From: Rozella allomycis CSF55
Lineage: Eukaryota; Rozellomycota
Length of the DNA stretch: 64,000 nt
NCBI GenBank assembly: GCA_000442015.1
Contig: KE560959.1
Coordinates: forward strand, 186,001-250,000
Direction of reading: 5' to 3'
The notes beneath the pieces were generated by a model that saw only the letters and a list, made by a program, of their open reading frames with translations, did no database searches and was not told the origin of the DNA. This document shows positions 1 through 64,000 of this stretch, one piece after another. The position numbers were made by a program, and so were the translations under genes. Within the stretch, counting starts at the first letter, position 1. Every line of letters begins with the position of its first letter.

Positions 1-276
1 AAGTCAAAAGTAACGTTCCATACAGGATTGGTTTGTTTTCGACAAACAGGAGTAGTTTTAGTTTGTTCACCATCAACTGTAATAATAACGAATGGGTCTG
101 GCGATCCTATCTCTCAACTATTAGTGTAGTTTACGGAAAATATGCTGTTTATATAAATTGCTTGCATTTAAAACTGTCTTTATAATATAATCATATTGTA
201 CCTGTTAGCCTTATAGTCTTTGGTTGTCTAAATTTACGAAAATAAATAATCTTACAAAGACTCTGGTGAAGCCATT
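1..276 (-). CDS. NEDD4/Rsp5-family HECT E3 ligase, N-terminal C2 domain (partial)
   Basis: Only the 5' end of this gene is in the window; it runs off the left edge. Four exons (257-276, 202-227, 135-173, 1-106) joined across introns of 29, 28 and 28 nt give a protein starting MASPESLQPKTIRL. It continues as a C2 domain containing [28 protein letters not shown] and NPVWNVTFD. The DPF...VDGEQTKTT...NP.WN pattern is characteristic of the calcium- and lipid-binding C2 domain of Rsp5/Nedd4/Itch ubiquitin ligases. The WW and HECT domains expected downstream are outside the window, so the ligase assignment rests on the C2 alone. The family ubiquitinates membrane cargo. The start is the first ATG of a 20-nt first exon. 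It is divergent from the P4-ATPase gene, with 144 bp between start codons. Confidence 0.72.
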
Positions 277-420
277 GAACTTAGCCACAATCTATTTTCG
301 AATCAAATGAAATAATATCAAATGTGAATATGCGAGTAAGAATAAAATTATAAAAATGTTTAAATATCTGTTGTTTATCTTTGTGTGTGTATAATCTCGA
401 AAATTAATTCGGGAAATTTC

Positions 421-3400
421 ATGAATTCTCCGGATGAAACCCACACTGAAAAACCAGAAGAATGTCGATATATAAATACATCTGACGCTGATAACAAAAA
501 CTTATTTCCCGATAACCGAGTTCGGACTGCGCGTTATACGTTATATTCATTTTTACCAAAACAATTGTTGTATCAGTTTTCCAAGATTGCTAATGTGTAT
601 TTTTTGTTTATATCTGTGCTTCAAATGATACCGGGACTATCACCGACTGGAACATGGACTACGATAGTTCCACTTTCTGTATTTGTGGTACTTGGTATGT
701 TGCGAGAAGGCTATGACGATCATAAGAGATATCAGCAGGATGATGTTGAAAATAATACGCCTGCGATTGTTATGAGGAAAAAGGATGATAAGATGGAATG
801 GGTGACAGTTCCATGGTGGGATGTGAGAGTTGGCGAAAAGTTGATTGTGAGAAACAATGAATTTTTCCCAGCGGATATATTATTGTTGAATTCTAGTGAG
901 ATTGAAGGGGTGTGTTATGTTGAGACTGCGAATTTAGATGGAGAAACCAATTTGAAGAGCAAAGAGTCGCTGGACGTGACTGTTAAAGCAGCGTGGACGG
1001 AAGACCATTTAAAGGAGTTGAATAGTAAAAACATGGAATTGTTAGAATAGTGAATATTAAAGTGCAATTGCCAGATAATGATTTGTATAACTTTGATGGG
1101 GCGATTGTATTGACTGAAAATGGAGAAGAGATTAAGCGACCTGTTGGGATTAATCAGTTGTTGCTTAGAGGGAGTCAGTTGAAGAAGACAAGTTTTATTT
1201 ATGGGGTTGTTGTTTATACTGGTGAGGATACAAAGATTAGAAGGAATGGAAATGCCAATATCAAGAGTAAAATGTCTGTGATGGAAACGAGAATAACCAA
1301 CAGAATAATAGCGATGGTGTTTATATTTGTATTGATGGTTGCACTAATTTCATTTCTAGTTTTTATATTCCAGAATGGAGATTTGCCATGGTATGTTTCT
1401 AGCCAAACTACTGCCGATTTAGCGATGCAGTATTTTACGTTTGTAGTTTTGTACAATACGATGATTCCAATTTCATTGTATGTTACATTAGAAATTGTTA
1501 GAATGACGCAGGCATTTTATATTGACAGTGACGTGGAAATGTACTGTGCTGAATCTGACACCCCTGCCAAAGCGAGGACTAGTTCATTGAATGAAGATTT
1601 GGGGCAAATAAGTTATTTATTCTCTGACAAGGTAGAAATAAATTGAAATAACGATAGACGGGAACATTAACTGAGAATAAAATGATAATGCGATATTTTA
1701 CAACAAAGGGGATGTTGATACAACAGGGGTTGGTTGATGGTAAAATAAAACTGAAATAAATTTGTAGAATCGATGAAGATTAAGAGTGAAAAGGTTATAT
1801 TGGATCCAAGTAGGGAACAAAAAGAGATGATGGTTGAGTTTATGCAGTGTTTGTCACTTTGTCACACTGTGTTGCCTACAATTCCAGAACATTCTGTAAT
1901 CACTAAGCCATCAGAAGATAAGAATGGAATAACAATGAACAAATTCAAAACACTTGATGAGAGTGAAAATGGGTATTTCAAGTCTATAGAGTACCAAGCA
2001 ATGTCACCAGATGAGGTAGCATTGTTGAATGGAGCCAGGGATAATGGGTTTGTATTTCACCAAAGAAGGAATAAAATGGTTGTTATTAGAGAAGTTGATG
2101 TTGATGTTGAATATGAATTGTTGGATGTTTTAGAGTTTTCATCATCTCGAAAGAGGATGTCGACTATTTACAGAATGCCGAATAATAAAATAATGTTAAT
2201 ATGCAAGGGTGCTGACAATGTGATAACTAGGAGGCTAAAGAGCGATAATGATATCGCAAGGGAATTAAAAGACAGAAGCAATAAAAAGAATAATGAAAGT
2301 AATTTAGAAATAGAGAAATATAAAAATGATTTAGAGAATAATAAAAATGAGTTAAATGATTTAACATTTGAATTGATTGATTTAATGGCAATACAAGGCT
2401 ATCGAACCTTGTTGTATGGAAAACGTGAAATTTCAGAAACTGAATATAAAGAGTGGAAAAAAGTTTATCAAGATGCGTGTTTGACTTTGAATAATAGAAA
2501 TGAAGAGATAGAGAAAGCATGTGAGTTGATGGAAAGAGATTTAATATTGGTTGGTGGAACAGGCATTGAAGATAAATTGCAGGACAAGGTTGGAGAAACG
2601 ATTGATTTATTAAAGAAGATGGGAATAAAAGTTTGGGTGTTGACTGGCGATAAAAGAGAAACGGTTATTAACATTGGCAAAGCGTCATCAATTATTAAAC
2701 CAAATTCTGAGATATTTCAATTGAATGAAAAAGGATCAATAGAAGAAAATTTGAATTTTATATGGCGAGATTTGAATAAGAGAAATGAGAGAGTCAAAGG
2801 TGAAGGTGAACAAGTTGATGTTAATGGTGAAGTCAAAGTTAATGAAGAAGTTAAATACATCAAAGTTGAAGTCAAAGTTGAAAGTGATCAAGACGCAAAA
2901 GCTAATATTGAGGTTCCCCATGTGAATAAANGAGATAGAGAAAGCATGTGAGTTGATGGAAAGAGATTTAATATTGGTTGGTGGAACAGGCATAGAAGAT
3001 AAATTGCAGGACAAGGTTGGAGAAACGATTGATTTATTAAAGAAGATGGGAATAAAAGTTTGGGTGTTGACTGGCGATAAAAGAGAAACGGTTATTAACA
3101 TTGGCAAAGCGTCATCAATTATTAAACCAAATTCTGAGATATTTCAATTGAATGAAAAAGGATCAATAGAAGAAAATTTGAATTTTATATGGCGAGATTT
3201 GAATAAGAGAAATGAGAGAGTCAAAGGTGAAGGTGAACAAGTTGATGATAATGGTGAAGTCAAAGTTGAAAGTGAGCAAGACGCAAATGCTAATATTGAG
3301 GTTCCCCATGTGAATAAACGCCAAGGTTTAATTTATAATTTGATAGTTGATGGACAAGAATTAATTGAGATTGAAGAGAATCCAATTTTGCTTGATAAAT

Positions 3401-4473
3401 TTCTTCTTGTTGCATCTAAAATGGAGACTGTTATTTGTTGTCGAGTGTCGCCTGTGCAAAAGGCTAAAATAGTAAAGTTTGCTAGAGATCGATTGCAAGA
3501 ATTATTAGAAACAAATGACTGGCCAGATGACAGAATAGAATTCAAATCAAACAGATTTATTAAATTTATTAAAGATTTTAAAAAGACGCCAGTTGTGACA
3601 TGTGCTATTGGTGATGGTGCCAATGACATTTCAATGATTCAAGAAGCTCACGTTGGAATTGGCATAACTGGGAAAGAAGGTCTACAAGCAGCTAGAGCAA
3701 GCGATTATTCCATTGCCCAGTTTCGCCATCTCCAAAGACTTTTACTTGTTCATGGCCATTACTCTTACTACAGAACAAGCAACTTTCTCTTGTCCACCTT
3801 TTACAAGAATATAATGTTCTACCTAACCCAACTATTCTTTCAAATATTCACCAAATTCTCTGGCACAAGCATGTATGAACAATGGACTCTTTCTCTATTC
3901 AACATTGCCTGGTGTGCTCTAATTGTTATCTTTGTCGGTGTCTTTGATAGAGATTATCCCATCAATTTCCTCTTCTCAAACCCTTCAATCTACTCACATG
4001 GCCAACTCTTCAAATATATCAATTTTAAAAAATTCTTTCAATGGATGGCCTTTTCTTTATATCATTCCCTTATCCTGGTTTTCGGGATAGTTGGTATCTC
4101 ATATTTTTCATCTTCAGATCTATACAACTCTGATTATCTATATAACATGGGTGTCATTGTGTACACGTGTGTTGTACTTCTAGTTAATTTTAAATTGGCG
4201 TATTTGGAAACTAAGTATTGGGCTTGGCCTATCCAAGTAATCTTTCTATTAACAGTTCTTGTATGGTATTGTCTGTATCAGCCAGTGTATACCTTGTTCT
4301 ATTCTTTCACGTCTCTTGGCTTTGAAGTTTATGGTCAATTCTCTGTTCTGTTCAGCACCTTTTATTTCCACTTCTCTGTCTTGTTTTTATTACTTGTCGC
4401 CTTGATCCCTGACATTATAAAGTTTGTTGTCAATAAAATGTCTAATCCCAGTTTCAACACAATCTCTATATAG
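421..4473 (+). CDS. P4-type ATPase, phospholipid flippase
   Basis: Aminophospholipid-transporting P4-ATPase, which flips lipids to the cytosolic leaflet. Exons 421-1024, 1051-1631, 1658-1739 and 1768 onward are separated by introns of 26, 26 and 28 nt. Motifs in order: N-terminal SKIANVYFLF membrane segment, actuator TANLDGETNLK, MIPISLYVTLEIV (the PISL motif of the family), phosphorylation site SDK|TGTLTENKM split by an intron after the lysine, MSPDEVALLNGA, KGADNVI, LTGDKRET, GDGANDISMIQ, then a C-terminal membrane domain. It belongs to the Drs2/Dnf-like group rather than NEO1/ATP9. An assembly duplication at 2505-3318 around the N at 2931 inflates the apparent nucleotide-binding domain; the true protein should contain only one copy of that block. 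A GTG at 385 is in frame, but the ATG at 421 is the more likely start. The 3' end is convergent with citrate synthase. Confidence 0.93.
2505..3318. repeat. Near-identical direct duplication around an assembly gap (haplotype copies)
   Basis: Bases 2505-2930 and 2932-3318 are almost the same sequence, separated by a single N at 2931. The second copy lacks 39 nt (13 codons) found in a Lys/Val/Glu-rich stretch of the first and differs at several single bases. Both copies encode the same part of the P4-ATPase, including LTGDKRETVINIG, which a P4-ATPase has only once. This looks like two alleles placed end to end by the assembler rather than a real tandem duplication. Confidence 0.85.
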
Positions 4474-4616
4474 ACAAATAATGGCGAAACTTCACTTAAT
4501 AAAATATAGAATTTCAAATTAGCGATTTTTAGAAATTAATTTAGAAATGAGGTTAAAACTTCTTACTTCAGAAATTTAATACAAAATTATACAAATCAAA
4601 TTTACAAATCAAATCT

Positions 4617-6097
4617 TTATTTCTTTAATTGAAACTTTTCAATAATAGATTCAGTCGTTAAACTCTTTGGTCTCTCAATTGGAAATCCAAGAGCTCGGTT
4701 CCAAATCAATCCACTCAACACTCCCAATGAACGCGAAACTCCAAACAACACAGTATAGAAATCTTGTTCTTTCAATCCATAATATTGAAGTAAAACTCCA
4801 CTGTGGGCATCAACGTTGGGCCATGGATTCTTTGTCTTGCCATGCTCTGTCAACACATTAGGCACAATGTTATACAACTGACTCACCAACTTAAATAATT
4901 TATCATTAGGCAAATGCTTCAATGCAAATTCTCGCTGGCAAATATATCGCGGATCTACTTTCATCCCACCTTAACTCTTACCAGTCTTTCTCAACACCGC
5001 ATGTCCAAATCCAGGCACCACTTGTCCATTATTCAATGTATTCCAAATATATTCCTTAATCTTTTCATCACTGGGATTATCTCCAACATCCTCTTGAAGC
5101 TTCAACGTCCATCTCAACACTTCCTGGTTAGCCAATCCATGCAACGGTCCAGCTAGCCCATTCATGCCAGCTGCAAATGATAAATATGGATCACTCAACG
5201 CACTGCCAACTAACTGCGTCGCATGTGCTGACACATTGCCTCCCTCATGGTCAGAATGTATACTCAAATACAATCTCATCAACTCTACAAATTCAGGATG
5301 CTCAAACCCTAGCAACTTGCAAAAATTTGCAGACCAATCCAATTTAGAATCAATCTCTCCTATCTTGCCATCCTTAAATACATTCCTATATATCTTGGCG
5401 GCAACCAACGGAAGTCGGGCAATCAAATCATTCGCATCCTCAAACGCATACTCCCAATACAAATTCTTGGAAATCCCCTCATGATACGCTCTCGCAAATG
5501 AACTCTCCGTTTGCATAGCATTCACCGCCACACACAGCTGCGTCATGGGATGCATCGTATTCGGGCATCGGTCAATTATATCCCACACATGTATGGGCAC
5601 CTTTGCACGCGCCGCCCAATCTTCACTAAGCATCTTCACTTGCTCCTTGGTAGGTATCTCTCCAGTCAACAACAACCAAAACAATCCCTCAGGTAATGGT
5701 TCCTCTCCGCCAGGGGCACTAGGAAGTCGCTCCTGACACTGGGGAATTGTCAGTCCTCGGAATCTTATCCCCTATTAAATTGCTTCAATGATTCATACCT
5801 CTTCAGGATCCAATAGAGAGGTTTCATAGATAAGCCCCTTAATTCCTCGCATCCCTCCATATGCCTACTACATTACATTCAATTATTTACCATATCTACA
5901 GTCACATTGCCGAGAGTCTTTTCCCCATACTCTGCTCTCACCATCTTTACCCTCTCTTGTTGTTTTGGGATTACGTCACAAAGAGTTTCTTTCAAACTCT
6001 GATATCTTTCCTGCTAATCATAAATTACCTTGGGACGTGTGCCATAAAACGCTCTGCCTCGATGACCAATGGTTCGTCTTATTGATGTTGCAAACAT
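4617..6097 (-). CDS. Citrate synthase, mitochondrial
   Basis: First enzyme of the TCA cycle: condenses acetyl-CoA and oxaloacetate. Five exons (5891-5998 is the second; others 6029-6097, 5799-5864, 4982-5771, 4617-4954) joined across introns of 30, 26, 27 and 27 nt give a continuous protein aligning end to end with animal mitochondrial citrate synthase. Visible motifs are [50 protein letters not shown] (catalytic His region), [27 protein letters not shown] (catalytic His) and [14 protein letters not shown] (catalytic Asp). The N-terminus [19 protein letters not shown] is Arg-rich without acidic residues, as expected for a matrix-targeting peptide. The start is the only ATG of the first exon. 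Its presence shows a working TCA cycle, unlike mitosome-bearing microsporidia. Confidence 0.97.
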
Positions 6098-6245
6098 CTG
6101 ATTCCTTGCCGGGGTCAACAATATGCTAATTATCTAATTCTTTCTTTGTAAATAATATTGAAAATTGAAATTTATCCTTATTGCAAATATAAAGATTTAT
6201 TTTTTTCATCGTAACAATTATCATGTGATTCATAAATCCGGCTTT

Positions 6246-7753
6246 ATGAAATTTCCAATGCAATCAAACGAACAGGCTCGCAACTTGTTAAAGTTTATTG
6301 AAAAGTCGCCTTCTCCATTCCACGCGGTAGAAGAAGTAAAACAAAAATTAATTGCTGTTGGATTTAAAGAGCTAAGCGAAAGAAAATGTTGGCCTGTATT
6401 TAAACCCTCCGAAAAGTACTTTTTCACCAGAAATAGCTCGTCAATAATAGCTTTTCATATAGGATCCAAATACGTAAATAATATTTCGATATCTTATGAA
6501 GAAACCAGGCAATGGTTTTAGTATCATCGCTGCCCATACGGATTCTCCGTGTTTGAAAGTTAAGCCAATCTCAAAAATTGTAACGAAAAACTATCTTCAA
6601 ATCGGTGTACAAACATATGGGGGTGGTTTGTGGCACACATGGTTTGATCGAGATCTCTCTGTGGCTGGCAGGGTCATTGTCGAGGAGAATGGCTTAAAAG
6701 AAAGACTCGTTAAAATTGACAGGTATATATATATTCTGCATAAAATTTTGATCCATCTTAAGGATTCCTACATTGGCTATACATTTAGACCGCTCTGTTA
6801 ACGAAGGTTTCAATTTCAACAAGGAATCAAATTTCGTTCCCATATTTTCCTTGGGTTGTGCTGATGAAAAATCCAAAAATCACCACGAACAATTTTTACA
6901 GCTCCTGGCAGAGGAATTGAAAGTCCAGTCTAATCAAATACTTGATTTCGAACTTTGTTTGTATGACACTCAAGCACCTAATTTTGGGGGATTGAATAAT
7001 GAGTTTATTCAATCTGCACGCTTAGACAATTTGTTGATGTCTTATATAGCGATGGAAGTACCTTTGTCAAGAATTGTAACATTAGTCCTTTATGCAAAGT
7101 GCATCAAATAATGAACAAGAAAATATAACAATGACAGCCTTATTTGATAATGAAGAAGTCGGTTCTAGTTCTGCTTATGGGGCTGGCTCAAATTTACTAA
7201 AAGTATCGTTGGAAAGAATACTCGAAAGTCTTGAATGTCAAGTAGGATATTGTTCAAAAGTTGAAATAGAAACATTTTCATGAAACTATTCAAAGAAGTT
7301 ACTTGATCAGCGCTGATTGCGCTCATGCCATTCACCCAAATTACAGGTATCGATTAGAAGCTTCTTAAATAAGTGACAAACATGAACAGAATCACGCGCC
7401 AAGACTCAATGAAGGGATTGTTATTAAAGTGAATGCCAATCAAAGGTACGCTACTACTTCACTTACTTCGTCTATATTCAAGCAGATTGCCAACAAAAAC
7501 AATATTCCTTTCCAAGAATTCGTAGTAAAGAATGATTCTCCTTGTGGAAGCACCATTGGTCCCATACTATCAACATTAATTGGGATAAGAACGATCGGTA
7601 TTGAATTAATATTGTAAGAACTAAGATGTGGGAAATGCACAGCTTAGCATGCATTCCATTAGAGAAATGGCCGGTGTAAATGATGTTTTACTGTCAATCA
7701 ATTTGTTTAATAGCTTTTATCGGGACTTTCCAGAGATTGATAAACAATTATAA
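6246..7753 (+). CDS. Aspartyl aminopeptidase (M18 family)
   Basis: Cytosolic or vacuolar zinc aminopeptidase removing N-terminal Asp/Glu (DNPEP / yeast Ape4 family). Exons joined over introns of mostly 27-28 nt give the whole family architecture: FIEKSPSPFHAVEE near the N-terminus, IIAAHTDSPCLKVKP (zinc-binding His/Asp), YGGGLWHTWFDRDLSVAGR, SARLDNL, ALFDNEEVGSSSAYGAGS (catalytic Glu pair), LISADCAHAIHPNYSDKHE, KNDSPCGSTIGPILS and the C-terminal QLSMHSIREMAG with a zinc ligand His. About 440 residues, normal for M18. Start chosen at the ATG at 6246, just before the conserved N-terminal block. One intron (from 6723) has two competing 3' ends, see findings. The gene ends 8 bp before the stop codon of the convergent bZIP gene. 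Confidence 0.95.
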
Positions 7754-7760
7754 TAAAAGT

Positions 7761-8261
7761 TTATTCTAGGGCGTACGGGTAATTCGGGTGTCGATGGTAG
7801 TGATTAATATAATTTTCATGTGGAACTATGTTTTGAATTTTTGGCAACATGTTAAGTTTGGAACTATAATCTTCAAAAACTGTATTCTTGTTCCCTGTTA
7901 ACAGATAACTCTGGGAATCAAATCTTTCTCTATAATAATTCGAAGGATGCGTCTTCATTATATTTTTAAGCACATCGTTTAGTTCGTCTTGCAGTCGTCT
8001 ATTTTCATGCCGAAGATACTAATTATTCTTTAATATAATTTTTACTTCAATTTCTAATTTTTGATTAAAGATAGTCTCTTTCAAAGACTCCAATTCCTTT
8101 TTCTTCCTGTCTCTACACCTTTTTGCCGCCAATCTGTTCTTTTCGGATCGTGAGAGAACTTCTCCATTAAATAATTTTCCAACTGTTTCATTTCTAAAAT
8201 CTGCATTTGAATTGGATAACAAGTCATTAGAAGACAAATTTTTCAACATGATCACTTTCAT
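7761..8261 (-). CDS. bZIP transcription factor
   Basis: Basic leucine-zipper DNA-binding protein. Two exons joined over a 27-nt intron give about 150 residues. The basic region SRSEKNRLAAKRCRDRKKK carries the invariant N-x7-R arrangement, followed by a zipper reading KELESLKETIFNQKLEIE and then YLRHENRRLQDELNDVLK across the splice. The C-terminal tail is Tyr/His-rich (NHYHRHPNYPYALE) and unlike anything I recognise. The start could be Met at 8261 or the Met four codons later. The basic region resembles CREB/ATF types. Its upstream region contains a perfect TGACGTCA and a TGAGTCA, the sites such factors bind, so autoregulation is plausible. Confidence 0.88.
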
Positions 8262-8286
8262 AAATGTTTGATTGTATCTTTTGGAA

Positions 8287-8294
8287 TGACGTCA
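8287..8294. promoter_or_regulatory. CRE-type palindrome TGACGTCA upstream of bZIP gene
   Basis: A perfect 8-bp TGACGTCA lies 26 bp upstream of the bZIP start codon. This is the consensus site for CREB/ATF-class bZIP dimers. Function is inferred from sequence and position only. Confidence 0.5.
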
Positions 8295-8318
8295 TAGCTA
8301 TGCCACATACGTAATCCA

Positions 8319-8325
8319 TGAGTCA
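8319..8325. promoter_or_regulatory. AP-1/Gcn4-type site TGAGTCA upstream of bZIP gene
   Basis: A TGAGTCA heptamer lies about 58 bp upstream of the bZIP start and 24 bp beyond the TGACGTCA. It is the consensus for AP-1/Gcn4-class bZIP proteins. The pairing of the two sites in a 286-bp intergenic stretch is what makes it notable. Confidence 0.45.
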
Positions 8326-8547
8326 CGAAATCTATACTTGCTTTTTCGGCAAATACACTTCCTTATTGCAATATTTGTAACATTAAGAACTAAATTCGTA
8401 ACGTCAAAAAGAAGTGAATAAGGTTCATGACATCCTGCAAATGTGCAAAATATCACCACTCACCAGCAATCATGTATTTGCAAACTGTGAATCTAAATTG
8501 TCGTTAAAATGAATAACTAGATACTTCAATAATCAATTAAGTATTAT

Positions 8548-9594
8548 TTATTGAAATGCAAAATCAAAAGACTTGACAGTAACGTTGCCTCTTCCAGAAA
8601 ATCCAGTTCCTTCACTATGAATTTTAAGCAGATCTTTATCTTTAAACTTTTTTTCACAACAATAACAATTATTTGTCTTTTTTAGGATTTTATCGCCGCA
8701 AACACTGCAGTACACATGGCTGCAACTTTTTACAACTATAATTTCCATGGCATTGTTGAATGTCTTTAAACAACAAGGGCAAATCTTTTTGTGTTGGTCA
8801 TCGCTAAGGGTAAAATTGACAGATATAAGTTTTTTAATCCTTTAAAATGTATAATCTAAAGTTACGTTATAGGCTGGCTATCCAACGGGCACTCTACATA
8901 TCGCTTAACAGATTCAGCCTTTATCTCCCCCTGTTTTTCTTCTGGTGCTAATGAGGGAACCCAAAAACTAGGAAGTAGATGTTTCTTTTTTGTACTTTCT
9001 TCTTGTTCAATAAACTCTTTTGCCTTTTCAATCTCGCTCTGGACTTTTTCTCCAAAGCTCGTTACGAGAGTTTGATCCAATTCACCTTTCTGAAAAGATG
9101 ATGAAAATGTTACCATTCGTATATTCTATTCGTAGTCTTTTATTTTTAGGGGCATCTTGTTGGGTTATGTTCAATCTGGATTTTGGGGCTGTGTGGTTTT
9201 GAGAGTCTTGGAACGATTGAATGACTAAAGCCTTCGCCTTTTCTTCTAAAAGTTTATTTTTCTCCTCTTTCTTCGTTTCTTGATTTTTAAATAGTGTTTC
9301 TTGCCTATTGATTTCATTCTTTTGCGACAAGATATTTTTATACCAGCACTCTTTGCAAGCCATATGACCATGTGAACTAATTCTTTTCAAAATAATACCA
9401 TACCACATTAAAGGCTCTCTGACAGATTGCAGACATAAAAAACATGAGTCAAAATCACGAAGGCTATCTTTTCCAATACGGTGCTAATTTGACTAAGAAC
9501 ATATTGGTACCTCTTTGGTGCCATATTTTAGCTTGGACTTTTCGTGATAAGTAAAAAAGGAGGACGCAGTGTTGTTTTTGGAATGCCTACCCAT
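8548..9594 (-). CDS. NOSIP-family E3 ubiquitin ligase / RING-like protein
   Basis: Homologue of nitric oxide synthase-interacting protein, a nuclear protein with a split U-box/RING-like fold that in other eukaryotes associates with spliceosomes. Exons join over introns of 27, 28 and 26 nt. The N-terminus GRHSKNNTASSFFTYHEKSK and RDFDSCFLCLQSVREPLM match the family start. ILSQKNEINRQ lies in the coiled linker, LLPSFWVPSLAPE is the hallmark of the middle, and CPLDSQPIT, ICPCCLKTFNNAMEII, CSHVYCSVCGDKI and EGTGFSGRG make up the C-terminal half. About 290 residues, the usual size. The start ATG at 9594 is the only one giving the conserved N-terminus. It lies only 34 bp from the start of the divergent gene at 9629. 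Confidence 0.9.
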
Positions 9595-9628
9595 GCTGCG
9601 CCAACATATACTAACTTCACAAATCAAA

Positions 9629-10520
9629 ATGAAAGCCTTTAAAAATTCTGAATCAGAGAAAAACAATTTCAATCCACATGATAAATTCTTATTTGACGCC
9701 CCAATGTTTTGTGATTTTACGACAGAGAAGTTCCAGTTGGGTAAACAACTTTTGGAGCAATATCTGTATTGTCATGATGCAGATCAATTCAGCATTAGCG
9801 AGGAACTTTCTCAGTAAATTGTAAGCTTTGAATATATAAGAATATTAAATGGTACGGACCATGAATCAGAAAATGATGATTGGTTTCAAAATCTGCATCC
9901 TAGGCACGATAATCTTCAACCTGCTCAGTCTCCAGAGAGTAACAATGTAACTCCTTCACGAAAATTTAAACCACTGAAAAGCAAACTGGACCATACTAAG
10001 GATATGAATTCTACACCAATTTTGAATAAAAAGGCAACGGACAAAATAAAGATTGAAGATTTAAATAGTGTGCACGGTATAATGTCTCCATTGCTAAATG
10101 CGTGGAAAAAGAATAAAAGCGAAAGAAACAGAAAATCGGATGAAAATGAGGATAAAGTAAAACGTATCACACAGAGCAAAATAACATCGAGAAATAGAAT
10201 CACTAACGATAAGATTACTGAAACAGATTTTAACTCACTTCAAGATTTGATTGATCCCGTCTCAAGGAATGAATTGAGCAATTTGAAGATGTTGGATACT
10301 CACAACTACAAACCGAAGGCCCAAAACTACACAAATCAGAACACGAGGGTAAATGTAATTTATTTAACTAATGCAGAAACCCGTTTTAAATCCTATTTTA
10401 CAAGAACGGAGGGACGCACGTAAAATTCAAGCGTCTACTGATGAGATAAAGAAAATGATTTCGGAACATAACGCCAGGATAAGAAGTAGAGTTAAAAATA
10501 AAATCACTAAACCTATTTAA
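9629..10520 (+). CDS. Unknown protein, basic and Ser/Asn-rich
   Basis: Three exons joined across introns of 27 and 28 nt give about 260 residues. The N-terminus has an aromatic/acidic block (FLFDAPMFCDFTTEKF, then DDWFQNLHP) vaguely like the start of TPX2. A convincing TPX2 is present elsewhere (44655-46509), so I do not assign it. The rest is polar, with a basic tract (AWKKNKSERNRKSDENEDK) and a C-terminal helix RRDARKIQASTDEIKKMISE ending in a very basic tail, compatible with nucleic acid or microtubule binding. It is head to head with NOSIP and convergent with the next gene with only 2 bp between stop codons. Real coding status is supported by clean splicing in one frame; function is unknown. 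Confidence 0.6.
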
Positions 10521-10522
10521 TT

Positions 10523-11581
10523 TTATTGATTTGTTAGCTCTGGTTTTAGATTATGGACACTCTGTTCAACATCAACACCTGGATCTTGGTTTAATTCTAT
10601 GATATTCTTGGTTAGATCAAGCCTTCTATATCTCCAGTTTAGAAAAAATATTGCGGCGATGGATGCAGTAGAAACAGATGTAATAAATGAAGCTAACATT
10701 CCCCATGTCAGTCCAATTAATGGAATAATAAGGCCAGCAGTTATACTGAATATTGAAAATGAAGAAGCTCCGAGTATTAATGGGTAAATTGCGCCATTTG
10801 TCACTGCTCTTCCTTGCGATAATGTTACTCCGACCATCGTTGTGTACAGCAAAGATGGGAATACCGAAAATAAACCACCCACGATATCTGAATATTTACT
10901 TATAAATACTGAAGTTCCATTAAAAATATTAACATCTAATTACCGACTGTTATACCCGCAAACATCCCTCTCAATAGAATAATGTACCTTTTAACTTTTC
11001 TGGTTCCTTTAATTGGCTTTTCGGGCTTATAACAAACCCAGTAACCTAAAAGAACTTGAAAGATAAGAGAAGCTACAGAACAGTAAAGTGAAATCGATGA
11101 TTTATCTGTTGGAACATAGTTGCCATAAAGAAACAACAGAGAGCTAGAAGCAATGGCCCAATAAATAAATGTTATTAATGATGTAAGGATCGTTCGTTTT
11201 GTATTCACCAAATGAGAATCTTTCCCGACATAAATTTTGTCTGGCGCAAACTATGTGATATTAATAAAAGGAACCAACTGTACTCGCCAAATTATGAGAA
11301 ATATAACATTGATAGTTATTCCGAGTGGAACCATAAACATTGCTCTTTGAAACTTAATTATTGCCGTTTCGGGATCGAGGGCACTTGAGTCAAAGAATTG
11401 TATATATATTCCGACACATGTAACTAGTATGGTGTTTGGTGCTGATGCTATTAATCCTCCAACAAGTCCACCAAATTTTTCTATCGCAGTCGTTGAACCC
11501 TAAGTGCCCAAAACTCTACCTTGTTACGACCGCTACTAATCCTGCGACTAAACCAGAGACAATTGGCTTCCATTCATTCAT
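10523..11581 (-). CDS. Multi-pass membrane protein, unknown function
   Basis: Four exons joined across introns of 28, 33 and 35 nt give about 310 residues dominated by hydrophobic helices, roughly eight to ten. Glycine-rich paired helices (SGLVAGLVAV, FGGLVGGLIASAPNTI, FAGITV, DIVGGLFSVFPSLL) are arranged as an N-terminal and a C-terminal half that resemble each other (GGLIASAPNT / GGLFSVFPS). This suggests an internal duplication typical of transporters. The C-terminal tail is hydrophilic. I do not recognise the family with certainty. The stop codon is 2 bp from that of the convergent gene at 9629-10520. The start is 117 bp from the divergent C2H2 gene. Confidence 0.65.
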
Positions 11582-11698
11582 GACTTATAAGGAAATAAAT
11601 ATTTGATGTATCGGAAATTAATCTTTGCTGAAATTTTAAATATTTTTTGAAATATTCCGATTTAATTAAATTTCTGATTTAAATTTCATATCCTTATC

Positions 11699-12168
11699 AT
11701 GACAATTCCTGTGCAACATGAAAAATCTTTAAACACATTTAGGGTAATTGTTTGCTTTAATGTTTATTAGTACAATTCAATAAACTCGGCGTCTGTTTTG
11801 GCGGCTCTTCAAGACAAAGGTAATTTATACCTTATTAAATCAATGAAGATTTAGAATTAAGCTACCCTCTTATTTTTTCACCACATATAGCTTCACATTC
11901 ATCGAGTTCATCTGAGGGACAATCTGATTACCGTGACGAGGCCAAGTCCCAAAAATTAAAGCAAAAACCCTATAAGCAAAATTCATTTAATTGTAGAAAG
12001 TGCGGAAAGATGTATAAAAGCAAAAACTGCCTAAATAAGCACGCATGGGAGCATCACGAAATGTGGGAAGCCACCAAGCGACTCGGGTTAACCAAACATC
12101 AACAAGTCCAATTACTAGAGGGCGCTCAAGCTTTGTATCTTATAACAAAGAGTTTTAAATCCAAATAA
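11699..12168 (+). CDS. C2H2 zinc-finger protein, fungal conserved type
   Basis: Too fragmented for a simple ORF scan, this gene appears once two introns (27 and 35 nt) are removed: about 135 residues from MTIPVQHEKSLNTFR to a C-terminal SFKSK. It carries one C2H2 finger, FNCRKCGKMYKSKNCLNKHAWEHH, described here as Cys-x2-Cys near residue 77 and two His in HAWEHH. It is followed directly by EMWEATKRLGLTKHQQVQLL. That finger-plus-helix combination (W..T..L..SKHQQVQLLEAA) recurs in an uncharacterised family of fungal nuclear C2H2 proteins, which supports a fungal affinity. A Ser-rich, phosphorylatable stretch (ASHSSSSEGQSDY) precedes the finger. DNA binding is inferred. Confidence 0.75.
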
Positions 12169-12317
12169 TTTCTCTAATAAACTTAAATTTTCTTTGGCCT
12201 ACGAATATATATGTATAATTCATATTGTATGTCATAATATTATAAAGTAAATTACTAAGTTTACCATTAAAGTTACGGACAGAATGTGGATGCTTGACCC
12301 TTGTCACTTTGAATAAG

Positions 12318-13243
12318 ATGGTGTCTACTGAAGCTCTAAAAGCTATTCAGATGCATTTTGATTTGTCAGAATCTGAAATTGAATTATATCATAAGTACTT
12401 TTTGAAGTACGACCCCAGGTGGACAGGATCGATTTCAAAATCATCCGTGGCAAGAATATTGAAAGATCTAAGTATAACAATAGAAGAAACATTTTTTGAA
12501 GAGTTTTATGGACGATCTAAACTAAAATTTAACAGGGAAATAAGTGAAATCGAGTATTTAAAAGTAACACCTTCACTTGGACTAAATAGTTAATGGGCCG
12601 AATTCACAAGTTTACAAAAGAAAGAGAAATTTTATATTCAAAATCTCGGGCTAATCATGGATCTAAATTTAACCAGTTGCTTGATTTTGTGGCTGGGAGA
12701 TCTCCAAACGACTCTATGAGAAGTGGTACTATTTTTGCGAGGAAAAAAGATTTTTTGCCTGACGTAGAATCTTTAGGGCCGAATTCTTGGAGCATTAACA
12801 CGCGGGCAGAAAATTCCATGAAACATGTTATTGAGCCTACCAGTCCATACGATTTTGGCAAAGAAAACAAGGTTTTCGAGAAATATTTCAATGATGCTGA
12901 ATCTGAATGTTCTGAATATAACTACTTCGATGATGATGAAGACATGCTTTTCCTCGAACTTGAAAATATAAACTACATGGATATCAGACATGATTTGAAA
13001 AACAAAAAAGATTCATTTGACAATGAAAAAGTTATATTTTTAGACGACAAAGATGACGATGAAAAGAAGAAGATTTTTGATCAATTAGACAAGATTAGAA
13101 AAAGGAGAGAAGATGATGACTCTAGAAAGAGAACTATTAGAAAAAGTAAAGAAGATTTATCATTATCATTGCCAAGCGCTTTGATGGATCCAAAGGTTAG
13201 GAAGCAAATTTTAAAACAGAAAATTCACAAAGTACGAAAATAA
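12318..13243 (+). CDS. EF-hand-like protein, unknown
   Basis: Two exons joined across a 26-nt intron give about 300 residues. The N-terminus looks like an EF-hand pair (LYHKYFLKYDPRWTGSISKS, then a second helix-loop-helix), but the first loop lacks the final Glu and the second has no clear loop, so calcium binding is doubtful. The middle is polar. The C-terminal third is strongly charged, with an acidic run (FDDDEDMLFLELE) followed by Lys/Asp-rich helices and a basic end, as in scaffold or nuclear proteins. An ATG at 12284 meets a stop quickly, so 12318 is preferred. I do not recognise an orthologue. Confidence 0.6.
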
Positions 13244-13281
13244 GTTGCCTCGTTTATTTCTAGCCTTACTTTTTAATTTTC

Positions 13282-14208
13282 ATGCTACTTGCATTGACAG
13301 TTATTATGATCGCTGAAATAGTTATGAACAAGGGATTTGAAAGTATTTCTGCCAACTACTTGTTTGGACCAAGTGCAATGACACTTGTCGGAATGGGCGG
13401 AAAGTATGTCCAGTGTATGAGAACAAATCATACAATAACACCGGAAGCTTTAACTCCGTGTGCTCCAGGTTACAATGGTCCTTCGAAAGTGTCCACCTCT
13501 AGCAATATGTGTCGATACTATGACTATATTAATGAATTGTGTGGATTTGGAGGATTCGCACAAAAATATAAACCCGATCAATGGTTTCGATTTTTCACCC
13601 CAATGTTTCTTCATAGTGGAATAATTCACTTGTTTTTGAACGCGTTGATGATCTATAGAAATGGGTTTCCTTTAGAAGAACAATTAGGCAGTTTTCGAAT
13701 GTCGATTCTCTACATCATCAGCGGCGTCGGAGGGATTCTTTTTTCTTGTCTTATGATCCCTACAAATAGTAAGATATTATTGCACATTAAAACCTTAGTT
13801 AGCGTTGGCGCCTCGAGTGCCATTTATGGTCTTTTTGGAATGCTATACTTGGATCTGTTCTTCAACTGGCCAATGCTTGTTCACCCTATGAAGGACTGTA
13901 TCATCGTCACAATGCAACTGGTGGTATCTTTTTCCATTGGGCTGCTTCCTGGGATTGATAATTTTGCTCATATAGGGGGTTTTATTACCGGTATACTAGC
14001 TAGTTGTATTCTTACACCTAAAATTTTCTACAGCAGCTGGGATAAAGGCCGTAAAATTATATTGATGATAATTTGCTTCCCAATTTTGGTTGGTCTTTTC
14101 CTATATGGATTTTTAGCGTTTTATAGCAACATATCTTCTACTGAAATATGTTCGTGGTGTAAATATCTAGATTGTCCCGTCCCTGATAATGCATTCTGTC
14201 AGCAATAA
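13282..14208 (+). CDS. Rhomboid-family intramembrane serine protease
   Basis: Single-exon gene for a polytopic serine protease that cleaves single-pass membrane proteins within the bilayer. The core is complete: QWFRFFTPMFLHSGIIHLF (WR-like loop and HxxxxHxxxN helix), VGASSAIYGLFG with the catalytic Ser in GxSx, and DNFAHIGGFITGILA with the catalytic His. A Cys-rich luminal segment between TM1 and TM2 (CAPGYNG, NMCRYYDYINELCGFGG) matches secretory-pathway rhomboids rather than the mitochondrial PARL type. The protein begins directly in a membrane helix, so a short cytosolic N-terminus may be encoded by an upstream exon I could not find. The 38-bp gap to the preceding gene leaves little room. 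Confidence 0.9.
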   Translation: MLLALTVIMIAEIVMNKGFESISANYLFGPSAMTLVGMGGKYVQCMRTNHTITPEALTPCAPGYNGPSKVSTSSNMCRYYDYINELCGFGGFAQKYKPDQWFRFFTPMFLHSGIIHLFLNALMIYRNGFPLEEQLGSFRMSILYIISGVGGILFSCLMIPTNSKILLHIKTLVSVGASSAIYGLFGMLYLDLFFNWPMLVHPMKDCIIVTMQLVVSFSIGLLPGIDNFAHIGGFITGILASCILTPKIFYSSWDKGRKIILMIICFPILVGLFLYGFLAFYSNISSTEICSWCKYLDCPVPDNAFCQQ

Positions 14209-14269
14209 ACTTTTTAGAATTTTTATCAATTGAGCTTTTATGACGTTATCAAAATAAACAAAGTAAACA

Positions 14270-15173
14270 ATGTTGGGCTCCGGTGGGTAATTCAGCATTT
14301 TATTGTTTAAAAAGATCTGATGATTTGGCACGCTGGATAAAGAAACGAGTTCATAACACCGAGAAGTGTTTTGCGTTCTTTGAATCAGAACTTGGGGGTT
14401 ACCTAAGGAATCAAGGACGTAATATAAACATTTACATTGTCAAAGGAACGCGAGAAAAGAATTTGAAAATATCAGGTGTTTTAAAAAACATTTCTGATCT
14501 TGAAACACCAAACTTGAATGCTGCTTTAGAAAATGTGGCACTTGCCTTTGATGCAGTTGAGCAGCATAGAAAAATTATGGTAATAGACTTTGTTGGACCT
14601 GATTAGATTGACAGGATGGATGTTCGTGCAAAACAAAACCTACATTTATATAAAATAATATGTAAAAGTGTAAAGGTAAGTGGCTCACAAGATCATTATT
14701 TTAAAGGATGAACTGAAACTGAGAGAAAATGCAGTGACAAAAGAAACAAAGAAGCAGCAGGCACTTGAAAAAGCTACGATTAAATCAGGAATTGATAAGA
14801 CTAAAATAGTACATCTAATTAAGGAAATATAATGTTAGGTTCAAGTAACTAATGATTATTTTAATGTTAGTCACAATTAGAGTTGGCAGGGGCAAATCAA
14901 GAAGTTGTTCACAGCAACCTTGCTCTAACTGAACATGTTGAACGCTTTGAAACACAGAAAATGTTAGATATCAAGGTGATTTTTATATTTTCCATTAAAA
15001 AGTCCATTTTAGAAGAAATTCTCTATTCTGAAATGGTTTTTCACGCAAAAAGCCTCGAACTGTATTCTGAAGCTAAAAACATACTTCAAGCGGCAAATAT
15101 AGAAGAAGACATTGAATATATGAATGAAAGATTAAAGTTTACCCATGAAGAAGATTTAATAAAAAAACAATAA
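14270..15173 (+). CDS. CIBAR/FAM92-family BAR-domain protein
   Basis: Ciliary BAR-domain protein that in animals bends membrane at the ciliary base with Chibby. Exons spliced over introns of 28, 27, 31, 30, 26 and 27 nt give about 240 residues. FAM92 landmarks are visible: ISDLETPNLNAALENVALAF, TKKQQALEKATIKSG, VQSQLELAGANQEVV, and VERFETQKMLDIK followed by EMVFHAKSLELY. Two unusual exon features occur: a 6-nt microexon (14839-14844, Val-Gln) and an in-frame, stop-free 27-nt intron (14976-15002) that a naive ORF scan would translate. Ungapped alignment to the family supports removing both flanking introns and this one. The start is the ATG at 14270, because the first exon is only 17 nt. It ends 14 bp from the convergent NAC-alpha gene. 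Confidence 0.85.
14839..14844 (+). other. 6-nt microexon in CIBAR/FAM92 gene
   Basis: Six bases (GTTCAA, Val-Gln) flanked by a 30-nt intron (14809-14838) and a 26-nt intron (14845-14870), both GT...AG and both of the normal size for this genome. Including it gives KIVQSQLELAG, which aligns without a gap to family members (ITQAETEL-type). Treating 14809-14870 as one 62-nt intron would lose two residues and be twice the usual length. Confidence 0.6.
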
Positions 15174-15187
15174 GTGGACATCTTTAT

Positions 15188-15841
15188 TTAAAGAGACAAT
15201 TCCATAATCGCTGTCACCACATCGTTGTTATTTTCTCTTAGAGCCTTAATCGCTTTATTTCTGCTGCAATTGGTTTGGGACATTATCATGTCTATATCAG
15301 ATGAATCAAGTCCGGTTGCGTCAGCATCATTCTCATTGTCATCTTCCTCTTCTTTGACCTCAGCCTTAGTTTCTACTTTCTCTTCAGTTTTTTCTTCACT
15401 AGCTTTAAACCTTTCTGCGGCAGCAGCAGCTTGGCTGGCGGCGCTCAAGTCTTCGACACGTGCTTCCCCAAATACGATATAAGTGCCGTTAAGTGGATTT
15501 TTGTAAACTTCGGGATGAGCAATAGAAAAGACAATCTAATAGTAATATAAATGTATTTTTACGTTCTTTGAGCGTTTCATTGTTAAGCGAGTAATTCCAG
15601 TGATGCGTTTTAATCCCAATTTGAGAAGAGCTTTGCGGGCTTTCTTTTCTCCGCGAGAAACTTTGACTCCTTGGGCGTTTGTAGAATGTTCATGACCTTC
15701 TTCGTCACTGTCACTTTCATGAGCACAATCGTCGTCGTGCTTGCAGTTAGCAGTGTGTTTATGAGTTTCGGAGACAACAGCGTTCATTTCGTCTAAAGTC
15801 ATTTTGCCCTGAGAAGAAAATGTGGCGTTTAACTTGGACAA
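15188..15841 (-). CDS. Nascent polypeptide-associated complex subunit alpha
   Basis: Ribosome-associated chaperone subunit that shields nascent chains, partner of NAC-beta. Two exons join over a 27-nt intron inside the NAC domain: [31 protein letters not shown], then [14 protein letters not shown] and [13 protein letters not shown], the classical NAC fold. An Ala/Glu-rich linker leads to a C-terminal UBA domain ([20 protein letters not shown]...VTAIMEL), diagnostic of the alpha subunit. The N-terminal region is odd: a His/Asp/Cys-rich stretch ([17 protein letters not shown]...GHEH) precedes the NAC domain, see findings. Start at the first ATG (15841); a downstream Met in MTLDEMNA is possible. 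Divergent from SDF2, 148 bp between starts. Confidence 0.95.
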
Positions 15842-15989
15842 GGGTACAGTTTAGGTAGAGCGTTTGACTGAGGCCACTTTTCAATTTACTGGTCAAGTGG
15901 TCATATTGTAGAATTAACAGCAAAATTGAAAAAAGTTTTTACGTTAGACTTCTTGCATTGGACTCTAGTAATCTAAGCCACCGATTGAA

Positions 15990-16665
15990 ATGATATTGAA
16001 TCTAATGGAATATCTAATCTCTGTCATTTTTCTACTCTCTTTGAATCAAACGTCTGCATTTCATGTTGATGAAGAATTCAAATACGTTACGCTTGGAAGT
16101 TTGATAAAGTTAACACATAAATCGACTTCCTACAAACTCCATTCTCATAATGTTATGTATTCTACGGGAAGCCAGCAACAGGTAGCATTTATATTATGAA
16201 TTTGTAGTCTGTAACAGCTTATAAAAATGTAGACGATTCTAATAGTCTATTTATTGTGATTGGGCCATTTGGTGATTCATATCATAGAGGGTAAGAGATT
16301 GTAACAAACTTAAAAGTCAAAAAATTAAATGTGGGCAAAATATACGTTTGAAACATTCAGAAACCAAGAAGTACTTACATAGTCATTACCACACGTCAGT
16401 TTTGTCTAATAACCAAGAAATCAGTGCATATGAAGGATCCGACAGTGGAGATAATTGGACATTGGAGTGTTCAAAAACTTTTTGGGAGAGAGAGAATGAT
16501 GTGCGACTAAAGCATGCTGACACCAAAATGTATTTGACGACTAGTTCAAGCTATTCTTTCACGCAAGGCCCCATACCCGGGCAATTAGAAGTGCATGGAT
16601 ACGCTATAAAAAATAATAATAACATTTGGATTGCCCAAGAAGGCTATTACTTTCAACAAGAGTAG
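15990..16665 (+). CDS. SDF2-like MIR-domain ER protein
   Basis: Soluble secretory-pathway protein of the stromal cell-derived factor 2 family, built from three MIR repeats related to those of protein O-mannosyltransferases. It works in ER quality control of glycosylated proteins. A signal peptide is visible (hydrophobic YLISVIFLLSLNQTSAF), followed by FKYVTLGSLIKLTHKSTSYK and LHSHNVMYSTGSQQQ. After a 26-nt intron come VIGPFGDSYHRG, after another 26-nt intron IRLKHSETKKYLHSHYHTS and RLKHADTKMYL. Length about 205 residues, typical. The C-terminus EGYYFQQE lacks an HDEL/KDEL retention signal, so retention may depend on a partner. Convergent with the DOCK gene, with 14 bp between ends. Confidence 0.93.
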
Positions 16666-16679
16666 AAAATAAAGATCAA

Positions 16680-19600
16680 TTATTTGGACTTTATATACTG
16701 TGCAAGAGTTTCGCTTAATTCATTATATCCTTTTTCTAAATCTGCTTGATATTCCAATTGATCGTGTTTGATCATCATTCTATTCAATTTGATGGCTCTT
16801 TCGCAGACTTGAGTAAATTTTTCAAATAGTGATTGCAATTCAGTAATTTTTTCGGTAGGATAAAAATCCCGTTGTGTATGATCAAGAAAAACCTTTGCGA
16901 TTTCCAATGGGCCAGCGTTGACTTGCAAACGGACACTTCCTTGCAAAACCATTTGTAAAGTTTTGATATTTACAACAGTGCTATCTAATATTTTAGACAA
17001 TTTATCACATCTAAGCTTGATAGCTTCGATTGCAACGTCGATCGGTTCCATATTGACCTTTTGAATTTAAATATTGACGTTACCTCATTCTTGGATTCTA
17101 TCGTCAATCGAGACGAGCAAAACGGAAAGGGAACGTTTGTTTTCAAATAAATCTTCTTTTTACATTGAGAACTAATAGTGCCATGAGATTTACCAGACAG
17201 CGTATAGGGAACTTCATATATGAATGAATCTATGAAAATGGCAACTACATTAGACTACCTATAAAGAAGTCGTTGTAATCGTAATATTTATTATGTGCTT
17301 TCTTCTTGGGGATTGGATCAACATAGTTAATACCGAGGTAGATACATCCATCATCCATTTCAGATTCCTCGAATTTCCTGCCTTTTAAAATTTTGACTTT
17401 ATGATTATTTAAATTCAAATAATATCCTTCTATGTATTCACAAAATGTAGCTAGCGTTGTGAATGGCTTTTGGCGAAAGATGTATTCCTTATCATGAAGG
17501 GTCGGATAAAAGGGACAATAAAAGTGAATGTAATAAAACGATCCAAAACATCTCTTGGATATTTTTTCTGCTTTTATTAGATTTTCAAAAAGATCTTTTA
17601 GCAGTCCATGAGTTTTCATTAAATTTTGATTGTCATGGTTTTTTTCATATAGATGTAATACTATCTTAAAAATTTCAAAAGCCACTTCAAACATTCCGGC
17701 CTGAGAAAACAAGGAAGACGCACTCTCAAGCATGGCTATTAAATTTGATTCAGAAAAATGATCATTTTGACAAATTCCATCCTCCTCAAAGTTTAACTCA
17801 TCACTAAAGCATATGGATTCATCAATAAATGGAAATAAGATTGTAAAATCTTTAGACCCTTTTGGCTTGGTGTACTGCGCACATGTCCTATTTAAATACT
17901 CAGCTATTAAAGCACAACAATGTAATTTTGCAATTGCAGCTTCGCAAAAAAAGGAATTCTTTGTTAAATTATGAGTTGCATTACCCTTTCATGGAGAAGT
18001 GAGAGGTCAAGAAAGGTCAATAAGCGAAGGTCTGGAGTTCCAACATGGCAATTTGCCAAGCTATAATATACATCTGCAAGATTATAATAGTCATTAGCAA
18101 ATTCATCTAGTTTTACTGAATCTTTTACCACTTGCTTTAATATGTCCGAAAACTGGATTATTTCTTCTTTAAAAAAGACTGATATTTGCTTTGGATCATT
18201 TTCCGCTAAAATTCGTAACTTATCCAGTGTCGTTGAAAACTTTGTGCCAGGCTTTAAATTGTACAGAGCTAGTGTCATTTGAATTTTGACCTTGTTAAAA
18301 TTTTTGCCTGTAATTCTCATATTCATCTTCAGCATTAGATACAAAAGAGATATCGCTTTATTTTGAACACTAACATTCAAAGATGTACACTTTTTCATCA
18401 ATTCATGGCATAAATCATAACAAAGATTATTTCTGGTTTTAAAAATACCAATCGAGTTCGATAATTAAGTAACTCAAACTTTTACTTTCTGAATAAATAT
18501 TTTTATTGCATCAAATAGAACAAGCAATGCATCTATGCTTTGGTTTAAAGACAAGGGGTTAATGGGAATCCTTCCAATGATTACTAAATCATTTTTATCA
18601 TTAATTGTCTCTTTATTTAGAGCCAGGAATACATTAATTGATATGCAGCACATTTTGTAGGAGGTCCATCCTTCCAGTTTTACTTCTCTCTTTACGTTAC
18701 GAAGATTGTAAACTGTTTGAGTTGAATTAATGGACGCATGCTTTCGAGTCACTAGTGTATTGAATAGGATATTCCTACAAGTATTGGATTTTTGTTTGAG
18801 GGTTTCCCTTATTTCCCTTAGTGACTGTCCAGGAGCATTGCTCTTGAATAAATCTTCGATATATTTCTTTGAAACATAATTTTATGCAGGTTACTTTGGC
18901 TTCAGTCGCAGTGCTCTTCAGCGAATGGCTAGACGCTATAAACTTCTCTTCTAAAATTTTCTTTCCAGGATACAGTTATTCTATCACAAAAAAACCTTTA
19001 CTTGGAAAACAGTGTTTGCGAATGCTAATATCTCGCAAAAGTTGAATAACTTGTTATGTTGCGGATCGTTCGAATACAGCCAGTCCACAAGTATATTCAA
19101 AGAGATATTATTTAGAATATGAAATACTATCAAAGAAATTAATTTTCTTTCGCTTTCATTAAAGTTTGCAGGATCTATAACGTAAGCATGAAATTGACAA
19201 ATTTCAGTAGCGAAAGGAAAGAACATCAAAGATATTCTTTGCTTCCATTCTCGGTCTTGATACCTATCATCGAATTCTATTTTGCATAAAAGGTCTTTAA
19301 AAGTGCTTAAAGCCTTTAATCGAACCTCCTGAGACGTGTGAGTAATATCTCGCAAAACTTCATGAACCACGTGCCCTGGAAGATAGTACCTTTTCCTATT
19401 CATGTTTTACAGTTAATATATACCAAAATTCTTTAGGTACATTTTCAATTTCACAAAATTTAATGTCACTGTACACTTGTAGTGGCAAAGAGAGTACAAT
19501 AAAGACCTCGCTGGAACAAATAGTTTTGATAAAATCATATTTCAAAAAGTACAAACTTTCCTTATCTTTCTCGGAGAGCTCTATTATATGCTGAGAAACC

Positions 19601-22463
19601 TGATTCTCTTAGTTCTAAATGTAAGTACCAGTTCATAGATAATTGACCTTGGTAATACCGAAAAACAATTTGTTAGAAATTGTGCTAGTCCATCGTTCAA
19701 TTGTCTAGCAGCGCCAAACCCTGAAACGCACCTTCTCAAGACTATTTCCACAGGAAACAATATTCTTACTTTCTTGAGTTAATTCAGGGACCAGTAAACA
19801 CAATTCCGAGATGAACTGGTCTTCTTTGTTTATTGTACTTTCCTTTTTATAATCCAAGAATTGAATCATTGATTTAAGAACTGTTTCAAAAACAAACCAA
19901 GAAGAAATAATATACTCCTTATGAAGTGGATTCTAAATGTTTCAATTTAGCTTTGATTACACATTCCAATAACATCTCCCTCCATAGCTTTATTATTTCG
20001 TAATGATATTTAAACTTCCATGATATGTTGATTCTGAAATATAACTGTACATAACGTTCTAGATTCTCTGTGTGTTTTAACTGCGGATCTTTCTGAATTC
20101 TAAATTGTTATCTATAGGCGAAACTCATTACTTGCTGACAAGCATGCAGATCCCCAGAAAAGCTGAATACTGTAATTCTTTACATGCAGATTCACAAATA
20201 ATGAAAATTAAAGCCTCAAGTATAGGGATCATAAATTTCAGCAAATCAAAGGAATCAGTGTTTTTCAGACTATCAATTTTCTGAATCCCTGATTTTTCAA
20301 TCAAAGAGTCACCAGGTATACGATTACTAAACCAGCCAAAAAAATCTCCTATTTTGTTATTTTGAGTAAGAAATGAAGAGTCCAGTTTAATGGAGACCTT
20401 TAATAAAGGTCTTTTACTATCTAGCCATTTCATATAAGGATGTGTCTCAAGATTAAGATAATCATTTGCTAATTCCGAAGCTACAGGTATTTCATATTGG
20501 CCATCTTCAATAACTCCATTCCTCTATATTACAATATACAATCTTACATTTCTGTATTTTTTAGTTTTAAATAAGAGTAACCAACAATCTCATGCTCTGA
20601 TTTCACATTATTAAGCCTAGATTTACAAGACACGTGATAGAATGTAAACAATATATGCTCTTCGTCGTTCACTTCGGGATTCAAAAATATTTTTATTTCA
20701 TCTGAAAAATTTGGATATTTATTATGATAAGTAACCGTGGATATTGAAAATTCCGCCCAATCAGCGATTCCATCGTTGCGAAAGATCGTTTTCTGAGCCT
20801 TTCCATCTCTAATATGCTCAATTTTACACATAATATTCCTTGCCCTGCCCATTGCTTTTCGCAGATCAACTTCGTGAATGTAAACGTACATTAGATTCTT
20901 AAATTCATAATCATTGACTACCTTTTCCGGTAAAAGTCCGACTTCATACGATAAAACAGGCAGTTTTTCATTAAAATTTATATGTTTGAATAGATGACAA
21001 TTAACTGTATTTGAGCTTTGTTCTTTTATCAATTTTTCATTTTCTAAAAGACGAGATGTAATGTCAATAAATGCTTCGGGGTATTTTTTATTATGCTTGT
21101 TGTTAAAGCCTCCCACATTTACTTCTGAAAGTACTTCACGCAGATAAGTATTAAAATTCCTATCATTTTGTATCCTAAATATAGGTAGTTCTCGTTTTTG
21201 ATCTTTTTCTCGGACCACTTCTGAAACTAAATAGTAACTCCAACCAAATGATTGCCATATTTGAGACGAAGTAATGGAACATAGTCTTGAACCAAAGCTT
21301 TCGTCATATTTTGCCTTGGGATTCACATACTTGTCGATGACAGCATTAAAATCACTCTCTAGTATTTTGTCAACTTTAAATATTAAGCATAATTCACAAT
21401 TTGAAACTGGTAAATTGAAAACAAATCTCTTCAATAAAGTATCGTATTCATGACCAAATGTCGATGTTAATTTATCCGGGATGATTAATGTATAAATGGT
21501 CTCTGTTACACGCCTTCCTTGTGAAAAATCATAAAGATAGGTCGATATTCTAAAAATTTCGAGCAGTCCTATCTTGGTCCTCAAACCTGAAACGTCAATT
21601 ACAAACGACGGCCTAAATTATCTCCTTTAATATTAAATACCTTCTATTAACATCAATATCAGTTTCTTCATGCTCTGATAACATGTTATTTTCTAATTCT
21701 GGAAATGCATGTAAATCCGGATCATTGTATACACAAAATAGGCTAGGGATGTGATGCTTATGGCGCCTTATATTTTAGATTACTTTTATTAAAGATTTAT
21801 TCCACATAGAAAAGTCAATGTCAAAAAAGGTTAAATCAAAATCCTCTGTGATGGACTTAAATGCCAAATTTTCAAATTCATTAATAATATTAAAATCTTT
21901 AGAATCTAAAACCAACAACTTGAAATTATACTTTTCTCATCAATCTCAAAAACAAGGTTTTCGAACTTGGAATCCGCTGAACCAAGTTTCTCCCTCATAT
22001 TCGGGTGAGCTCTATACATCCCAATTTTTCTCCTTAATGTTACCCAAAACTTAGTTTCAAAATAGTTCATCAAGCTCTTCTGGTAAAAAGGTATCTCATT
22101 ATCATTCTTCTTTTGAATTTGAAATCGAAATACCTTTTGAAAATTAGGTGTAAAGGATAATTCTTTTTCAATATGGTATATTTGTAAAATATTTTGAGGA
22201 AATTGTAGATAGTCCTTAAAACGGTCATGTACTAAGGCGGCCTATTTTCAAAAGAACACTCTTTTACTTTAGATGTCACCTTCCAATATTCTATATGTTC
22301 TTGCACCGAAAGTCTTATGTATTTCTAAAAAATACAGGCATAAAAATTTTACTTCCACTGAATAAGGTTTAGATAAATCAGAGGCATATGTGCTGCCCCC
22401 ATCCTCACCAAATGATGAAAATATACTTGACCTAGACTTAGTTTGAAAGCTTTGATTATCCAT
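16680..22463 (-). CDS. DOCK-family guanine nucleotide exchange factor
   Basis: Very large atypical Rho-GEF (DOCK/zizimin family) that activates Rac or Cdc42 through its DHR-2 domain. I trace it from MDNQSFQTKSRSSIFSSFG at 22463 through many short exons to the stop at 16680. The DHR-1 (C2-like, lipid-binding) domain lies about 20540-21000 (LMYVYIHEVDLRKAMGRARN, ILFTFYHVSCK). DHR-2 occupies about 16680-17750: GMFEVAFEIFKIVLHLYE, GSFYYIHFYCPFY, KEYIFRQKPFTTLATFCEYI, IYLGINYVDP, SFIYEVPYTLSGKSHG, PIDVAIEAIKLRCDKL and the nucleotide-sensor LQGSVRLQVNAGPLEIAKVF. These match the last third of DOCK proteins. Two introns near the 3' end are 26-28 nt. Not all mid-gene junctions (18400-20540) were resolved. 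No SH3 domain is visible at the N-terminus, favouring a zizimin-like type. Start is 66 bp from the divergent FSIP1-like gene. Confidence 0.88.
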
Positions 22464-22529
22464 AAACGGAGGGTACCTTGATAAGGCAATAAATTGTTTT
22501 TTACAAGTGGATTTTCAAAATAGTAAACA

Positions 22530-23714
22530 ATGGGTCAATCAGAAGATGTAATTTGTGTCACTTCATTTCAATCAGGCTTTACAAATTAAGAGCGCTCTAC
22601 AAATAAAAATAAGCACAGTAATGTTCTATGTCACTTTCAAGTTGCTAATGCATACCCCCAACCGCTCTGATGACGAAGAAAAGCTTTTGGCAGGGCTTTT
22701 AAAAATAGAAGAGCTAGACAAGATTTTAAAAGAAAAATCTAATGTATTACATATTCAATTCATCAAAATAGCTGGAAAAGAACATGGAGAAGCAAACTCA
22801 TGATGATGGCAAAGTTGATGTTATTGAAACTATGGGTCTTGATGATCCTGATAATAATAGTATATTTATGACAAGTCCCGAATATAAAAATAGTCCAACA
22901 AAGAGAAATTCTTTTCAAAAGGATGTTCTTCTCAAAGGTCTCTGAATAAAGTGTGTCTATTTGTAGATAATAGGAAGCCACTCGAAATAAAACTAGGAAC
23001 ATTTGAGAAAAGGAACATTGAAGTATATAAAAAAATAAACTTAAATTCTTGTTAGGACCAAATGCCAGATACTTCACTGCATTAACACCAGACGAAAAGT
23101 GCAGGATTTCCAATATAATGAAAATTCTTGATTATGATGACACGGTATTGTATTTCTTTGTGACTAATAGGTTAACCTTGATGAAGAGAGCGCAACTCCA
23201 AGTGTGGGAAACGAAGATTACTTAAATTTCATCAATGGATACCTTCCAGATAAAAAGGCTTTGGAGTCAATAGTTTGCATAGACCAGTATTAATCGGTGA
23301 TTTTTTTATTGAGAAAACTTCAAAATTTAGTACCTTCCTCAGAGTGGGAAGGCAAAGGCTTGCAGCCGTCACAGTCAAGAAATTATTCATCTCTTAGTTT
23401 CACTGACTCAATCTCTTATATACATTGTGGGGCAGATGTAGAATCAATTTCTACAATCAGAGGTATATAAATGATACCTGGCACATTTAGACTTGGAATC
23501 TATCATTTGCGAAGAGAATCCCTCCAACTATATGTCGAAAAAAATAACAAATGATCGCAAAAGAATAGCAGACATAGATAAGAAAATAGAGGAACTAAAG
23601 ATTTCATTAAATGATATATTTTCAAATGTATTGAATTATATGACACTTTCTTAGAGTATTCTAGAAAAGATTCTTGTTAAGAGTAAACATGAATTTATAA
23701 CATCCGATGAATAA
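22530..23714 (+). CDS. FSIP1-like coiled-coil protein
   Basis: Heavily split gene; splicing introns of 26-33 nt links blocks from MGQSED to a C-terminal FITSDE. Blocks include RSDDEEKLLAGLLKIEELDK and IMKILDYDDT. The segment GPNARYFTALTPDEKCRIS and the late MSKKITNDRKRIADIDKKIE resemble fibrous sheath-interacting protein 1, a sperm-tail and cilium-associated family. A chain of junctions is clean (CA|GTATTAATC...TTGAG|A gives DQKLQNLVPSSEWEGKG), but the junction around 23022-23055 is one base out of frame with the best homologous reading, see findings. Likely axonemal or cytoskeletal by family, which is inference. It begins 66 bp from the divergent DOCK start. Confidence 0.55.
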
Positions 23715-23748
23715 AACGTGTCATTGATTTACTTACTATTTTGGCACA

Positions 23749-24091
23749 TCAAGTCTTGAATCTTGATCTCATTCTCTTTTCAATCAAACTCTTTCTTTTA
23801 AGTTTTAATTGTATTTTTAAATCTTCTTTTGTTGTAACATTTTTTAATAGATTTAAAAAATCATTTAGGGCCTGGTAGGAGTAAAAAACCTTAAATTGTT
23901 CTTCAAAAACTAGGAATGAGTATGAGGATGTCTATTTCTTCCTTCGAAGGCTTTTCTGGGTTCAACGTTTCTTGTAATATATATCAACTTTTTTATTGAT
24001 TAATTAAATGTTCTGGCTGATTCTCCGACAAAGTTCTCTTGAAGGCTTCATGAATATAGAACAAAATTGGATCAAACAGAATTTTCGTCAT
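23749..24091 (-). CDS. Small protein of unknown function
   Basis: Candidate gene of about 95-105 residues starting MTKILFDPILFYIHEAFKR at 24091. It continues through an unresolved junction to ETLNPEKPSKEEIDILI, and then a basic helical C-terminus VFEEQFKVFYSYQALNDFLN...KRKSLIEKRMRSRFKT. Amphipathic helices and composition look protein-coding, and the start lies only 23 bp from the UFD1 start on the other strand, a spacing seen elsewhere in this window. I cannot place all splice sites, and I recognise no family. Confidence 0.4.
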
Positions 24092-24114
24092 TTTCCAAAA
24101 TCCTACAAGATAAA

Positions 24115-24942
24115 ATGTTCACCAGTTTTTCAAACTATCTGTCACACTTTACGCAGCAATATCGTTGTTATTCTATGATTATGCTAAGAAAAGGTGACCG
24201 TCCTGAACTAAACCACGGAGGAAAAAGTAAGATCTTTGACTAGTTCAAACCAGTAATTATGCCTCCATCTGCCCTGGAAAGGCTCGGTAAATAATATTTA
24301 CAGAAAATAAATAGCTGGCTTAAATATAGCGTATCCCATGTTGTTTCAGCTTAGGAATGAAGAAACAAGGAAGGTCACGCACGCTGGTGTTTTGGAATTC
24401 ATTGCTGAAGAAGGTAGAGTCTACATACCACAGTGGGTATTTTAGTTGACAATTATTTATTAGATGATGGAAACTTTATTTCTTCAAGAAGGTCAGTTAA
24501 TATCATTGGAAAATGTTACATTACCACTGGGGAAGTTTATTAAAATACAGCCTCAATCTATTGACTTTTTGGATATACATGATCCAAAAGCAGTGTAATG
24601 AAGGTAATTTTAAAGCAATAGATTGGAAAATTCTCTACGAAATTTCGCTGCCCTCACTCAAGGAGACATTATAAGTATATTGTACAACCAAACAGTTTAC
24701 GAACTGTTATTGTTAGAGGTTCAACCATCGGGTAGTGGCATCTGTATTCATGAAACCGATTTGGAGGTAGATTTCGCTGCACCTTTAGGATATGTTGAAC
24801 CAGATTATCAAAAACCGAGAGGAAAGTCTATTGTAAGATTGATGAGTGTAATTGACCATAGATAAATTCACTTGAGATATGCTCTTTACCTAGCAAATCG
24901 TCGTTCTTAGGGAAAGGACAAAAATTGAGAAATAGAAAGTAA
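24115..24942 (+). CDS. UFD1: UFD1, ubiquitin fusion degradation protein 1
   Basis: Subunit of the Cdc48/p97-Ufd1-Npl4 segregase that extracts ubiquitinated proteins for proteasomal degradation, for example in ERAD. Introns of 27-29 nt are removed at six points. The protein reads FTQQYRCYSMIMLRKGDRPE, GGKIIMPPSALERLAGLNIA, YPMLFQLRNEETRKVTHAGV, LEFIAEEGRVYIPQWMMETL, FIKIQPQSIDFLDIHDPKAV, LENSLRNFAALTQGDIISI and DFAAPLGYVEPDYQKP. This is the complete double-psi barrel of Ufd1. The C-terminus FLGKGQKLRNRK matches the conserved Npl4-binding tail end, with the usual variable region shortened. The protein is about 230 residues, shorter than human UFD1 (307) because of that linker. Confidence 0.95.
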
Positions 24943-24950
24943 AGATCACT

Positions 24951-25178
24951 ATGAAATTCAAAAGGAAAAAAGAAACAGATGATGCTTCTGGAGTAAATAC
25001 TCCCAATCTAACGGACGAAGAAATTCGAGATCTTTTAAAAGGCGATGAGCCCCTTGCATTAACAATCCCGAATAACAAGTTATTTTTTGGGTTCCCAGTT
25101 ACTCCATTTGCTAAGGGGAAAGATCTACCTGGCGATAATGTACCTGAAGGTCGGGTTTTGAAGAAAAGGCCGGAATAA
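24951..25178 (+). CDS. Small protein of unknown function, 75 residues
   Basis: Single-exon ORF beginning 8 bp after the UFD1 stop. It encodes a lysine-rich start (MKFKRKKETDD), then NLTDEEIRDLLKGDEPLALT, FFGFPVTPFAKGKDLPGDNV and a basic end. The proline-containing FGFPVTPF block looks ordered or motif-like. It could be an independent tiny gene or, less likely, a misread C-terminal extension of UFD1; a splice from the UFD1 stop region does not keep the frame. No family recognised. The following gene, NDC1, starts only 24 bp downstream, so if real it has almost no regulatory space. Confidence 0.4.
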   Translation: MKFKRKKETDDASGVNTPNLTDEEIRDLLKGDEPLALTIPNNKLFFGFPVTPFAKGKDLPGDNVPEGRVLKKRPE

Positions 25179-25202
25179 AAAAATATTTTTGAAATTTCTT
25201 TA

Positions 25203-27018
25203 ATGTCTTTGTACAAGTGTCTGGTGGAGTCTTTTGCAAGGAAGAGAGTTTGGGGATTATCCGTATATTTTTTCATAATCTCTATGTCTTTTCCAGTTTT
25301 TAAGATGCTTGGCCTAGTAACCTTAAATGTGATGTCTTTTGGCATACTGCTGTTAAACGGGTTGTTTATGCTATACAACTTAAATTTATGTACCAAATGT
25401 ATGTTATGTCAATCTTTATTTATTAAGATGACAATGGCAATCATTTAAGACTGGCTACATGTATTGGATTTTATGTTATCTCAGGGCTTGTTCTAGACAT
25501 GTTTATTTTCAATGGGTCCGAATCTTTGCTAGTATATCCTGAAGGGTAATCGATTTAGTTTTTTTGAATAGTGGTTTTGGTCCTCCTGAACTCAATGAGA
25601 GGATTGTGTATTTTAGAATATTGATGGGAATTGTAGCAATGAAGGGCGCAGTGGATAACTATAACTATCAACCAAACTTTCGAAAGGTTCAAGTAAATAC
25701 ACAGATAAACATCGATAGATTCCTATTGGCCAAAGTTTAAAAAGATTGATCCTTAGTTCCTGTAATTTAGAAATCTTGCCTTCTATTTCGATTGCAGTCT
25801 ATTTTTATTTAATATATTTTCTAAGCAATGCAATGCCTTATATTATGGGGAAGAAGGTTGCCGAAATTTTCTTCACGTAAACCTTAAGAACATCACTGAC
25901 GTAGACTTTCTGACTATCATCGTAGCACAATAAGATTTTATCACCTTGGATTGATTCTTACTGGATTTAAAATTTCGTTTATTTCTTGTTGTTATTGGAG
26001 AATATTGCGTGGAGTTTTTGACCTTTTAATGTTTCAATATCGTTGTTTAACAGATGCTCATCAGAATGCTGCTCTAGTTGATGGGCTCTTGGAATGTGAT
26101 CAAAATGTCAAAGTAATTTTTTTTCAATTGCAATACAGAATTTTTGCTCACGAGAAATTTTGATGATCAGTAAATGGGATGAAGATCGCCGCAAAGCATT
26201 TTTCACCGATATTGATGATCTACCCAGACTTTACCAAAGATTACTCAATAATGTTTTATTGGAAATCAATAATATGACGACTATTCTGAACTCTGAAGTT
26301 TCTCAGATTTACAATCATGCAAAGGTCCCTATGAAAAAAATATCAGTCAGTTCAAAAATCAATGGCACCGTTTTAGTTAAGAGCGAAAGCTTTATTGATC
26401 AGCTTATAGGATTGGTATTCGGGCATGAAATACTTGATGAGACCGTTTCAAAGGAAGAATACTCAGCTCCGATGCCTTCTCTCACATCAATTCCATCAAT
26501 TTTTGTTTCCAAAGTTAATTCTTCTAGAAAAAAAGAAGATACGACTTTTGTAAAATCGTCAGTCCCTCGTGTCCCCTTGTTTCATGACACGCAATTGGCG
26601 AAGCAAATGAATGTACGGGCTAGTTGGAATCGCGTGTTTTCTCATAAGGATTGCGCTTTAAATCTTGTTGAAGCGATATCCTTACTAACATTACATTCAG
26701 TAAAGGAAGATCCGTATGGATTAGTACATTCGTCGGTTCCTAATATCCTATGCGCATTTTTAGATTTCCAGCAAGCCATGGAAACGTATCATAAGCGTGT
26801 TATTCTCCATTATTTAAACGTGAGGTCTTTTGGTTATCAAGTATTGGTTTTGCCCATTTATGAAACCCTTGATGGTAAATTCTCTTTTTCTGACCTTATT
26901 AGTAATCAACCAATGCTCTTACCGGATTGTAACAGCATTTTATGAGCATATGGACAAATACAATGTCGAAGATCATTATAGAGCTCGAATTCAAGCTTTG
27001 CTGGACTTTGAAAAATAA
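25203..27018 (+). CDS. Nucleoporin NDC1
   Basis: Transmembrane nucleoporin anchoring the nuclear pore and, in fungi, the spindle pole body. Removing introns (29, 26, 26, 28, 26 and 34 nt) connects an N-terminal domain with about six membrane helices to a soluble C-terminal domain. Membrane segments include SVYFFIISMSF, VMSFGILLLNGLFML, GFYVISGLVLDMFIF, SISIAVYFYLIYFLSNAM and LGLILTGFKISFI. The soluble part reads LTDAHQNAALVDGLLECDQN, KWDEDRRKAFFTDI and KEDPYGLVHSSVPNILCAF, then LDFQQAMETYH, landmarks of NDC1 (the PYG.VQ..LP.IL..LL.L..A motif). About 550 residues. The apparent stop at 25740 is inside an intron. The end, EDHYRARIQALLDFEK, is reached through a 34-nt intron. Confidence 0.88.
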
Positions 27019-27110
27019 ACGTAATTTTTAACAAGTTAATTTTTTAAGGCAGTAAACATATCTTTTCTCGAACCGAGCTGTCCACGACTGAGCCACCAGC
27101 ATATTTCGTG

Positions 27111-27847
27111 ATGAAGTTTGTATCCGATGAGTATGCCTTTAATGCTCCATGGGAAATAGTTACAGCTGCTACTTGGAGGAAATATCCATCAAAGATAACA
27201 CCTCATGTCGTACAATCTGATTATCTGGATCGATATACCGATCCCAAAGATCATATTTTTATGTCCGAACGTATTTTGACCTGCCAAAGTAGTGTACCGT
27301 TTTTTCTTAGAGCTGTAACATATTTATTTTGTCAGTAAAGTTTGTACCGAGTGAGTTTGCTTATGTAAGGGAAGTGTCAAAGGTAGATCCTTTGAATAAG
27401 CTTCACGTGGTTACATCAACGAATTTAAGTATGTCTAATATTCTAGCCTTTGAAGAAAAGTGCACTTACATACCTCATCCCTCCGATAGAAACAAGTACT
27501 TCACGTCATAGTTGTACATCAGTTAGAACCAAAATGATTCAAGAATACAGATTTCAATTTACAGGTCTCAGCATACTTGGAACTAAACTGGAAGAATTTA
27601 TTGTCAATAGATTTAGAATGAACGCGTTTAAGGTAAAAACCAACAATATTTATGATAGGGGCGGGCTGCCCTTGAGCAGGTTTTAGACAAGCTGAAAGTC
27701 GAAGCCATAGAAGTTGCCGATAGAATAAAAGGCGAGGCGTCCATTGTTGCTGACAGGATAATTGATGAAGCTTCTGTTTTCGCTGATAGAATCAAAGACG
27801 AGGTTGGCGAAATCAAATCAATACAACGAAATCTATCAAATAAATAG
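27111..27847 (+). CDS. PRELI/UPS (MSF1) domain lipid-transfer protein with amphipathic tail
   Basis: Intermembrane-space protein shuttling phosphatidic acid or phosphatidylserine between mitochondrial membranes, normally with a TRIAP1/Mdm35 partner. The PRELI fold is visible: PWEIVTAATWRKYPSKITPH, VVQSDYLDRYTDPKDHIFMS, TNLSMSNILAFEEKCTYIPH, YRFQFTGLSILGTKLEEF and ALEQVLDKLK. Introns of 26, 31 and 26 nt are removed. Beyond the domain is a tail with three 11-residue repeats (VADRIKGEASI / VADRIIDEASV / FADRIKDEVGE), an amphipathic LEA/apolipoprotein-like helix as also seen in animal PRELI. The start is the ATG at 27111; MKFVSDEYAFNAPW is the typical beginning. It ends 21 bp before the convergent DMAP1 gene. 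Confidence 0.9.
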
Positions 27848-27868
27848 TTTTATTGATATTTCCAAAAC

Positions 27869-29037
27869 TTAGTTATCCATCAGTCTACTTTTTCGACGAG
27901 AGTCGCTTATTTTGTGGAGCGGGGTTGGTGGATTGCCAGATTTGTTTATTTTCATTTCATTCTCAATTTTCTCAAGTGATTTTCTTAACTCCACTAACGT
28001 ACAGACGTTTGATCGTAGCTCTTCAAAAATCTCGCAAACCTTTTTGGTAGGCACTTTAGGTTTCAGTGGGATTCCGTAATCCGTCAATGTTTTTTCAACC
28101 TGGCGAATTAAAGTGGATTTTATCGGCAGCAATCGTTGCCCTCGAAGATACAAGCCCGCCATACGTTCTTTCCTATATCCATCAACTAAATCTACATTAA
28201 GGTTATCTATAGACTTTTTTTTCTATATTTTTTTTAATTTTATCATACTTTCAAGTCTGAGCCAGTGCCATTTAATGGACGATGCAGCATTGTAATGGGT
28301 GAAACTAAATTACCGAATTGATCTACAGTTCCACAAAGAAGTTTTAAAAGGAGTTCCCTTTCCTCTTCTAATTGACTTTTCATCTGTTTCACTTTTTTTG
28401 ATTCAATTATTAAGAATTCTTCGTACTAAATGGGTAAACACATCCAAATTTACTTCAAGTTGCTCTTGAGACCTATACTGAAGTGTTTCTAGCTGCCTTT
28501 TTCTTTCTATCTCCTTATTTTTATTGAAATCAAATTGCTTATTTAGATTAGAGTCGGAAGAGAATTGGCGTATCCTGGTCATTTTCTTTTGAATGGAAAT
28601 ATAGCGATCTTTTAAGTCCTAATGAGAATAAATTATCCGAACAGTACTTCTATTGGCCTTTTAATGCCTTCAAAGTCATATCGGTCATGAATAACAAACC
28701 AACGAAGATCAAATCTTTCACATAAATCCATAAAATATAAAGTCTCGTCTTTGCTCCACTCTGCATCTAAATACCTTTATGTCGTCTTTCTTACCGGCTA
28801 AGTAAGTCATGTATTCATTATCTGTAAAGTGCAACGACAGTGGTTCTGCTTGAAACTGATCCGACCAGTCATCTAATTAAACGAAGAGTAATAAATTACT
28901 TGATCTTTGTTCATCATTTTTTACCCATTTTATGAACTGCAAGTCTCGTCTACCACTGGGCACATACGCCTTTTGCTTCCTGATAATAGCACTTCCACAG
29001 AATTACCAAGATGGTTTAATTTTAACGTCTTCGACAT
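27869..29037 (-). CDS. DMAP1/SWC4 (EAF2) chromatin-complex subunit
   Basis: Shared subunit of the NuA4 acetyltransferase and SWR1 remodeller. Conserved blocks in order: an N-terminal region with GRRDLQFIKWVKND, FQAEPLSLHFTDNEYMTYLA, the SANT/Myb-like DAEWSKDETLYFMDLCERFD, then LRWFVIHDRYDFEGIKRPIE, DLKDRYISIQKK, RRKRQLETLQYRS-type helices, and the C-terminal domain GLYLRGQRLLPIKSTLIRQV, LTDYGIPLKPKVPTKKVCEI and FEELRSNVCTLVELRKSLEK. Introns of 27-29 nt separate these. The first junction (near 29000) is unclear: a 27-nt intron gives the wrong frame, while one of 47 nt keeps it. Start taken at 29037; an upstream in-frame ATG at 29052 is possible. Divergent from IFT88 with 145 bp between starts. 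Confidence 0.88.
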
Positions 29038-29182
29038 TTTGATTGCACCCATTTGTTTTTAAAGGTGCCAGTGTTGTGCACTCTATCTTACGCATAACCT
29101 TTGTTCAGATTTTCACAAAAGTAGAAAATTGAAATGTTTAAAAGTTTTGTTTACAAATCACAAGAAATAAAAACTGAACCAA

Positions 29183-31771
29183 ATGTTCAAATCTAAACCA
29201 CCCATTCAAACCAAGACCAAAGGATCTTCAAGTCTGGATTCAGATTTATTTAATGGTTTCGATGATATTAGGCCTGTAAAAGGAGATATTGAAATTAATC
29301 TTAGAATACAGCCTATTTTGATTATTCTCAGGAAAATATTGCGACTGCAGGCCAAAAATTTAGAAATCCTGTGAAGAGCAGTTATTTATTGGCGTCAAGT
29401 TATAGTCGCGCAGGCTCGGTTACACGCAAGGCGGATTATAGGCCAGTTACATCAAGAAAAGGTGCTGGATTTACAAGCAAAGGGCGTCCAAAAACCTCAA
29501 TAAAGACAAATCAATTCGATCCCTTAAATCAGGGTAAAAAGTACTATTCAATTAGCATATAGCTTTTGCAGATGCCGAAATAACTACTGAAGATAAATTC
29601 CGGCAGTTAGAAATCAATATAAGTGTTTTAATTAATCAAAGTGTACTGAAGCATGAGAACGGTGATGGTTTGGGTGCTTTGGCTAAAGCAAAAGATGCTG
29701 CTAAGAAAGACCTTTTGCTGAGTAAACAGAGAACTCAAGAAGGTCAACAGGAAATGCAAAATTTAGATCTTTCATTTGTAGCGATTCTTAACTTGGCAAC
29801 TCAATATGAAAACTGCAAAATGTTTCAAGAGGCTTTAAATTCATATTCTATCCTCGTTAAAAACAAGATTTTTAACCAAGCTGGACGTTTTCGAGTGAAT
29901 ATGGGAAACATTTACTTTGTACAAAAGAAGTTTAACCAAGCAATTAAAATGTACAGAATGGCATTGGATCAAATACCGACATCATTCAAGGAAATACGGT
30001 ATCATTACAAATGATCACATTACGCAGAATGAAGATTTTAAAAAATATTGGGCTAGCGTTTGTTGAAGTTGGAAAGTATCATGATGCCATAACATCATTT
30101 GAAAATGTTTTAGACACCAGCGGGGACTATCAAGCTGGTAACTTTAATGAAAAACAGTAACAAGCTTTCAATCTGATTCTTTGTTATTATGCACTAGGAG
30201 ACAAAGAAAATATGAAAAAATGTTTTCACAGATTTGCATTTATCCAACCAATAAATCAGATAGATCAGTACACCGACTTGGAAGCTTCCCACGAGTCTGA
30301 AGAATTTAACGACTCTCTTTCAGGAAATAAAATTGATTCTTTGCGGAAATTGTACATAGAAAGGTAATTGAATTATTAACTTTTAAAAGGAAAAAACAAT
30401 TGGAACGTTACGTTGTTTTGACGGCCAAATTAATTTCTAATGTCATCGAGGAAAATTTTGAAACAGGCTACGATTGGATTATAGATGTCATACGCAGTAG
30501 CCCATTAATAGAATTTGCAGGCGAGTTAGATATTTCGAAAGCTATGCAGTATCTAAAATGTGAAGAATACGATAAAGTACATGAGAAAGAACATATTTAT
30601 TTAGGCTATTGAATGCTTAAAAAATTACGAAAAAAGAGACCAAAAACTCATTTCCACTGCTGCGACTAACATTTCATTCTTGTATTTTTTGGAGTCCGAG
30701 TACAAACTTGCCCAGAAATATGCGCAGACAGCTTTGGACAATGATAAATATAATGCAAAGGCTCTTAACAACGTCGCTAATTGTTTCCTCATTAAAGGTA
30801 TGGCAATTCTTAATTCAGTAATAGGAAACTATGACGAAGCCTTGGATCTATATTCTGAGGCACAGTCGGTGGACGCCACATGCGCTGAATGCATCTTCAA
30901 CACAGGTAATATAAACATATGCCTTTCTCAGGTCTCACGTATAAACGAATGCAAAATTATGACGAGGCTTGCTTCTATTTTGAAAAATTACATTCAATGG
31001 CGAAAAACAATGCAGATGTGCTATGTCAATTAGCGGATTGGTAAAATAAATATTTCTATTATTGTACAGTCACGAGAAATGCGGTAACATTGAACAATCT
31101 ATCGAATACTTGAATATGCTCACGTCAATTGTTCCAACTGATCCCAAAGTGTTAGAAAGGCTTGGATATCTTCATAATCAGATTACAGACAGGTCCCAAG
31201 CTCTTCATTACTATTCAGAATCTTTCCGTTTCTTCCCTTCTTCTTTGGATGTCATAAATTGGTTAGGTACTTACCACATAGAATCGGAAATTTATGAGCA
31301 AGCGCTTTCTTATTACCAAAAGGCGGCAATTTTACAACCTTACGAAATTAAATGGCAACTAATTATATGTAGCTGCTACAGAAGAAGCGGAAATCCAAAG
31401 GCGGCTTTGGAAGGGTATAAAGCAATTCATGACAGGTTTCCATATAACGCTGATTGTAAAAATTGAATAATTTTTATAAAGGCCTAAAATTCTTAATGAA
31501 AATGTGCGAAGACATGGGACTGCATTCAGAGGTAGCGGAATATTCATTAAAACTGGACAAACTTAGCTTAAAACAAGAATATCCAACCCGTTCAATAAGT
31601 AAAACAAGCTCAGGCTCCAGTAAAATTGATTCTTTCCCGTCATCCGCGAATGGGCGACGTTCAGCTTCTCGTAATTCAAATAAGAGTATCGAGAAAGACG
31701 TGACAAAACGCTCAATAGCGGTAAAGGATCAGCTAGAAAATGAAGACATAAATAACATTTTGCCTGAATAG
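29183..31771 (+). CDS. IFT88: Intraflagellar transport protein IFT88
   Basis: TPR-repeat core subunit of IFT-B, needed to build cilia and flagella. The N-terminus FKSKPPIQTKTKGSSSLDSD leads across a 29-nt intron to PNTAYFDYSQENIATAG. The hallmark segment reads LNLATQYENCKMFQEALNSY, GRFRVNMGNIYFVQKKFNQA and IKMYRMALDQIPTSFKEI, then NIGLAFVEVGKYHDAITSFE, matching IFT88 TPRs closely. TPRs continue through NVANCFLIKG, GNYDEALDLYSEAQ, KCGNIEQSIEYLNMLTSIVP, VLERLGYLHNQ, DVINWLGTYHIESEIYEQAL and SYYQKAAILQP. The tail is Ser/Lys-rich. Numerous 26-30 nt introns interrupt it. Presence of IFT88 is strong evidence that the organism makes a flagellum. Confidence 0.93.
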
Positions 31772-31873
31772 ACTAATAAAATACGCTTTCACATATGATC
31801 TTTCATATTAAATCTTTTTAAGAAGGACTCTTAGTTTTCTTTGAATTATATAAAATATTGTTATCTAGTAGAT

Positions 31874-33483
31874 ATGAATTATGATACAAATTCACTTTCT
31901 AATACAACTGCGATTTGTCGTTTACCAATAATAGATTGGTTACCAAGTAACATGAAAGAATCAAAAAGCAAGGTAAAGCTTTCATGAAATGTACAAAGCG
32001 AATTTCTAGAAATAATATTGTAGAAAGCCTAATTGGAAACGATTTCGAAATTCTTATCTTAATATGTCAAACGCCAATCATAGGCGAAGATGCGAATACT
32101 TTTGCAAAACTAATATTCAAATTTTTACACGGCATCAGCGAAGATACTTTTTTTGAGTTTATTCAGAAAATAGTGAGAGAGAGAATCAAGACATATAGTA
32201 ACTTTTATTGTTAGTTGAAAAATTAGTTCAAGGAAATAAAAGAATTCAGGAACTATTGCGAGACAACAGGTTGGTCTATGTAATATGTCTTTAATTTAGT
32301 ATAGCAAATGTCTTACTAAGTTCCTATCTTAGGGAAACGCAACAAAACTTTCTACGTCAGATTTTGGGAAGCATATTTGATGTATACAAATTCCAAGAGG
32401 AGTTAATTGAAGTAGAGCCTTTAAATATTGATAATAATGCAATTTCTATCATTGACAGTCAACATCGAGTGGAGGAAATGTGTGATGTTATTCTTACAAA
32501 TTTAATAGACGCCTATCGTGACTCTAATTTCCCTTCAGGCTTGAAAAGGATTTGTGGAATCCTTTGGAGGGAAACAAATGATCCAATGGTTTTGACTACT
32601 ATATCAACACCGACTAGTTCGAAGCCATCTTCCTTTCTTTGTGAATTTTTGGACAATAACACCTTGATGGAATCAACGGAAGGGGATAAAGATTTTCTTG
32701 AAAATTGTGATGATTCAAAAGGCCAAATTATCGCGGAAAAAGTTTTAGGGTCTCTTGTTTTTCTACGATTTTTGATCCCAGGTATAATAAATTACAAGGT
32801 AGATAAAATAGCTATCGTTTCTCCCGAGCAAATCAGTTTCGTTACACACAGTTTGGAGAAAAAATATAGAAGGGGCCTTGTGTTGGTGGGGAAAGTATTG
32901 ATGAATCTGTCGAACCAAGTATTTTTCGGAAAGAAAGAATCATGCATGATGATATTTAATTCATATTTACAAAATAAACACTTGCTACTAAAGGGATTCT
33001 TATCGGAAATTGGAGGCGCTGATTTTATCCAAACTAAACCTCTTCAGTCATATTCTTCTATGCCAATATTATCTCAAAAACAAGAAAAATTTTCGATAGG
33101 AAATAGAAAAGGTATTCTTCTTAAATCTCTTTCAGGTTCTAACATGGATATACACGGCTTCAGGAAATCAAACTTAGATGGCCCAGAAGTAGATAAACAT
33201 GCGATGGATGAGTTATTTACATTTATGGCCGATCATTCTGAGAAAATTTTAACGGATTGTCGAACAATCCTTGCGAATTCATATGGAAAAACCTATACAT
33301 CTGTATTTAATTATTTTTTTTATTATCAACAAGAATATTTCAACAAAACTAGAAAACACATTTAAGGAATTAAAGTCAGAGTCATGGGATGCACATGTCA
33401 ACTGGTTCACTAAAATTAAGGAAGTGGTTGAAGAGAAAAGGAGAAGTTTAGAAATAGCAGTTGTCCCTAATTTGCGTAATTAA
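31874..33483 (+). CDS. Ras GTPase-activating protein
   Basis: RasGAP-domain protein that switches off Ras-type GTPases. Exons joined over introns of 26, 29, 30 and 31 nt. The arginine-finger segment reads LLRDNRSIANVLLSSYLRET, matching the LFR....AS..M..YL pattern of p120GAP/IRA/Gap1; the Arg of LLRDN is the candidate finger. Downstream are SGLKRICGILWRE (the LK..C..L...V helix), LGSLVFLRFLIPGI (the FLR...PAI signature), VLVGKVLMNLSNQVFFGKKE and MIFNSYLQNK, all conserved helices of the GAP domain. The C-terminal part is a helical extension ending VVPNLRN. About 490 residues with no obvious extra domain at the N-terminus. Confidence 0.9.
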
Positions 33484-33636
33484 TAAAACACATCATTTTT
33501 AATAGAAAATTCTAGGCTCCAATCTACACAGAAACCAGGGTAAATGAAGAGTGCAATTGAAACGCGGAATTTTGTCCTAAAACAAAAATGGAATAATAAA
33601 TATAAAATTTTTATGAAAATTACATAACCGATCCAT

Positions 33637-34605
33637 ATGTCAGTAGTAGCGTTTTGTCCACTTGATGTTCACGGCTTGAATCCATTTCTGGATATAATTT
33701 TGAAGTATGATGATCCAACCATAGTTTGTATACTGGAGAAATATGTCTACACCATTGGCGAAGTACAAAACTTCTTAAGCCAAATATATTTGGCCCTAGA
33801 AGAAAAACGCGTTGATGTTATCTTTTATCCGTATTGTGGATACAAATTATCGGAAATCAAAACAAGAACGATCCTTGTAACCGATGGTATTCATTACACT
33901 TAACATTTATAGATTACACTCAGGCGCTTGCCACTCAAATAAACTATGAAAAGCTAAAAAACAAACAAGAAACCTTGGAGGTCATTGTAGAAGAGGGCAG
34001 GATTAGATTTGAATGGGCTAGCAAAGTTATTTTTGATGCCTTTAGATTCATGCGGTATAATGGTTCTGTTCTTGGCGGTACATTCGATCATTTGCACAAC
34101 GGACATAAACTGCTATTGTCCATTAGTGCACTATTGTCGAATAACATTGTATTGTGCGGGGTAACAGGTACTGTGTATCGACAAAATTAACAATAGACGG
34201 GGAAATGTTGCAAAATAAAGAATACGGTCAATTCCTTGAACCAATAGACACTAGAATTAACAATGTCCATGAATTTTTGCTTAAGTTTAATTGTAAAAGA
34301 AAATATATAGTAAATAACTGATATTGGCATTTTAGTTAAAGCCTATTTATGATGCATTTGGGCCTTCTATTGTTGATCAAGAGGTTGAATGTATCGTAGT
34401 TTCAGAAGAGACAAAACAAGGTGGTGACATGGGTATATATGAAGATGATTTATAGATAGTCAATTTCAAAAGATTAGAAAGGGGATTGAAAAGACTTGAT
34501 GTGTATGTGGTACCATTAGTTTTGCATGTGAATGGAGAAAAGGCATTACGATCCGAAAAGATTAGTTCTACTTTTATAAGAAAAAGGCTATTCCTGAAAA
34601 AATAA
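33637..34605 (+). CDS. Phosphopantetheine adenylyltransferase, CoA biosynthesis
   Basis: Eukaryotic-type PPAT (COASY N-terminal half / yeast Cab4) converting 4'-phosphopantetheine and ATP to dephospho-CoA. The nucleotidyltransferase motif is GGTFDHLHNGHKLLL (T/HxGH), and the second catalytic motif is ISSTFIRKRL (ISSTxxR). An N-terminal extension (VAFCPLDVHGLNPFLDIILK) of about 120 residues precedes the catalytic part, as in fungal Cab4. Four introns of 26-29 nt are removed. No dephospho-CoA kinase domain follows, so this is the monofunctional fungal arrangement rather than the animal fusion. The stop at 34605 is 40 bp before the stop of the convergent ataxin-2 gene. Confidence 0.92.
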
Positions 34606-34645
34606 AGAGTTTAAAATCAGCTACTTATTTTATCCTTTAAAATCA

Positions 34646-36309
34646 TTATTTATTCTTGTCTCCTTTATACTTGTGGTTACCAAACGTATTTTTAGGCCCA
34701 CTTCGTTTATTTTTTGTTTGAGCGTCAGGAGTTGGACGATAATTGTTCAATTCTGTATCCACGAGATATCCTTGACCCGTGTTAAACTGCGATGTAAAGT
34801 TTGGATCTTGTAAAAAATAGCCATAATCCTGGTAAGGCATTTGAAATCCGTATGGATAGCTTGGGAGATTGTAGTAAATTTGAGGTTGTTCAATTTCATT
34901 TTGTAGCAAGTAGTGATGGGTTTTGGTAGAAAAATGAGGCCAGATAGGCGATACATTTTGGATAGGCTCTTTGGAGCCCCTTTCGTAGAACTTAATTATA
35001 ATCCTTTTGCTTAATTTCCCTTCAAATGAAGATTTTTTTGAAATTCTCTCTTTGACAAATGTTTTCTTTGGAAAATTACAAAATAAGAGTTACCATATCT
35101 TTTAGGTGATATCTATTGTGATGATGATGATGATGTACATTCCTGGTCTTGTTTGTAGTAGAGCCAGTTGGGATGAATATATCAGCGTCCATATTTGGCT
35201 TAAATTCAGCAGCGTCAAAGTTATACTTGGGCTTCGTATCTTTAGCAGCCTCTGACTTTGAGGGACTTTGAATTTTGTTTTTTGAAAAAAATTCGTTTAT
35301 TTTTGCCTGGGAAGCTTTTAAATCTGATTCTATATTTTTTCTACTAGTCAATTCTGCATGACGTTGTAATGCGAACTCTTTTTCCGCTTTAGCGAATTCT
35401 TGAAAATCTTTTTGAATTTTTTCTGTAATTTCTTCAGTGGAAATTTCAGCTCTTTCAAAATTTGTATTTCTACTGATAATTTGCCGGATTGTAGATTTAG
35501 ATTCAGAGGAAATCTTCTTCCTCATGGAAGGCAATGATTCTCTAACAACAGCGCCATACCTACTTACAAGATAAAGATAAAGTTACAATGCCTCTTCGTC
35601 CATTACAGTTTCAGAGACAAGGTCCCCTCTTTCTTCCGCTAAATGAACATTTGAAGTGGATTTCTTTTATTATTCTATAGAAATATTACATTCAAAATTT
35701 CATTGGCTATTTTTTGTGCTTCTTTCTCTCTCTTTTTAAAGTTCTCATCATTCTTATCTAGCACAGTGGTATAGATCTCTTCATTGAAATTAGATTTCAC
35801 ACCAAACAGTTTTTCATTAACCTTGAATTGATCCCAGCTCTCATTCTTATTTTCTTTGCTTAGTTCACTGTTGAGACTCAAACTATATATTTACACAAAT
35901 TCTTTGTCATCTGATTCATCTGGAATCCAAGGAGTCAATTCTCTTTCCCTGATATTACCACTAGCACCAGAAATATCGGTGTCTGTGACAAATCCTTTTA
36001 ATCAAAACATTAAACCTAACCTGGTTTGTCTTTTGGCTTTTCAGCAAATGTTGTGTCTACCTTGCTCGCTGTTATGGAGATTATATCGTTATAGGAAAGA
36101 ACAATCTCATCGTGAAAAACGTGATCTTTCTCTAAACTTTGAGCCATAAACAAAGTAATAATTGGAGAGTTTGCTTCTCCAGCAGAATGAAATATTCCTT
36201 CAAAAATACCTCCATCCCTCATACTTACTCTTACAAGTAATCCCTTATAGTTGATGCAGATATCACTTACAACAAGACATTCAAAAACAAAAGATATACG
36301 CAAACTCAT
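34646..36309 (-). CDS. Ataxin-2 / PBP1 RNA-binding protein
   Basis: Post-transcriptional regulator that binds poly(A)-binding protein and forms stress granules. Domains in order: Lsm-type (YKGLLVRVSMRDGGIFEGIF, HSAGEANSPIITLFMAQSL, DEIVLSYNDIISI), then after a 26-nt intron GFVTDTDISGASG and TPWIPDESDDKEF. Next is the LsmAD domain (ESWDQFKVNEKLFGVKSNFN, EEIYTTVLDKNDENFKKRE), a charged coiled-coil region, and a PAM2-like motif YNFDAAEFKPNM that should bind the MLLE domain of poly(A)-binding protein. A run of six His follows (VHHHHHHN), then a Tyr/Pro/Gln-rich tail (PSYPYGFQMPYQDYGY). The tail is low-complexity as in the family. Start chosen at 36309; an additional upstream exon cannot be excluded. 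Confidence 0.9.
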
Positions 36310-36537
36310 TTCTTCGTTTAAACTTTCATTTTTCCTTCTTATTTACAAAATACAAACATACTCCCTTTTAACCTGCTTTCTGTTGAACATGATTTAATGC
36401 AAAGCCACTTTTGGCAAAAGAACCTTGCTAGTAGCTTATATACATCAAAAATTTTACATTTTTAGATTTTTGTTAAAATATTAGACTCAAAAGATAGTAA
36501 TTTCGGCGCCAATTATTTGAATTTTCATATTTTTCTA

Positions 36538-37839
36538 ATGTCTAAATCGTCCATTGAATTAAGGTCTAGTACAGTATGCTATTTTGTCCCTATTTATATT
36601 TTATAGTCATCTTTAGCGTCATTCATGACAAACAGAAGGTCCTCGCGAAAAATTGATTCTTTATACTCGGAATCTAGAAATTACAGCTGTTTGATACAAG
36701 ATTATGAACTACTTCACCCAATTGGTACTTTATCTTATTTGAATTGTTCTAGGAGTAGATGAAATGGCATATATTTATGCTTGCAAGTTTTTGCCAACAA
36801 AGCAGAATGTAGCAATAAGATATACTGATTTAAGTGCACTGCCAGATTATGAAGTTATCGAAGAAGCCAATGTAATATGCTCTCAACGCCATGTATAGGA
36901 TCATATCCAAAATTCAAAGATGTTCAGGCATTCGAATCTACTTCCATTTTATACTTCGTTCGTAGAAAATGAGAGGCTCTGGACCATTGTTTATCCTATG
37001 GAAGGAGGTAAATAGCAATGATCGTAATATTAGGTTCCTTCAAAAAAATTATGGATGAATATTTCACAGAGGGTTTTTCAGAAAGTATAGTTTCCACAGT
37101 CATCAAGGAAGTGCTAAAGGCTTTGGTCTACCTCCATGAAAATAAGTTAATCCATGGGAACGTTAGAGCCAACAATATACTCTTAAGTAATGAGGGGGAA
37201 GTGAAAATAAGTGGACTGAATTCAAGCAAGCGATTAAACGAATTTGGTACCGTTTTCTCTTTCATTGGCCTCCCGGAGTGGATGGCCCCTGAAGTAATCG
37301 GGCAGGTATTTAGTTCTCTTTTTGGGAATCAGAATAAACCTTTTGATACAAAGGTTGATATATACAGTCTTGGTATAACAACCATAGAGCTACTTTATGG
37401 AAAAACACCATTTGATGAATGGCCTCCTCTTAAAGTATGAGAAATAGTCCTTGTTGATTGATTATGTATTACAAACTAACTCCACATTATTCACGTCAAA
37501 TTATTCCTCAAGATAGTACAATGTCCAAAAGCTGTCAACAATTTTTGCAATTGTGTTGTCATCCATTTGCAAATAATAGGTAATGTATAAGGTGGTTTAT
37601 AGTAATAGACCGCCTGCAAGAAAATTGATAGAGCATTCTTTAATTAAGAAAGCGAAATCAGCGTCTTATTTAGTGTCACATATTATTAAAAAAATGAGAA
37701 AAAGCAAGACTGGTAAATAATATACTTGAAAAATCATTTAGATAATTGTGACGACAATTCCTCGGTGTTTACGAAGCAAGACTCTGTAGGTTCAAGCCGT
37801 GCCCAAACCCCATCAATCGAAATTAGTGAAGCTATATAA
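36538..37839 (+). CDS. STRAD-like pseudokinase
   Basis: STE20-related pseudokinase resembling STRADA/STRADB, which with MO25 activates LKB1. After a 33-nt intron the start MSKSSIELRSST joins to SSLASFMTNRRSS. The kinase fold follows: YELLHPIG (degenerate Gly loop), HSNLLPFYTSFVENERLWTI, VSTVIKEVLKALVYLHENKL, then IHGNVRANNIL in place of HRD and KISGLNSS in place of DFG, so both catalytic Asp residues are gone. Further on come PEWMAPEVIG, VDIYSLGITTIELLYG and FLQLCCHPFANNRPPARKLI. These degenerate motifs match STRAD rather than active kinases. An in-frame stop-free 27-nt intron lies at 37306-37332. The junction around 37440-37520 was not resolved. The C-terminus is Ser-rich and ends SIEISEAI, without an obvious WEF. 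Confidence 0.82.
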
Positions 37840-37919
37840 AGAATAAATTGATATTGATTTTATTTTTAGCCAAATTCAGATCGGACCAAGCCTCCGACAC
37901 TTTCTGTTGCTTTTGCAAA

Positions 37920-40900
37920 ATGTCTATACCATTAAAAGAGTTTAAAAGCAAAAATTCGGATGCCGAGGATTTACCAATGTTAAATAGCCTTTCATCTCTA
38001 ACGTCTTCAAATTTTGATCAGCCAAAAAACAATGGGTTTAGATACAAGTTTAGACAATTTTTTAAACGCAAAAAGAAAGAAAAATTTAGAGAAAGGACAT
38101 TCAAGTTAAACGGTAGCGTATTTTATAAACGTTAAAAGGGTCTGTGACATTTGACAAGTTTTCACCCAATATAATAAGAAACCAGAAGTATACAATCTTC
38201 AATTTTATGTTCTTGATATTATTTGAACAAGTAAGAGTTTAAACGTAGATGTAAAAGTTTCGATTCTTTCTTAACACGTATTTCTTGCTGATTGCATTAT
38301 CACAGCTGATTCCTATGTTGAAAATGGGTATAAATATATGTAAAGTTTGTTTAAGGTTACCTTGTAACATATTTCGGGCCTCTTGGATTTGTGTTAACGA
38401 TAACTATTTGCAAAGAAGCATTTGATGATTATCAGCGGTATAAAATAGACAAGGAAAATAATTCACAAAAATATGAAAAGCTTACGTTAAATGGTACCGT
38501 TACGATTCCCAGTTCTGAGATTAAAGTTGGAGACTTGATTTTGGTGCATAGGAATCAAAGGGTTCCAGCGGACATGATATTAATGAGAACGACTGAAAAA
38601 TCTGGGACATGTTTTATCCGAACTGATCAATTAGATGGTGAAACAGATTGGAAACTGCGGATAGCAGTTCCTACATTTCAAAGGTTAGGGGACAATAGAG
38701 ATATATATTCGTATGATGCGAGTGTATATGGTAATAGGAGTTACGTTACATTAATATAGCGGAAAAGCCCCATAAGAATATTTATAGTTTCGTTGGCACA
38801 ATTTCGTATGAAAGAAACGTAAGGATTTAAAATGGGTTTAAAATCAGGGGATGACAGAGACAGAGCCTTTGAATGCAGAGAACATGATATGGGCGAATAC
38901 TGTAGTTGCGTCAGGTGTTGCTTGTGGGTGCGTTGTTTATACAGGCCAAGACATGCGGGCGATAATGAATACAAATAGACCATCAACAAAAAGAGGGAAA
39001 ATAGATTTAGAGTTGAATAATTTATCGAAATTTCTGTGCATTTTTAGTCTTTTTATTTCATTTATTCTTGTGGCGTTGAAAGGGTTTGTATCATCGTGGC
39101 TGATTGACACTTTTAGATTTTTGATCTTATTTTCATACATCATACCAATTAGTTTACGCGTGACATTGGATATTGTCCGATTGTATTATTCTAAATGTAT
39201 TGAAAAAGATCTAGACATACTTGGAACAAAAGTCAGATCTGGAAATCTACCCGAGGAGCTGGGAAGAATTGAGTATTTATTGACTGACAAAACAGGCACT
39301 TTGACAAAGAACGGTAATTGAATACTTTGTTGCTAATGAAAGAAATGGAACTAAAGAAGCTTCACATGGGTACAATATCATTTGGAAATGAATCCATCAA
39401 TGAAGTAGCGAATCATTTAGATTCTGCATATTTTTTCATATTGTGTAATTTAGTTTTTCTTGTTTTAGTAGCGAATAAAGGTGATAACAGAATGAGACAC
39501 AAGAAGCGAGATATTTCAACGAGAACAAAAGATCTCGTTCAAGCTCTAGCTTTGTGTCACAACGTTACTCCAATCATTGAAGATGGCATTCTTTCTTCGT
39601 ATCAAGCGTCATCGCCTGATGAAATCGCAATTGTGAACTGGACTCAAAAGGTTGGCCTCACGTTGTGCTACAGAGATATTCACTCTATACACATTAGATT
39701 ATCCAACAATCAAATACTGGAATACGAAGTTCTCTACATTTTCCCTTTTACTTCGGAATCAAAAAGAATGGGGATCATAGTGCGCGAAAGGCTTACAGGG
39801 GATATTTATTTTTATCAAAAAGGAGCAGATTCGGTAATGACAAAAATTGTTCAGTACAACGATTGGTATTCACTAAATTCATTTGTTTTTAGGCTGGATG
39901 AGGAGTGTGGAAATATGGCTAGAGAAGGCCTTCGAACATTGGTCATCGCTAGGAAGAAACTCTCGGGTGAAGCCTTTGAAGAGTTTGAGCAGGCGTATCA
40001 AAACGCTCGCATTAGCAAACAATCCAGAAATGAACTAATGCAACAAGTTGTTTCAAATATGCTAGAATTCGATTTAGAACTTTTGGGACTTACAGGGGTT
40101 GAAGACAGGTTACAAGATGACGTCAGAATCACTTTGGAATTACTCAGAAACGCAGGAATTAAAATATGGATGTTAACAGGCGACAAAATTGAAACTGCAA
40201 CAAACATTGCTGTATCAACAAAACTTGTCTCCAGGTCTCAATCCTTTCATATTGTTTCAAAAAGTAGTTTAAATGTTTTATTTATTCTAGTTAATTCAAC
40301 ATTTGAGGCGCAAGAAGCCATAGACAGTCTTAGACAACGCCTTGACCATTGCCTAGTCATCGACGGCCAATCTCTTCAAGTAAGTTTTATTAATTATCTT
40401 TACAGTTTTTCATAGATCATTTTTCTGATGTTTTTATGGAATATTCAACCAGAATGACAGCCGTCGTTTGTTGCAGATGCAGTCCAACACAAAAAGCTGC
40501 AATTGCAAAATTAATAATTAAACACACAAATAAGAGAGTATGCTGCATAGGCGACGGTGGAAACGATGTGTCGATGATTCAAGCTGGGCATGTAGGCGTG
40601 GGCATTGAAGGCAAAGAAGGAAGGCAGGCATCATTGGCTGCTGATTTCAGCGTTCAACAATTCAGCGTTTTAACTAAACTTTTACTTTGGCATGGTCGCA
40701 ATAGCTACAAACGATCATCCAAAGTAAGCCAATTTATCATTCATAGAGGCCTTGTTATTTCGATTATGCAGGCAGTCTTTTCTGCAATCTTCTATTTCGC
40801 TCCTATCGCATTATTTAGAGATATGCTGGCTGTAGGCTACTCAACTTATTACACATCCCTACCAATAATGTCCTTGATGCTGGACCACGACGTCACTCAG

Positions 40901-41374
40901 GAAATTGCTTTAATGTATCCAGAACTCTACAAGGATCTCACAAAAGGCCGCTCATTAACACTAAAAACATTTTTAATTTGGCTTCTTATCAGCGTATTCC
41001 AAGGCGGATCCATCATGGCAGTCACAATACTTCTATTTTCATCACAATTCCTTCATGTTATCTCAATATCTTTCACAGCGCTAATTTTAAACGAACTTTT
41101 AATGGTTATTTTGGAAATACAGACATGGCATAGAGCTATGCTTATATCTGAACTTTTGTCTCTAATATTTTATTTCACATCAGTCCTGATGGTTAAAACA
41201 GACATTAGTAACTTTAATTAATTCTTTATATCGTTAGATGTACATTTCTTACTTTCTTTAGATTGTTTATGGAAAGTATGTGCTATCACAGCAATTAGCT
41301 GCATCCCTTTGTTTCTATTTAAATACATTAAACGATTACTCGCACCTCCAAGCTACGCCAAGTTATCTCAATAA
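37920..41374 (+). CDS. NEO1/ATP9-type P4-ATPase
   Basis: Second P4-ATPase of the window, of the NEO1/ATP9A-B class that works alone (without a CDC50 subunit) in Golgi/endosome membranes. Three introns of 26, 27 and 28 nt in the 5' part restore [37 protein letters not shown] and [20 protein letters not shown], which align ungapped with NEO1. The class signature [12 protein letters not shown] is present, then [25 protein letters not shown] (phosphorylated Asp), [57 protein letters not shown] and a C-terminal domain ending [20 protein letters not shown] and [12 protein letters not shown], again typical of NEO1. The N-terminus is polar and basic. It starts 80 bp after the STRAD-like gene. Confidence 0.95.
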
Positions 41375-41454
41375 AAGGTTTTGTTTTTAACGATAGATTA
41401 ACCACTATGAATTTTTAAAAATTTGCTGTGTTATAAAGAATTTTCAGAAATTCC

Positions 41455-44400
41455 ATGAGCGACATCATAATTTTATCTTCCGATGGAGAAGAGCAAGATG
41501 TTATAAGATTGGATAGTTCACCTATTATGGTTTCAACTTCTTTGATTAACCAAACCGAAATGCCTCCATTATCGTTACCAAGAGTTAAAAGTCCACAAAG
41601 AAAGAGAGCAAGAGAAGAACTTATAGAGCTGAATAGTGACACCGAAGAAGAGAGCCCTGTGATATTACCTGCAGAAAATACACAGTGTTTCTGGATAGCT
41701 AGAATTTTAGGGAGCACTTATTCAAAACCTGAAGAAAAGGCTCTAGTGTACATTGATTGCACATCTACCCAGTACAGAGTGCATGACTCGGGAACCAACG
41801 TAATATTTTTCAGTATGTTTATTAGAACGTTTATGGTGTTCTTGACAAATCGTCATCGAAATTATTAGCAAACCTGATAAAGGTTGGATTACTTAATGCG
41901 ATAAGACTAAAGGGAAGAATACATAAAGTATATGTCGAGGTAAATAATTCCAAGAGCCTAAACTAGAAAAACAAAGTTATTTTTACATCAGATTTGATTA
42001 TAACTATTCCTTGCTTGATAAAAGACATATTAGCCATTGAAAACAATCTGAATTCCTATGGAAGGTTTTTTCCCGGTCCCAATGCACTAGAACTATATGA
42101 AAGGGGATTGCAACAGAAAGCGGAAATCGAATATGATAAAATTCTAAATAGTACTATGATCTAGTTTGGAATATAGGTATAAAATTAGATGATCGCTTTT
42201 CTATTCCTACAAAAAGGGCAGATTTTATAGTGCCAGACTCACAGACAGAGCAGATGAGGTCTCTTCAAGATGTGTTTTCAAAAGCAAGAAATGGCGTTAA
42301 TTTGATTCCACGTAATGTTGACACCTCAAAAATTGACATTCGAAGTTATCATAAAAAGTCGCCAGATGCTTCTGGAAATGTTCAGGATCACTTTGACTCT
42401 ATCATGCAAGATATGTCACATGCTCTAAAGTTTCCAGAACTAATTGAGGATCCTTTAATAAAGACAAAGCTTTTAAAACATCAAAGGCAGGGATTGTTTT
42501 GGCTGCGGCAGCGAGAAAAAGACTTTGTGCACGTTGAAAATGAAGATTCCTTAATTCCAACGTATTGGCGTAAAGTGTTTGAAGGATTCACTGGATACAA
42601 AAATTTGATAACAGAAAAAGTGATGAAAACTCCTGATATATTCAAGGGCGGAATATTGGCAGACGATGTAATGCACATTTTATTGAATTTTAAAGATGGG
42701 ATTAGGAAAGACGCTTTCTATAATATCATTAATTGTTTCTTCATTGTCTGAGGCTAAAACTGAGGTCAATAAAATAAACTCTACTAAGCCTCCATTCAAA
42801 AGAATAACGACCGGTGCACCTTTCTTTCCTGTTGGTTCCAAATTGTCTTTGAAAGTTATACAGGGTCACCCTATTTCCTTTTTTCCAAGACGACTATCAT
42901 TCGGCACTTTGATTGTATGCCCTTTATCCTTGTTGTCCAATTGGGAAAGTCAAATAGATCAACATACAGTGAATGGAACACTTAAATACATTATTTATCA
43001 TGGCAAAGCGAGGAAATTATCAGTTTCTGATTTACTTGCGTACGATGTTGTAATCACCACATTCCACGTGGTGGCTAATGAACTAAACAAGGCGGTAAAT
43101 TCTGGATGCACAGCTTATGGCGATTACGAATACGTTTGTCCTCTGCATTTGATAAGATGGTATAGAATAGTACTAGTAAAATGTTATTCTGACGATTAAG
43201 TAAGGATGAAGCTCACAATATCAAGCAGCCGAATTCCTTGATGGCTAGAGCTTGTACCAATTTGTCAGGCGAGAGGAGATGGTGCTTGACAGGAACACCT
43301 CTTCAAAATAGACTGTCTGATCTCTATTCCTTGGTGAGATTTATGAAAGTTTATCCGCTTGTTGAAAAGGAGCAATTTGCGCGCCACTTTGGAAGTGACA
43401 CGAGAATAGCAAATATACAAAAGCTACAAGTATTACTTTGTTTTTTTCAATAAAGACTTTTATCAAGAGTATTGTATTGCGCCGAATGAAAGATCAACTG
43501 ATTGATGGGAAGCCTATTATATCTTTACCTCCCAAAAAGGATCACATTATAGCGGTAACATTGGATGAAGAAGAGGCAAGTCTTTACGACCAGGCTTTTG
43601 CAGCCACACGAAAGGAGTTTGATAAGATTATTAAAGATGCCACGATTGTAATTTGATTCTTAATTTAATAGTAGAAAAATAAATATGTTCATATTTTTGA
43701 ACTATTGTTGCGGTTGCGACAACTGTGTACCCACTATGCCATGTGCATAAAATGGCTATTGAAGATTCTGCCCAACCACCCCCTGGTCAAGCAATACTCT
43801 AAATTTGAATTTGAGGAAGAAGATGACACTTGCTTTGTATGCCTTGGATCAGCTATAGATCCAAAGAGAATTAAATCGTGTGGTCATATATTTTGCGAGT
43901 CTTGCATTCAAAATGAAGGATCCAATAAGTGCCCAATTTGTAAGATAGAGTTTAAGAGTGAAGCTTTATTGCCGGTGAAGACGAAGGAATATTTTCCTAA
44001 AGATTATTTAAAGCGTGTTTCCCTTTTGTCGCCATCATCGAAAACAAGAGCGATTGTATCTGATTTGAAGAAGGTGACGGGAGAGAAAACTATTATATTT
44101 TCTCAATGGACGAGTTACTTGAGTCTTCTTGAATATCAACTGTTGGAGGCTAAAATAAAGTTCATTCGCTTTGATGGATCCTTGAGTCGTGAAGACAGGG
44201 AAATTGCCATTGACAAATTTAATCGCGATTCTTCCATCAAAGTATTTCTAATTTCGTTAAGAGCTGGTGGGGTAGGATTGAACCTTACTTCAGCTTCCCG
44301 TGTGTACATAATGGACCCCTGGTGGAATCCAAGCGTTGAAGATCAAGCGATAGATCGCGTATATAGAATTGGACAGAAAAAACCCGTCAATACATTTCGT

Positions 44401-44565
44401 TATGTAATTAAAGATTCCATAGAGGAAAAGCTTTTGGAAATACAAAAAAATAAAGCCGAACTTGCTGCTCAAACCCTAATGGATAAGAAATCTACTAGAG
44501 ACAACCTCGAAGTTAAAGGAAGCTGGGGAATAAACCTTAAAGACTTGAAAGCTTTGATGTCTTGA
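41455..44565 (+). CDS. Rad5/HLTF-like SNF2 helicase with RING finger
   Basis: SWI2/SNF2 ATPase with an embedded RING E3 domain, the architecture of Rad5/HLTF, which polyubiquitinates PCNA in damage tolerance (Rad16 is the alternative). The N-terminus is acidic with SIM-like hydrophobic/Asp runs (SDIIILSSDGEEQDV, EELIELNSDTEEES). Helicase motifs: LLKHQRQGLFWLRQRE, GGILADDMGLGKTLSII (Walker A, interrupted by a 28-nt intron after ADD), LIVCPLSLLSNWESQID, DEAHNIKQP (after an intron at about 43180), WCLTGTPLQNRLSDLYSLV. The RING is CFVCLGSAIDPKRIKSCGHI, then FCESCIQNEGSNKCPICK. The helicase C half: IIFSQWTSYLSLLEYQL, RFDGSLSREDRE, SLRAGGVGLNLTSASRV and DPWWNPSVEDQAIDRVYRIG. The stop TGA overlaps an AATAAA. 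Convergent with TPX2. Confidence 0.92.
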
Positions 44566-44612
44566 ATAAAACTTAAATTTAAATTCTTTATTATTTCATC
44601 TCTCACTGTAAA

Positions 44613-44663
44613 GTTTAAAAATGTTTATTATTTCATCCCGTTTAAAAATGTTTATTATTTCAT
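44613..44663. repeat. 27-bp tandem duplication at the 3' end of TPX2
   Basis: The 24-base core gtttaaaaatgtttattatt plus ttcat occurs at 44613-44636 and again at 44640-44663, a period of 27 bp. A third, partial relic (tttattatttcat) lies just upstream at about 44588. On the minus strand each unit carries ATGAAATAATAAAC, so the repeat copies the TPX2 stop codon and following sequence. Confidence 0.8.
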
Positions 44664-46509
44664 GGCACTCTTCTTTATCGATGGAGATTTTGGCTCCGTA
44701 AGAACTTTGGATGACGGTTTAATTTTAATTTGACTATACTTTCTAATTGGTTGGGCTTTATGCACTAATTTCTTCCGCATTTCTCTAACTTGTTCTTCCT
44801 CCATTTTCTAATGCGAATTTCTAAAGTTATTTACTTGCATCTCTATTTCTTTTTCTTTCTGCATTTGCTCCTCTTGTTGTTTAACTTGCTTGACATGATC
44901 GTCAAACAGTCTTCGTTCCTGACATCTCACCTCTGTTTGTAACAATATGTCCTCCGCCTGCGTCAATGGTTTAGTGGACTTTTTTGGAATGAAAACTGTA
45001 TCTGGGGGAAGTGGATTCGCCTTGAATTGATACTCGTCATGGCCATCTTCCAAAACTTGCTCCTTTCGCCTTACACTGTCACTCAACGAAAATGGAACTG
45101 GAATGGTAGGACTCTTTTTCGCTACTTTAGGCAGTAACTGTCATTAAATACCAACAGTTATATTACCCCTGGCTCTAAAGGAGGGAGTGGCTGTGCTTTA
45201 AACTCCGATAGTTTTCTCTCCTCTTCCTTTTGTTGCTCAATAAGTCTCTTAAATTTTTCCTTCTTTTGCATCATTATAAAATCACCGGGAAGAGTGCCAT
45301 CAAATGAGTGCGCCCTCTTTCTCTTCTTCTTTGGAACCATGTCGTCGCATTTTGCTTCCTTTACTATTTTGGTTATCGCAGGTGATTTTGGCTCTGTTAA
45401 GGGTATTTGTTTCTTTGCAGGAACTCCGACAATCCTTTCAAAGATCTCTACAGGTACAGGGTTGGCCTTGAACTCGGAAAGGTTCTCTTTTGACACGTTC
45501 TCTTTCTCGTGATGCATTTTCAATCTCTCATCAGTCGCAAACTTAATATCCTATACATCAATAAAAGAAAACATACCATCGCTTCTGTAGGCTTGCATTT
45601 CTTGATTTTAGGTACACCGTAATCACCGGCACTGTTTAGCACCCTCGGATCAACAGGATTTGCCTTGAACGGCTTAATACTTTGTATTATTTCTTCCTCC
45701 AGCTCTGAGCTGCTTTTAACACTCATATTATTACAGATTTTCTTTTACTTTGAAATTGGCTTAATCCTTGATTTGGTCAAAAGCAAGGGACTCTTTGGCA
45801 CTGTCAAATCTTGACCATTATTTTTCACAGTAGTCGTCCAATTTTTCCTTAATGTCCTATCAATTTGATCGTCAAATTCTTTTTTCAAACGTTCTGCGAG
45901 AGGCACATAGGGTGAATTCATAGGCTGAGGCTTGGGTTTGCCCGCCAAGTTTAATCGAAACGGTTTTGGACTAGTAACTTTCGCTTTCTTTTTTTCAGGC
46001 TTCATCTTTTCTAAACCAACTTTAATGGATTTTCTAGGTCGCAATGTCATTCTATGACGAGTGCGGTTACGTGTCGCAAGAATAAAGTTGAACTCCTGAG
46101 GAACAGTTAAAGGCTTTGTTGATTTTAACGGCTTCGTTGATGTGTATTTGTTTGCATTTAAAAATTGATGCTCATCGCGATACTCTTTTAGAGTTGCCTT
46201 TTCATCGCAATTATTTTCACCTTCTTTATTATCTGTTATTTGGAAATTAGCTCCTGGCGAATATAAGCTGATTCTTCTACTAGATCGTTTTAGGCGTTTG
46301 AATGGATTAGGGGTTTCTTCTCTACTGATATTTTGGCTCGCGTCAAAAAACAAATCGTCGTCCTCTGCTATAAAACCATTTTGTGAAAATATATTACAAA
46401 TATTTTCGTCAAGTTCAGTTTGTCGTGACAATTTAGACTTTTCTGCTACGAGGCTATTTAATACGTAAAAAGATAAGTACTTGTTGGGTTTTTGCACATT
46501 GAAGGACAT
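44655..46509 (-). CDS. TPX2-like spindle microtubule protein
   Basis: Microtubule-associated protein that nucleates spindle microtubules and activates Aurora A downstream of Ran. The diagnostic part is C-terminal: repeats of the form FKA.P.P (KPFKANPVDPRVL, EFKANPVPVEIFERIVGVP, EFKAQPLPPLEPG, QFKANPLPPDT), with PLTEPKSPAI, and finally MRKKLVHKAQPIRKYSQIKI ending VLTEPKSPSIKKSAMK. These are typical TPX2-family importin/microtubule-binding repeats. Charged helices (QEERKLSEF, EEQMQKEKEIEMQ) lie between. The N-terminal half is basic and disordered, with Pro/Lys-rich and Arg-rich stretches. The usual start motif binding Aurora A is not obvious. The E2F-like site immediately upstream would suit a cell-cycle gene. 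Divergent from FERRY3 with 195 bp between starts, containing an N at 46631. Confidence 0.85.
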
Positions 46510-46517
46510 TCAAAACT

Positions 46518-46527
46518 GCGCGCCAAA
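46518..46527 (-). promoter_or_regulatory. E2F-like site upstream of TPX2
   Basis: The minus strand reads TTTGGCGCGC starting 9 bp upstream of the TPX2 ATG, a close match to the E2F/DP consensus TTTSGCGC. Position just before a mitotic gene makes G1/S control plausible; this is inference from sequence alone. Confidence 0.4.
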
Positions 46528-46630
46528 AATTTAGGAATTTTGAGAATTTTAACACTTACTTGTCTATTTTACTCATAAGATCAAATTAAGACGGTTGACG
46601 CATATTAAACAATGAGATAAGTTATCGCCG

Positions 46631-46631
46631 N
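46631..46631. other. Single-N assembly join
   Basis: One ambiguous base in the TPX2-FERRY3 intergenic region. No duplicated flank is visible here, unlike at 2931 and 56993. The flanks carry an imperfect inverted repeat (ataagttatcg and cgtaacttat). Confidence 0.9.
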
Positions 46632-46704
46632 AATATTTTCGTAACTTATTTTAAAGTCTCTGAAATTTTAATATCTCGCCTCTCGGATCTAAGTGATTTC
46701 TGAA

Positions 46705-48210
46705 ATGTCTGATTTCGACCATCTGCCAGTTTTATTAGCAACTTTATTTCCTGAAGAAAAGGAGCTTGCGATTCAGATAGAAACTTGCATATCTAAGTAT
46801 GAGCGCCATCCACCCTCGCTCTCAAGGTCGATATCGGCAATTTTGCTTTCACCGCCTGATTATGACAAATTTCATGCTGTGATAGGATCTGAACAACTTA
46901 AAAATCTAATAAAAATGGATATAGAAATGAGAGAGAAAAGCCGAGAACTATTTCTTCCATTTAAACGGCAAATGGACAATACTATAAAAAGGTATCACGA
47001 ATTTTTAAAATAGATTAGTTACATCTTAGAAAACGAGAGAATAAAAATTTTAAACTCTAGTTGGGCGCTTCCTTTGGACCTTCAAAACAAAGAAGACATT
47101 GAATTGCTTTATGCACGATGGATTAGCCAAGCCGAAGATCTATGGCTTAAACAAAAATCCGAGTATTGGAAAAACGTTGAAAAATGGATATCAGGAAACT
47201 ATTCTCCTCATAATGAAGATAATCAAGACCGTAATGATGATTTTCAGAAAATTCATTCCATGGGATTTGATGACCACATGATTAAAATAGCATTGGATGA
47301 AGCTCAAGGCAATGTTAATGACGCGTTAGAAATACTTCTACGTACTCAACAAAAAGCAAGCAAAATTTCATTGGGGAGGTCCCTGTCATCAAAGATCACA
47401 AAGATATCTAAGAGAATTCTATTTAATAGTCCTAACACTGAATCTGAATTAATCAATTCAAATGGTCCGATTTCTGAAAGCTTTACAATCAGAATTGGGA
47501 CACACGTTAAGATTTTAATGAATCTTAGGCTACAAACTGGAAGCCTTACTGAAAATGATAAATCAGAAGATATATATGCAACAAGGTTGGAAACGCTAAC
47601 ACAACTATATTCTAATAAAATTCATGCCGCGATTTTATTCGTAAATGCGGAAAATGTGAAAACTTATCATCGGGGGTATTCTGAAAATCAGGAAATAATT
47701 TCTCAGTGTTTGGAATCAACAGAGCATCATTTTGATTCATTTGATAAGCAAATTCAAGCAGCTATTAAAATGCGTAAGGGAACTGATATTAAAGAGGGCG
47801 ATTTCTTCATCACACGCCATAGCAACTTGCCGAAAATTCATGTCTTGTTCCATTTAGTGACAAACTCAACCCAAGCAGTGGATTTAAATTCAAGATCTTT
47901 ACTTATTAGCAATTTAAAGTCAATTCTAAGAGTTTGCCATAGAAATGAAATCAATACCGTCTCGTTACCATTGCTTTGGGATCCATCAATCACAGATTAC
48001 AATTTTCAGTCATTTATAAAACGAGTTGACACTGTTATTAAGGGAATAAAATCTTATCTTACGGAGAATATAGTACAATTGAGAATTAACGCCGACAAAA
48101 ATAAGCAAACCACCGTGCATAATACCATCCATCTATTGTTACCAACCAAATACGCCCATTATTTTTCAGAAGTAAGGTCTTTAATACTTCAAACTTTCAA
48201 GACCCTTTAA
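46705..48210 (+). CDS. FERRY3 (C12orf4, DUF2362) homologue
   Basis: Homologue of human C12orf4, a subunit of the FERRY Rab5-effector complex that links mRNAs to early endosomes in animals. The exons join across a 27-nt intron (AG|GTATCACG...GATTAG|T) giving KSYILENERIKILN. Family blocks: LYARWISQAEDLWLKQKSEY near the middle, a UBA-like segment KIHSMGFDDHMIKIALDEAQ GN, and ESFTIRIGTHVKILMNLRL. Then come HAAILFVNAENVKTYHRGYS, GDFFITRHSNLPKIHVLFHL, SNLKSILRVCHRNEINTVSL and PLLWDP. The last four align well with C12orf4. Start at 46705 is the first ATG in frame. The role here is inferred from the family and is poorly known outside animals. Confidence 0.85.
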
Positions 48211-48254
48211 CAATAAAATTCTCCGATTCATTTTGTTTTACTTTCAATTCTTAC

Positions 48255-48956
48255 ATGAAGGAAGAGGTTTTTCCGCTCATAGTTTTACCCACCGAGATTA
48301 TTTTAAATGTAGCAACATATTTGAATGCAATTGACTTATTTAGTCTTTCAAGAGTAAATTCGAAATTGTACATTGTGTTATCCGACAATGAAGTTTGGCG
48401 AAAAATTTGTCATAGAAGTAATATTAGCGTTAAAAATGTCATTAACCGTGAATTGGAAAATATTTCCCTATTTCCACATAGATGGGCCAATGTTCGACGT
48501 TTGTTCATGAGAAATTTTGACAGCTTATTTAATACAATACATATTAATATTGTTAAAGATAAATTAAATAAGAATGAAAACTCTCTTAGCTATTCTTTCT
48601 GTTGGAAGAATGTTTATCTCCTCAACAGGATTCAAAATGAAAGGATAACCAGAAATGAATTTATTTTTTCAGGAATCAAGTGGAACATCAAACTTGATTC
48701 AGAATTACTGTCTTGTCCTTTCTGCCATTCGATAATGGATATTCGTAACAAGATGTTCCCACAAAACTTTGTAAATGTGAATAATCATAATATACCTGAC
48801 ATATTAAATATATACAGGCCCATTAATCCGATAAAATTAATACCAGACTCATTGATTATAGTGCAACAAAAAAGGACGTGTACACAAACTCGATACACCG
48901 AAAATAAAGTTGATTATTGCTTTAGATGTAGAAACACATCTATGTGTATTCTGTAA
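48255..48956 (+). CDS. F-box protein
   Basis: Single-exon gene of 233 residues. An N-terminal F-box is clear: IVLPTEIILNVATYLNAIDL, FSLSRVNSKLYIVLSDNEVW, RKIC, with the LP.E...I...L...DL....V......W pattern that binds Skp1 in SCF ubiquitin ligases. The rest has no WD40 or LRR repeats that I can see. Two CxxC pairs (LSCPFCHS and YCFRCRN, about 80 residues apart) near the C-terminus could form a zinc site. Substrate unknown. It starts 44 bp after FERRY3. Confidence 0.8.
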   Translation: MKEEVFPLIVLPTEIILNVATYLNAIDLFSLSRVNSKLYIVLSDNEVWRKICHRSNISVKNVINRELENISLFPHRWANVRRLFMRNFDSLFNTIHINIVKDKLNKNENSLSYSFCWKNVYLLNRIQNERITRNEFIFSGIKWNIKLDSELLSCPFCHSIMDIRNKMFPQNFVNVNNHNIPDILNIYRPINPIKLIPDSLIIVQQKRTCTQTRYTENKVDYCFRCRNTSMCIL

Positions 48957-49068
48957 ATAAATACTCTGGTTTTAACTTTCAAAACTTTCAAATCTTAAAT
49001 TTTGGATAATCTACCCTGGCAATTGTACAATAAAAGTCAGTTGTGGCGCGTTACCCCGAACCCTGACA

Positions 49069-49792
49069 TGGCTTCTAAGCGATCAATGGCTTCCAAAAGA
49101 GGCGTTAAAAACCCTAAGAAACGAGTGGTTGATTTCGAACCCTCTTCATCAGGAAGTACAGGTGAGTGTTTCTATCAACAATAAATTAGACGATACAACG
49201 TTGGCTAGCAATCGCGAGTTTACTATTGATCAGCAAAGGTAAAAAATATTCTATATTAAAAATTGCGATGATTTAAATAACTTACTTGGTGCATTGCAGA
49301 GTCGTTTTCAAAAGAAAAAGAGTGAAATGCAAAAGACTATGGGCAATGAACTTGAAAAAACATTTTCTAATGCCATTTTATCTATTGAGAGACAGTGCCA
49401 AAACCAAGAGAAGACATTGTAAAAAATTAGTTACCCTTAAATGAAAGGGATGAACGTTTGGGCAATTTAAAAGATAAATTAACAGAGCTGGAAAAAGATA
49501 GAGAAAACCAGTTAATGTTACTCAAAGATGCCATTGACAATTTTAAAACGAGCAATGACAAAATGATAAAGGATTTGGAAGAAAATCAAAGTCATATCGT
49601 CGGGGCCATTAATGAATTTATAAAAGATGTGACTGACATAAGTAAGAGAATAAAAGTAACATAAGCTATGAAGAGAATTTTCAAAGAGAAGAATGCGATT
49701 TGATTAGAGAATCGATTGAAAAGGAGTTTACAACAACTATCAGACAGATAAGAAATAAGGCTAACGATAACCCTATGAGTACCATAAAGTAA
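49069..49792 (+). CDS. SYCP3/Cor1-like coiled-coil protein
   Basis: Small basic, then coiled-coil protein in several exons separated by 26-30 nt introns. The N-terminus MASKRSMASKRGVKNPKKR is nuclear-signal-like. The helical core reads GALQSRFQKKKSEMQKTMGN, SIERQCQNQEKTL, LTELEKDRENQLMLLKDAID, DLEENQSHIVGAINEFIKDV and RESIEKEFTTTIRQIRNKA. The pattern of the core (a KH..LL..A..EF-like segment) resembles the Cor1 domain of SYCP3, the axial element protein of meiotic chromosomes, but coiled coils give weak evidence. If correct, it implies a sexual cycle. End taken at TAA 49790-49792. Next to PCF11 on the same strand. Confidence 0.45.
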
Positions 49793-49985
49793 AAATCACC
49801 TCAATTCTAAATAGAAAATCATTGAAAGCTATATTTGACTTTTGATGTGCTGGCATACATAAAATTCATTTTTATAAGTTTATTCACTATGTTGTATGAA
49901 TGTAACATTTATTTTATTCTCGCTTAAATTCTTAAATAATGTTCGTTGTGCATAGTTTTCTTTCATTTCGGAAAAATACAAGTTT

Positions 49986-51679
49986 ATGGGTGATACGTTT
50001 ACAGAGGAATACTCCAGTTTTCTCGATGAGCTCACCTTTAATTCAAAACCTATAATTAACAATCTCACTATTATCGCAGCCGAAACTCCGGATTACTCCC
50101 AAATAATCGTGGACCTGATTAAGGCGAAAATTTTCTCTGTAATAAAGTGATCCATGTCATTAAAGGCTTCACCAAAGCATAAACTCCCAGTATTATATCT
50201 TTTAGATTCTATCTGCAAAAACGTTGGAGGAAGATATGTTACTCAATTCGAGAAGGACATCGTCGCTTTGTTTAGCCACTCTTTTATGTCTGTTGACAGC
50301 AAAACTCAAAGAGACTTGATTAAGCTGATGAAAACTTGGAGTCCAATTTTTTCTACGAATATTATGAGTGAAATAGAGGACGTCATATTAGAACACAACA
50401 AGCCTCTCTCCCGACAAGTAAAGTGACCAAACTTAGTAAACTAGGATGTGCAAAGGGTAGCCCAACCATACATACTTCCATCGAGGGAATTAAAAAAGGC
50501 AGTAAAATCTACGAATTCCATCGAAGAAATGATTCAAAGAAGAAAGAGAGAAACAGAGAATTTTCATGCGTCTTCTTTCGATGAAGGAAAAAACAACAAT
50601 AATATAAATGATTTGCTTCATAATTCAAAACTAATAACATCCTCTCCTGAATTGATGCATGAGTTCATTTATTGTAACAAATCCATTTTAGGGGTATTGA
50701 TATATTGTTATTCCTAATAATAGCCAATCTCGGAAAATCTTATCAGTCTTATCAATGATCCAAAATCTCAATTTCAAGTAATGGCATTAATCAGACAGTT
50801 GGTTCCTTCAAATTCCCCTTCGCCAGCAATACTGCTGGAGGCATTAGCGAAGATCAATTCCTTGATTCCTTCAAGCAAAAAGAATGAAGAAGAAATTAAT
50901 AAAGTCATAACTAAGCCTTTAAAAAGTTTAGCTGAAATATCTTTAATATCATTGAACCTTGCAGAATTGTCAAAGTAAAAAATGTGATAATCTTGAACAG
51001 AAATGTTGATTTTGATGCAGCCTTAATGTATGATGCGATGCCATTACAATGTAAGAACTGTGCATTCCGGTTTAACGATGACGATCAAGGCCGTATTCGA
51101 ATGACAAGTCATATGGATTGGCATTTTAGACGAAATAGAAAATTGAAAGATAGGGCGAAAACTGCTATATCGCGAGGATGGTTTTTGGATGAAAATGTAA
51201 AATTGCATGTTTTTGTCAGCCTAGGATTGGGTTACATTAATAGACAGCTCAGAAAGATTACCATTTGAGAGTAATTTGCTTAATGTTATGCAATATTAGT
51301 TTCACCGGAAGACCTTTTTTCTCTACACAAAAATGCCGATGAAAAATTGGAACAAGAAGCAACTTTGGGGAATGATTTTTTTGTTTCCGCGGGGGAAATA
51401 GCCGAAAAATGCAACTTTTGCAAAGAGCGTTTACTTAAGGAGTGGTCCGATAGGTTTGACGACTGGGTTTATAAAAGTTGCATTAGATTTGGTAACGATG
51501 TAACGACATTGATTGTATTATTTTAGCTTTATCACTTCAATTGCTATATTTCACATTACCCAGACGCGAATTTAGAACAAATAAAACAGCGTCAGATAGA
51601 AACACTGGTATTTTATTGTATTTCTGTTAAAAAGAACATCCAAGAAGATCTAAAAGATTTCGACTACAACATTATTTAA
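49986..51679 (+). CDS. PCF11: PCF11, pre-mRNA cleavage factor subunit
   Basis: Couples RNA polymerase II CTD to mRNA 3' cleavage and termination. The CTD-interacting domain is split by a 27-nt intron: FTEEYSSFLDELTFNSKPII, DYSQIIVDLIKAKIFS, then ASPKHKLPVLYLLDSICKNV and GGRYVTQFEKDIVALFSHSF, the typical CID. Helical linkers follow (PSRELKKAVKSTNSIEEMIQ). Two C-terminal zinc fingers flank the usual clp1-binding region: CKNCAFRFNDDDQGRIRMTS followed by HMDWHFRRNRKLKD, and CNFCKERLLKEWSDRFDDWV, then YKSC. The end, YHFNCYISHYPDANLEQ, resembles the family C-terminus. Several small introns are not individually resolved. Stop at 51677-51679, 21 bp from the convergent NUP42 gene. Confidence 0.9.
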
Positions 51680-51700
51680 TAAATTGCATGTTTTACCATT

Positions 51701-52355
51701 CTAAGACTGATCTGGTCCAGGGCATTTTTCTGGTATTCGAAAAAGTTCAAAATTTAAATCAGTGAAGAGCTTATCGAAATTCTGAGCGATAACGACTTTT
51801 AAGAAATTAAAACCACACTCTTTTTCCAATCCATTAACCATGTCCATTTCAATAAACCTATTTTCATGGAGCTGGTTACTGGGTTTTTCAGGATTATAAT
51901 ATGTAATTTCATTTGAGAAAAGATTTTGTAACACAAATTCCGAAGCCTCCGAAAGACACCCAAGAATATTAGCGCGCGATGTTTGAAATTCGCGAGTCTT
52001 GCTCTGTAAATATAAATTCTTCGTTTCAAAAAATAAATAGTCATACGTATTTATCGAAACTACCATTCCGTGATGCTTGATAGGCCATCCATCGTAGTTC
52101 TTCAAATTGGACATCGCCGCTTATTAACATTGCGCCGTATATCCCGAAACAAGAATACTTCCAAATGTTATATTCAGTTAGATTCTTTTTTATGAAATCT
52201 ATGATTTCGTCAACACTTTTGAATTCACTTCTCTTTGATGCATCTATGACTACCTAAAATTACAAAATACCAGGATGCGTAAACTTGCAATTCGCACCAT
52301 ATTTACATGACCCTGATAAAAAGTACTTGCATATAGCGCCTGTTTGAGGTGGCAT
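51701..52355 (-). CDS. NUP42/NUPL2-like nucleoporin with CCCH finger
   Basis: Cytoplasmic-face nucleoporin that stimulates the mRNA export helicase Dbp5 with Gle1. It starts MPPQTGAICKYFLSGSCKY, a CCCH zinc finger (C-x7-C-x5-C-x3-H). A 27-nt intron follows, then DASKRSEFKSVDEIIDFIKK, WKYSCFGIYGAMLISGDVQF and EELRWMAYQASRNGSFDKY (the SPEELR-type block), a 28-nt intron, and helices. The C-terminus FELFRIPEKCPGPDQS matches the family's ..F.LG.IP..PPP.. Gle1-binding end. FG repeats are essentially absent here, so this version looks like a minimal form. Confidence 0.82.
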
Positions 52356-52516
52356 GGTTGTATTTTGCCAACGTCTCATAATAGATGTATCAAAAGGTCA
52401 AATTTCAAACTTTAGCGTATTTTGCCTTAGATTATAATCCGGATATATACATGGAAATTAGAAATCTTCATCTTCTATACCCGATTTGGAGATAATTCTG
52501 AAATTATAAATTCCCG

Positions 52517-53385
52517 ATGACTGCTAGTTCATATAGTATAGCTTATTCTAGTTTTATACTATTCGGCATTCTAGTATCATATATACCACAGGTAAAAGTG
52601 TTTAATTGACATATTAGCATTATAAAATTGTTAGCCTGAAATCAAGCGAAGGTATTTCTCTGCATTTTGTAATACTTGGTGGATTGACGGTATTTCCAAA
52701 TATCGCCGCAGTCATTATCCTCAATCTCCCTGATCTGTTAATATCGGAGGTAAAATTTGCTACATATGAAAAAAGGATCCCTTTGAATTAGCGAATTCAT
52801 GCCTAAATATTCTCCAAATAGTAGTTCAAAATTTAATGTTTTTTGTGACGTAAATGTTTATAATATGTGAAAACAGATTTATTCTTTTCTATCTATATTT
52901 AAGCCGTAATCGAAGTCAGTGGGCTTTCCGAGTCTTAAAACTTGTAGTTTGCGAGATTATCATAACATTGGCCGCTTCATGCACAGTTGTTATTCTTTTT
53001 GGTTTGCAAAGTTTCTCTTCGATTTTACTGGGTAGGTCGCTGGGCTATTTCACCTCAATTTTATCTATTCTCCAGTACACCCCACAAATTTTGGAAACAT
53101 ATAAGCTCAAAACTGGGGGTGCTTTAAGCATGCTGACTTTGTCCATCCAATGTCCAGGTACATTCAAAGCTATATCATAATTCAGGAACTATAGCTTTTG
53201 CCGTATCTCAATATCTGAACAAAAGCGATGTTGCTGTGTATTTTAGTTTGGTTATAAACGCCATTCTACAGTTACTCCTCTTGTTCCTTGTAGTCTTTTA
53301 CGACAAAATAAAAGCACCCAGGCACACTTTTGCCAATATAGAAGATGGTGCAGTAGATTCTTCTGTAGTTATCAATGCAAAATAA
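52517..53385 (+). CDS. PQ-loop repeat membrane protein
   Basis: Multi-pass membrane protein of the PQ-loop/SWEET-like superfamily (lysosomal amino-acid or MPDU1-like transporters). The first PQ motif is FGILVSYIPQ followed, across a 26-nt intron, by HYKIVSLKSSEGISLHFVIL. The second is SILQYTPQILETYKLKTGGA, LSMLTLSIQCPG. Hydrophobic helices lie between (ASCTVVILFGLQSF, VINAILQLLLLLFLVVFY). Two PQ motifs about 130 residues apart and roughly seven helices are the standard arrangement. The C-terminal tail is polar. Substrate unknown. The start at 52517 gives a short N-terminus before helix 1. Confidence 0.85.
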
Positions 53386-53574
53386 TTAATAAATACAATA
53401 TTTGTAATACAAATTCTCCTTCAAACGGGACCAAGTGCGTGATCCGAGTAACTTGGTGAAACTTAGATTACAGTTCTCAACTTAAAAGTCTCTGTCTCCC
53501 CCAATGCTTTTTTTCATCTGAAACTTCACCTTGAAATGCTAAATTTCCCATTTTGACCCTTGCACTTTCAAAAA

Positions 53575-54157
53575 TGGGCAAAAGGACTCTTTATATTGCT
53601 GGTGTAAATCCTTCAACACGAGCTCGTGATTTGGCATACGAATTTGAAAGGTTATATTGGCCTATTTTTTGAAATAGGTATGGACGACTTGTAAGGTGTG
53701 ATATTCCTGCACCACGACCAGGAAGTAGACGCGTGTAAGTGTATTATGATGTTTTTAGAAGATATGCATTTGTTGAATTTGAAGATGATCGCGATGCTTC
53801 TCGTGCGTATCGCGAAATGGACGGGCGGTATGTTGATCGTAGTCGTATTACTGTTGAAGTAAACTGCATTGAATTTTCATATATTAGTGGGCTAAAAGTA
53901 CTCGTGGAAGCGGATATCGCGATAGGTCTCGTTCTCCTAGAAGACGCAGCAGGTCCAGAGATAGAAGAAGAAGTGAAAGAAGGGAAGAAAAGTTAGAAAA
54001 CGATGAAAGAAAAAATGAAGATAATCAAGATAGAACCAATGATACCTCTCTTGATAATGAGAAAAACAAGGTAGAGCTGGAAAGTCGTGACGAATCAAAC
54101 GCGGAGCCAAATAATGAGGTAGAATCAAAAGAAGAATCATTAAAAAATGACGAATAG
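53575..54157 (+). CDS. SR-type splicing factor, one RRM
   Basis: Serine/arginine-rich RNA-binding protein. Introns of 27, 24 and 29 nt are removed. The single RRM reads KRTLYIAGVNPSTRARDLAY (RNP2), YGRLVRCDIPAPRPG, RYAFVEFEDDRDASRAYREM (RNP1) and DGRYVDRSRITVE. This is followed by a short RS region (YRDRSRSPRRRSRSRDRRRS) and an acidic Asn/Glu-rich tail ending SLKNDE. The architecture is like small SR proteins and S. pombe Srp1/Srp2. With introns of this size, splicing factors of the host are of particular interest. Confidence 0.9.
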
Positions 54158-54184
54158 TTTTTTATTTAAATAAAACAAACCTTT

Positions 54185-54663
54185 TCAAGCGCTTTTATAT
54201 TCGTATCTGAGTTTCCTCACCGCTTGAATTTCCTTGCTGATGGTATTGAAGTCACATCTTGTTTTATGCACTATGTATGTCAAAGCGAATGGCAATATGC
54301 TTATTATTATACTTGGTAAAGAAACAGTTAATTTAAGAACTTCAAAAATTAAGGGGACAAAATTTAAACTACCGATAATCCAACAAGTCCAAATCCAGAA
54401 TTGACGAGGCACCTGGTAGTTGGTGAAATACATATTCACAAATGATATTAACGATAATAGGGAGAACGCCAGAATATTGGATGAGCATTGAAAGGCAGAA
54501 ACATTGACACTGGCCCCTTTAAATAGCAAGAAAAGATTCAAAAACATTGACACAATAAAAACTGTGGCCTATAAATTTAGTAAAATCTAGTTACATTGTT
54601 CCTTTTAGTGTGATATAATAACGTTTGCTCAAAGTTATTGATTAGCATTTCTTGCACTGCCAT
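54185..54663 (-). CDS. Four-helix membrane protein, unknown
   Basis: Two exons over a 26-nt intron give about 150 residues: MAVQEMLINNFEQTLLYHTK, then ATVFIVSMFLNLFLLFKG, ILAFSLLSLISFVNMYF, FWIWTCWIIGSLNFVPLIFE and LPSIIISILPFALTYIV, four membrane helices, and a charged C-terminus. The size and hydrophobic pattern are compatible with small ER or ciliary tetraspan proteins (for instance TMEM107-like), but similarity is too weak to name. Divergent from TAF4 with 114 bp between starts. Confidence 0.55.
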
Positions 54664-54777
54664 AAATTAAAGTAATGTTGTTAACCATGCGATTCTAATG
54701 GAAAATTTTCATCTAGTTTTGATTCCATTGGATAATTGTCATTTGGTTTAGTCCTTTTCATTTGTGAAAATTCGAAC

Positions 54778-56307
54778 ATGGACGAAGATGCTATTTTGAA
54801 TGCTTTGTTAAACGGGACTTCTTTACCCCCTAGTGCTAGTGGTAAAATAGAAGGAAAACCCCAAACGACTCAAACAATTATGCAAAATAACAATTTGCAA
54901 AGGCCCATGAACTTTCATTCTCCCCATGCTCTTCTTCAAGAAAGTAAAGGATGATTAAATATATTATGAAAGCTATAAATCAGACATTAAAAATAGTAAA
55001 TATAGAAACAAGCAAGAAGTTGAAACGAAGCTGGATGGAATTGAAATCAAGACAAATCAACATGCAAGATTTCTTTAACATGATATTTGATACCTTGCCA
55101 GCAGATATGGCACTGCCTTTTCACCAGGTATTATGAAAGTGTTTTTTAATGTTCAGATAAAGAGCAGCTTTAGCAATGCTCAAATTCCTACCTCTAGTTC
55201 TACCGTCAAAGAACAAACAATAGAAACAGCGTCGGAGATAGCTTTAGCGATGCCTAATTCACCCATGAAGAGGAAAAGGGAAATGGCTGACGCTGATGAT
55301 GTACCTAGAATGACCTTGCGATCGTCTTTAAGTAAATAGTTTTTTTCTGATTTGATAGGCTCCAGGTTAATTTATTTTTGTAAAGATATGTAGCGTACCC
55401 CAAAAAATAATTGAAGATGAAGATGTAGAACTGGAAGAACCGCCAGTGGCCAAGGACGTTGACGTTACAAGAATGAAGAGCGAAGATTTGCAAGATGTTT
55501 TGAAGTATTCGGGCGTAAATGAAGAAGAGGAGGCCAACGAGATGTTAGAAAACATAGAAGAGTATAGCGTAGATGAAGATGACGCAAAAGATTTGATGTC
55601 GTCGTATGTTAATCTTGTGCACGTGGAAGGATTTAAAGCCGCCATTACTCGAGCTAGTAAAATATGTTATTCTCCATGAAAGTGCGAAAAAATGGTCTCG
55701 GAAATATTAAAGAAGTTTGCTTGGACTATTTGGCGATCGCTGTGCATGAGCGAATAAAGCATATGTTAGAAGAGTTGATTGCTATTAGTAGGCATAGATT
55801 GGATACTCAGCGAGAACAATACAGTTGGAAATTGTTGAACGATCCCAAAAAACAAGTTTGGCTCTTAGATAAATACGATTCTGATGTTAACAATTTGTTC
55901 ATGGAAGGGAAGGAAATTTCTGGAATTCAAGGCGATGATGGAAAGATGAAAAAGAACAAAAAAGTCCCAACTAAAAAGAATGAAAAGGAGGAAACAGCCA
56001 TAAAAGCAAAGTTGGCGAATACTACTGCATTCGCCGCATTGGGCGGGACTAAGAAGTCTTGGATGTCTGGAGGTGGATCCTCGGTTAATAACTCATCAAA
56101 TGTAACACGATTACTGCACTATTAGTCTAGCTTAAAAGTAAAGGGTTGAAAGCTGAAAAAAATCAATTGGAGACTGCACAAAAACATCATAAGACTCAAC
56201 TACAAAGGCGATCCATTGCTCTAAAGGATTTGTTGTTCCTGATTGAGACAGAACCACACTACAGAAAGTCAACATTATTGTTTAATCTATTAACTGACCT
56301 AAAATAA
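54778..56307 (+). CDS. TAF4: TAF4, TFIID subunit
   Basis: Core subunit of general transcription factor TFIID, pairing with TAF12 by a histone-like fold. N-terminus MDEDAILNALLNGTSLPP, then a polar segment and helix MQDFFNMIFDTLPAD. The histone fold is in DVLKYSGVNEEEEANEMLEN. The conserved C-terminal domain reads LAIAVHERIKHMLEELIAIS and RHRLDTQREQYSWKLLNDPK, then TAFAALGGTKKSW. After a 29-nt intron comes the final RSIALKDLLFLIETEPHYRK, the V-x-DL-F-LE end of TAF4. Short introns throughout. Stop at 56305-56307 is 2 bp from the stop of the convergent PPP4R1 gene. Confidence 0.85.
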
Positions 56308-56309
56308 AT

Positions 56310-58655
56310 TTATTTCGTTAAATCTACATCCATTAAAAATTCATCTTGCTCATCTTTAGTTATGGTCATTGATTCTAAACTTGGGGATATCATGCTCAAA
56401 ACTAAATTAGTATCGAGCTCCATCAAAACATCAAATTCTTTTAACAGTTTTTGTACCTCCTTATCTTCATCATTCGAAAGAATCGTCCTTATTGGCAAAA
56501 GGAAGGCATTTGAACATTTACAATGTATAAGCTTTAAAGCGATGTGGCTACGCACATTTTTGACCCTGTCTTTGCAAAGGGCTTCTATTTGTGGCAGAAA
56601 TCTATAATCTTTATTTTCAAACAAGTCAAACGCTATTTCTATAAAACTGAGTATTAGAAAATATAGTTTTCAATACTCTAGTCTAATGTGATAGTTTGGG
56701 TGCTTGGACGCCTCTTCTGCCTTTGATATTACTGTTTCCCACATTTTCCTATTGTAATGTTTTATTTTAGATATCTAACGTCTATAGAATAACCATACGG
56801 TACCTGTGTAGTAACTTCGGACCGAATTTGAGCCACATCATCTATCAATAATTGATAAAATATAGCAGGTAAAACTTCATCTACGTCTTGGAATGCAAAA
56901 ATGGCACAAAATTTTGCTAGTTGCCTTTATATAACATTATTGAAGCATACTCTGCGATTAACAATCGACATCGCCAATTTTTATTGGATTCANCAGTTGC
57001 CTTTATAAAACAATATTGAAAGCATACTCTGCGATTAACAATCGACATCGCCAATTTTTATTGGATTCATTTACTACAAGTTTAATGCGATCAATAAAAT
57101 TCGCGCGATAAGGTATTGAGAACAGTTCAACAAACTCGCAAAAGTGTTCCAAGACCCCTGTCCTTACCAGATATAAAATGGATGAAAATTATACCTCTAT
57201 ACAATCTCTACAAAAAATGTCAAATATTGATATCAAGTCTTTTTTTGAGTCTTCTTCCCCGATGACCTTAGCTATTTCGTGTAACGAGAACGATAATGTG
57301 CGCCTGATTCGCCAATGAACGTCTACGGCCATAGTTTGAAACAATGGCCTTAACCTTGGCCAAAAATTTTTACCAAGAGTCAATAACACACCTGGAAAAT
57401 AATAAGCACATAGCTGTGAGCGCTTGTCGTCATCTCGTTTGGACTCATTTTCGAGTGTCGTCATTTCAAGATACGTCTCTATTATAACTTCTGGGATCTA
57501 TAAAAGATTAAAAATATTTTTGCCTTGTGGTTTTGGAGATTGCATATAATTTGCCCAGTTGATTCAATGGCGGACGAGCGGACCCATACTGACTCGTCAG
57601 ATAAAAGACTCTGAAACGATTTTAATAAATCAATTTTGTCTTGCACTTTCTTTATGACACTTGATATTCCTTGTGCTACGGCATTCCTAACGATCCAACT
57701 AATATCACCACTAGCCCGGACAATCATTGGCTCAAACACATTCTTCACAGCAAGGGTGGATATTTTTTCGCTGTACAAGCAAATATTTTCAATGCAGAGC
57801 TAAACATTCCGCTTTAAATTTATTACTCTTCTGATAAGATAATTATGATGTTTCGCAAAGTCTACAAATATGGGTACGAAATATTCATTTATCACGTCTT
57901 CGCTTACGACTTCATTAAGACCTTGAAGCAACTATACTTTAGACATGCATAAATGACTTACTTCCAATAAGCAACTTATGATTGTTTCTGAAGATTCGGA
58001 AAATGCTTGCCTCATAAACTCCCCAACCATATCTCTTTGGCATTTTATAGGCAAGAATGAAATTGCTTCGATATAGCAATTCCAACAAGCTGCTTTGACA
58101 GCTTCAGCTTGCTTTCTGTCATCTAAAATCCCCTCTATATACGAACGCAAAATTATTGACTCTAAAACTTCTTCAATCCCCTCTATATAAGATAACTGGT
58201 ATGGAATATTTAAAAATAAGTACATTAGGAAGTAAAATTTTAAAGGCTTTGAGGGATTCATATGCAAATCCTTCTCTGATAATATGTTCTGGATCTTGTG
58301 ACAATATCTGCAAAAATGATTTCAATTTTTCCATAAAATCAGTGGAAAACGTTATTTGTCTTTCACAATATATCACAATTTGCTTGCATGCATATAATCG
58401 ATGCAGGACTAGTTCGCTGTTAACACAATACAGTATTTTCTCTTCTAGAGGTAAGTTTTCATCCACAGCCAAATCATCTGGCGTAATTTCATTTGTATCT
58501 TCTGTAAATGCCTCTTCGCTGAAATTATCTTTGCCTCCTGAAATTGTCTCTTTATTATTTTCAACGAGATTGCCTGTGCTTTCTGAAAGTACCGCGTCAC
58601 TATCTAAAACATATAGCTCTTTGCCTGTTAAACATTATAGGATTTTACCAGCCAT
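56310..58655 (-). CDS. PPP4R1-like HEAT-repeat phosphatase regulatory subunit
   Basis: Regulatory subunit of protein phosphatase 4 (or PP2A-like A subunit), made of HEAT repeats. Starts MAGKELYVLDSDAVLSEST across a 24-nt intron, with an acidic N-terminal region. Recognisable blocks: ISWIVRNAVAQGISSVI, WVRSSAIESTGQII, SQLCAYYFPGVLLTLGKNFW, PRLRPLFQTMAVDVHWRIRR and TLSFSLHEIAKVIGEED, the last three nearly identical in pattern to animal PPP4R1. Then come NWRCRLLIAEYAS, FAFQDVDEVLPAIFYQLL, FLPQIEALCKDRVKNVRSHI and an acidic end. The N at 56993 lies inside the gene between duplicated copies of one exon, so the coding frame is disturbed there by assembly. A phosphatase scaffold role is inferred from the family. 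Confidence 0.85.
56919..57069. repeat. Short near-identical duplication around an assembly gap
   Basis: Bases 56919-56992 and 56994-57069 are two versions of one sequence (both containing the minus-strand coding NWRCRLLIAEYA) on either side of the N at 56993. They differ by a few substitutions and one-base indels, so one copy is out of frame. This looks like unmerged contig ends or alleles. Confidence 0.8.
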
Positions 58656-58724
58656 TGCGTATTTGGAAAATTTCTGAACCCATTTGAAGTCTGACAATAA
58701 ATAGAATTACTTATTGTTTATGTT

Positions 58725-59455
58725 ATGACCGCTGTAAATAATCGAATAAGATTAAACTCTGTTACTAAAGCGGATCCTATCGTAATATTCAAGAATGCAA
58801 CTGCCGTGGCAAAAAGTAATTAATATATTTACTTATTCTTAGTTGTTACTCATTTATCAGAACCGATTGTATCAATAAAAAATAAAAGAAAGAAAATGGC
58901 GATGCAAATTGCCAATTCAATGATGGAAATAGAGTTTTTGGCGCCATTATGCTCAAATAATGTAAATCTCACCGTTTATTTTGACGTTTAGTCCAGTGCC
59001 GCAGATAGTATCTCCAATAATTTACTTATCATAAATCAGTCATTTCATTCTTTCAGACAAGACATTTTGTTGAAAGTAGGTATATTTGATTAGAATTATA
59101 GGCATTTTTGGCGAGACATGGCTTTGATGTGCTTTTCCCTAACGCTTTTCAAATTGCAACAGGATATGTACCTGCGGATAAAAAACCGGGATTCGATTTT
59201 AAAAGCTTGCTAACGCACTTTTCTCTGGTTAATCAGGTTCTTTCAATGTCAACGCAATTGCATAGGGATATAACATTACAAAATCACAAATATATAGCAC
59301 ACCAAATAGCACTTCTGTATCAATCTATTAATTCAGTATCTGGCTTATTTAACGAGTTTAAACATACTATCGAAGAAGGATTTGACGATATCAAAGCAAC
59401 ATTAAATGAATCCATAGGAATTCCCCAGCTTAGCATTAGTCAAAAACAATGGTAA
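58725..59455 (+). CDS. Unknown helical protein
   Basis: Exons joined by introns of 27, 30 and 26 nt give about 215 residues: MTAVNNRIRLNSVTKADPIV, ATAVAKIVTHLSEPIVSI, a basic helix KNKRKKMAMQIANSMMEIEF, LAPLCSNNSSAADSISNNLL, FLARHGFDVLFPNAFQIATG and YVPADKKPGFDF, then long amphipathic helices to ISQKQW. No motif recognised. The clean splicing in a single frame supports a real gene. Divergent from PPP4R1 (69 bp between starts) and followed by the tRNA gene. Confidence 0.55.
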
Positions 59456-59595
59456 CGTTTGCATAAATTTCAAACGACTAAAGGTTGCGTGAAATCACAT
59501 CTAGAATATCTGAAAAGTCACTCATGTTAACCAGTCAGTGTATAGCAAATACCGCCTACACGGATATGTTTATCGCGTTGAAATAAATATCATAA

Positions 59596-59676
59596 GACAA
59601 TGTGTCCGAGTGGTTAAGGAGATAGACTTGAAATCTATTGGGATTTCCCGCACAGGTTCAAATCCTGTCGTTGTCG
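59596..59676 (+). tRNA. tRNA-Ser (anticodon TGA)
   Basis: An 81-nt cloverleaf: acceptor GACAATG pairs with CGTTGTC (one G-T pair), discriminator G. A-box TGTCCGAGTGGTTAAGGAG is typical of tRNA-Ser. The anticodon arm AGATAGA-CTTGAAA-TCTAT gives loop ctTGAaa, anticodon TGA (reads UCA). A long variable arm (TGGGATTTCCCGC) confirms serine class II. The B-box GGTTCAAATCC is intact. No intron. A run of seven T follows immediately. Confidence 0.95.
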
Positions 59677-59683
59677 TTTTTTT
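59677..59683 (+). terminator. RNA polymerase III terminator of tRNA-Ser
   Basis: Seven consecutive T on the sense strand directly after the discriminator base of the tRNA, the standard Pol III stop signal. Confidence 0.85.
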
Positions 59684-59812
59684 AAGTTCATAAAATTATG
59701 TTTACTTTTCATTGGAAAAGACGCATATTTTATTGGCCCATTGTTTTATATTTCGTTAGTTGCCATTGTACTCTTCTAAGATTTTGAGGTACCTTTATCC
59801 CGAAAATTCGTA

Positions 59813-62463
59813 ATGGAAAATAGGGAAAAACTGATCAAAACTGCATATAAGAATGTAAAGGCTGTAACAATATTGAGAATAGTATAAACACCGAGATAGA
59901 ACTGCCACAGATGTCCAATGGGCGTTGAAAGAATTTCGTAACCTTTTGCTGGAAGTACAAGAATATGAAAGATCAATGTTATATTTATGCCTGACTGGAA
60001 CTTTACCCATATATTACAGAAATTTGCAATACAATATTCCAATCCAGGTACGTATTCCTTGGTCATATCCTTATGAACCACCTCTTTTGTTAGTGCAACC
60101 AACGTCAAATGTAAATCATACATGAAAACAAATCATATATAGATGGTTATCAAGACTTCACAGCATGTAGATTCTCGTGGTTTATTCTACCACCCTTATA
60201 TTTCATATTGGGCTAATCAAGTTAACGTATGGACGTGATATTTATTTTAATACCTAGCAATCATCAATTGTTGGACTTCTCCATATTGCCAAACAAGTCT
60301 TTAGCATGCAGCCCCCTGTATATTCCAAACCATCGCAATTACAACCCCGTGGGGGTCAATATGACTCTTTAGCTGATGAAAGGCCAGTGAAAGAAGCGAC
60401 TATGGAAACATCTATACGTTCTGCGGCAAACGATGCTTTAAATGGCTTGATGTCGCAACTCAAAGCCCAAATATCGAACGAATTAGAAACTGAATTATTA
60501 AACAATGANAATTTAAGTAAACATGTTTACCAAGCCGGGGAGTTCAATTTTGAGAACCAAATACTTTGGTTTTCTGGCCCTAGATTCATTGTTTGAGTAG
60601 TACGCATATTCGGAGTAATCAAATTCACCTCTGTGAATTATGGTGTACTTTGGAGTGACCAATTCTTTCTGTTTCTTTTCTCCAATCATCTTTTCTACAT
60701 ATTCAATAGATGTTTCTTCTTTTCTGTCTTGAATGTCTTTGGAAGGTTCTTTAATGATCGATTTGTAAATGTTTCCTTTGTATTTAATATATTTGATTTC
60801 TTCATAGTCTCCCGTAGCAGTAAAACATAGTACTTACCTTTATCCAAACCCAAATCAAAATTTTTGTTTGCGGAATCAATTGAAATGTCAACCAGCATTT
60901 TTTTAAACAAATCCAAAATATTGTAATACTCAATTATCTCGGGACTCATAAGATATCAACAATGGTAACGATTTGTCCATCTAAATAATACCTCAAGATA
61001 TTCTACCTTCATCAGTATCCTCTCGTGGAGGAACTATCCTATGAGGAATGTGCCACTGTCCGTCCTTTTTCAACTCAACCTTATCAACATTCTTATTAAC
61101 AGCAATATTGACATAAACAAATTTATCTCCTCTTCCTTTACATTTTACGGCAAATCCTAATATCATTCATAGATTCTAGCATACCAGGTGTAGGTTCCAA
61201 AAACACAACGTTATTTCCTTTTTCTTTTTCGAGTTTTGTTATCTCTTCTTCGTATTTCTATTCGAAAACGAAGTTAGTTTTACTTTTCTATTATCAGGAT
61301 CATTAATTTCCTGCAAATATTCACTGAACATTTTTAAGAACTCTTTATCTTTAAAGGCAGTCTCAAATTGTTTCATTTCCTGGTACATTAGGTCTTGATT
61401 ACGTACCTCACGCGTCAATTTAATTTCATTCTCTTCTCCAGAAGTCATAATATGTAATTCAGAATTTTCAGGTTGGATGTTTTCTCATTCTTTTTTCAAT
61501 TAGCTCAAATATCATTCTATTCAGAAGTAGATTAGTAGAGCAGAAGAAGTAAAACTCTTTAATACCAATTACAATAAACTATTCCTCGATTCAAGAATTT
61601 TTAGAAATTACTATGACCAATGTTTACACACCTTTTTGTTTCCCGATATCTTTAAATAGACAAAATGCAAGTAATGAAGTAGATTTTAAGGAACCTGTGG
61701 TAAGTAACATTCCAGAAGGGGAGCTGCTTGTAACACGATAAAAAAATTGATAAAGTAGAATTTAATTGTGTCAATAAGTGCAATATTTGCCTTCTTAATC
61801 AAAAATCAATATTTTTCGTGGATCTCTTTCTTTATGGTTATTCATTGTTTCATCAATACACGCACTGCTAGCGAGAAGAGAAATCTTTTACCCATCTTAA
61901 TGTAAAAACATGTTTTACGAAAAAGCAGGATTTCCATGTCAGGGATATTCGCAACCATGATCGACAAGCAAAAGAGAAACCTCCTGAAAATTTAAGCTAA
62001 AAATAANACAATGAAATGCTTCATGACAATAACAGATTTCTTTCGACTTTGAAAGAAGAGCTACTTAAAGAAAGAGTACAAATTATACGCCCCATATTTT
62101 ATAGGTTGCCTGTTCAAACGCATGTGAAACGCTTCTGAAAAATGAGCAAATTATATCCACACAGTTGGAAAAATATAATTCTTTAAATGATGTCAATATT
62201 GATGACCTATTTGATACGGATTGCAAATACAAGCAGTAACCATCTCTTCTATTTTTGAAAGACTTCAAGATCTCTCCGCGGAAGAGCACACGATAGAGGA
62301 CTGTATATATTATTTCAGCAAAGCGTTAAATAATGAAACTATTGAGCTTAATGTATTTCTTCGAGTAACATGCTTTGTTCTTATTTAAGAGAATATTCGA
62401 ATTTTGGCCAAAAACCTCTTTTTAAAGAAAGAATTTATTAAAAAATTACAAAATTCGTTGTAA
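59813..62463 (+). CDS. TSG101/VPS23 ESCRT-I subunit, interrupted by a misplaced contig
   Basis: ESCRT-I component that binds ubiquitinated cargo for multivesicular body sorting. The first half (59813-60508): MENRE, YKHRDRTATDVQWALKEF, then the UEV domain LTGTLPIYYRNLQYNIPIQ, VRIPWSYPYEPPLLLVQPTS, SQHVDSRGLFYHPYISYWAN and PPVYSKPS, then a coiled coil DALNGLMSQLKAQISNELET. It stops at the N at 60509. The second half resumes after the N at 62007: FLSTLKEELLKER, ETLLKNEQIISTQLEKY and the C-terminal steadiness box EEHTIEDCIYYFSKALNNET, IELNVFLR, after a 27-nt intron ILAKNLFLKKEFIKKLQ. The ends at the two Ns share the short overlap acaatga, so 60508 and 62008 were originally adjacent. Bases 60510-62006 do not belong to it. 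One junction near 62225-62245 is unresolved. Confidence 0.9.
60509..60509. other. Single-N assembly join inside TSG101
   Basis: Left boundary of a contig embedded in TSG101. On the left TSG101 reads on the plus strand; on the right the minus-strand kintoun-like gene is cut inside an intron beginning GTAAAC after IELPGL. Confidence 0.9.
60510..61448 (-). CDS. Kintoun-like (DNAAF2) PIH1-domain protein, 3' partial
   Basis: Cytoplasmic dynein-arm assembly factor of the kintoun/PIH1D family, which pre-assembles axonemal dynein with HSP90. Starts at 61448. EMKQFETAFKDKEFLKMFSE, YLQEINDPDNRK, then after an intron KYEEEITKLEKEKGNNVVFL, EPTPGMLESM, GRGDKFVYVNIAVNKNV and WHIPHRIVPPREDTDEG, followed by a CS-type segment KPKYLVLKIELPGL. 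The YL.EI.DPENRK.YE.EI..LE..RG pattern is specific to kintoun. The gene is truncated by the N at 60509 in an intron. It sits on a contig lodged between the two halves of TSG101, so its real neighbours are unknown. Confidence 0.8.
61613..62006 (+). CDS. Fragment of an unidentified gene on the embedded contig
   Basis: An ATG at 61613 opens MTNVYTPFCFPISLNRQNAS, NEVDFKEPV. Downstream after a putative intron another open stretch reads EFNCVNKCNICLLNQKSIFF, VDLFLYGYSLFHQYTHC, with two CxxC/Cys-His groups that might bind zinc. It runs to the N at 62007 and is head to head with the kintoun-like gene (164 bp). I could not join the pieces convincingly, and it may be only the 5' end of a gene that continues elsewhere. 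Confidence 0.3.
62007..62007. other. Single-N assembly join inside TSG101
   Basis: Right boundary of the embedded contig. The sequence just right of it (acaatgaaatg) overlaps the sequence just left of the N at 60509 (aaacaatga), showing where TSG101 resumes. Confidence 0.9.
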
Positions 62464-62537
62464 ATGTATTTGGGCGTTTGCGATTTGGCATCTGAGATTT
62501 CTTACTCTAATAACTGAAACCACTTTTTAATTCTTCT

Positions 62538-62581
62538 GAGAAAAAGGCCATCAGCCTTAGTATTGTTTTAGCCTTTTTCTC
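62538..62581. other. Intergenic hairpin, 11-bp perfect stem
   Basis: GAGAAAAAGGC (62538-62548) and GCCTTTTTCTC (62571-62581) form a perfect 11-bp inverted repeat with a 22-base loop, in the 281-bp interval between TSG101 and TMEM42. It may be part of a shared 3' end structure or a small RNA. No family recognised. Confidence 0.4.
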
Positions 62582-62744
62582 CTCAAATCCCATGAAAATT
62601 GTGACATGAAAATCTTATCTGTTCCGGGACATGGTAAAAGTTGAATATCGAAAATGATTTCCATAATTTAACGCTCAGCCGAGTACGCATAAAGTTGGTA
62701 AAATGGACCAATGGCACGATATAGTTCTAACTTTTTAAGTTTTT

Positions 62745-63177
62745 TCACTTTATTTTCTGTTTTTCGTCCTTGTCTATCAAAAATATACCCATTAAAATGA
62801 CACCTATCCCGATCAACCATAAAGTGTCAATGTTCTCATGTAAAAATGTTTTGCTGATAATTGCCTAATGAATGAATAATCCAAATATTATTACTGTAAA
62901 AATAATGTTGTTTGCTAGTGTGAAACTAGATACTTGAATTGTCGACACTGACGCAGACAATGATCTTGTGTAAAAATACCACATTAATATATTGTATAAT
63001 ATATTCAGGGTTATTTCTGAGATTTTTATGGTGGGAGACCGCTTCATTTAGTCATCGAGAAACTCCTACTGTGATACTATGTGATTCTTGAACGAACGTA
63101 GAGAGAAAAAGTTTTGCAGTCAAAGAGGTGAAGGCAGCGAAAAACCCAGCAGCGGCAGAAAGCAACATCCACTTCAT
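62745..63177 (-). CDS. TMEM42-like EamA-type membrane protein
   Basis: Small four-helix membrane protein of the drug/metabolite transporter (EamA) superfamily, TMEM42 type. Starts MKWMLLSAAAGFFAAFTSLT, AKLFLSTF (helix 1 with a family-like FGALASLFAKL pattern). Across an intron of about 36 nt comes EITLNILYNILMWYFYTRSL, SASVSTIQVSSFTLANNIIF, then after a 30-nt intron AIISKTFLHENIDTLWLIGI, GVILMGIFLIDKD. The segment MW.F..RSL..SVST.QV......N matches TMEM42. A short protein, about 120 residues, half the size of full DMT transporters, as for TMEM42. Transport function is not established for the family. Confidence 0.65.
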
Positions 63178-63236
63178 GAGGATTTAAAATTGAAAAATCA
63201 CAATTTACTATTTATTAAATATTAGCAAAAAATACG

Positions 63237-64000
63237 TTAGGCAGAATGATGAGGGTTTTCAAATTTCTTTGCTGTTTTACTTTGTTTATTCAAATGTTCT
63301 TTTCCGAGCTTATTCCAGGGATAGGCAGTGTTTTCATGTAAGACATGTTTTTTTAACTGAACTGGGACAGAGTATGCCCTTTGTCTCGGCTTTATGGGTA
63401 GAGAAATATATTGTTTTCCTTCTAAAAGCTGTCTACGATATTGGAGTAAATTTTGGTAATCCGTAGCACGCTGCGTTTGTTTTTCAATGACTTGGGCCTT
63501 CAATTGAAAGGCGTAATTTCGAGAGTCATTGATGTCTTTTGGTGGCTAAATTAACATCCGGTATAGAAAGTACTTCAGGATGTAAAATATCTGTGGCGGT
63601 ATGTTTGCCATTCATTTTCGCAACACCCAAATCCCATAATTCAGGAATAGACTGAAACATTTGTTTCTATAAACTTACTTTGGGTTCATTGATCACATCT
63701 TCAAAGTCAGGTGCAACCTACATAAGTTACAGTTATTGCCGTTACTCTGCGATTAGTATTGTTAGTAGGAGCGCCAGCACCTTTGATAAATAAAATCAAT
63801 GTATACCTGGTTTGCCAAAAGGATAATAGTTCAAATTTTTCCTGTCAAGCTCTTCCTCTTGTGTTCTTAATTTATCCACTATTGATTGCTTTTGCAGTCT
63901 TATCATATCCAAATCCAGTTTATATTTCCTGTTTCCCTCTTGGTCCTTTGTAGCTTCTAATTTAACAATAATATTATAACATTATACCAATAGGCAACGG
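63237..64000 (-). CDS. Coiled-coil protein, CSPP1/CCDC66-like motif (partial)
   Basis: Runs off the right edge, so the 5' end is missing. Introns of 31, 26, 28, 27 and 28 nt are removed. It encodes a charged helix EATKDQEGNRKYKLDLDMIR, LQKQSIVDKLRTQEEELDRK, then NLNYYPFGKPGGAGAPTNN, VAPDFEDVINEPK, SIPELWDLGVAKMNGKHTAT, DILHPEPPKDINDSRNYAFQ, another helix EKQTQRATDYQNLLQYRRQL and a basic tail. The helix followed by (N/Y)PFG+PG.GAP is a motif of several centrosomal or ciliary proteins such as CSPP1 and CCDC66. That would fit the ciliary theme, but the assignment is tentative. Confidence 0.55.

What the first reader, a model, noticed from the sequence alone, without database searches (positions are those of the whole stretch)
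1..64000. Uniformly ultra-short spliceosomal introns (about 24-35 nt) throughout
In gene after gene, interrupted reading frames become continuous conserved proteins when GT...AG segments of 24-35 nt are removed. Examples: citrate synthase 30, 26, 27, 27; P4-ATPase 26, 26, 28; NOSIP 27, 28, 26; aspartyl aminopeptidase 28, 28, 28, 27, 28; NEO1-like 26, 27, 28; SDF2 26, 26. Many carry a branch-like TAAC/TAAT or TGAAAT within about 5-12 nt of the 3' AG. This is among the shortest intron populations known in fungi-like organisms, approaching those of ciliates and nucleomorphs. It means simple ORF calling will fail on this genome.
Basis: partly seen in the sequence, partly recalled or inferred. Interest (0 to 1): 0.75.

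Follow-up and report, generated by a model that had tools for sequence, protein, structure and literature searches.

The report
Rozella's uniformly tiny introns
Nearly every intron we could find in this parasitic relative of fungi is only 26 to 31 letters long, so short and so weakly marked that length itself seems to be part of the signal, and some public gene models are broken because of it.

Summary
The window comes from Rozella allomycis CSF55 (citrate synthase 100% identical). The core observation holds. A de novo gene finder with a flat length prior still puts the introns in one sharp peak at 26-30 nt (46 of 127; 269 of 364, with 15 at 20-25), and GT-AG beats all 255 other terminal pairs there. 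Of 24 junctions called in four genes, 18 align gap-free with solved homologues. Independently of gene calling, uninterrupted ORFs avoid sense-strand GTA...AG pairs spaced 26-30 nt (229 against 304 expected, p 4e-6), but not at other spacings or antisense. Corrections: the range is 26-31 rather than 24-35, and the proposed branch motif (TAAC/TAAT) is not enriched (95 against 98 expected). Donors are GTA(A) without a +5 G, although U1, U2 and U6 keep normal pairing sequences. This is the short-intron, weak-signal syndrome known from Paramecium and nucleomorphs. Two introns (28 and 29 nt) appear by homology to end in TG, and the two public models concerned are damaged. A length ruler tolerant of TG ends is the boldest reading, unproven. 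No RNA data were available.

The parts
5999..6028 (-). citrate synthase intron 1, 30 nt (an 18-nt in-frame alternative exists)
   Evidence: spliced protein equals public P0001; junction lies outside the structure alignment
5865..5890 (-). citrate synthase intron 2, 26 nt, ends TAGTAG
   Evidence: gap-free junction against 1al6
5772..5798 (-). citrate synthase intron 3, 27 nt
   Evidence: gap-free junction
4955..4981 (-). citrate synthase intron 4, 27 nt
   Evidence: gap-free junction
1025..1050 (+). P4-ATPase (DRS2-like, name not searched) intron, 26 nt
   Evidence: also in the flat-prior, no-motif set
1632..1657 (+). P4-ATPase intron, 26 nt
   Evidence: restores the DKTGTLT motif (motif recalled)
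1740..1767 (+). P4-ATPase intron, 28 nt
6474..6501 (+). aspartyl aminopeptidase intron 1, 28 nt
   Evidence: gap-free junction
6723..6750 (+). aspartyl aminopeptidase intron 2, 28 nt, GT...TG end (called 40 nt GT-AG de novo)
   Evidence: 28-nt excision gives SILR where 8 of 8 aligned fungal homologues have four residues ending LR; the 40-nt alternative deletes them
7058..7085 (+). aspartyl aminopeptidase intron 3, 28 nt
   Evidence: junction lies about five residues from a loop gap
7242..7269 (+). aspartyl aminopeptidase intron 4, 28 nt
   Evidence: gap-free junction
7347..7373 (+). aspartyl aminopeptidase intron 5, 27 nt
   Evidence: gap-free junction
7598..7625 (+). aspartyl aminopeptidase intron 6, 28 nt; retained in public model P0121, which stops inside it
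   Evidence: gap-free junction; P0121 ends TIGIELIL
24227..24253 (+). UFD1 intron, 27 nt
   Evidence: gap-free junction
24287..24314 (+). UFD1 intron, 28 nt
   Evidence: gap-free junction
24437..24463 (+). UFD1 intron, 27 nt
   Evidence: gap-free junction
24595..24621 (+). UFD1 intron, 27 nt
   Evidence: gap-free junction
24833..24861 (+). UFD1 predicted intron, 29 nt
   Evidence: region too divergent to assess
24939..24964 (+). UFD1 predicted intron, 26 nt
   Evidence: region too divergent to assess
38113..38138 (+). NEO1-like ATPase intron, 26 nt
   Evidence: outside the alignment
38231..38257 (+). NEO1-like intron, 27 nt
   Evidence: gap-free junction
38328..38355 (+). NEO1-like intron, 28 nt
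   Evidence: gap-free junction
38731..38759 (+). NEO1-like intron, 29 nt
   Evidence: gap-free junction
38819..38847 (+). NEO1-like intron, 29 nt
   Evidence: gap-free junction
39314..39342 (+). NEO1-like intron, 29 nt
   Evidence: gap-free junction
39445..39471 (+). NEO1-like possible 27-nt stop-free intron, not called de novo
   Evidence: poorly matching stretch in the alignment; several GT...AG pairs fit there, so the exact cut is uncertain
39866..39892 (+). NEO1-like 27-nt stop-free intron, not called de novo
   Evidence: a 9-residue insertion (27 nt) against the homologue coincides with the only GT...AG pair of 24-32 nt there
40264..40290 (+). NEO1-like intron, 27 nt
   Evidence: gap-free junction
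40380..40405 (+). NEO1-like intron, 26 nt
   Evidence: gap-free junction
9086..9113 (-). NOSIP-like intron, 28 nt
8840..8865 (-). NOSIP-like intron, 26 nt
   Evidence: flat-prior, no-motif set
27111..27847 (+). PRELI-family gene with predicted introns of 26, 31, 26 nt
   Evidence: Pfam match 15-169 of 217 once spliced
14270..15173 (+). FAM92 gene with predicted introns 28, 27, 27, 31, 30, 26
   Evidence: Pfam match 8-225 once spliced
25499..27018 (+). NDC1 nucleoporin gene with predicted introns 26, 26, 28, 26, 28
   Evidence: Pfam match 19-442 once spliced
33637..34605 (+). cytidylyltransferase-like gene with predicted introns 26, 29, 26, 27
   Evidence: Pfam match
36538..37440 (+). kinase-like gene with predicted introns 33, 28, 27, 26, 27
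   Evidence: Pfam match
41455..44565 (+). RAD5-like helicase gene (name inferred by eye, not searched) with predicted introns 26, 27, 26, 28, 29, 26, 27
53574..54157 (+). RRM/SR-like gene with predicted introns 27, 27, 29
   Evidence: RRM match

Best explanation
The segments are ordinary U2-type spliceosomal introns of Rozella allomycis that have shrunk to one narrow size class (26-31 nt) and lost most of their sequence signals. Recognition most likely works by intron definition: U1 reads GTA(A), and a fixed short span brings the 3' end within reach, so that distance carries much of the specificity that a branch consensus, a +5 G and a pyrimidine tract carry elsewhere. The sharp floor at 26 nt is read as the steric minimum of this spliceosome. 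Shown: length peak, floor, GT-AG specificity, homology-checked junctions, avoidance of decoys in exons, and snRNA genes with canonical pairing sequences. Inferred: actual splicing in RNA, the steric cause of the floor, and the use of distance by the machinery.
For: Length peak under a flat prior. GT-AG first of 256 pairs both in calls at 26-30 and in total model score. 18 gap-free junctions of 24 called in four genes; of the other six, four could not be assessed, one lies near a loop gap and one was a wrong call. Eight of ten spliced proteins exceed a Pfam cut-off. Exon avoidance: GTA...AG at 26-30, 229 against 303.9 (p 4.2e-6) in 96 ORFs of at least 200 aa, ratio 0.75 against a minimum of 0.90 in the control windows of the same frame; 12-19, 20-25, 31-34 and 35-40 near expectation; antisense 250 against 239; GT[CGT], ATG and GGA starts 1.02, 0.97 and 1.01. 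U6 and U2 above their Rfam cut-offs, U1 just below (69.0 of 69.5 bits); SF1, Slu7 and Prp18 present. Density 445 introns per 163.7 kb CDS = 2.7/kb agrees with the published 2.53/kb (PMC8476143, passage).
Against: No RNA evidence. The branch adenosine cannot be located. Under the flat prior 95 of 282 calls lie above 60 nt, about 0.3 per nt of length: they look like a noise floor but may hide real longer introns. With every terminal pair allowed at equal cost and no motif, the finder chose no GT-AG intron at all among 123: coding signal alone is weak. Exon avoidance is only about 25%, is absent at exactly 26 nt (85 against 83.9) and partly extends to 31; for GTAA alone it is weaker (50 against 65.2, p 0.03, equal to the lowest control window); the synonymous-codon shuffle also shows a deficit at 40-60 nt (z -4.6), so only the distance-specific contrast counts.
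Confidence: 0.93

Rival explanations
1. Frameshifts, sequencing errors or pseudogene decay rather than introns.
For: The assembly has local faults: 26 of 55 N runs have duplicated flanks.
Against: The interruptions have a fixed narrow length range, GT-AG ends and restore conserved proteins without gaps; errors would not peak at 26-30.
Confidence: 0.01
2. A mixed intron population in which the 26-31 class is one part and longer introns are common but invisible to an ORF-based finder.
For: Flat-prior runs give scattered calls above 60 nt. PMC8476143 discusses a conserved snoRNA-bearing RPL7 intron and names R. allomycis among species with a second RPL7 copy that lost it (passage), which implies some longer introns.
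Against: No second length peak is visible; candidates of 31-120 nt have a weaker donor (A at +3 in 0.48-0.50 against 0.87-0.89 for 26-30); no snoRNA family reached its cut-off in 249 kb.
Confidence: 0.06
3. The 3' splice site is simply the first AG at or beyond 26 nt, with no further ruler.
For: AGs before position 26 are passed over even 2-5 nt upstream of the used one; AG at 26-29 is rare (1 of 155 against 109 of 3216 upstream). In-frame alternatives three bases upstream show the same trend (12 of 200 before 26, 1 of 75 at or after), but there coding cannot decide the cut.
Against: With distance to the 3' end controlled the effect is not significant (1 observed against 3.26 expected, z -1.6; 3 against 3.98; 0 against 1.27 in three overlapping sets); GA falls too (2 of 155 against 144 of 3216); lengths stop at about 31, which a first-AG rule alone would not give.
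Confidence: 0.2

Closest known systems
Short-intron, intron-rich, weak-signal genomes: Paramecium tetraurelia, Bigelowiella natans nucleomorph, dicyemids (Irimia & Roy 2008, PMC2483917; passages and section 15 read)
   Same: Very short introns, fairly high density, 5' site largely restricted to GT(A) in the first two, no branch-point signature.
   Different: Rozella belongs to the fungal side of the tree; floor at 26 nt and mode 26-27 rather than about 25 (Paramecium) or 18-20 (nucleomorph); here avoidance of decoys in exons is measured.
Stentor coeruleus 15-16-nt introns (PMC9505925, passages read)
   Same: One rigid size class, AU-rich, no strong branch consensus.
   Different: Stentor introns have a nearly fixed branch-A position (10th of 15); none could be fixed here. 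Rozella introns are at least 10 nt longer.
Microsporidian introns, e.g. Encephalitozoon cuniculi (PMC2483917, passages read)
   Same: Short introns in a related lineage.
   Different: That study lists 13 E. cuniculi introns, mean 35.8 nt, with a strong TAAY branch motif; Rozella has thousands (extrapolated from 2.7/kb) and no motif found.
Rozella allomycis in the fungal intron survey of Lim et al. 2021 (PMC8476143, passages and section 14 read)
   Same: Same species, same intron density.
   Different: The passages read give density, not intron length or signals; supplements could not be read.

Membership tests
U2-type spliceosomal introns | GT...AG ends | tested here: met
   GT-AG best of 256 pairs; two homology-supported exceptions end in TG
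U2-type spliceosomal introns | Removal restores a conserved protein | tested here: met
   18 gap-free junctions of 24 called in four genes; Pfam over cut-off in 8 of 10 proteins
U2-type spliceosomal introns | Major snRNAs encoded | tested here: met
   U2 and U6 over cut-off, U1 69.0 of 69.5 bits; U4 and U5 not tested
U2-type spliceosomal introns | Branch site pairing with U2 GUAGUA | tested here: inconclusive
   YTNAY, TAAY and CTRAY not clearly above column shuffles; weak TTGAA/TTCAA excess only. A degenerate branch site would escape this test, as in Paramecium and B. natans
U2-type spliceosomal introns | Spliced in RNA | not testable with these tools
   No RNA reads held
Short-intron, intron-rich, weak-signal class | Introns mostly under about 35 nt | tested here: met
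   269 of 364 at 26-30 under a flat 12-60 prior
Short-intron, intron-rich, weak-signal class | High intron density | tested here: met
   2.7/kb, published 2.53/kb
Short-intron, intron-rich, weak-signal class | 5' site reduced to GT(A), no branch signature | tested here: met
   +3 A 0.87-0.97, +4 A 0.66-0.71, +5 G only 0.18-0.19; no branch motif found
U12-type introns | RTATCCTTT donor and TTCCTTAAC branch (motifs recalled) | tested here: not met
   Donors are GTAA; no convincing U12-type intron among the hits in 306,681 bases scanned, which include overlapping loci

The most novel reading that the evidence does not exclude
In Rozella the distance from the 5' splice site defines the 3' end: the spliceosome cuts 26-31 nt downstream and prefers AG but accepts TG at that distance rather than a downstream AG, and exons are purged of GTA...AG pairs at that spacing. 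Two cases fit: aspartyl aminopeptidase intron 2 (28 nt, TG; the AG that could be used instead is at 40) and a ZC2HC1C-like gene (29 nt, TG; next AG at 34, used by the public model with a frameshift).
Probability: 0.2. Interest if true: 0.8.

Novelty: new member of a known kind. Interest (0 to 1): 0.55.

Why it matters
Rozella is close to the root of fungi and related to Microsporidia, which lost almost all introns (placement and loss from the papers cited and general knowledge). A dense set of already minimal, weakly marked introns there suggests that introns may have shrunk before they were lost in that line, which can be tested in Paramicrosporidium and Mitosporidium. It adds a fungal-side case to a syndrome known from ciliates and nucleomorphs. 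Practically, public Rozella protein models can be damaged by missed or misplaced tiny introns, as in two of the three compared here (one of them chosen on suspicion). Surveys that exclude introns under 30 nt, as PMC10639083 says it does, would not see most introns of this genome.

Tried and rejected
Branch-site consensus: k-mer tests with dinucleotide and column shuffles gave no clear motif. First-AG-at-26 rule: suggestive before, not significant after, controlling for distance to the 3' end. Free-acceptor runs to count non-AG introns were too noisy; with one extra acceptor allowed at a time, TG gives 9 calls at 26-30 but CA also 9, TT 8 and TA 7, so TG is not special statistically and rests on homology alone. 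A third TG candidate in a PIN/SWT1-like gene has a PIN match across the junction but no solved-structure match, and stays unproven. Selection against stop-free 3n introns: introns of 27 and 30 nt contain in-frame stops more often (0.84, 0.94) than 26, 28 or 29 (0.60, 0.51, 0.64), but an ORF-based finder misses stop-free 3n introns, of which one or two surfaced in NEO1, so this may be detection bias and no conclusion is drawn. The first training run had an integer overflow bug and was discarded. Loss of Slu7 or Prp18, expected if the branch lay very near the 3' end (recalled argument), was not found. Predicted joins across 236, 194 and 92 nt in two window genes look like errors (not followed up).
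Full report
Identity. The window is G000:C101:186001-250000 of a 9.97-Mb, 213-contig assembly. Its citrate synthase is 100% identical to that of Rozella allomycis CSF55 on a 265,096-base contig, the length of C101. GC is 32-37% along the window, close to the 34.5% published for R. allomycis (PMC5701793, passage).

Test without assumptions about length. I wrote a semi-Markov gene finder, run on each strand and then merged, with a coding model trained on long uninterrupted ORFs and introns required only to begin GT and end AG, all lengths 12-400 equally likely. On 249,366 bases from eight contigs it found 127 introns in 57 genes scoring at least 30: 46 at 26-30 nt, one each at 21 and 22, none at 23-25, and the rest thinly spread. 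Adding splice-site profiles but keeping length flat gave 282: 26 (45), 27 (37), 28 (35), 29 (26), 30 (6), 31 (3), against 24 (4) and 25 (1); 95 lay above 60 nt, spread thinly. With a learned length prior there were 445 in 104 genes, 410 at 24-31. On 300,669 bases with a donor profile only and flat 12-60, 269 of 364 lay at 26-30, 15 at 20-25, 15 at 31-35, 48 at 36-60 and 17 at 12-19. Stretch by stretch, with learned motifs and lengths, 26-31 nt makes up 11 of 14 to 21 of 21 calls, 128 of 136 in the window.

Controls. Using each of 256 terminal pairs in turn, GT-AG gave 68 introns at 26-30; the other 255 averaged 5.6, and the best of them (TA-GG, 31) is the same excision shifted by one base. Total calls of any length differ less (142 against a mean of 95.6, maximum 132), so the specificity lies in the peak. 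With all pairs allowed at equal cost and no motif, the finder had too little power and chose no GT-AG introns at all (123 calls, 11 of them at 26-30; same call), which shows how weak the coding signal alone is.

Homology. Four spliced genes were aligned with solved structures (junction positions; citrate synthase through the identical public protein). Of 24 called junctions, 18 fall in gap-free alignment (citrate synthase 3, UFD1 4, NEO1-like 7, aspartyl aminopeptidase 4), four could not be assessed, one lies about five residues from a loop gap and one was a wrong call (below). Of ten spliced proteins scanned with Pfam, eight exceeded a curated cut-off; the NOSIP-like and PCF11-like ones stayed just under.

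Evidence from exons. If the machinery needs little more than GTA and AG at the right distance, coding exons should avoid such pairs. In 96 uninterrupted ORFs of at least 200 aa, sense-strand GTA...AG pairs spaced 26-30 nt number 229 against 303.9 expected from spacings 45-149 matched for reading frame (p 4.2e-6; ratio 0.75, lowest control window 0.90). Spacings 12-19, 20-25, 31-34 and 35-40 give 498/506.5, 375/372.8, 235/251.8 and 367/369.4; the antisense strand has 250 against 239; GT[CGT], ATG and GGA starts give 1.02, 0.97 and 1.01. With the ORF cut-off at 120 aa the ratio is 0.81 (p 2e-5), and 31-34 is also low (324 against 361). Split by the fourth base, GTAT is clear (92 against 127, p 7e-4) but GTAA alone is weak (50 against 65.2, p 0.03, no lower than its lowest control window). 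Position by position (ORFs of 120 aa and more) the dip runs from 27 to 31 and is absent at 26. A within-ORF synonymous shuffle gives z -6.1 at 26-30, but also -4.6 at 40-60, so only the distance contrast is specific. The dip is deeper where the interior is AT-rich (0.63 against 0.81 at 27-31, a range chosen after seeing the table).

Signals. Donors are (A)AG|GTAA with +3 A 0.87-0.97, +4 A 0.66-0.71 and +5 G only 0.18-0.19; acceptors are mostly TAG or AAG (224 and 141 of 416) with A favoured at -4. There is no pyrimidine tract beyond general AT-richness and no branch consensus: TAA[CT] in 95 of 407 tails against 98 expected; the best frequent words, TTCAA (22 against 9) and TTGAA (27 against 13), are modest. 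Yet the U1 gene reads ACUUACCUG at its start, U2 carries GUGUAGUAUCUGUUC and U6 carries ACAGAGA. The machinery kept its pairing sequences while the introns let theirs decay. SF1, Slu7 and Prp18 genes are present.

TG ends. My finder gave aspartyl aminopeptidase a 40-nt intron that deletes four residues present in all eight fungal homologues aligned; excising 28 nt instead restores them, but this intron ends TG. The public model P0121 also lacks those residues and then stops inside the last 28-nt intron. In a ZC2HC1C-like gene (L046), a 29-nt intron ending TG restores the zinc finger (Pfam match 161-183 across the junction at residue 176) and a long block shared with six homologues, gap-free at the junction against two of them and with one residue fewer than the other four. 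The public model P0241 runs instead to the next AG at 34 nt, shifts frame and ends early; it also starts with another, NAD(P)-binding domain. TG acceptors are known in human U2 introns (PMC2374985, title and start of abstract seen). Assembly error or polymorphism is not excluded.

Literature. Seven searches of the held library named Rozella; in the listings and passages that I saw there is no statement of R. allomycis intron length. Lists were capped (20 of 42 papers; 25 of 1,337), the genome paper of 2013 is not held and supplements could not be read, so it may well be in print. Novelty is therefore rated as a new member of a known kind; the citrate synthase introns at least are right in public annotation already.

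Noticed in passing
L043:1501-1633 (G000:C191:364863-364995): Candidate U12 minor-spliceosome snRNA: 36.4 bits, E 5e-5 over the genome, matching the model end to end but below the Rfam cut-off of 53, with GUAAGGAAAA and a GCCUACUUUGC loop as in the consensus. Three of 14 control genomes also gave sub-cut-off U12 matches at E up to 1. U6atac and U11-48K searches found nothing convincing.
   Followed up: partly
G000, eight places on eight contigs listed: TATCCTTN{4,34}TTCCTTAA (U12-type donor plus branch) occurs 8 times against 2 for the reversed pattern, hinting at short U12-type introns; the loci could not be fetched.
   Followed up: no
window 2931 and 56993; 55 N runs in 249 kb: Single Ns often mark unmerged overlaps: 26 of 55 N runs share at least 20 identical bases between their 800-base flanks, 14 of them exactly 50, against 0 of 201 random places. 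At 2931 a 253-base duplicate appears to split the P4-ATPase gene in two.
   Followed up: yes
window 39866-39892 and 39445-39471: 27-nt introns without in-frame stops (the second less certain), missed by ORF logic; if retained they would add nine residues unnoticed.
   Followed up: partly
window 6258-7753 (P0121) and L046 (P0241): Two public R. allomycis protein models are truncated or frameshifted at tiny introns.
   Followed up: yes
window 59596-59676: tRNA-Ser(TGA) gene, the only Rfam match over cut-off in the window.
   Followed up: no
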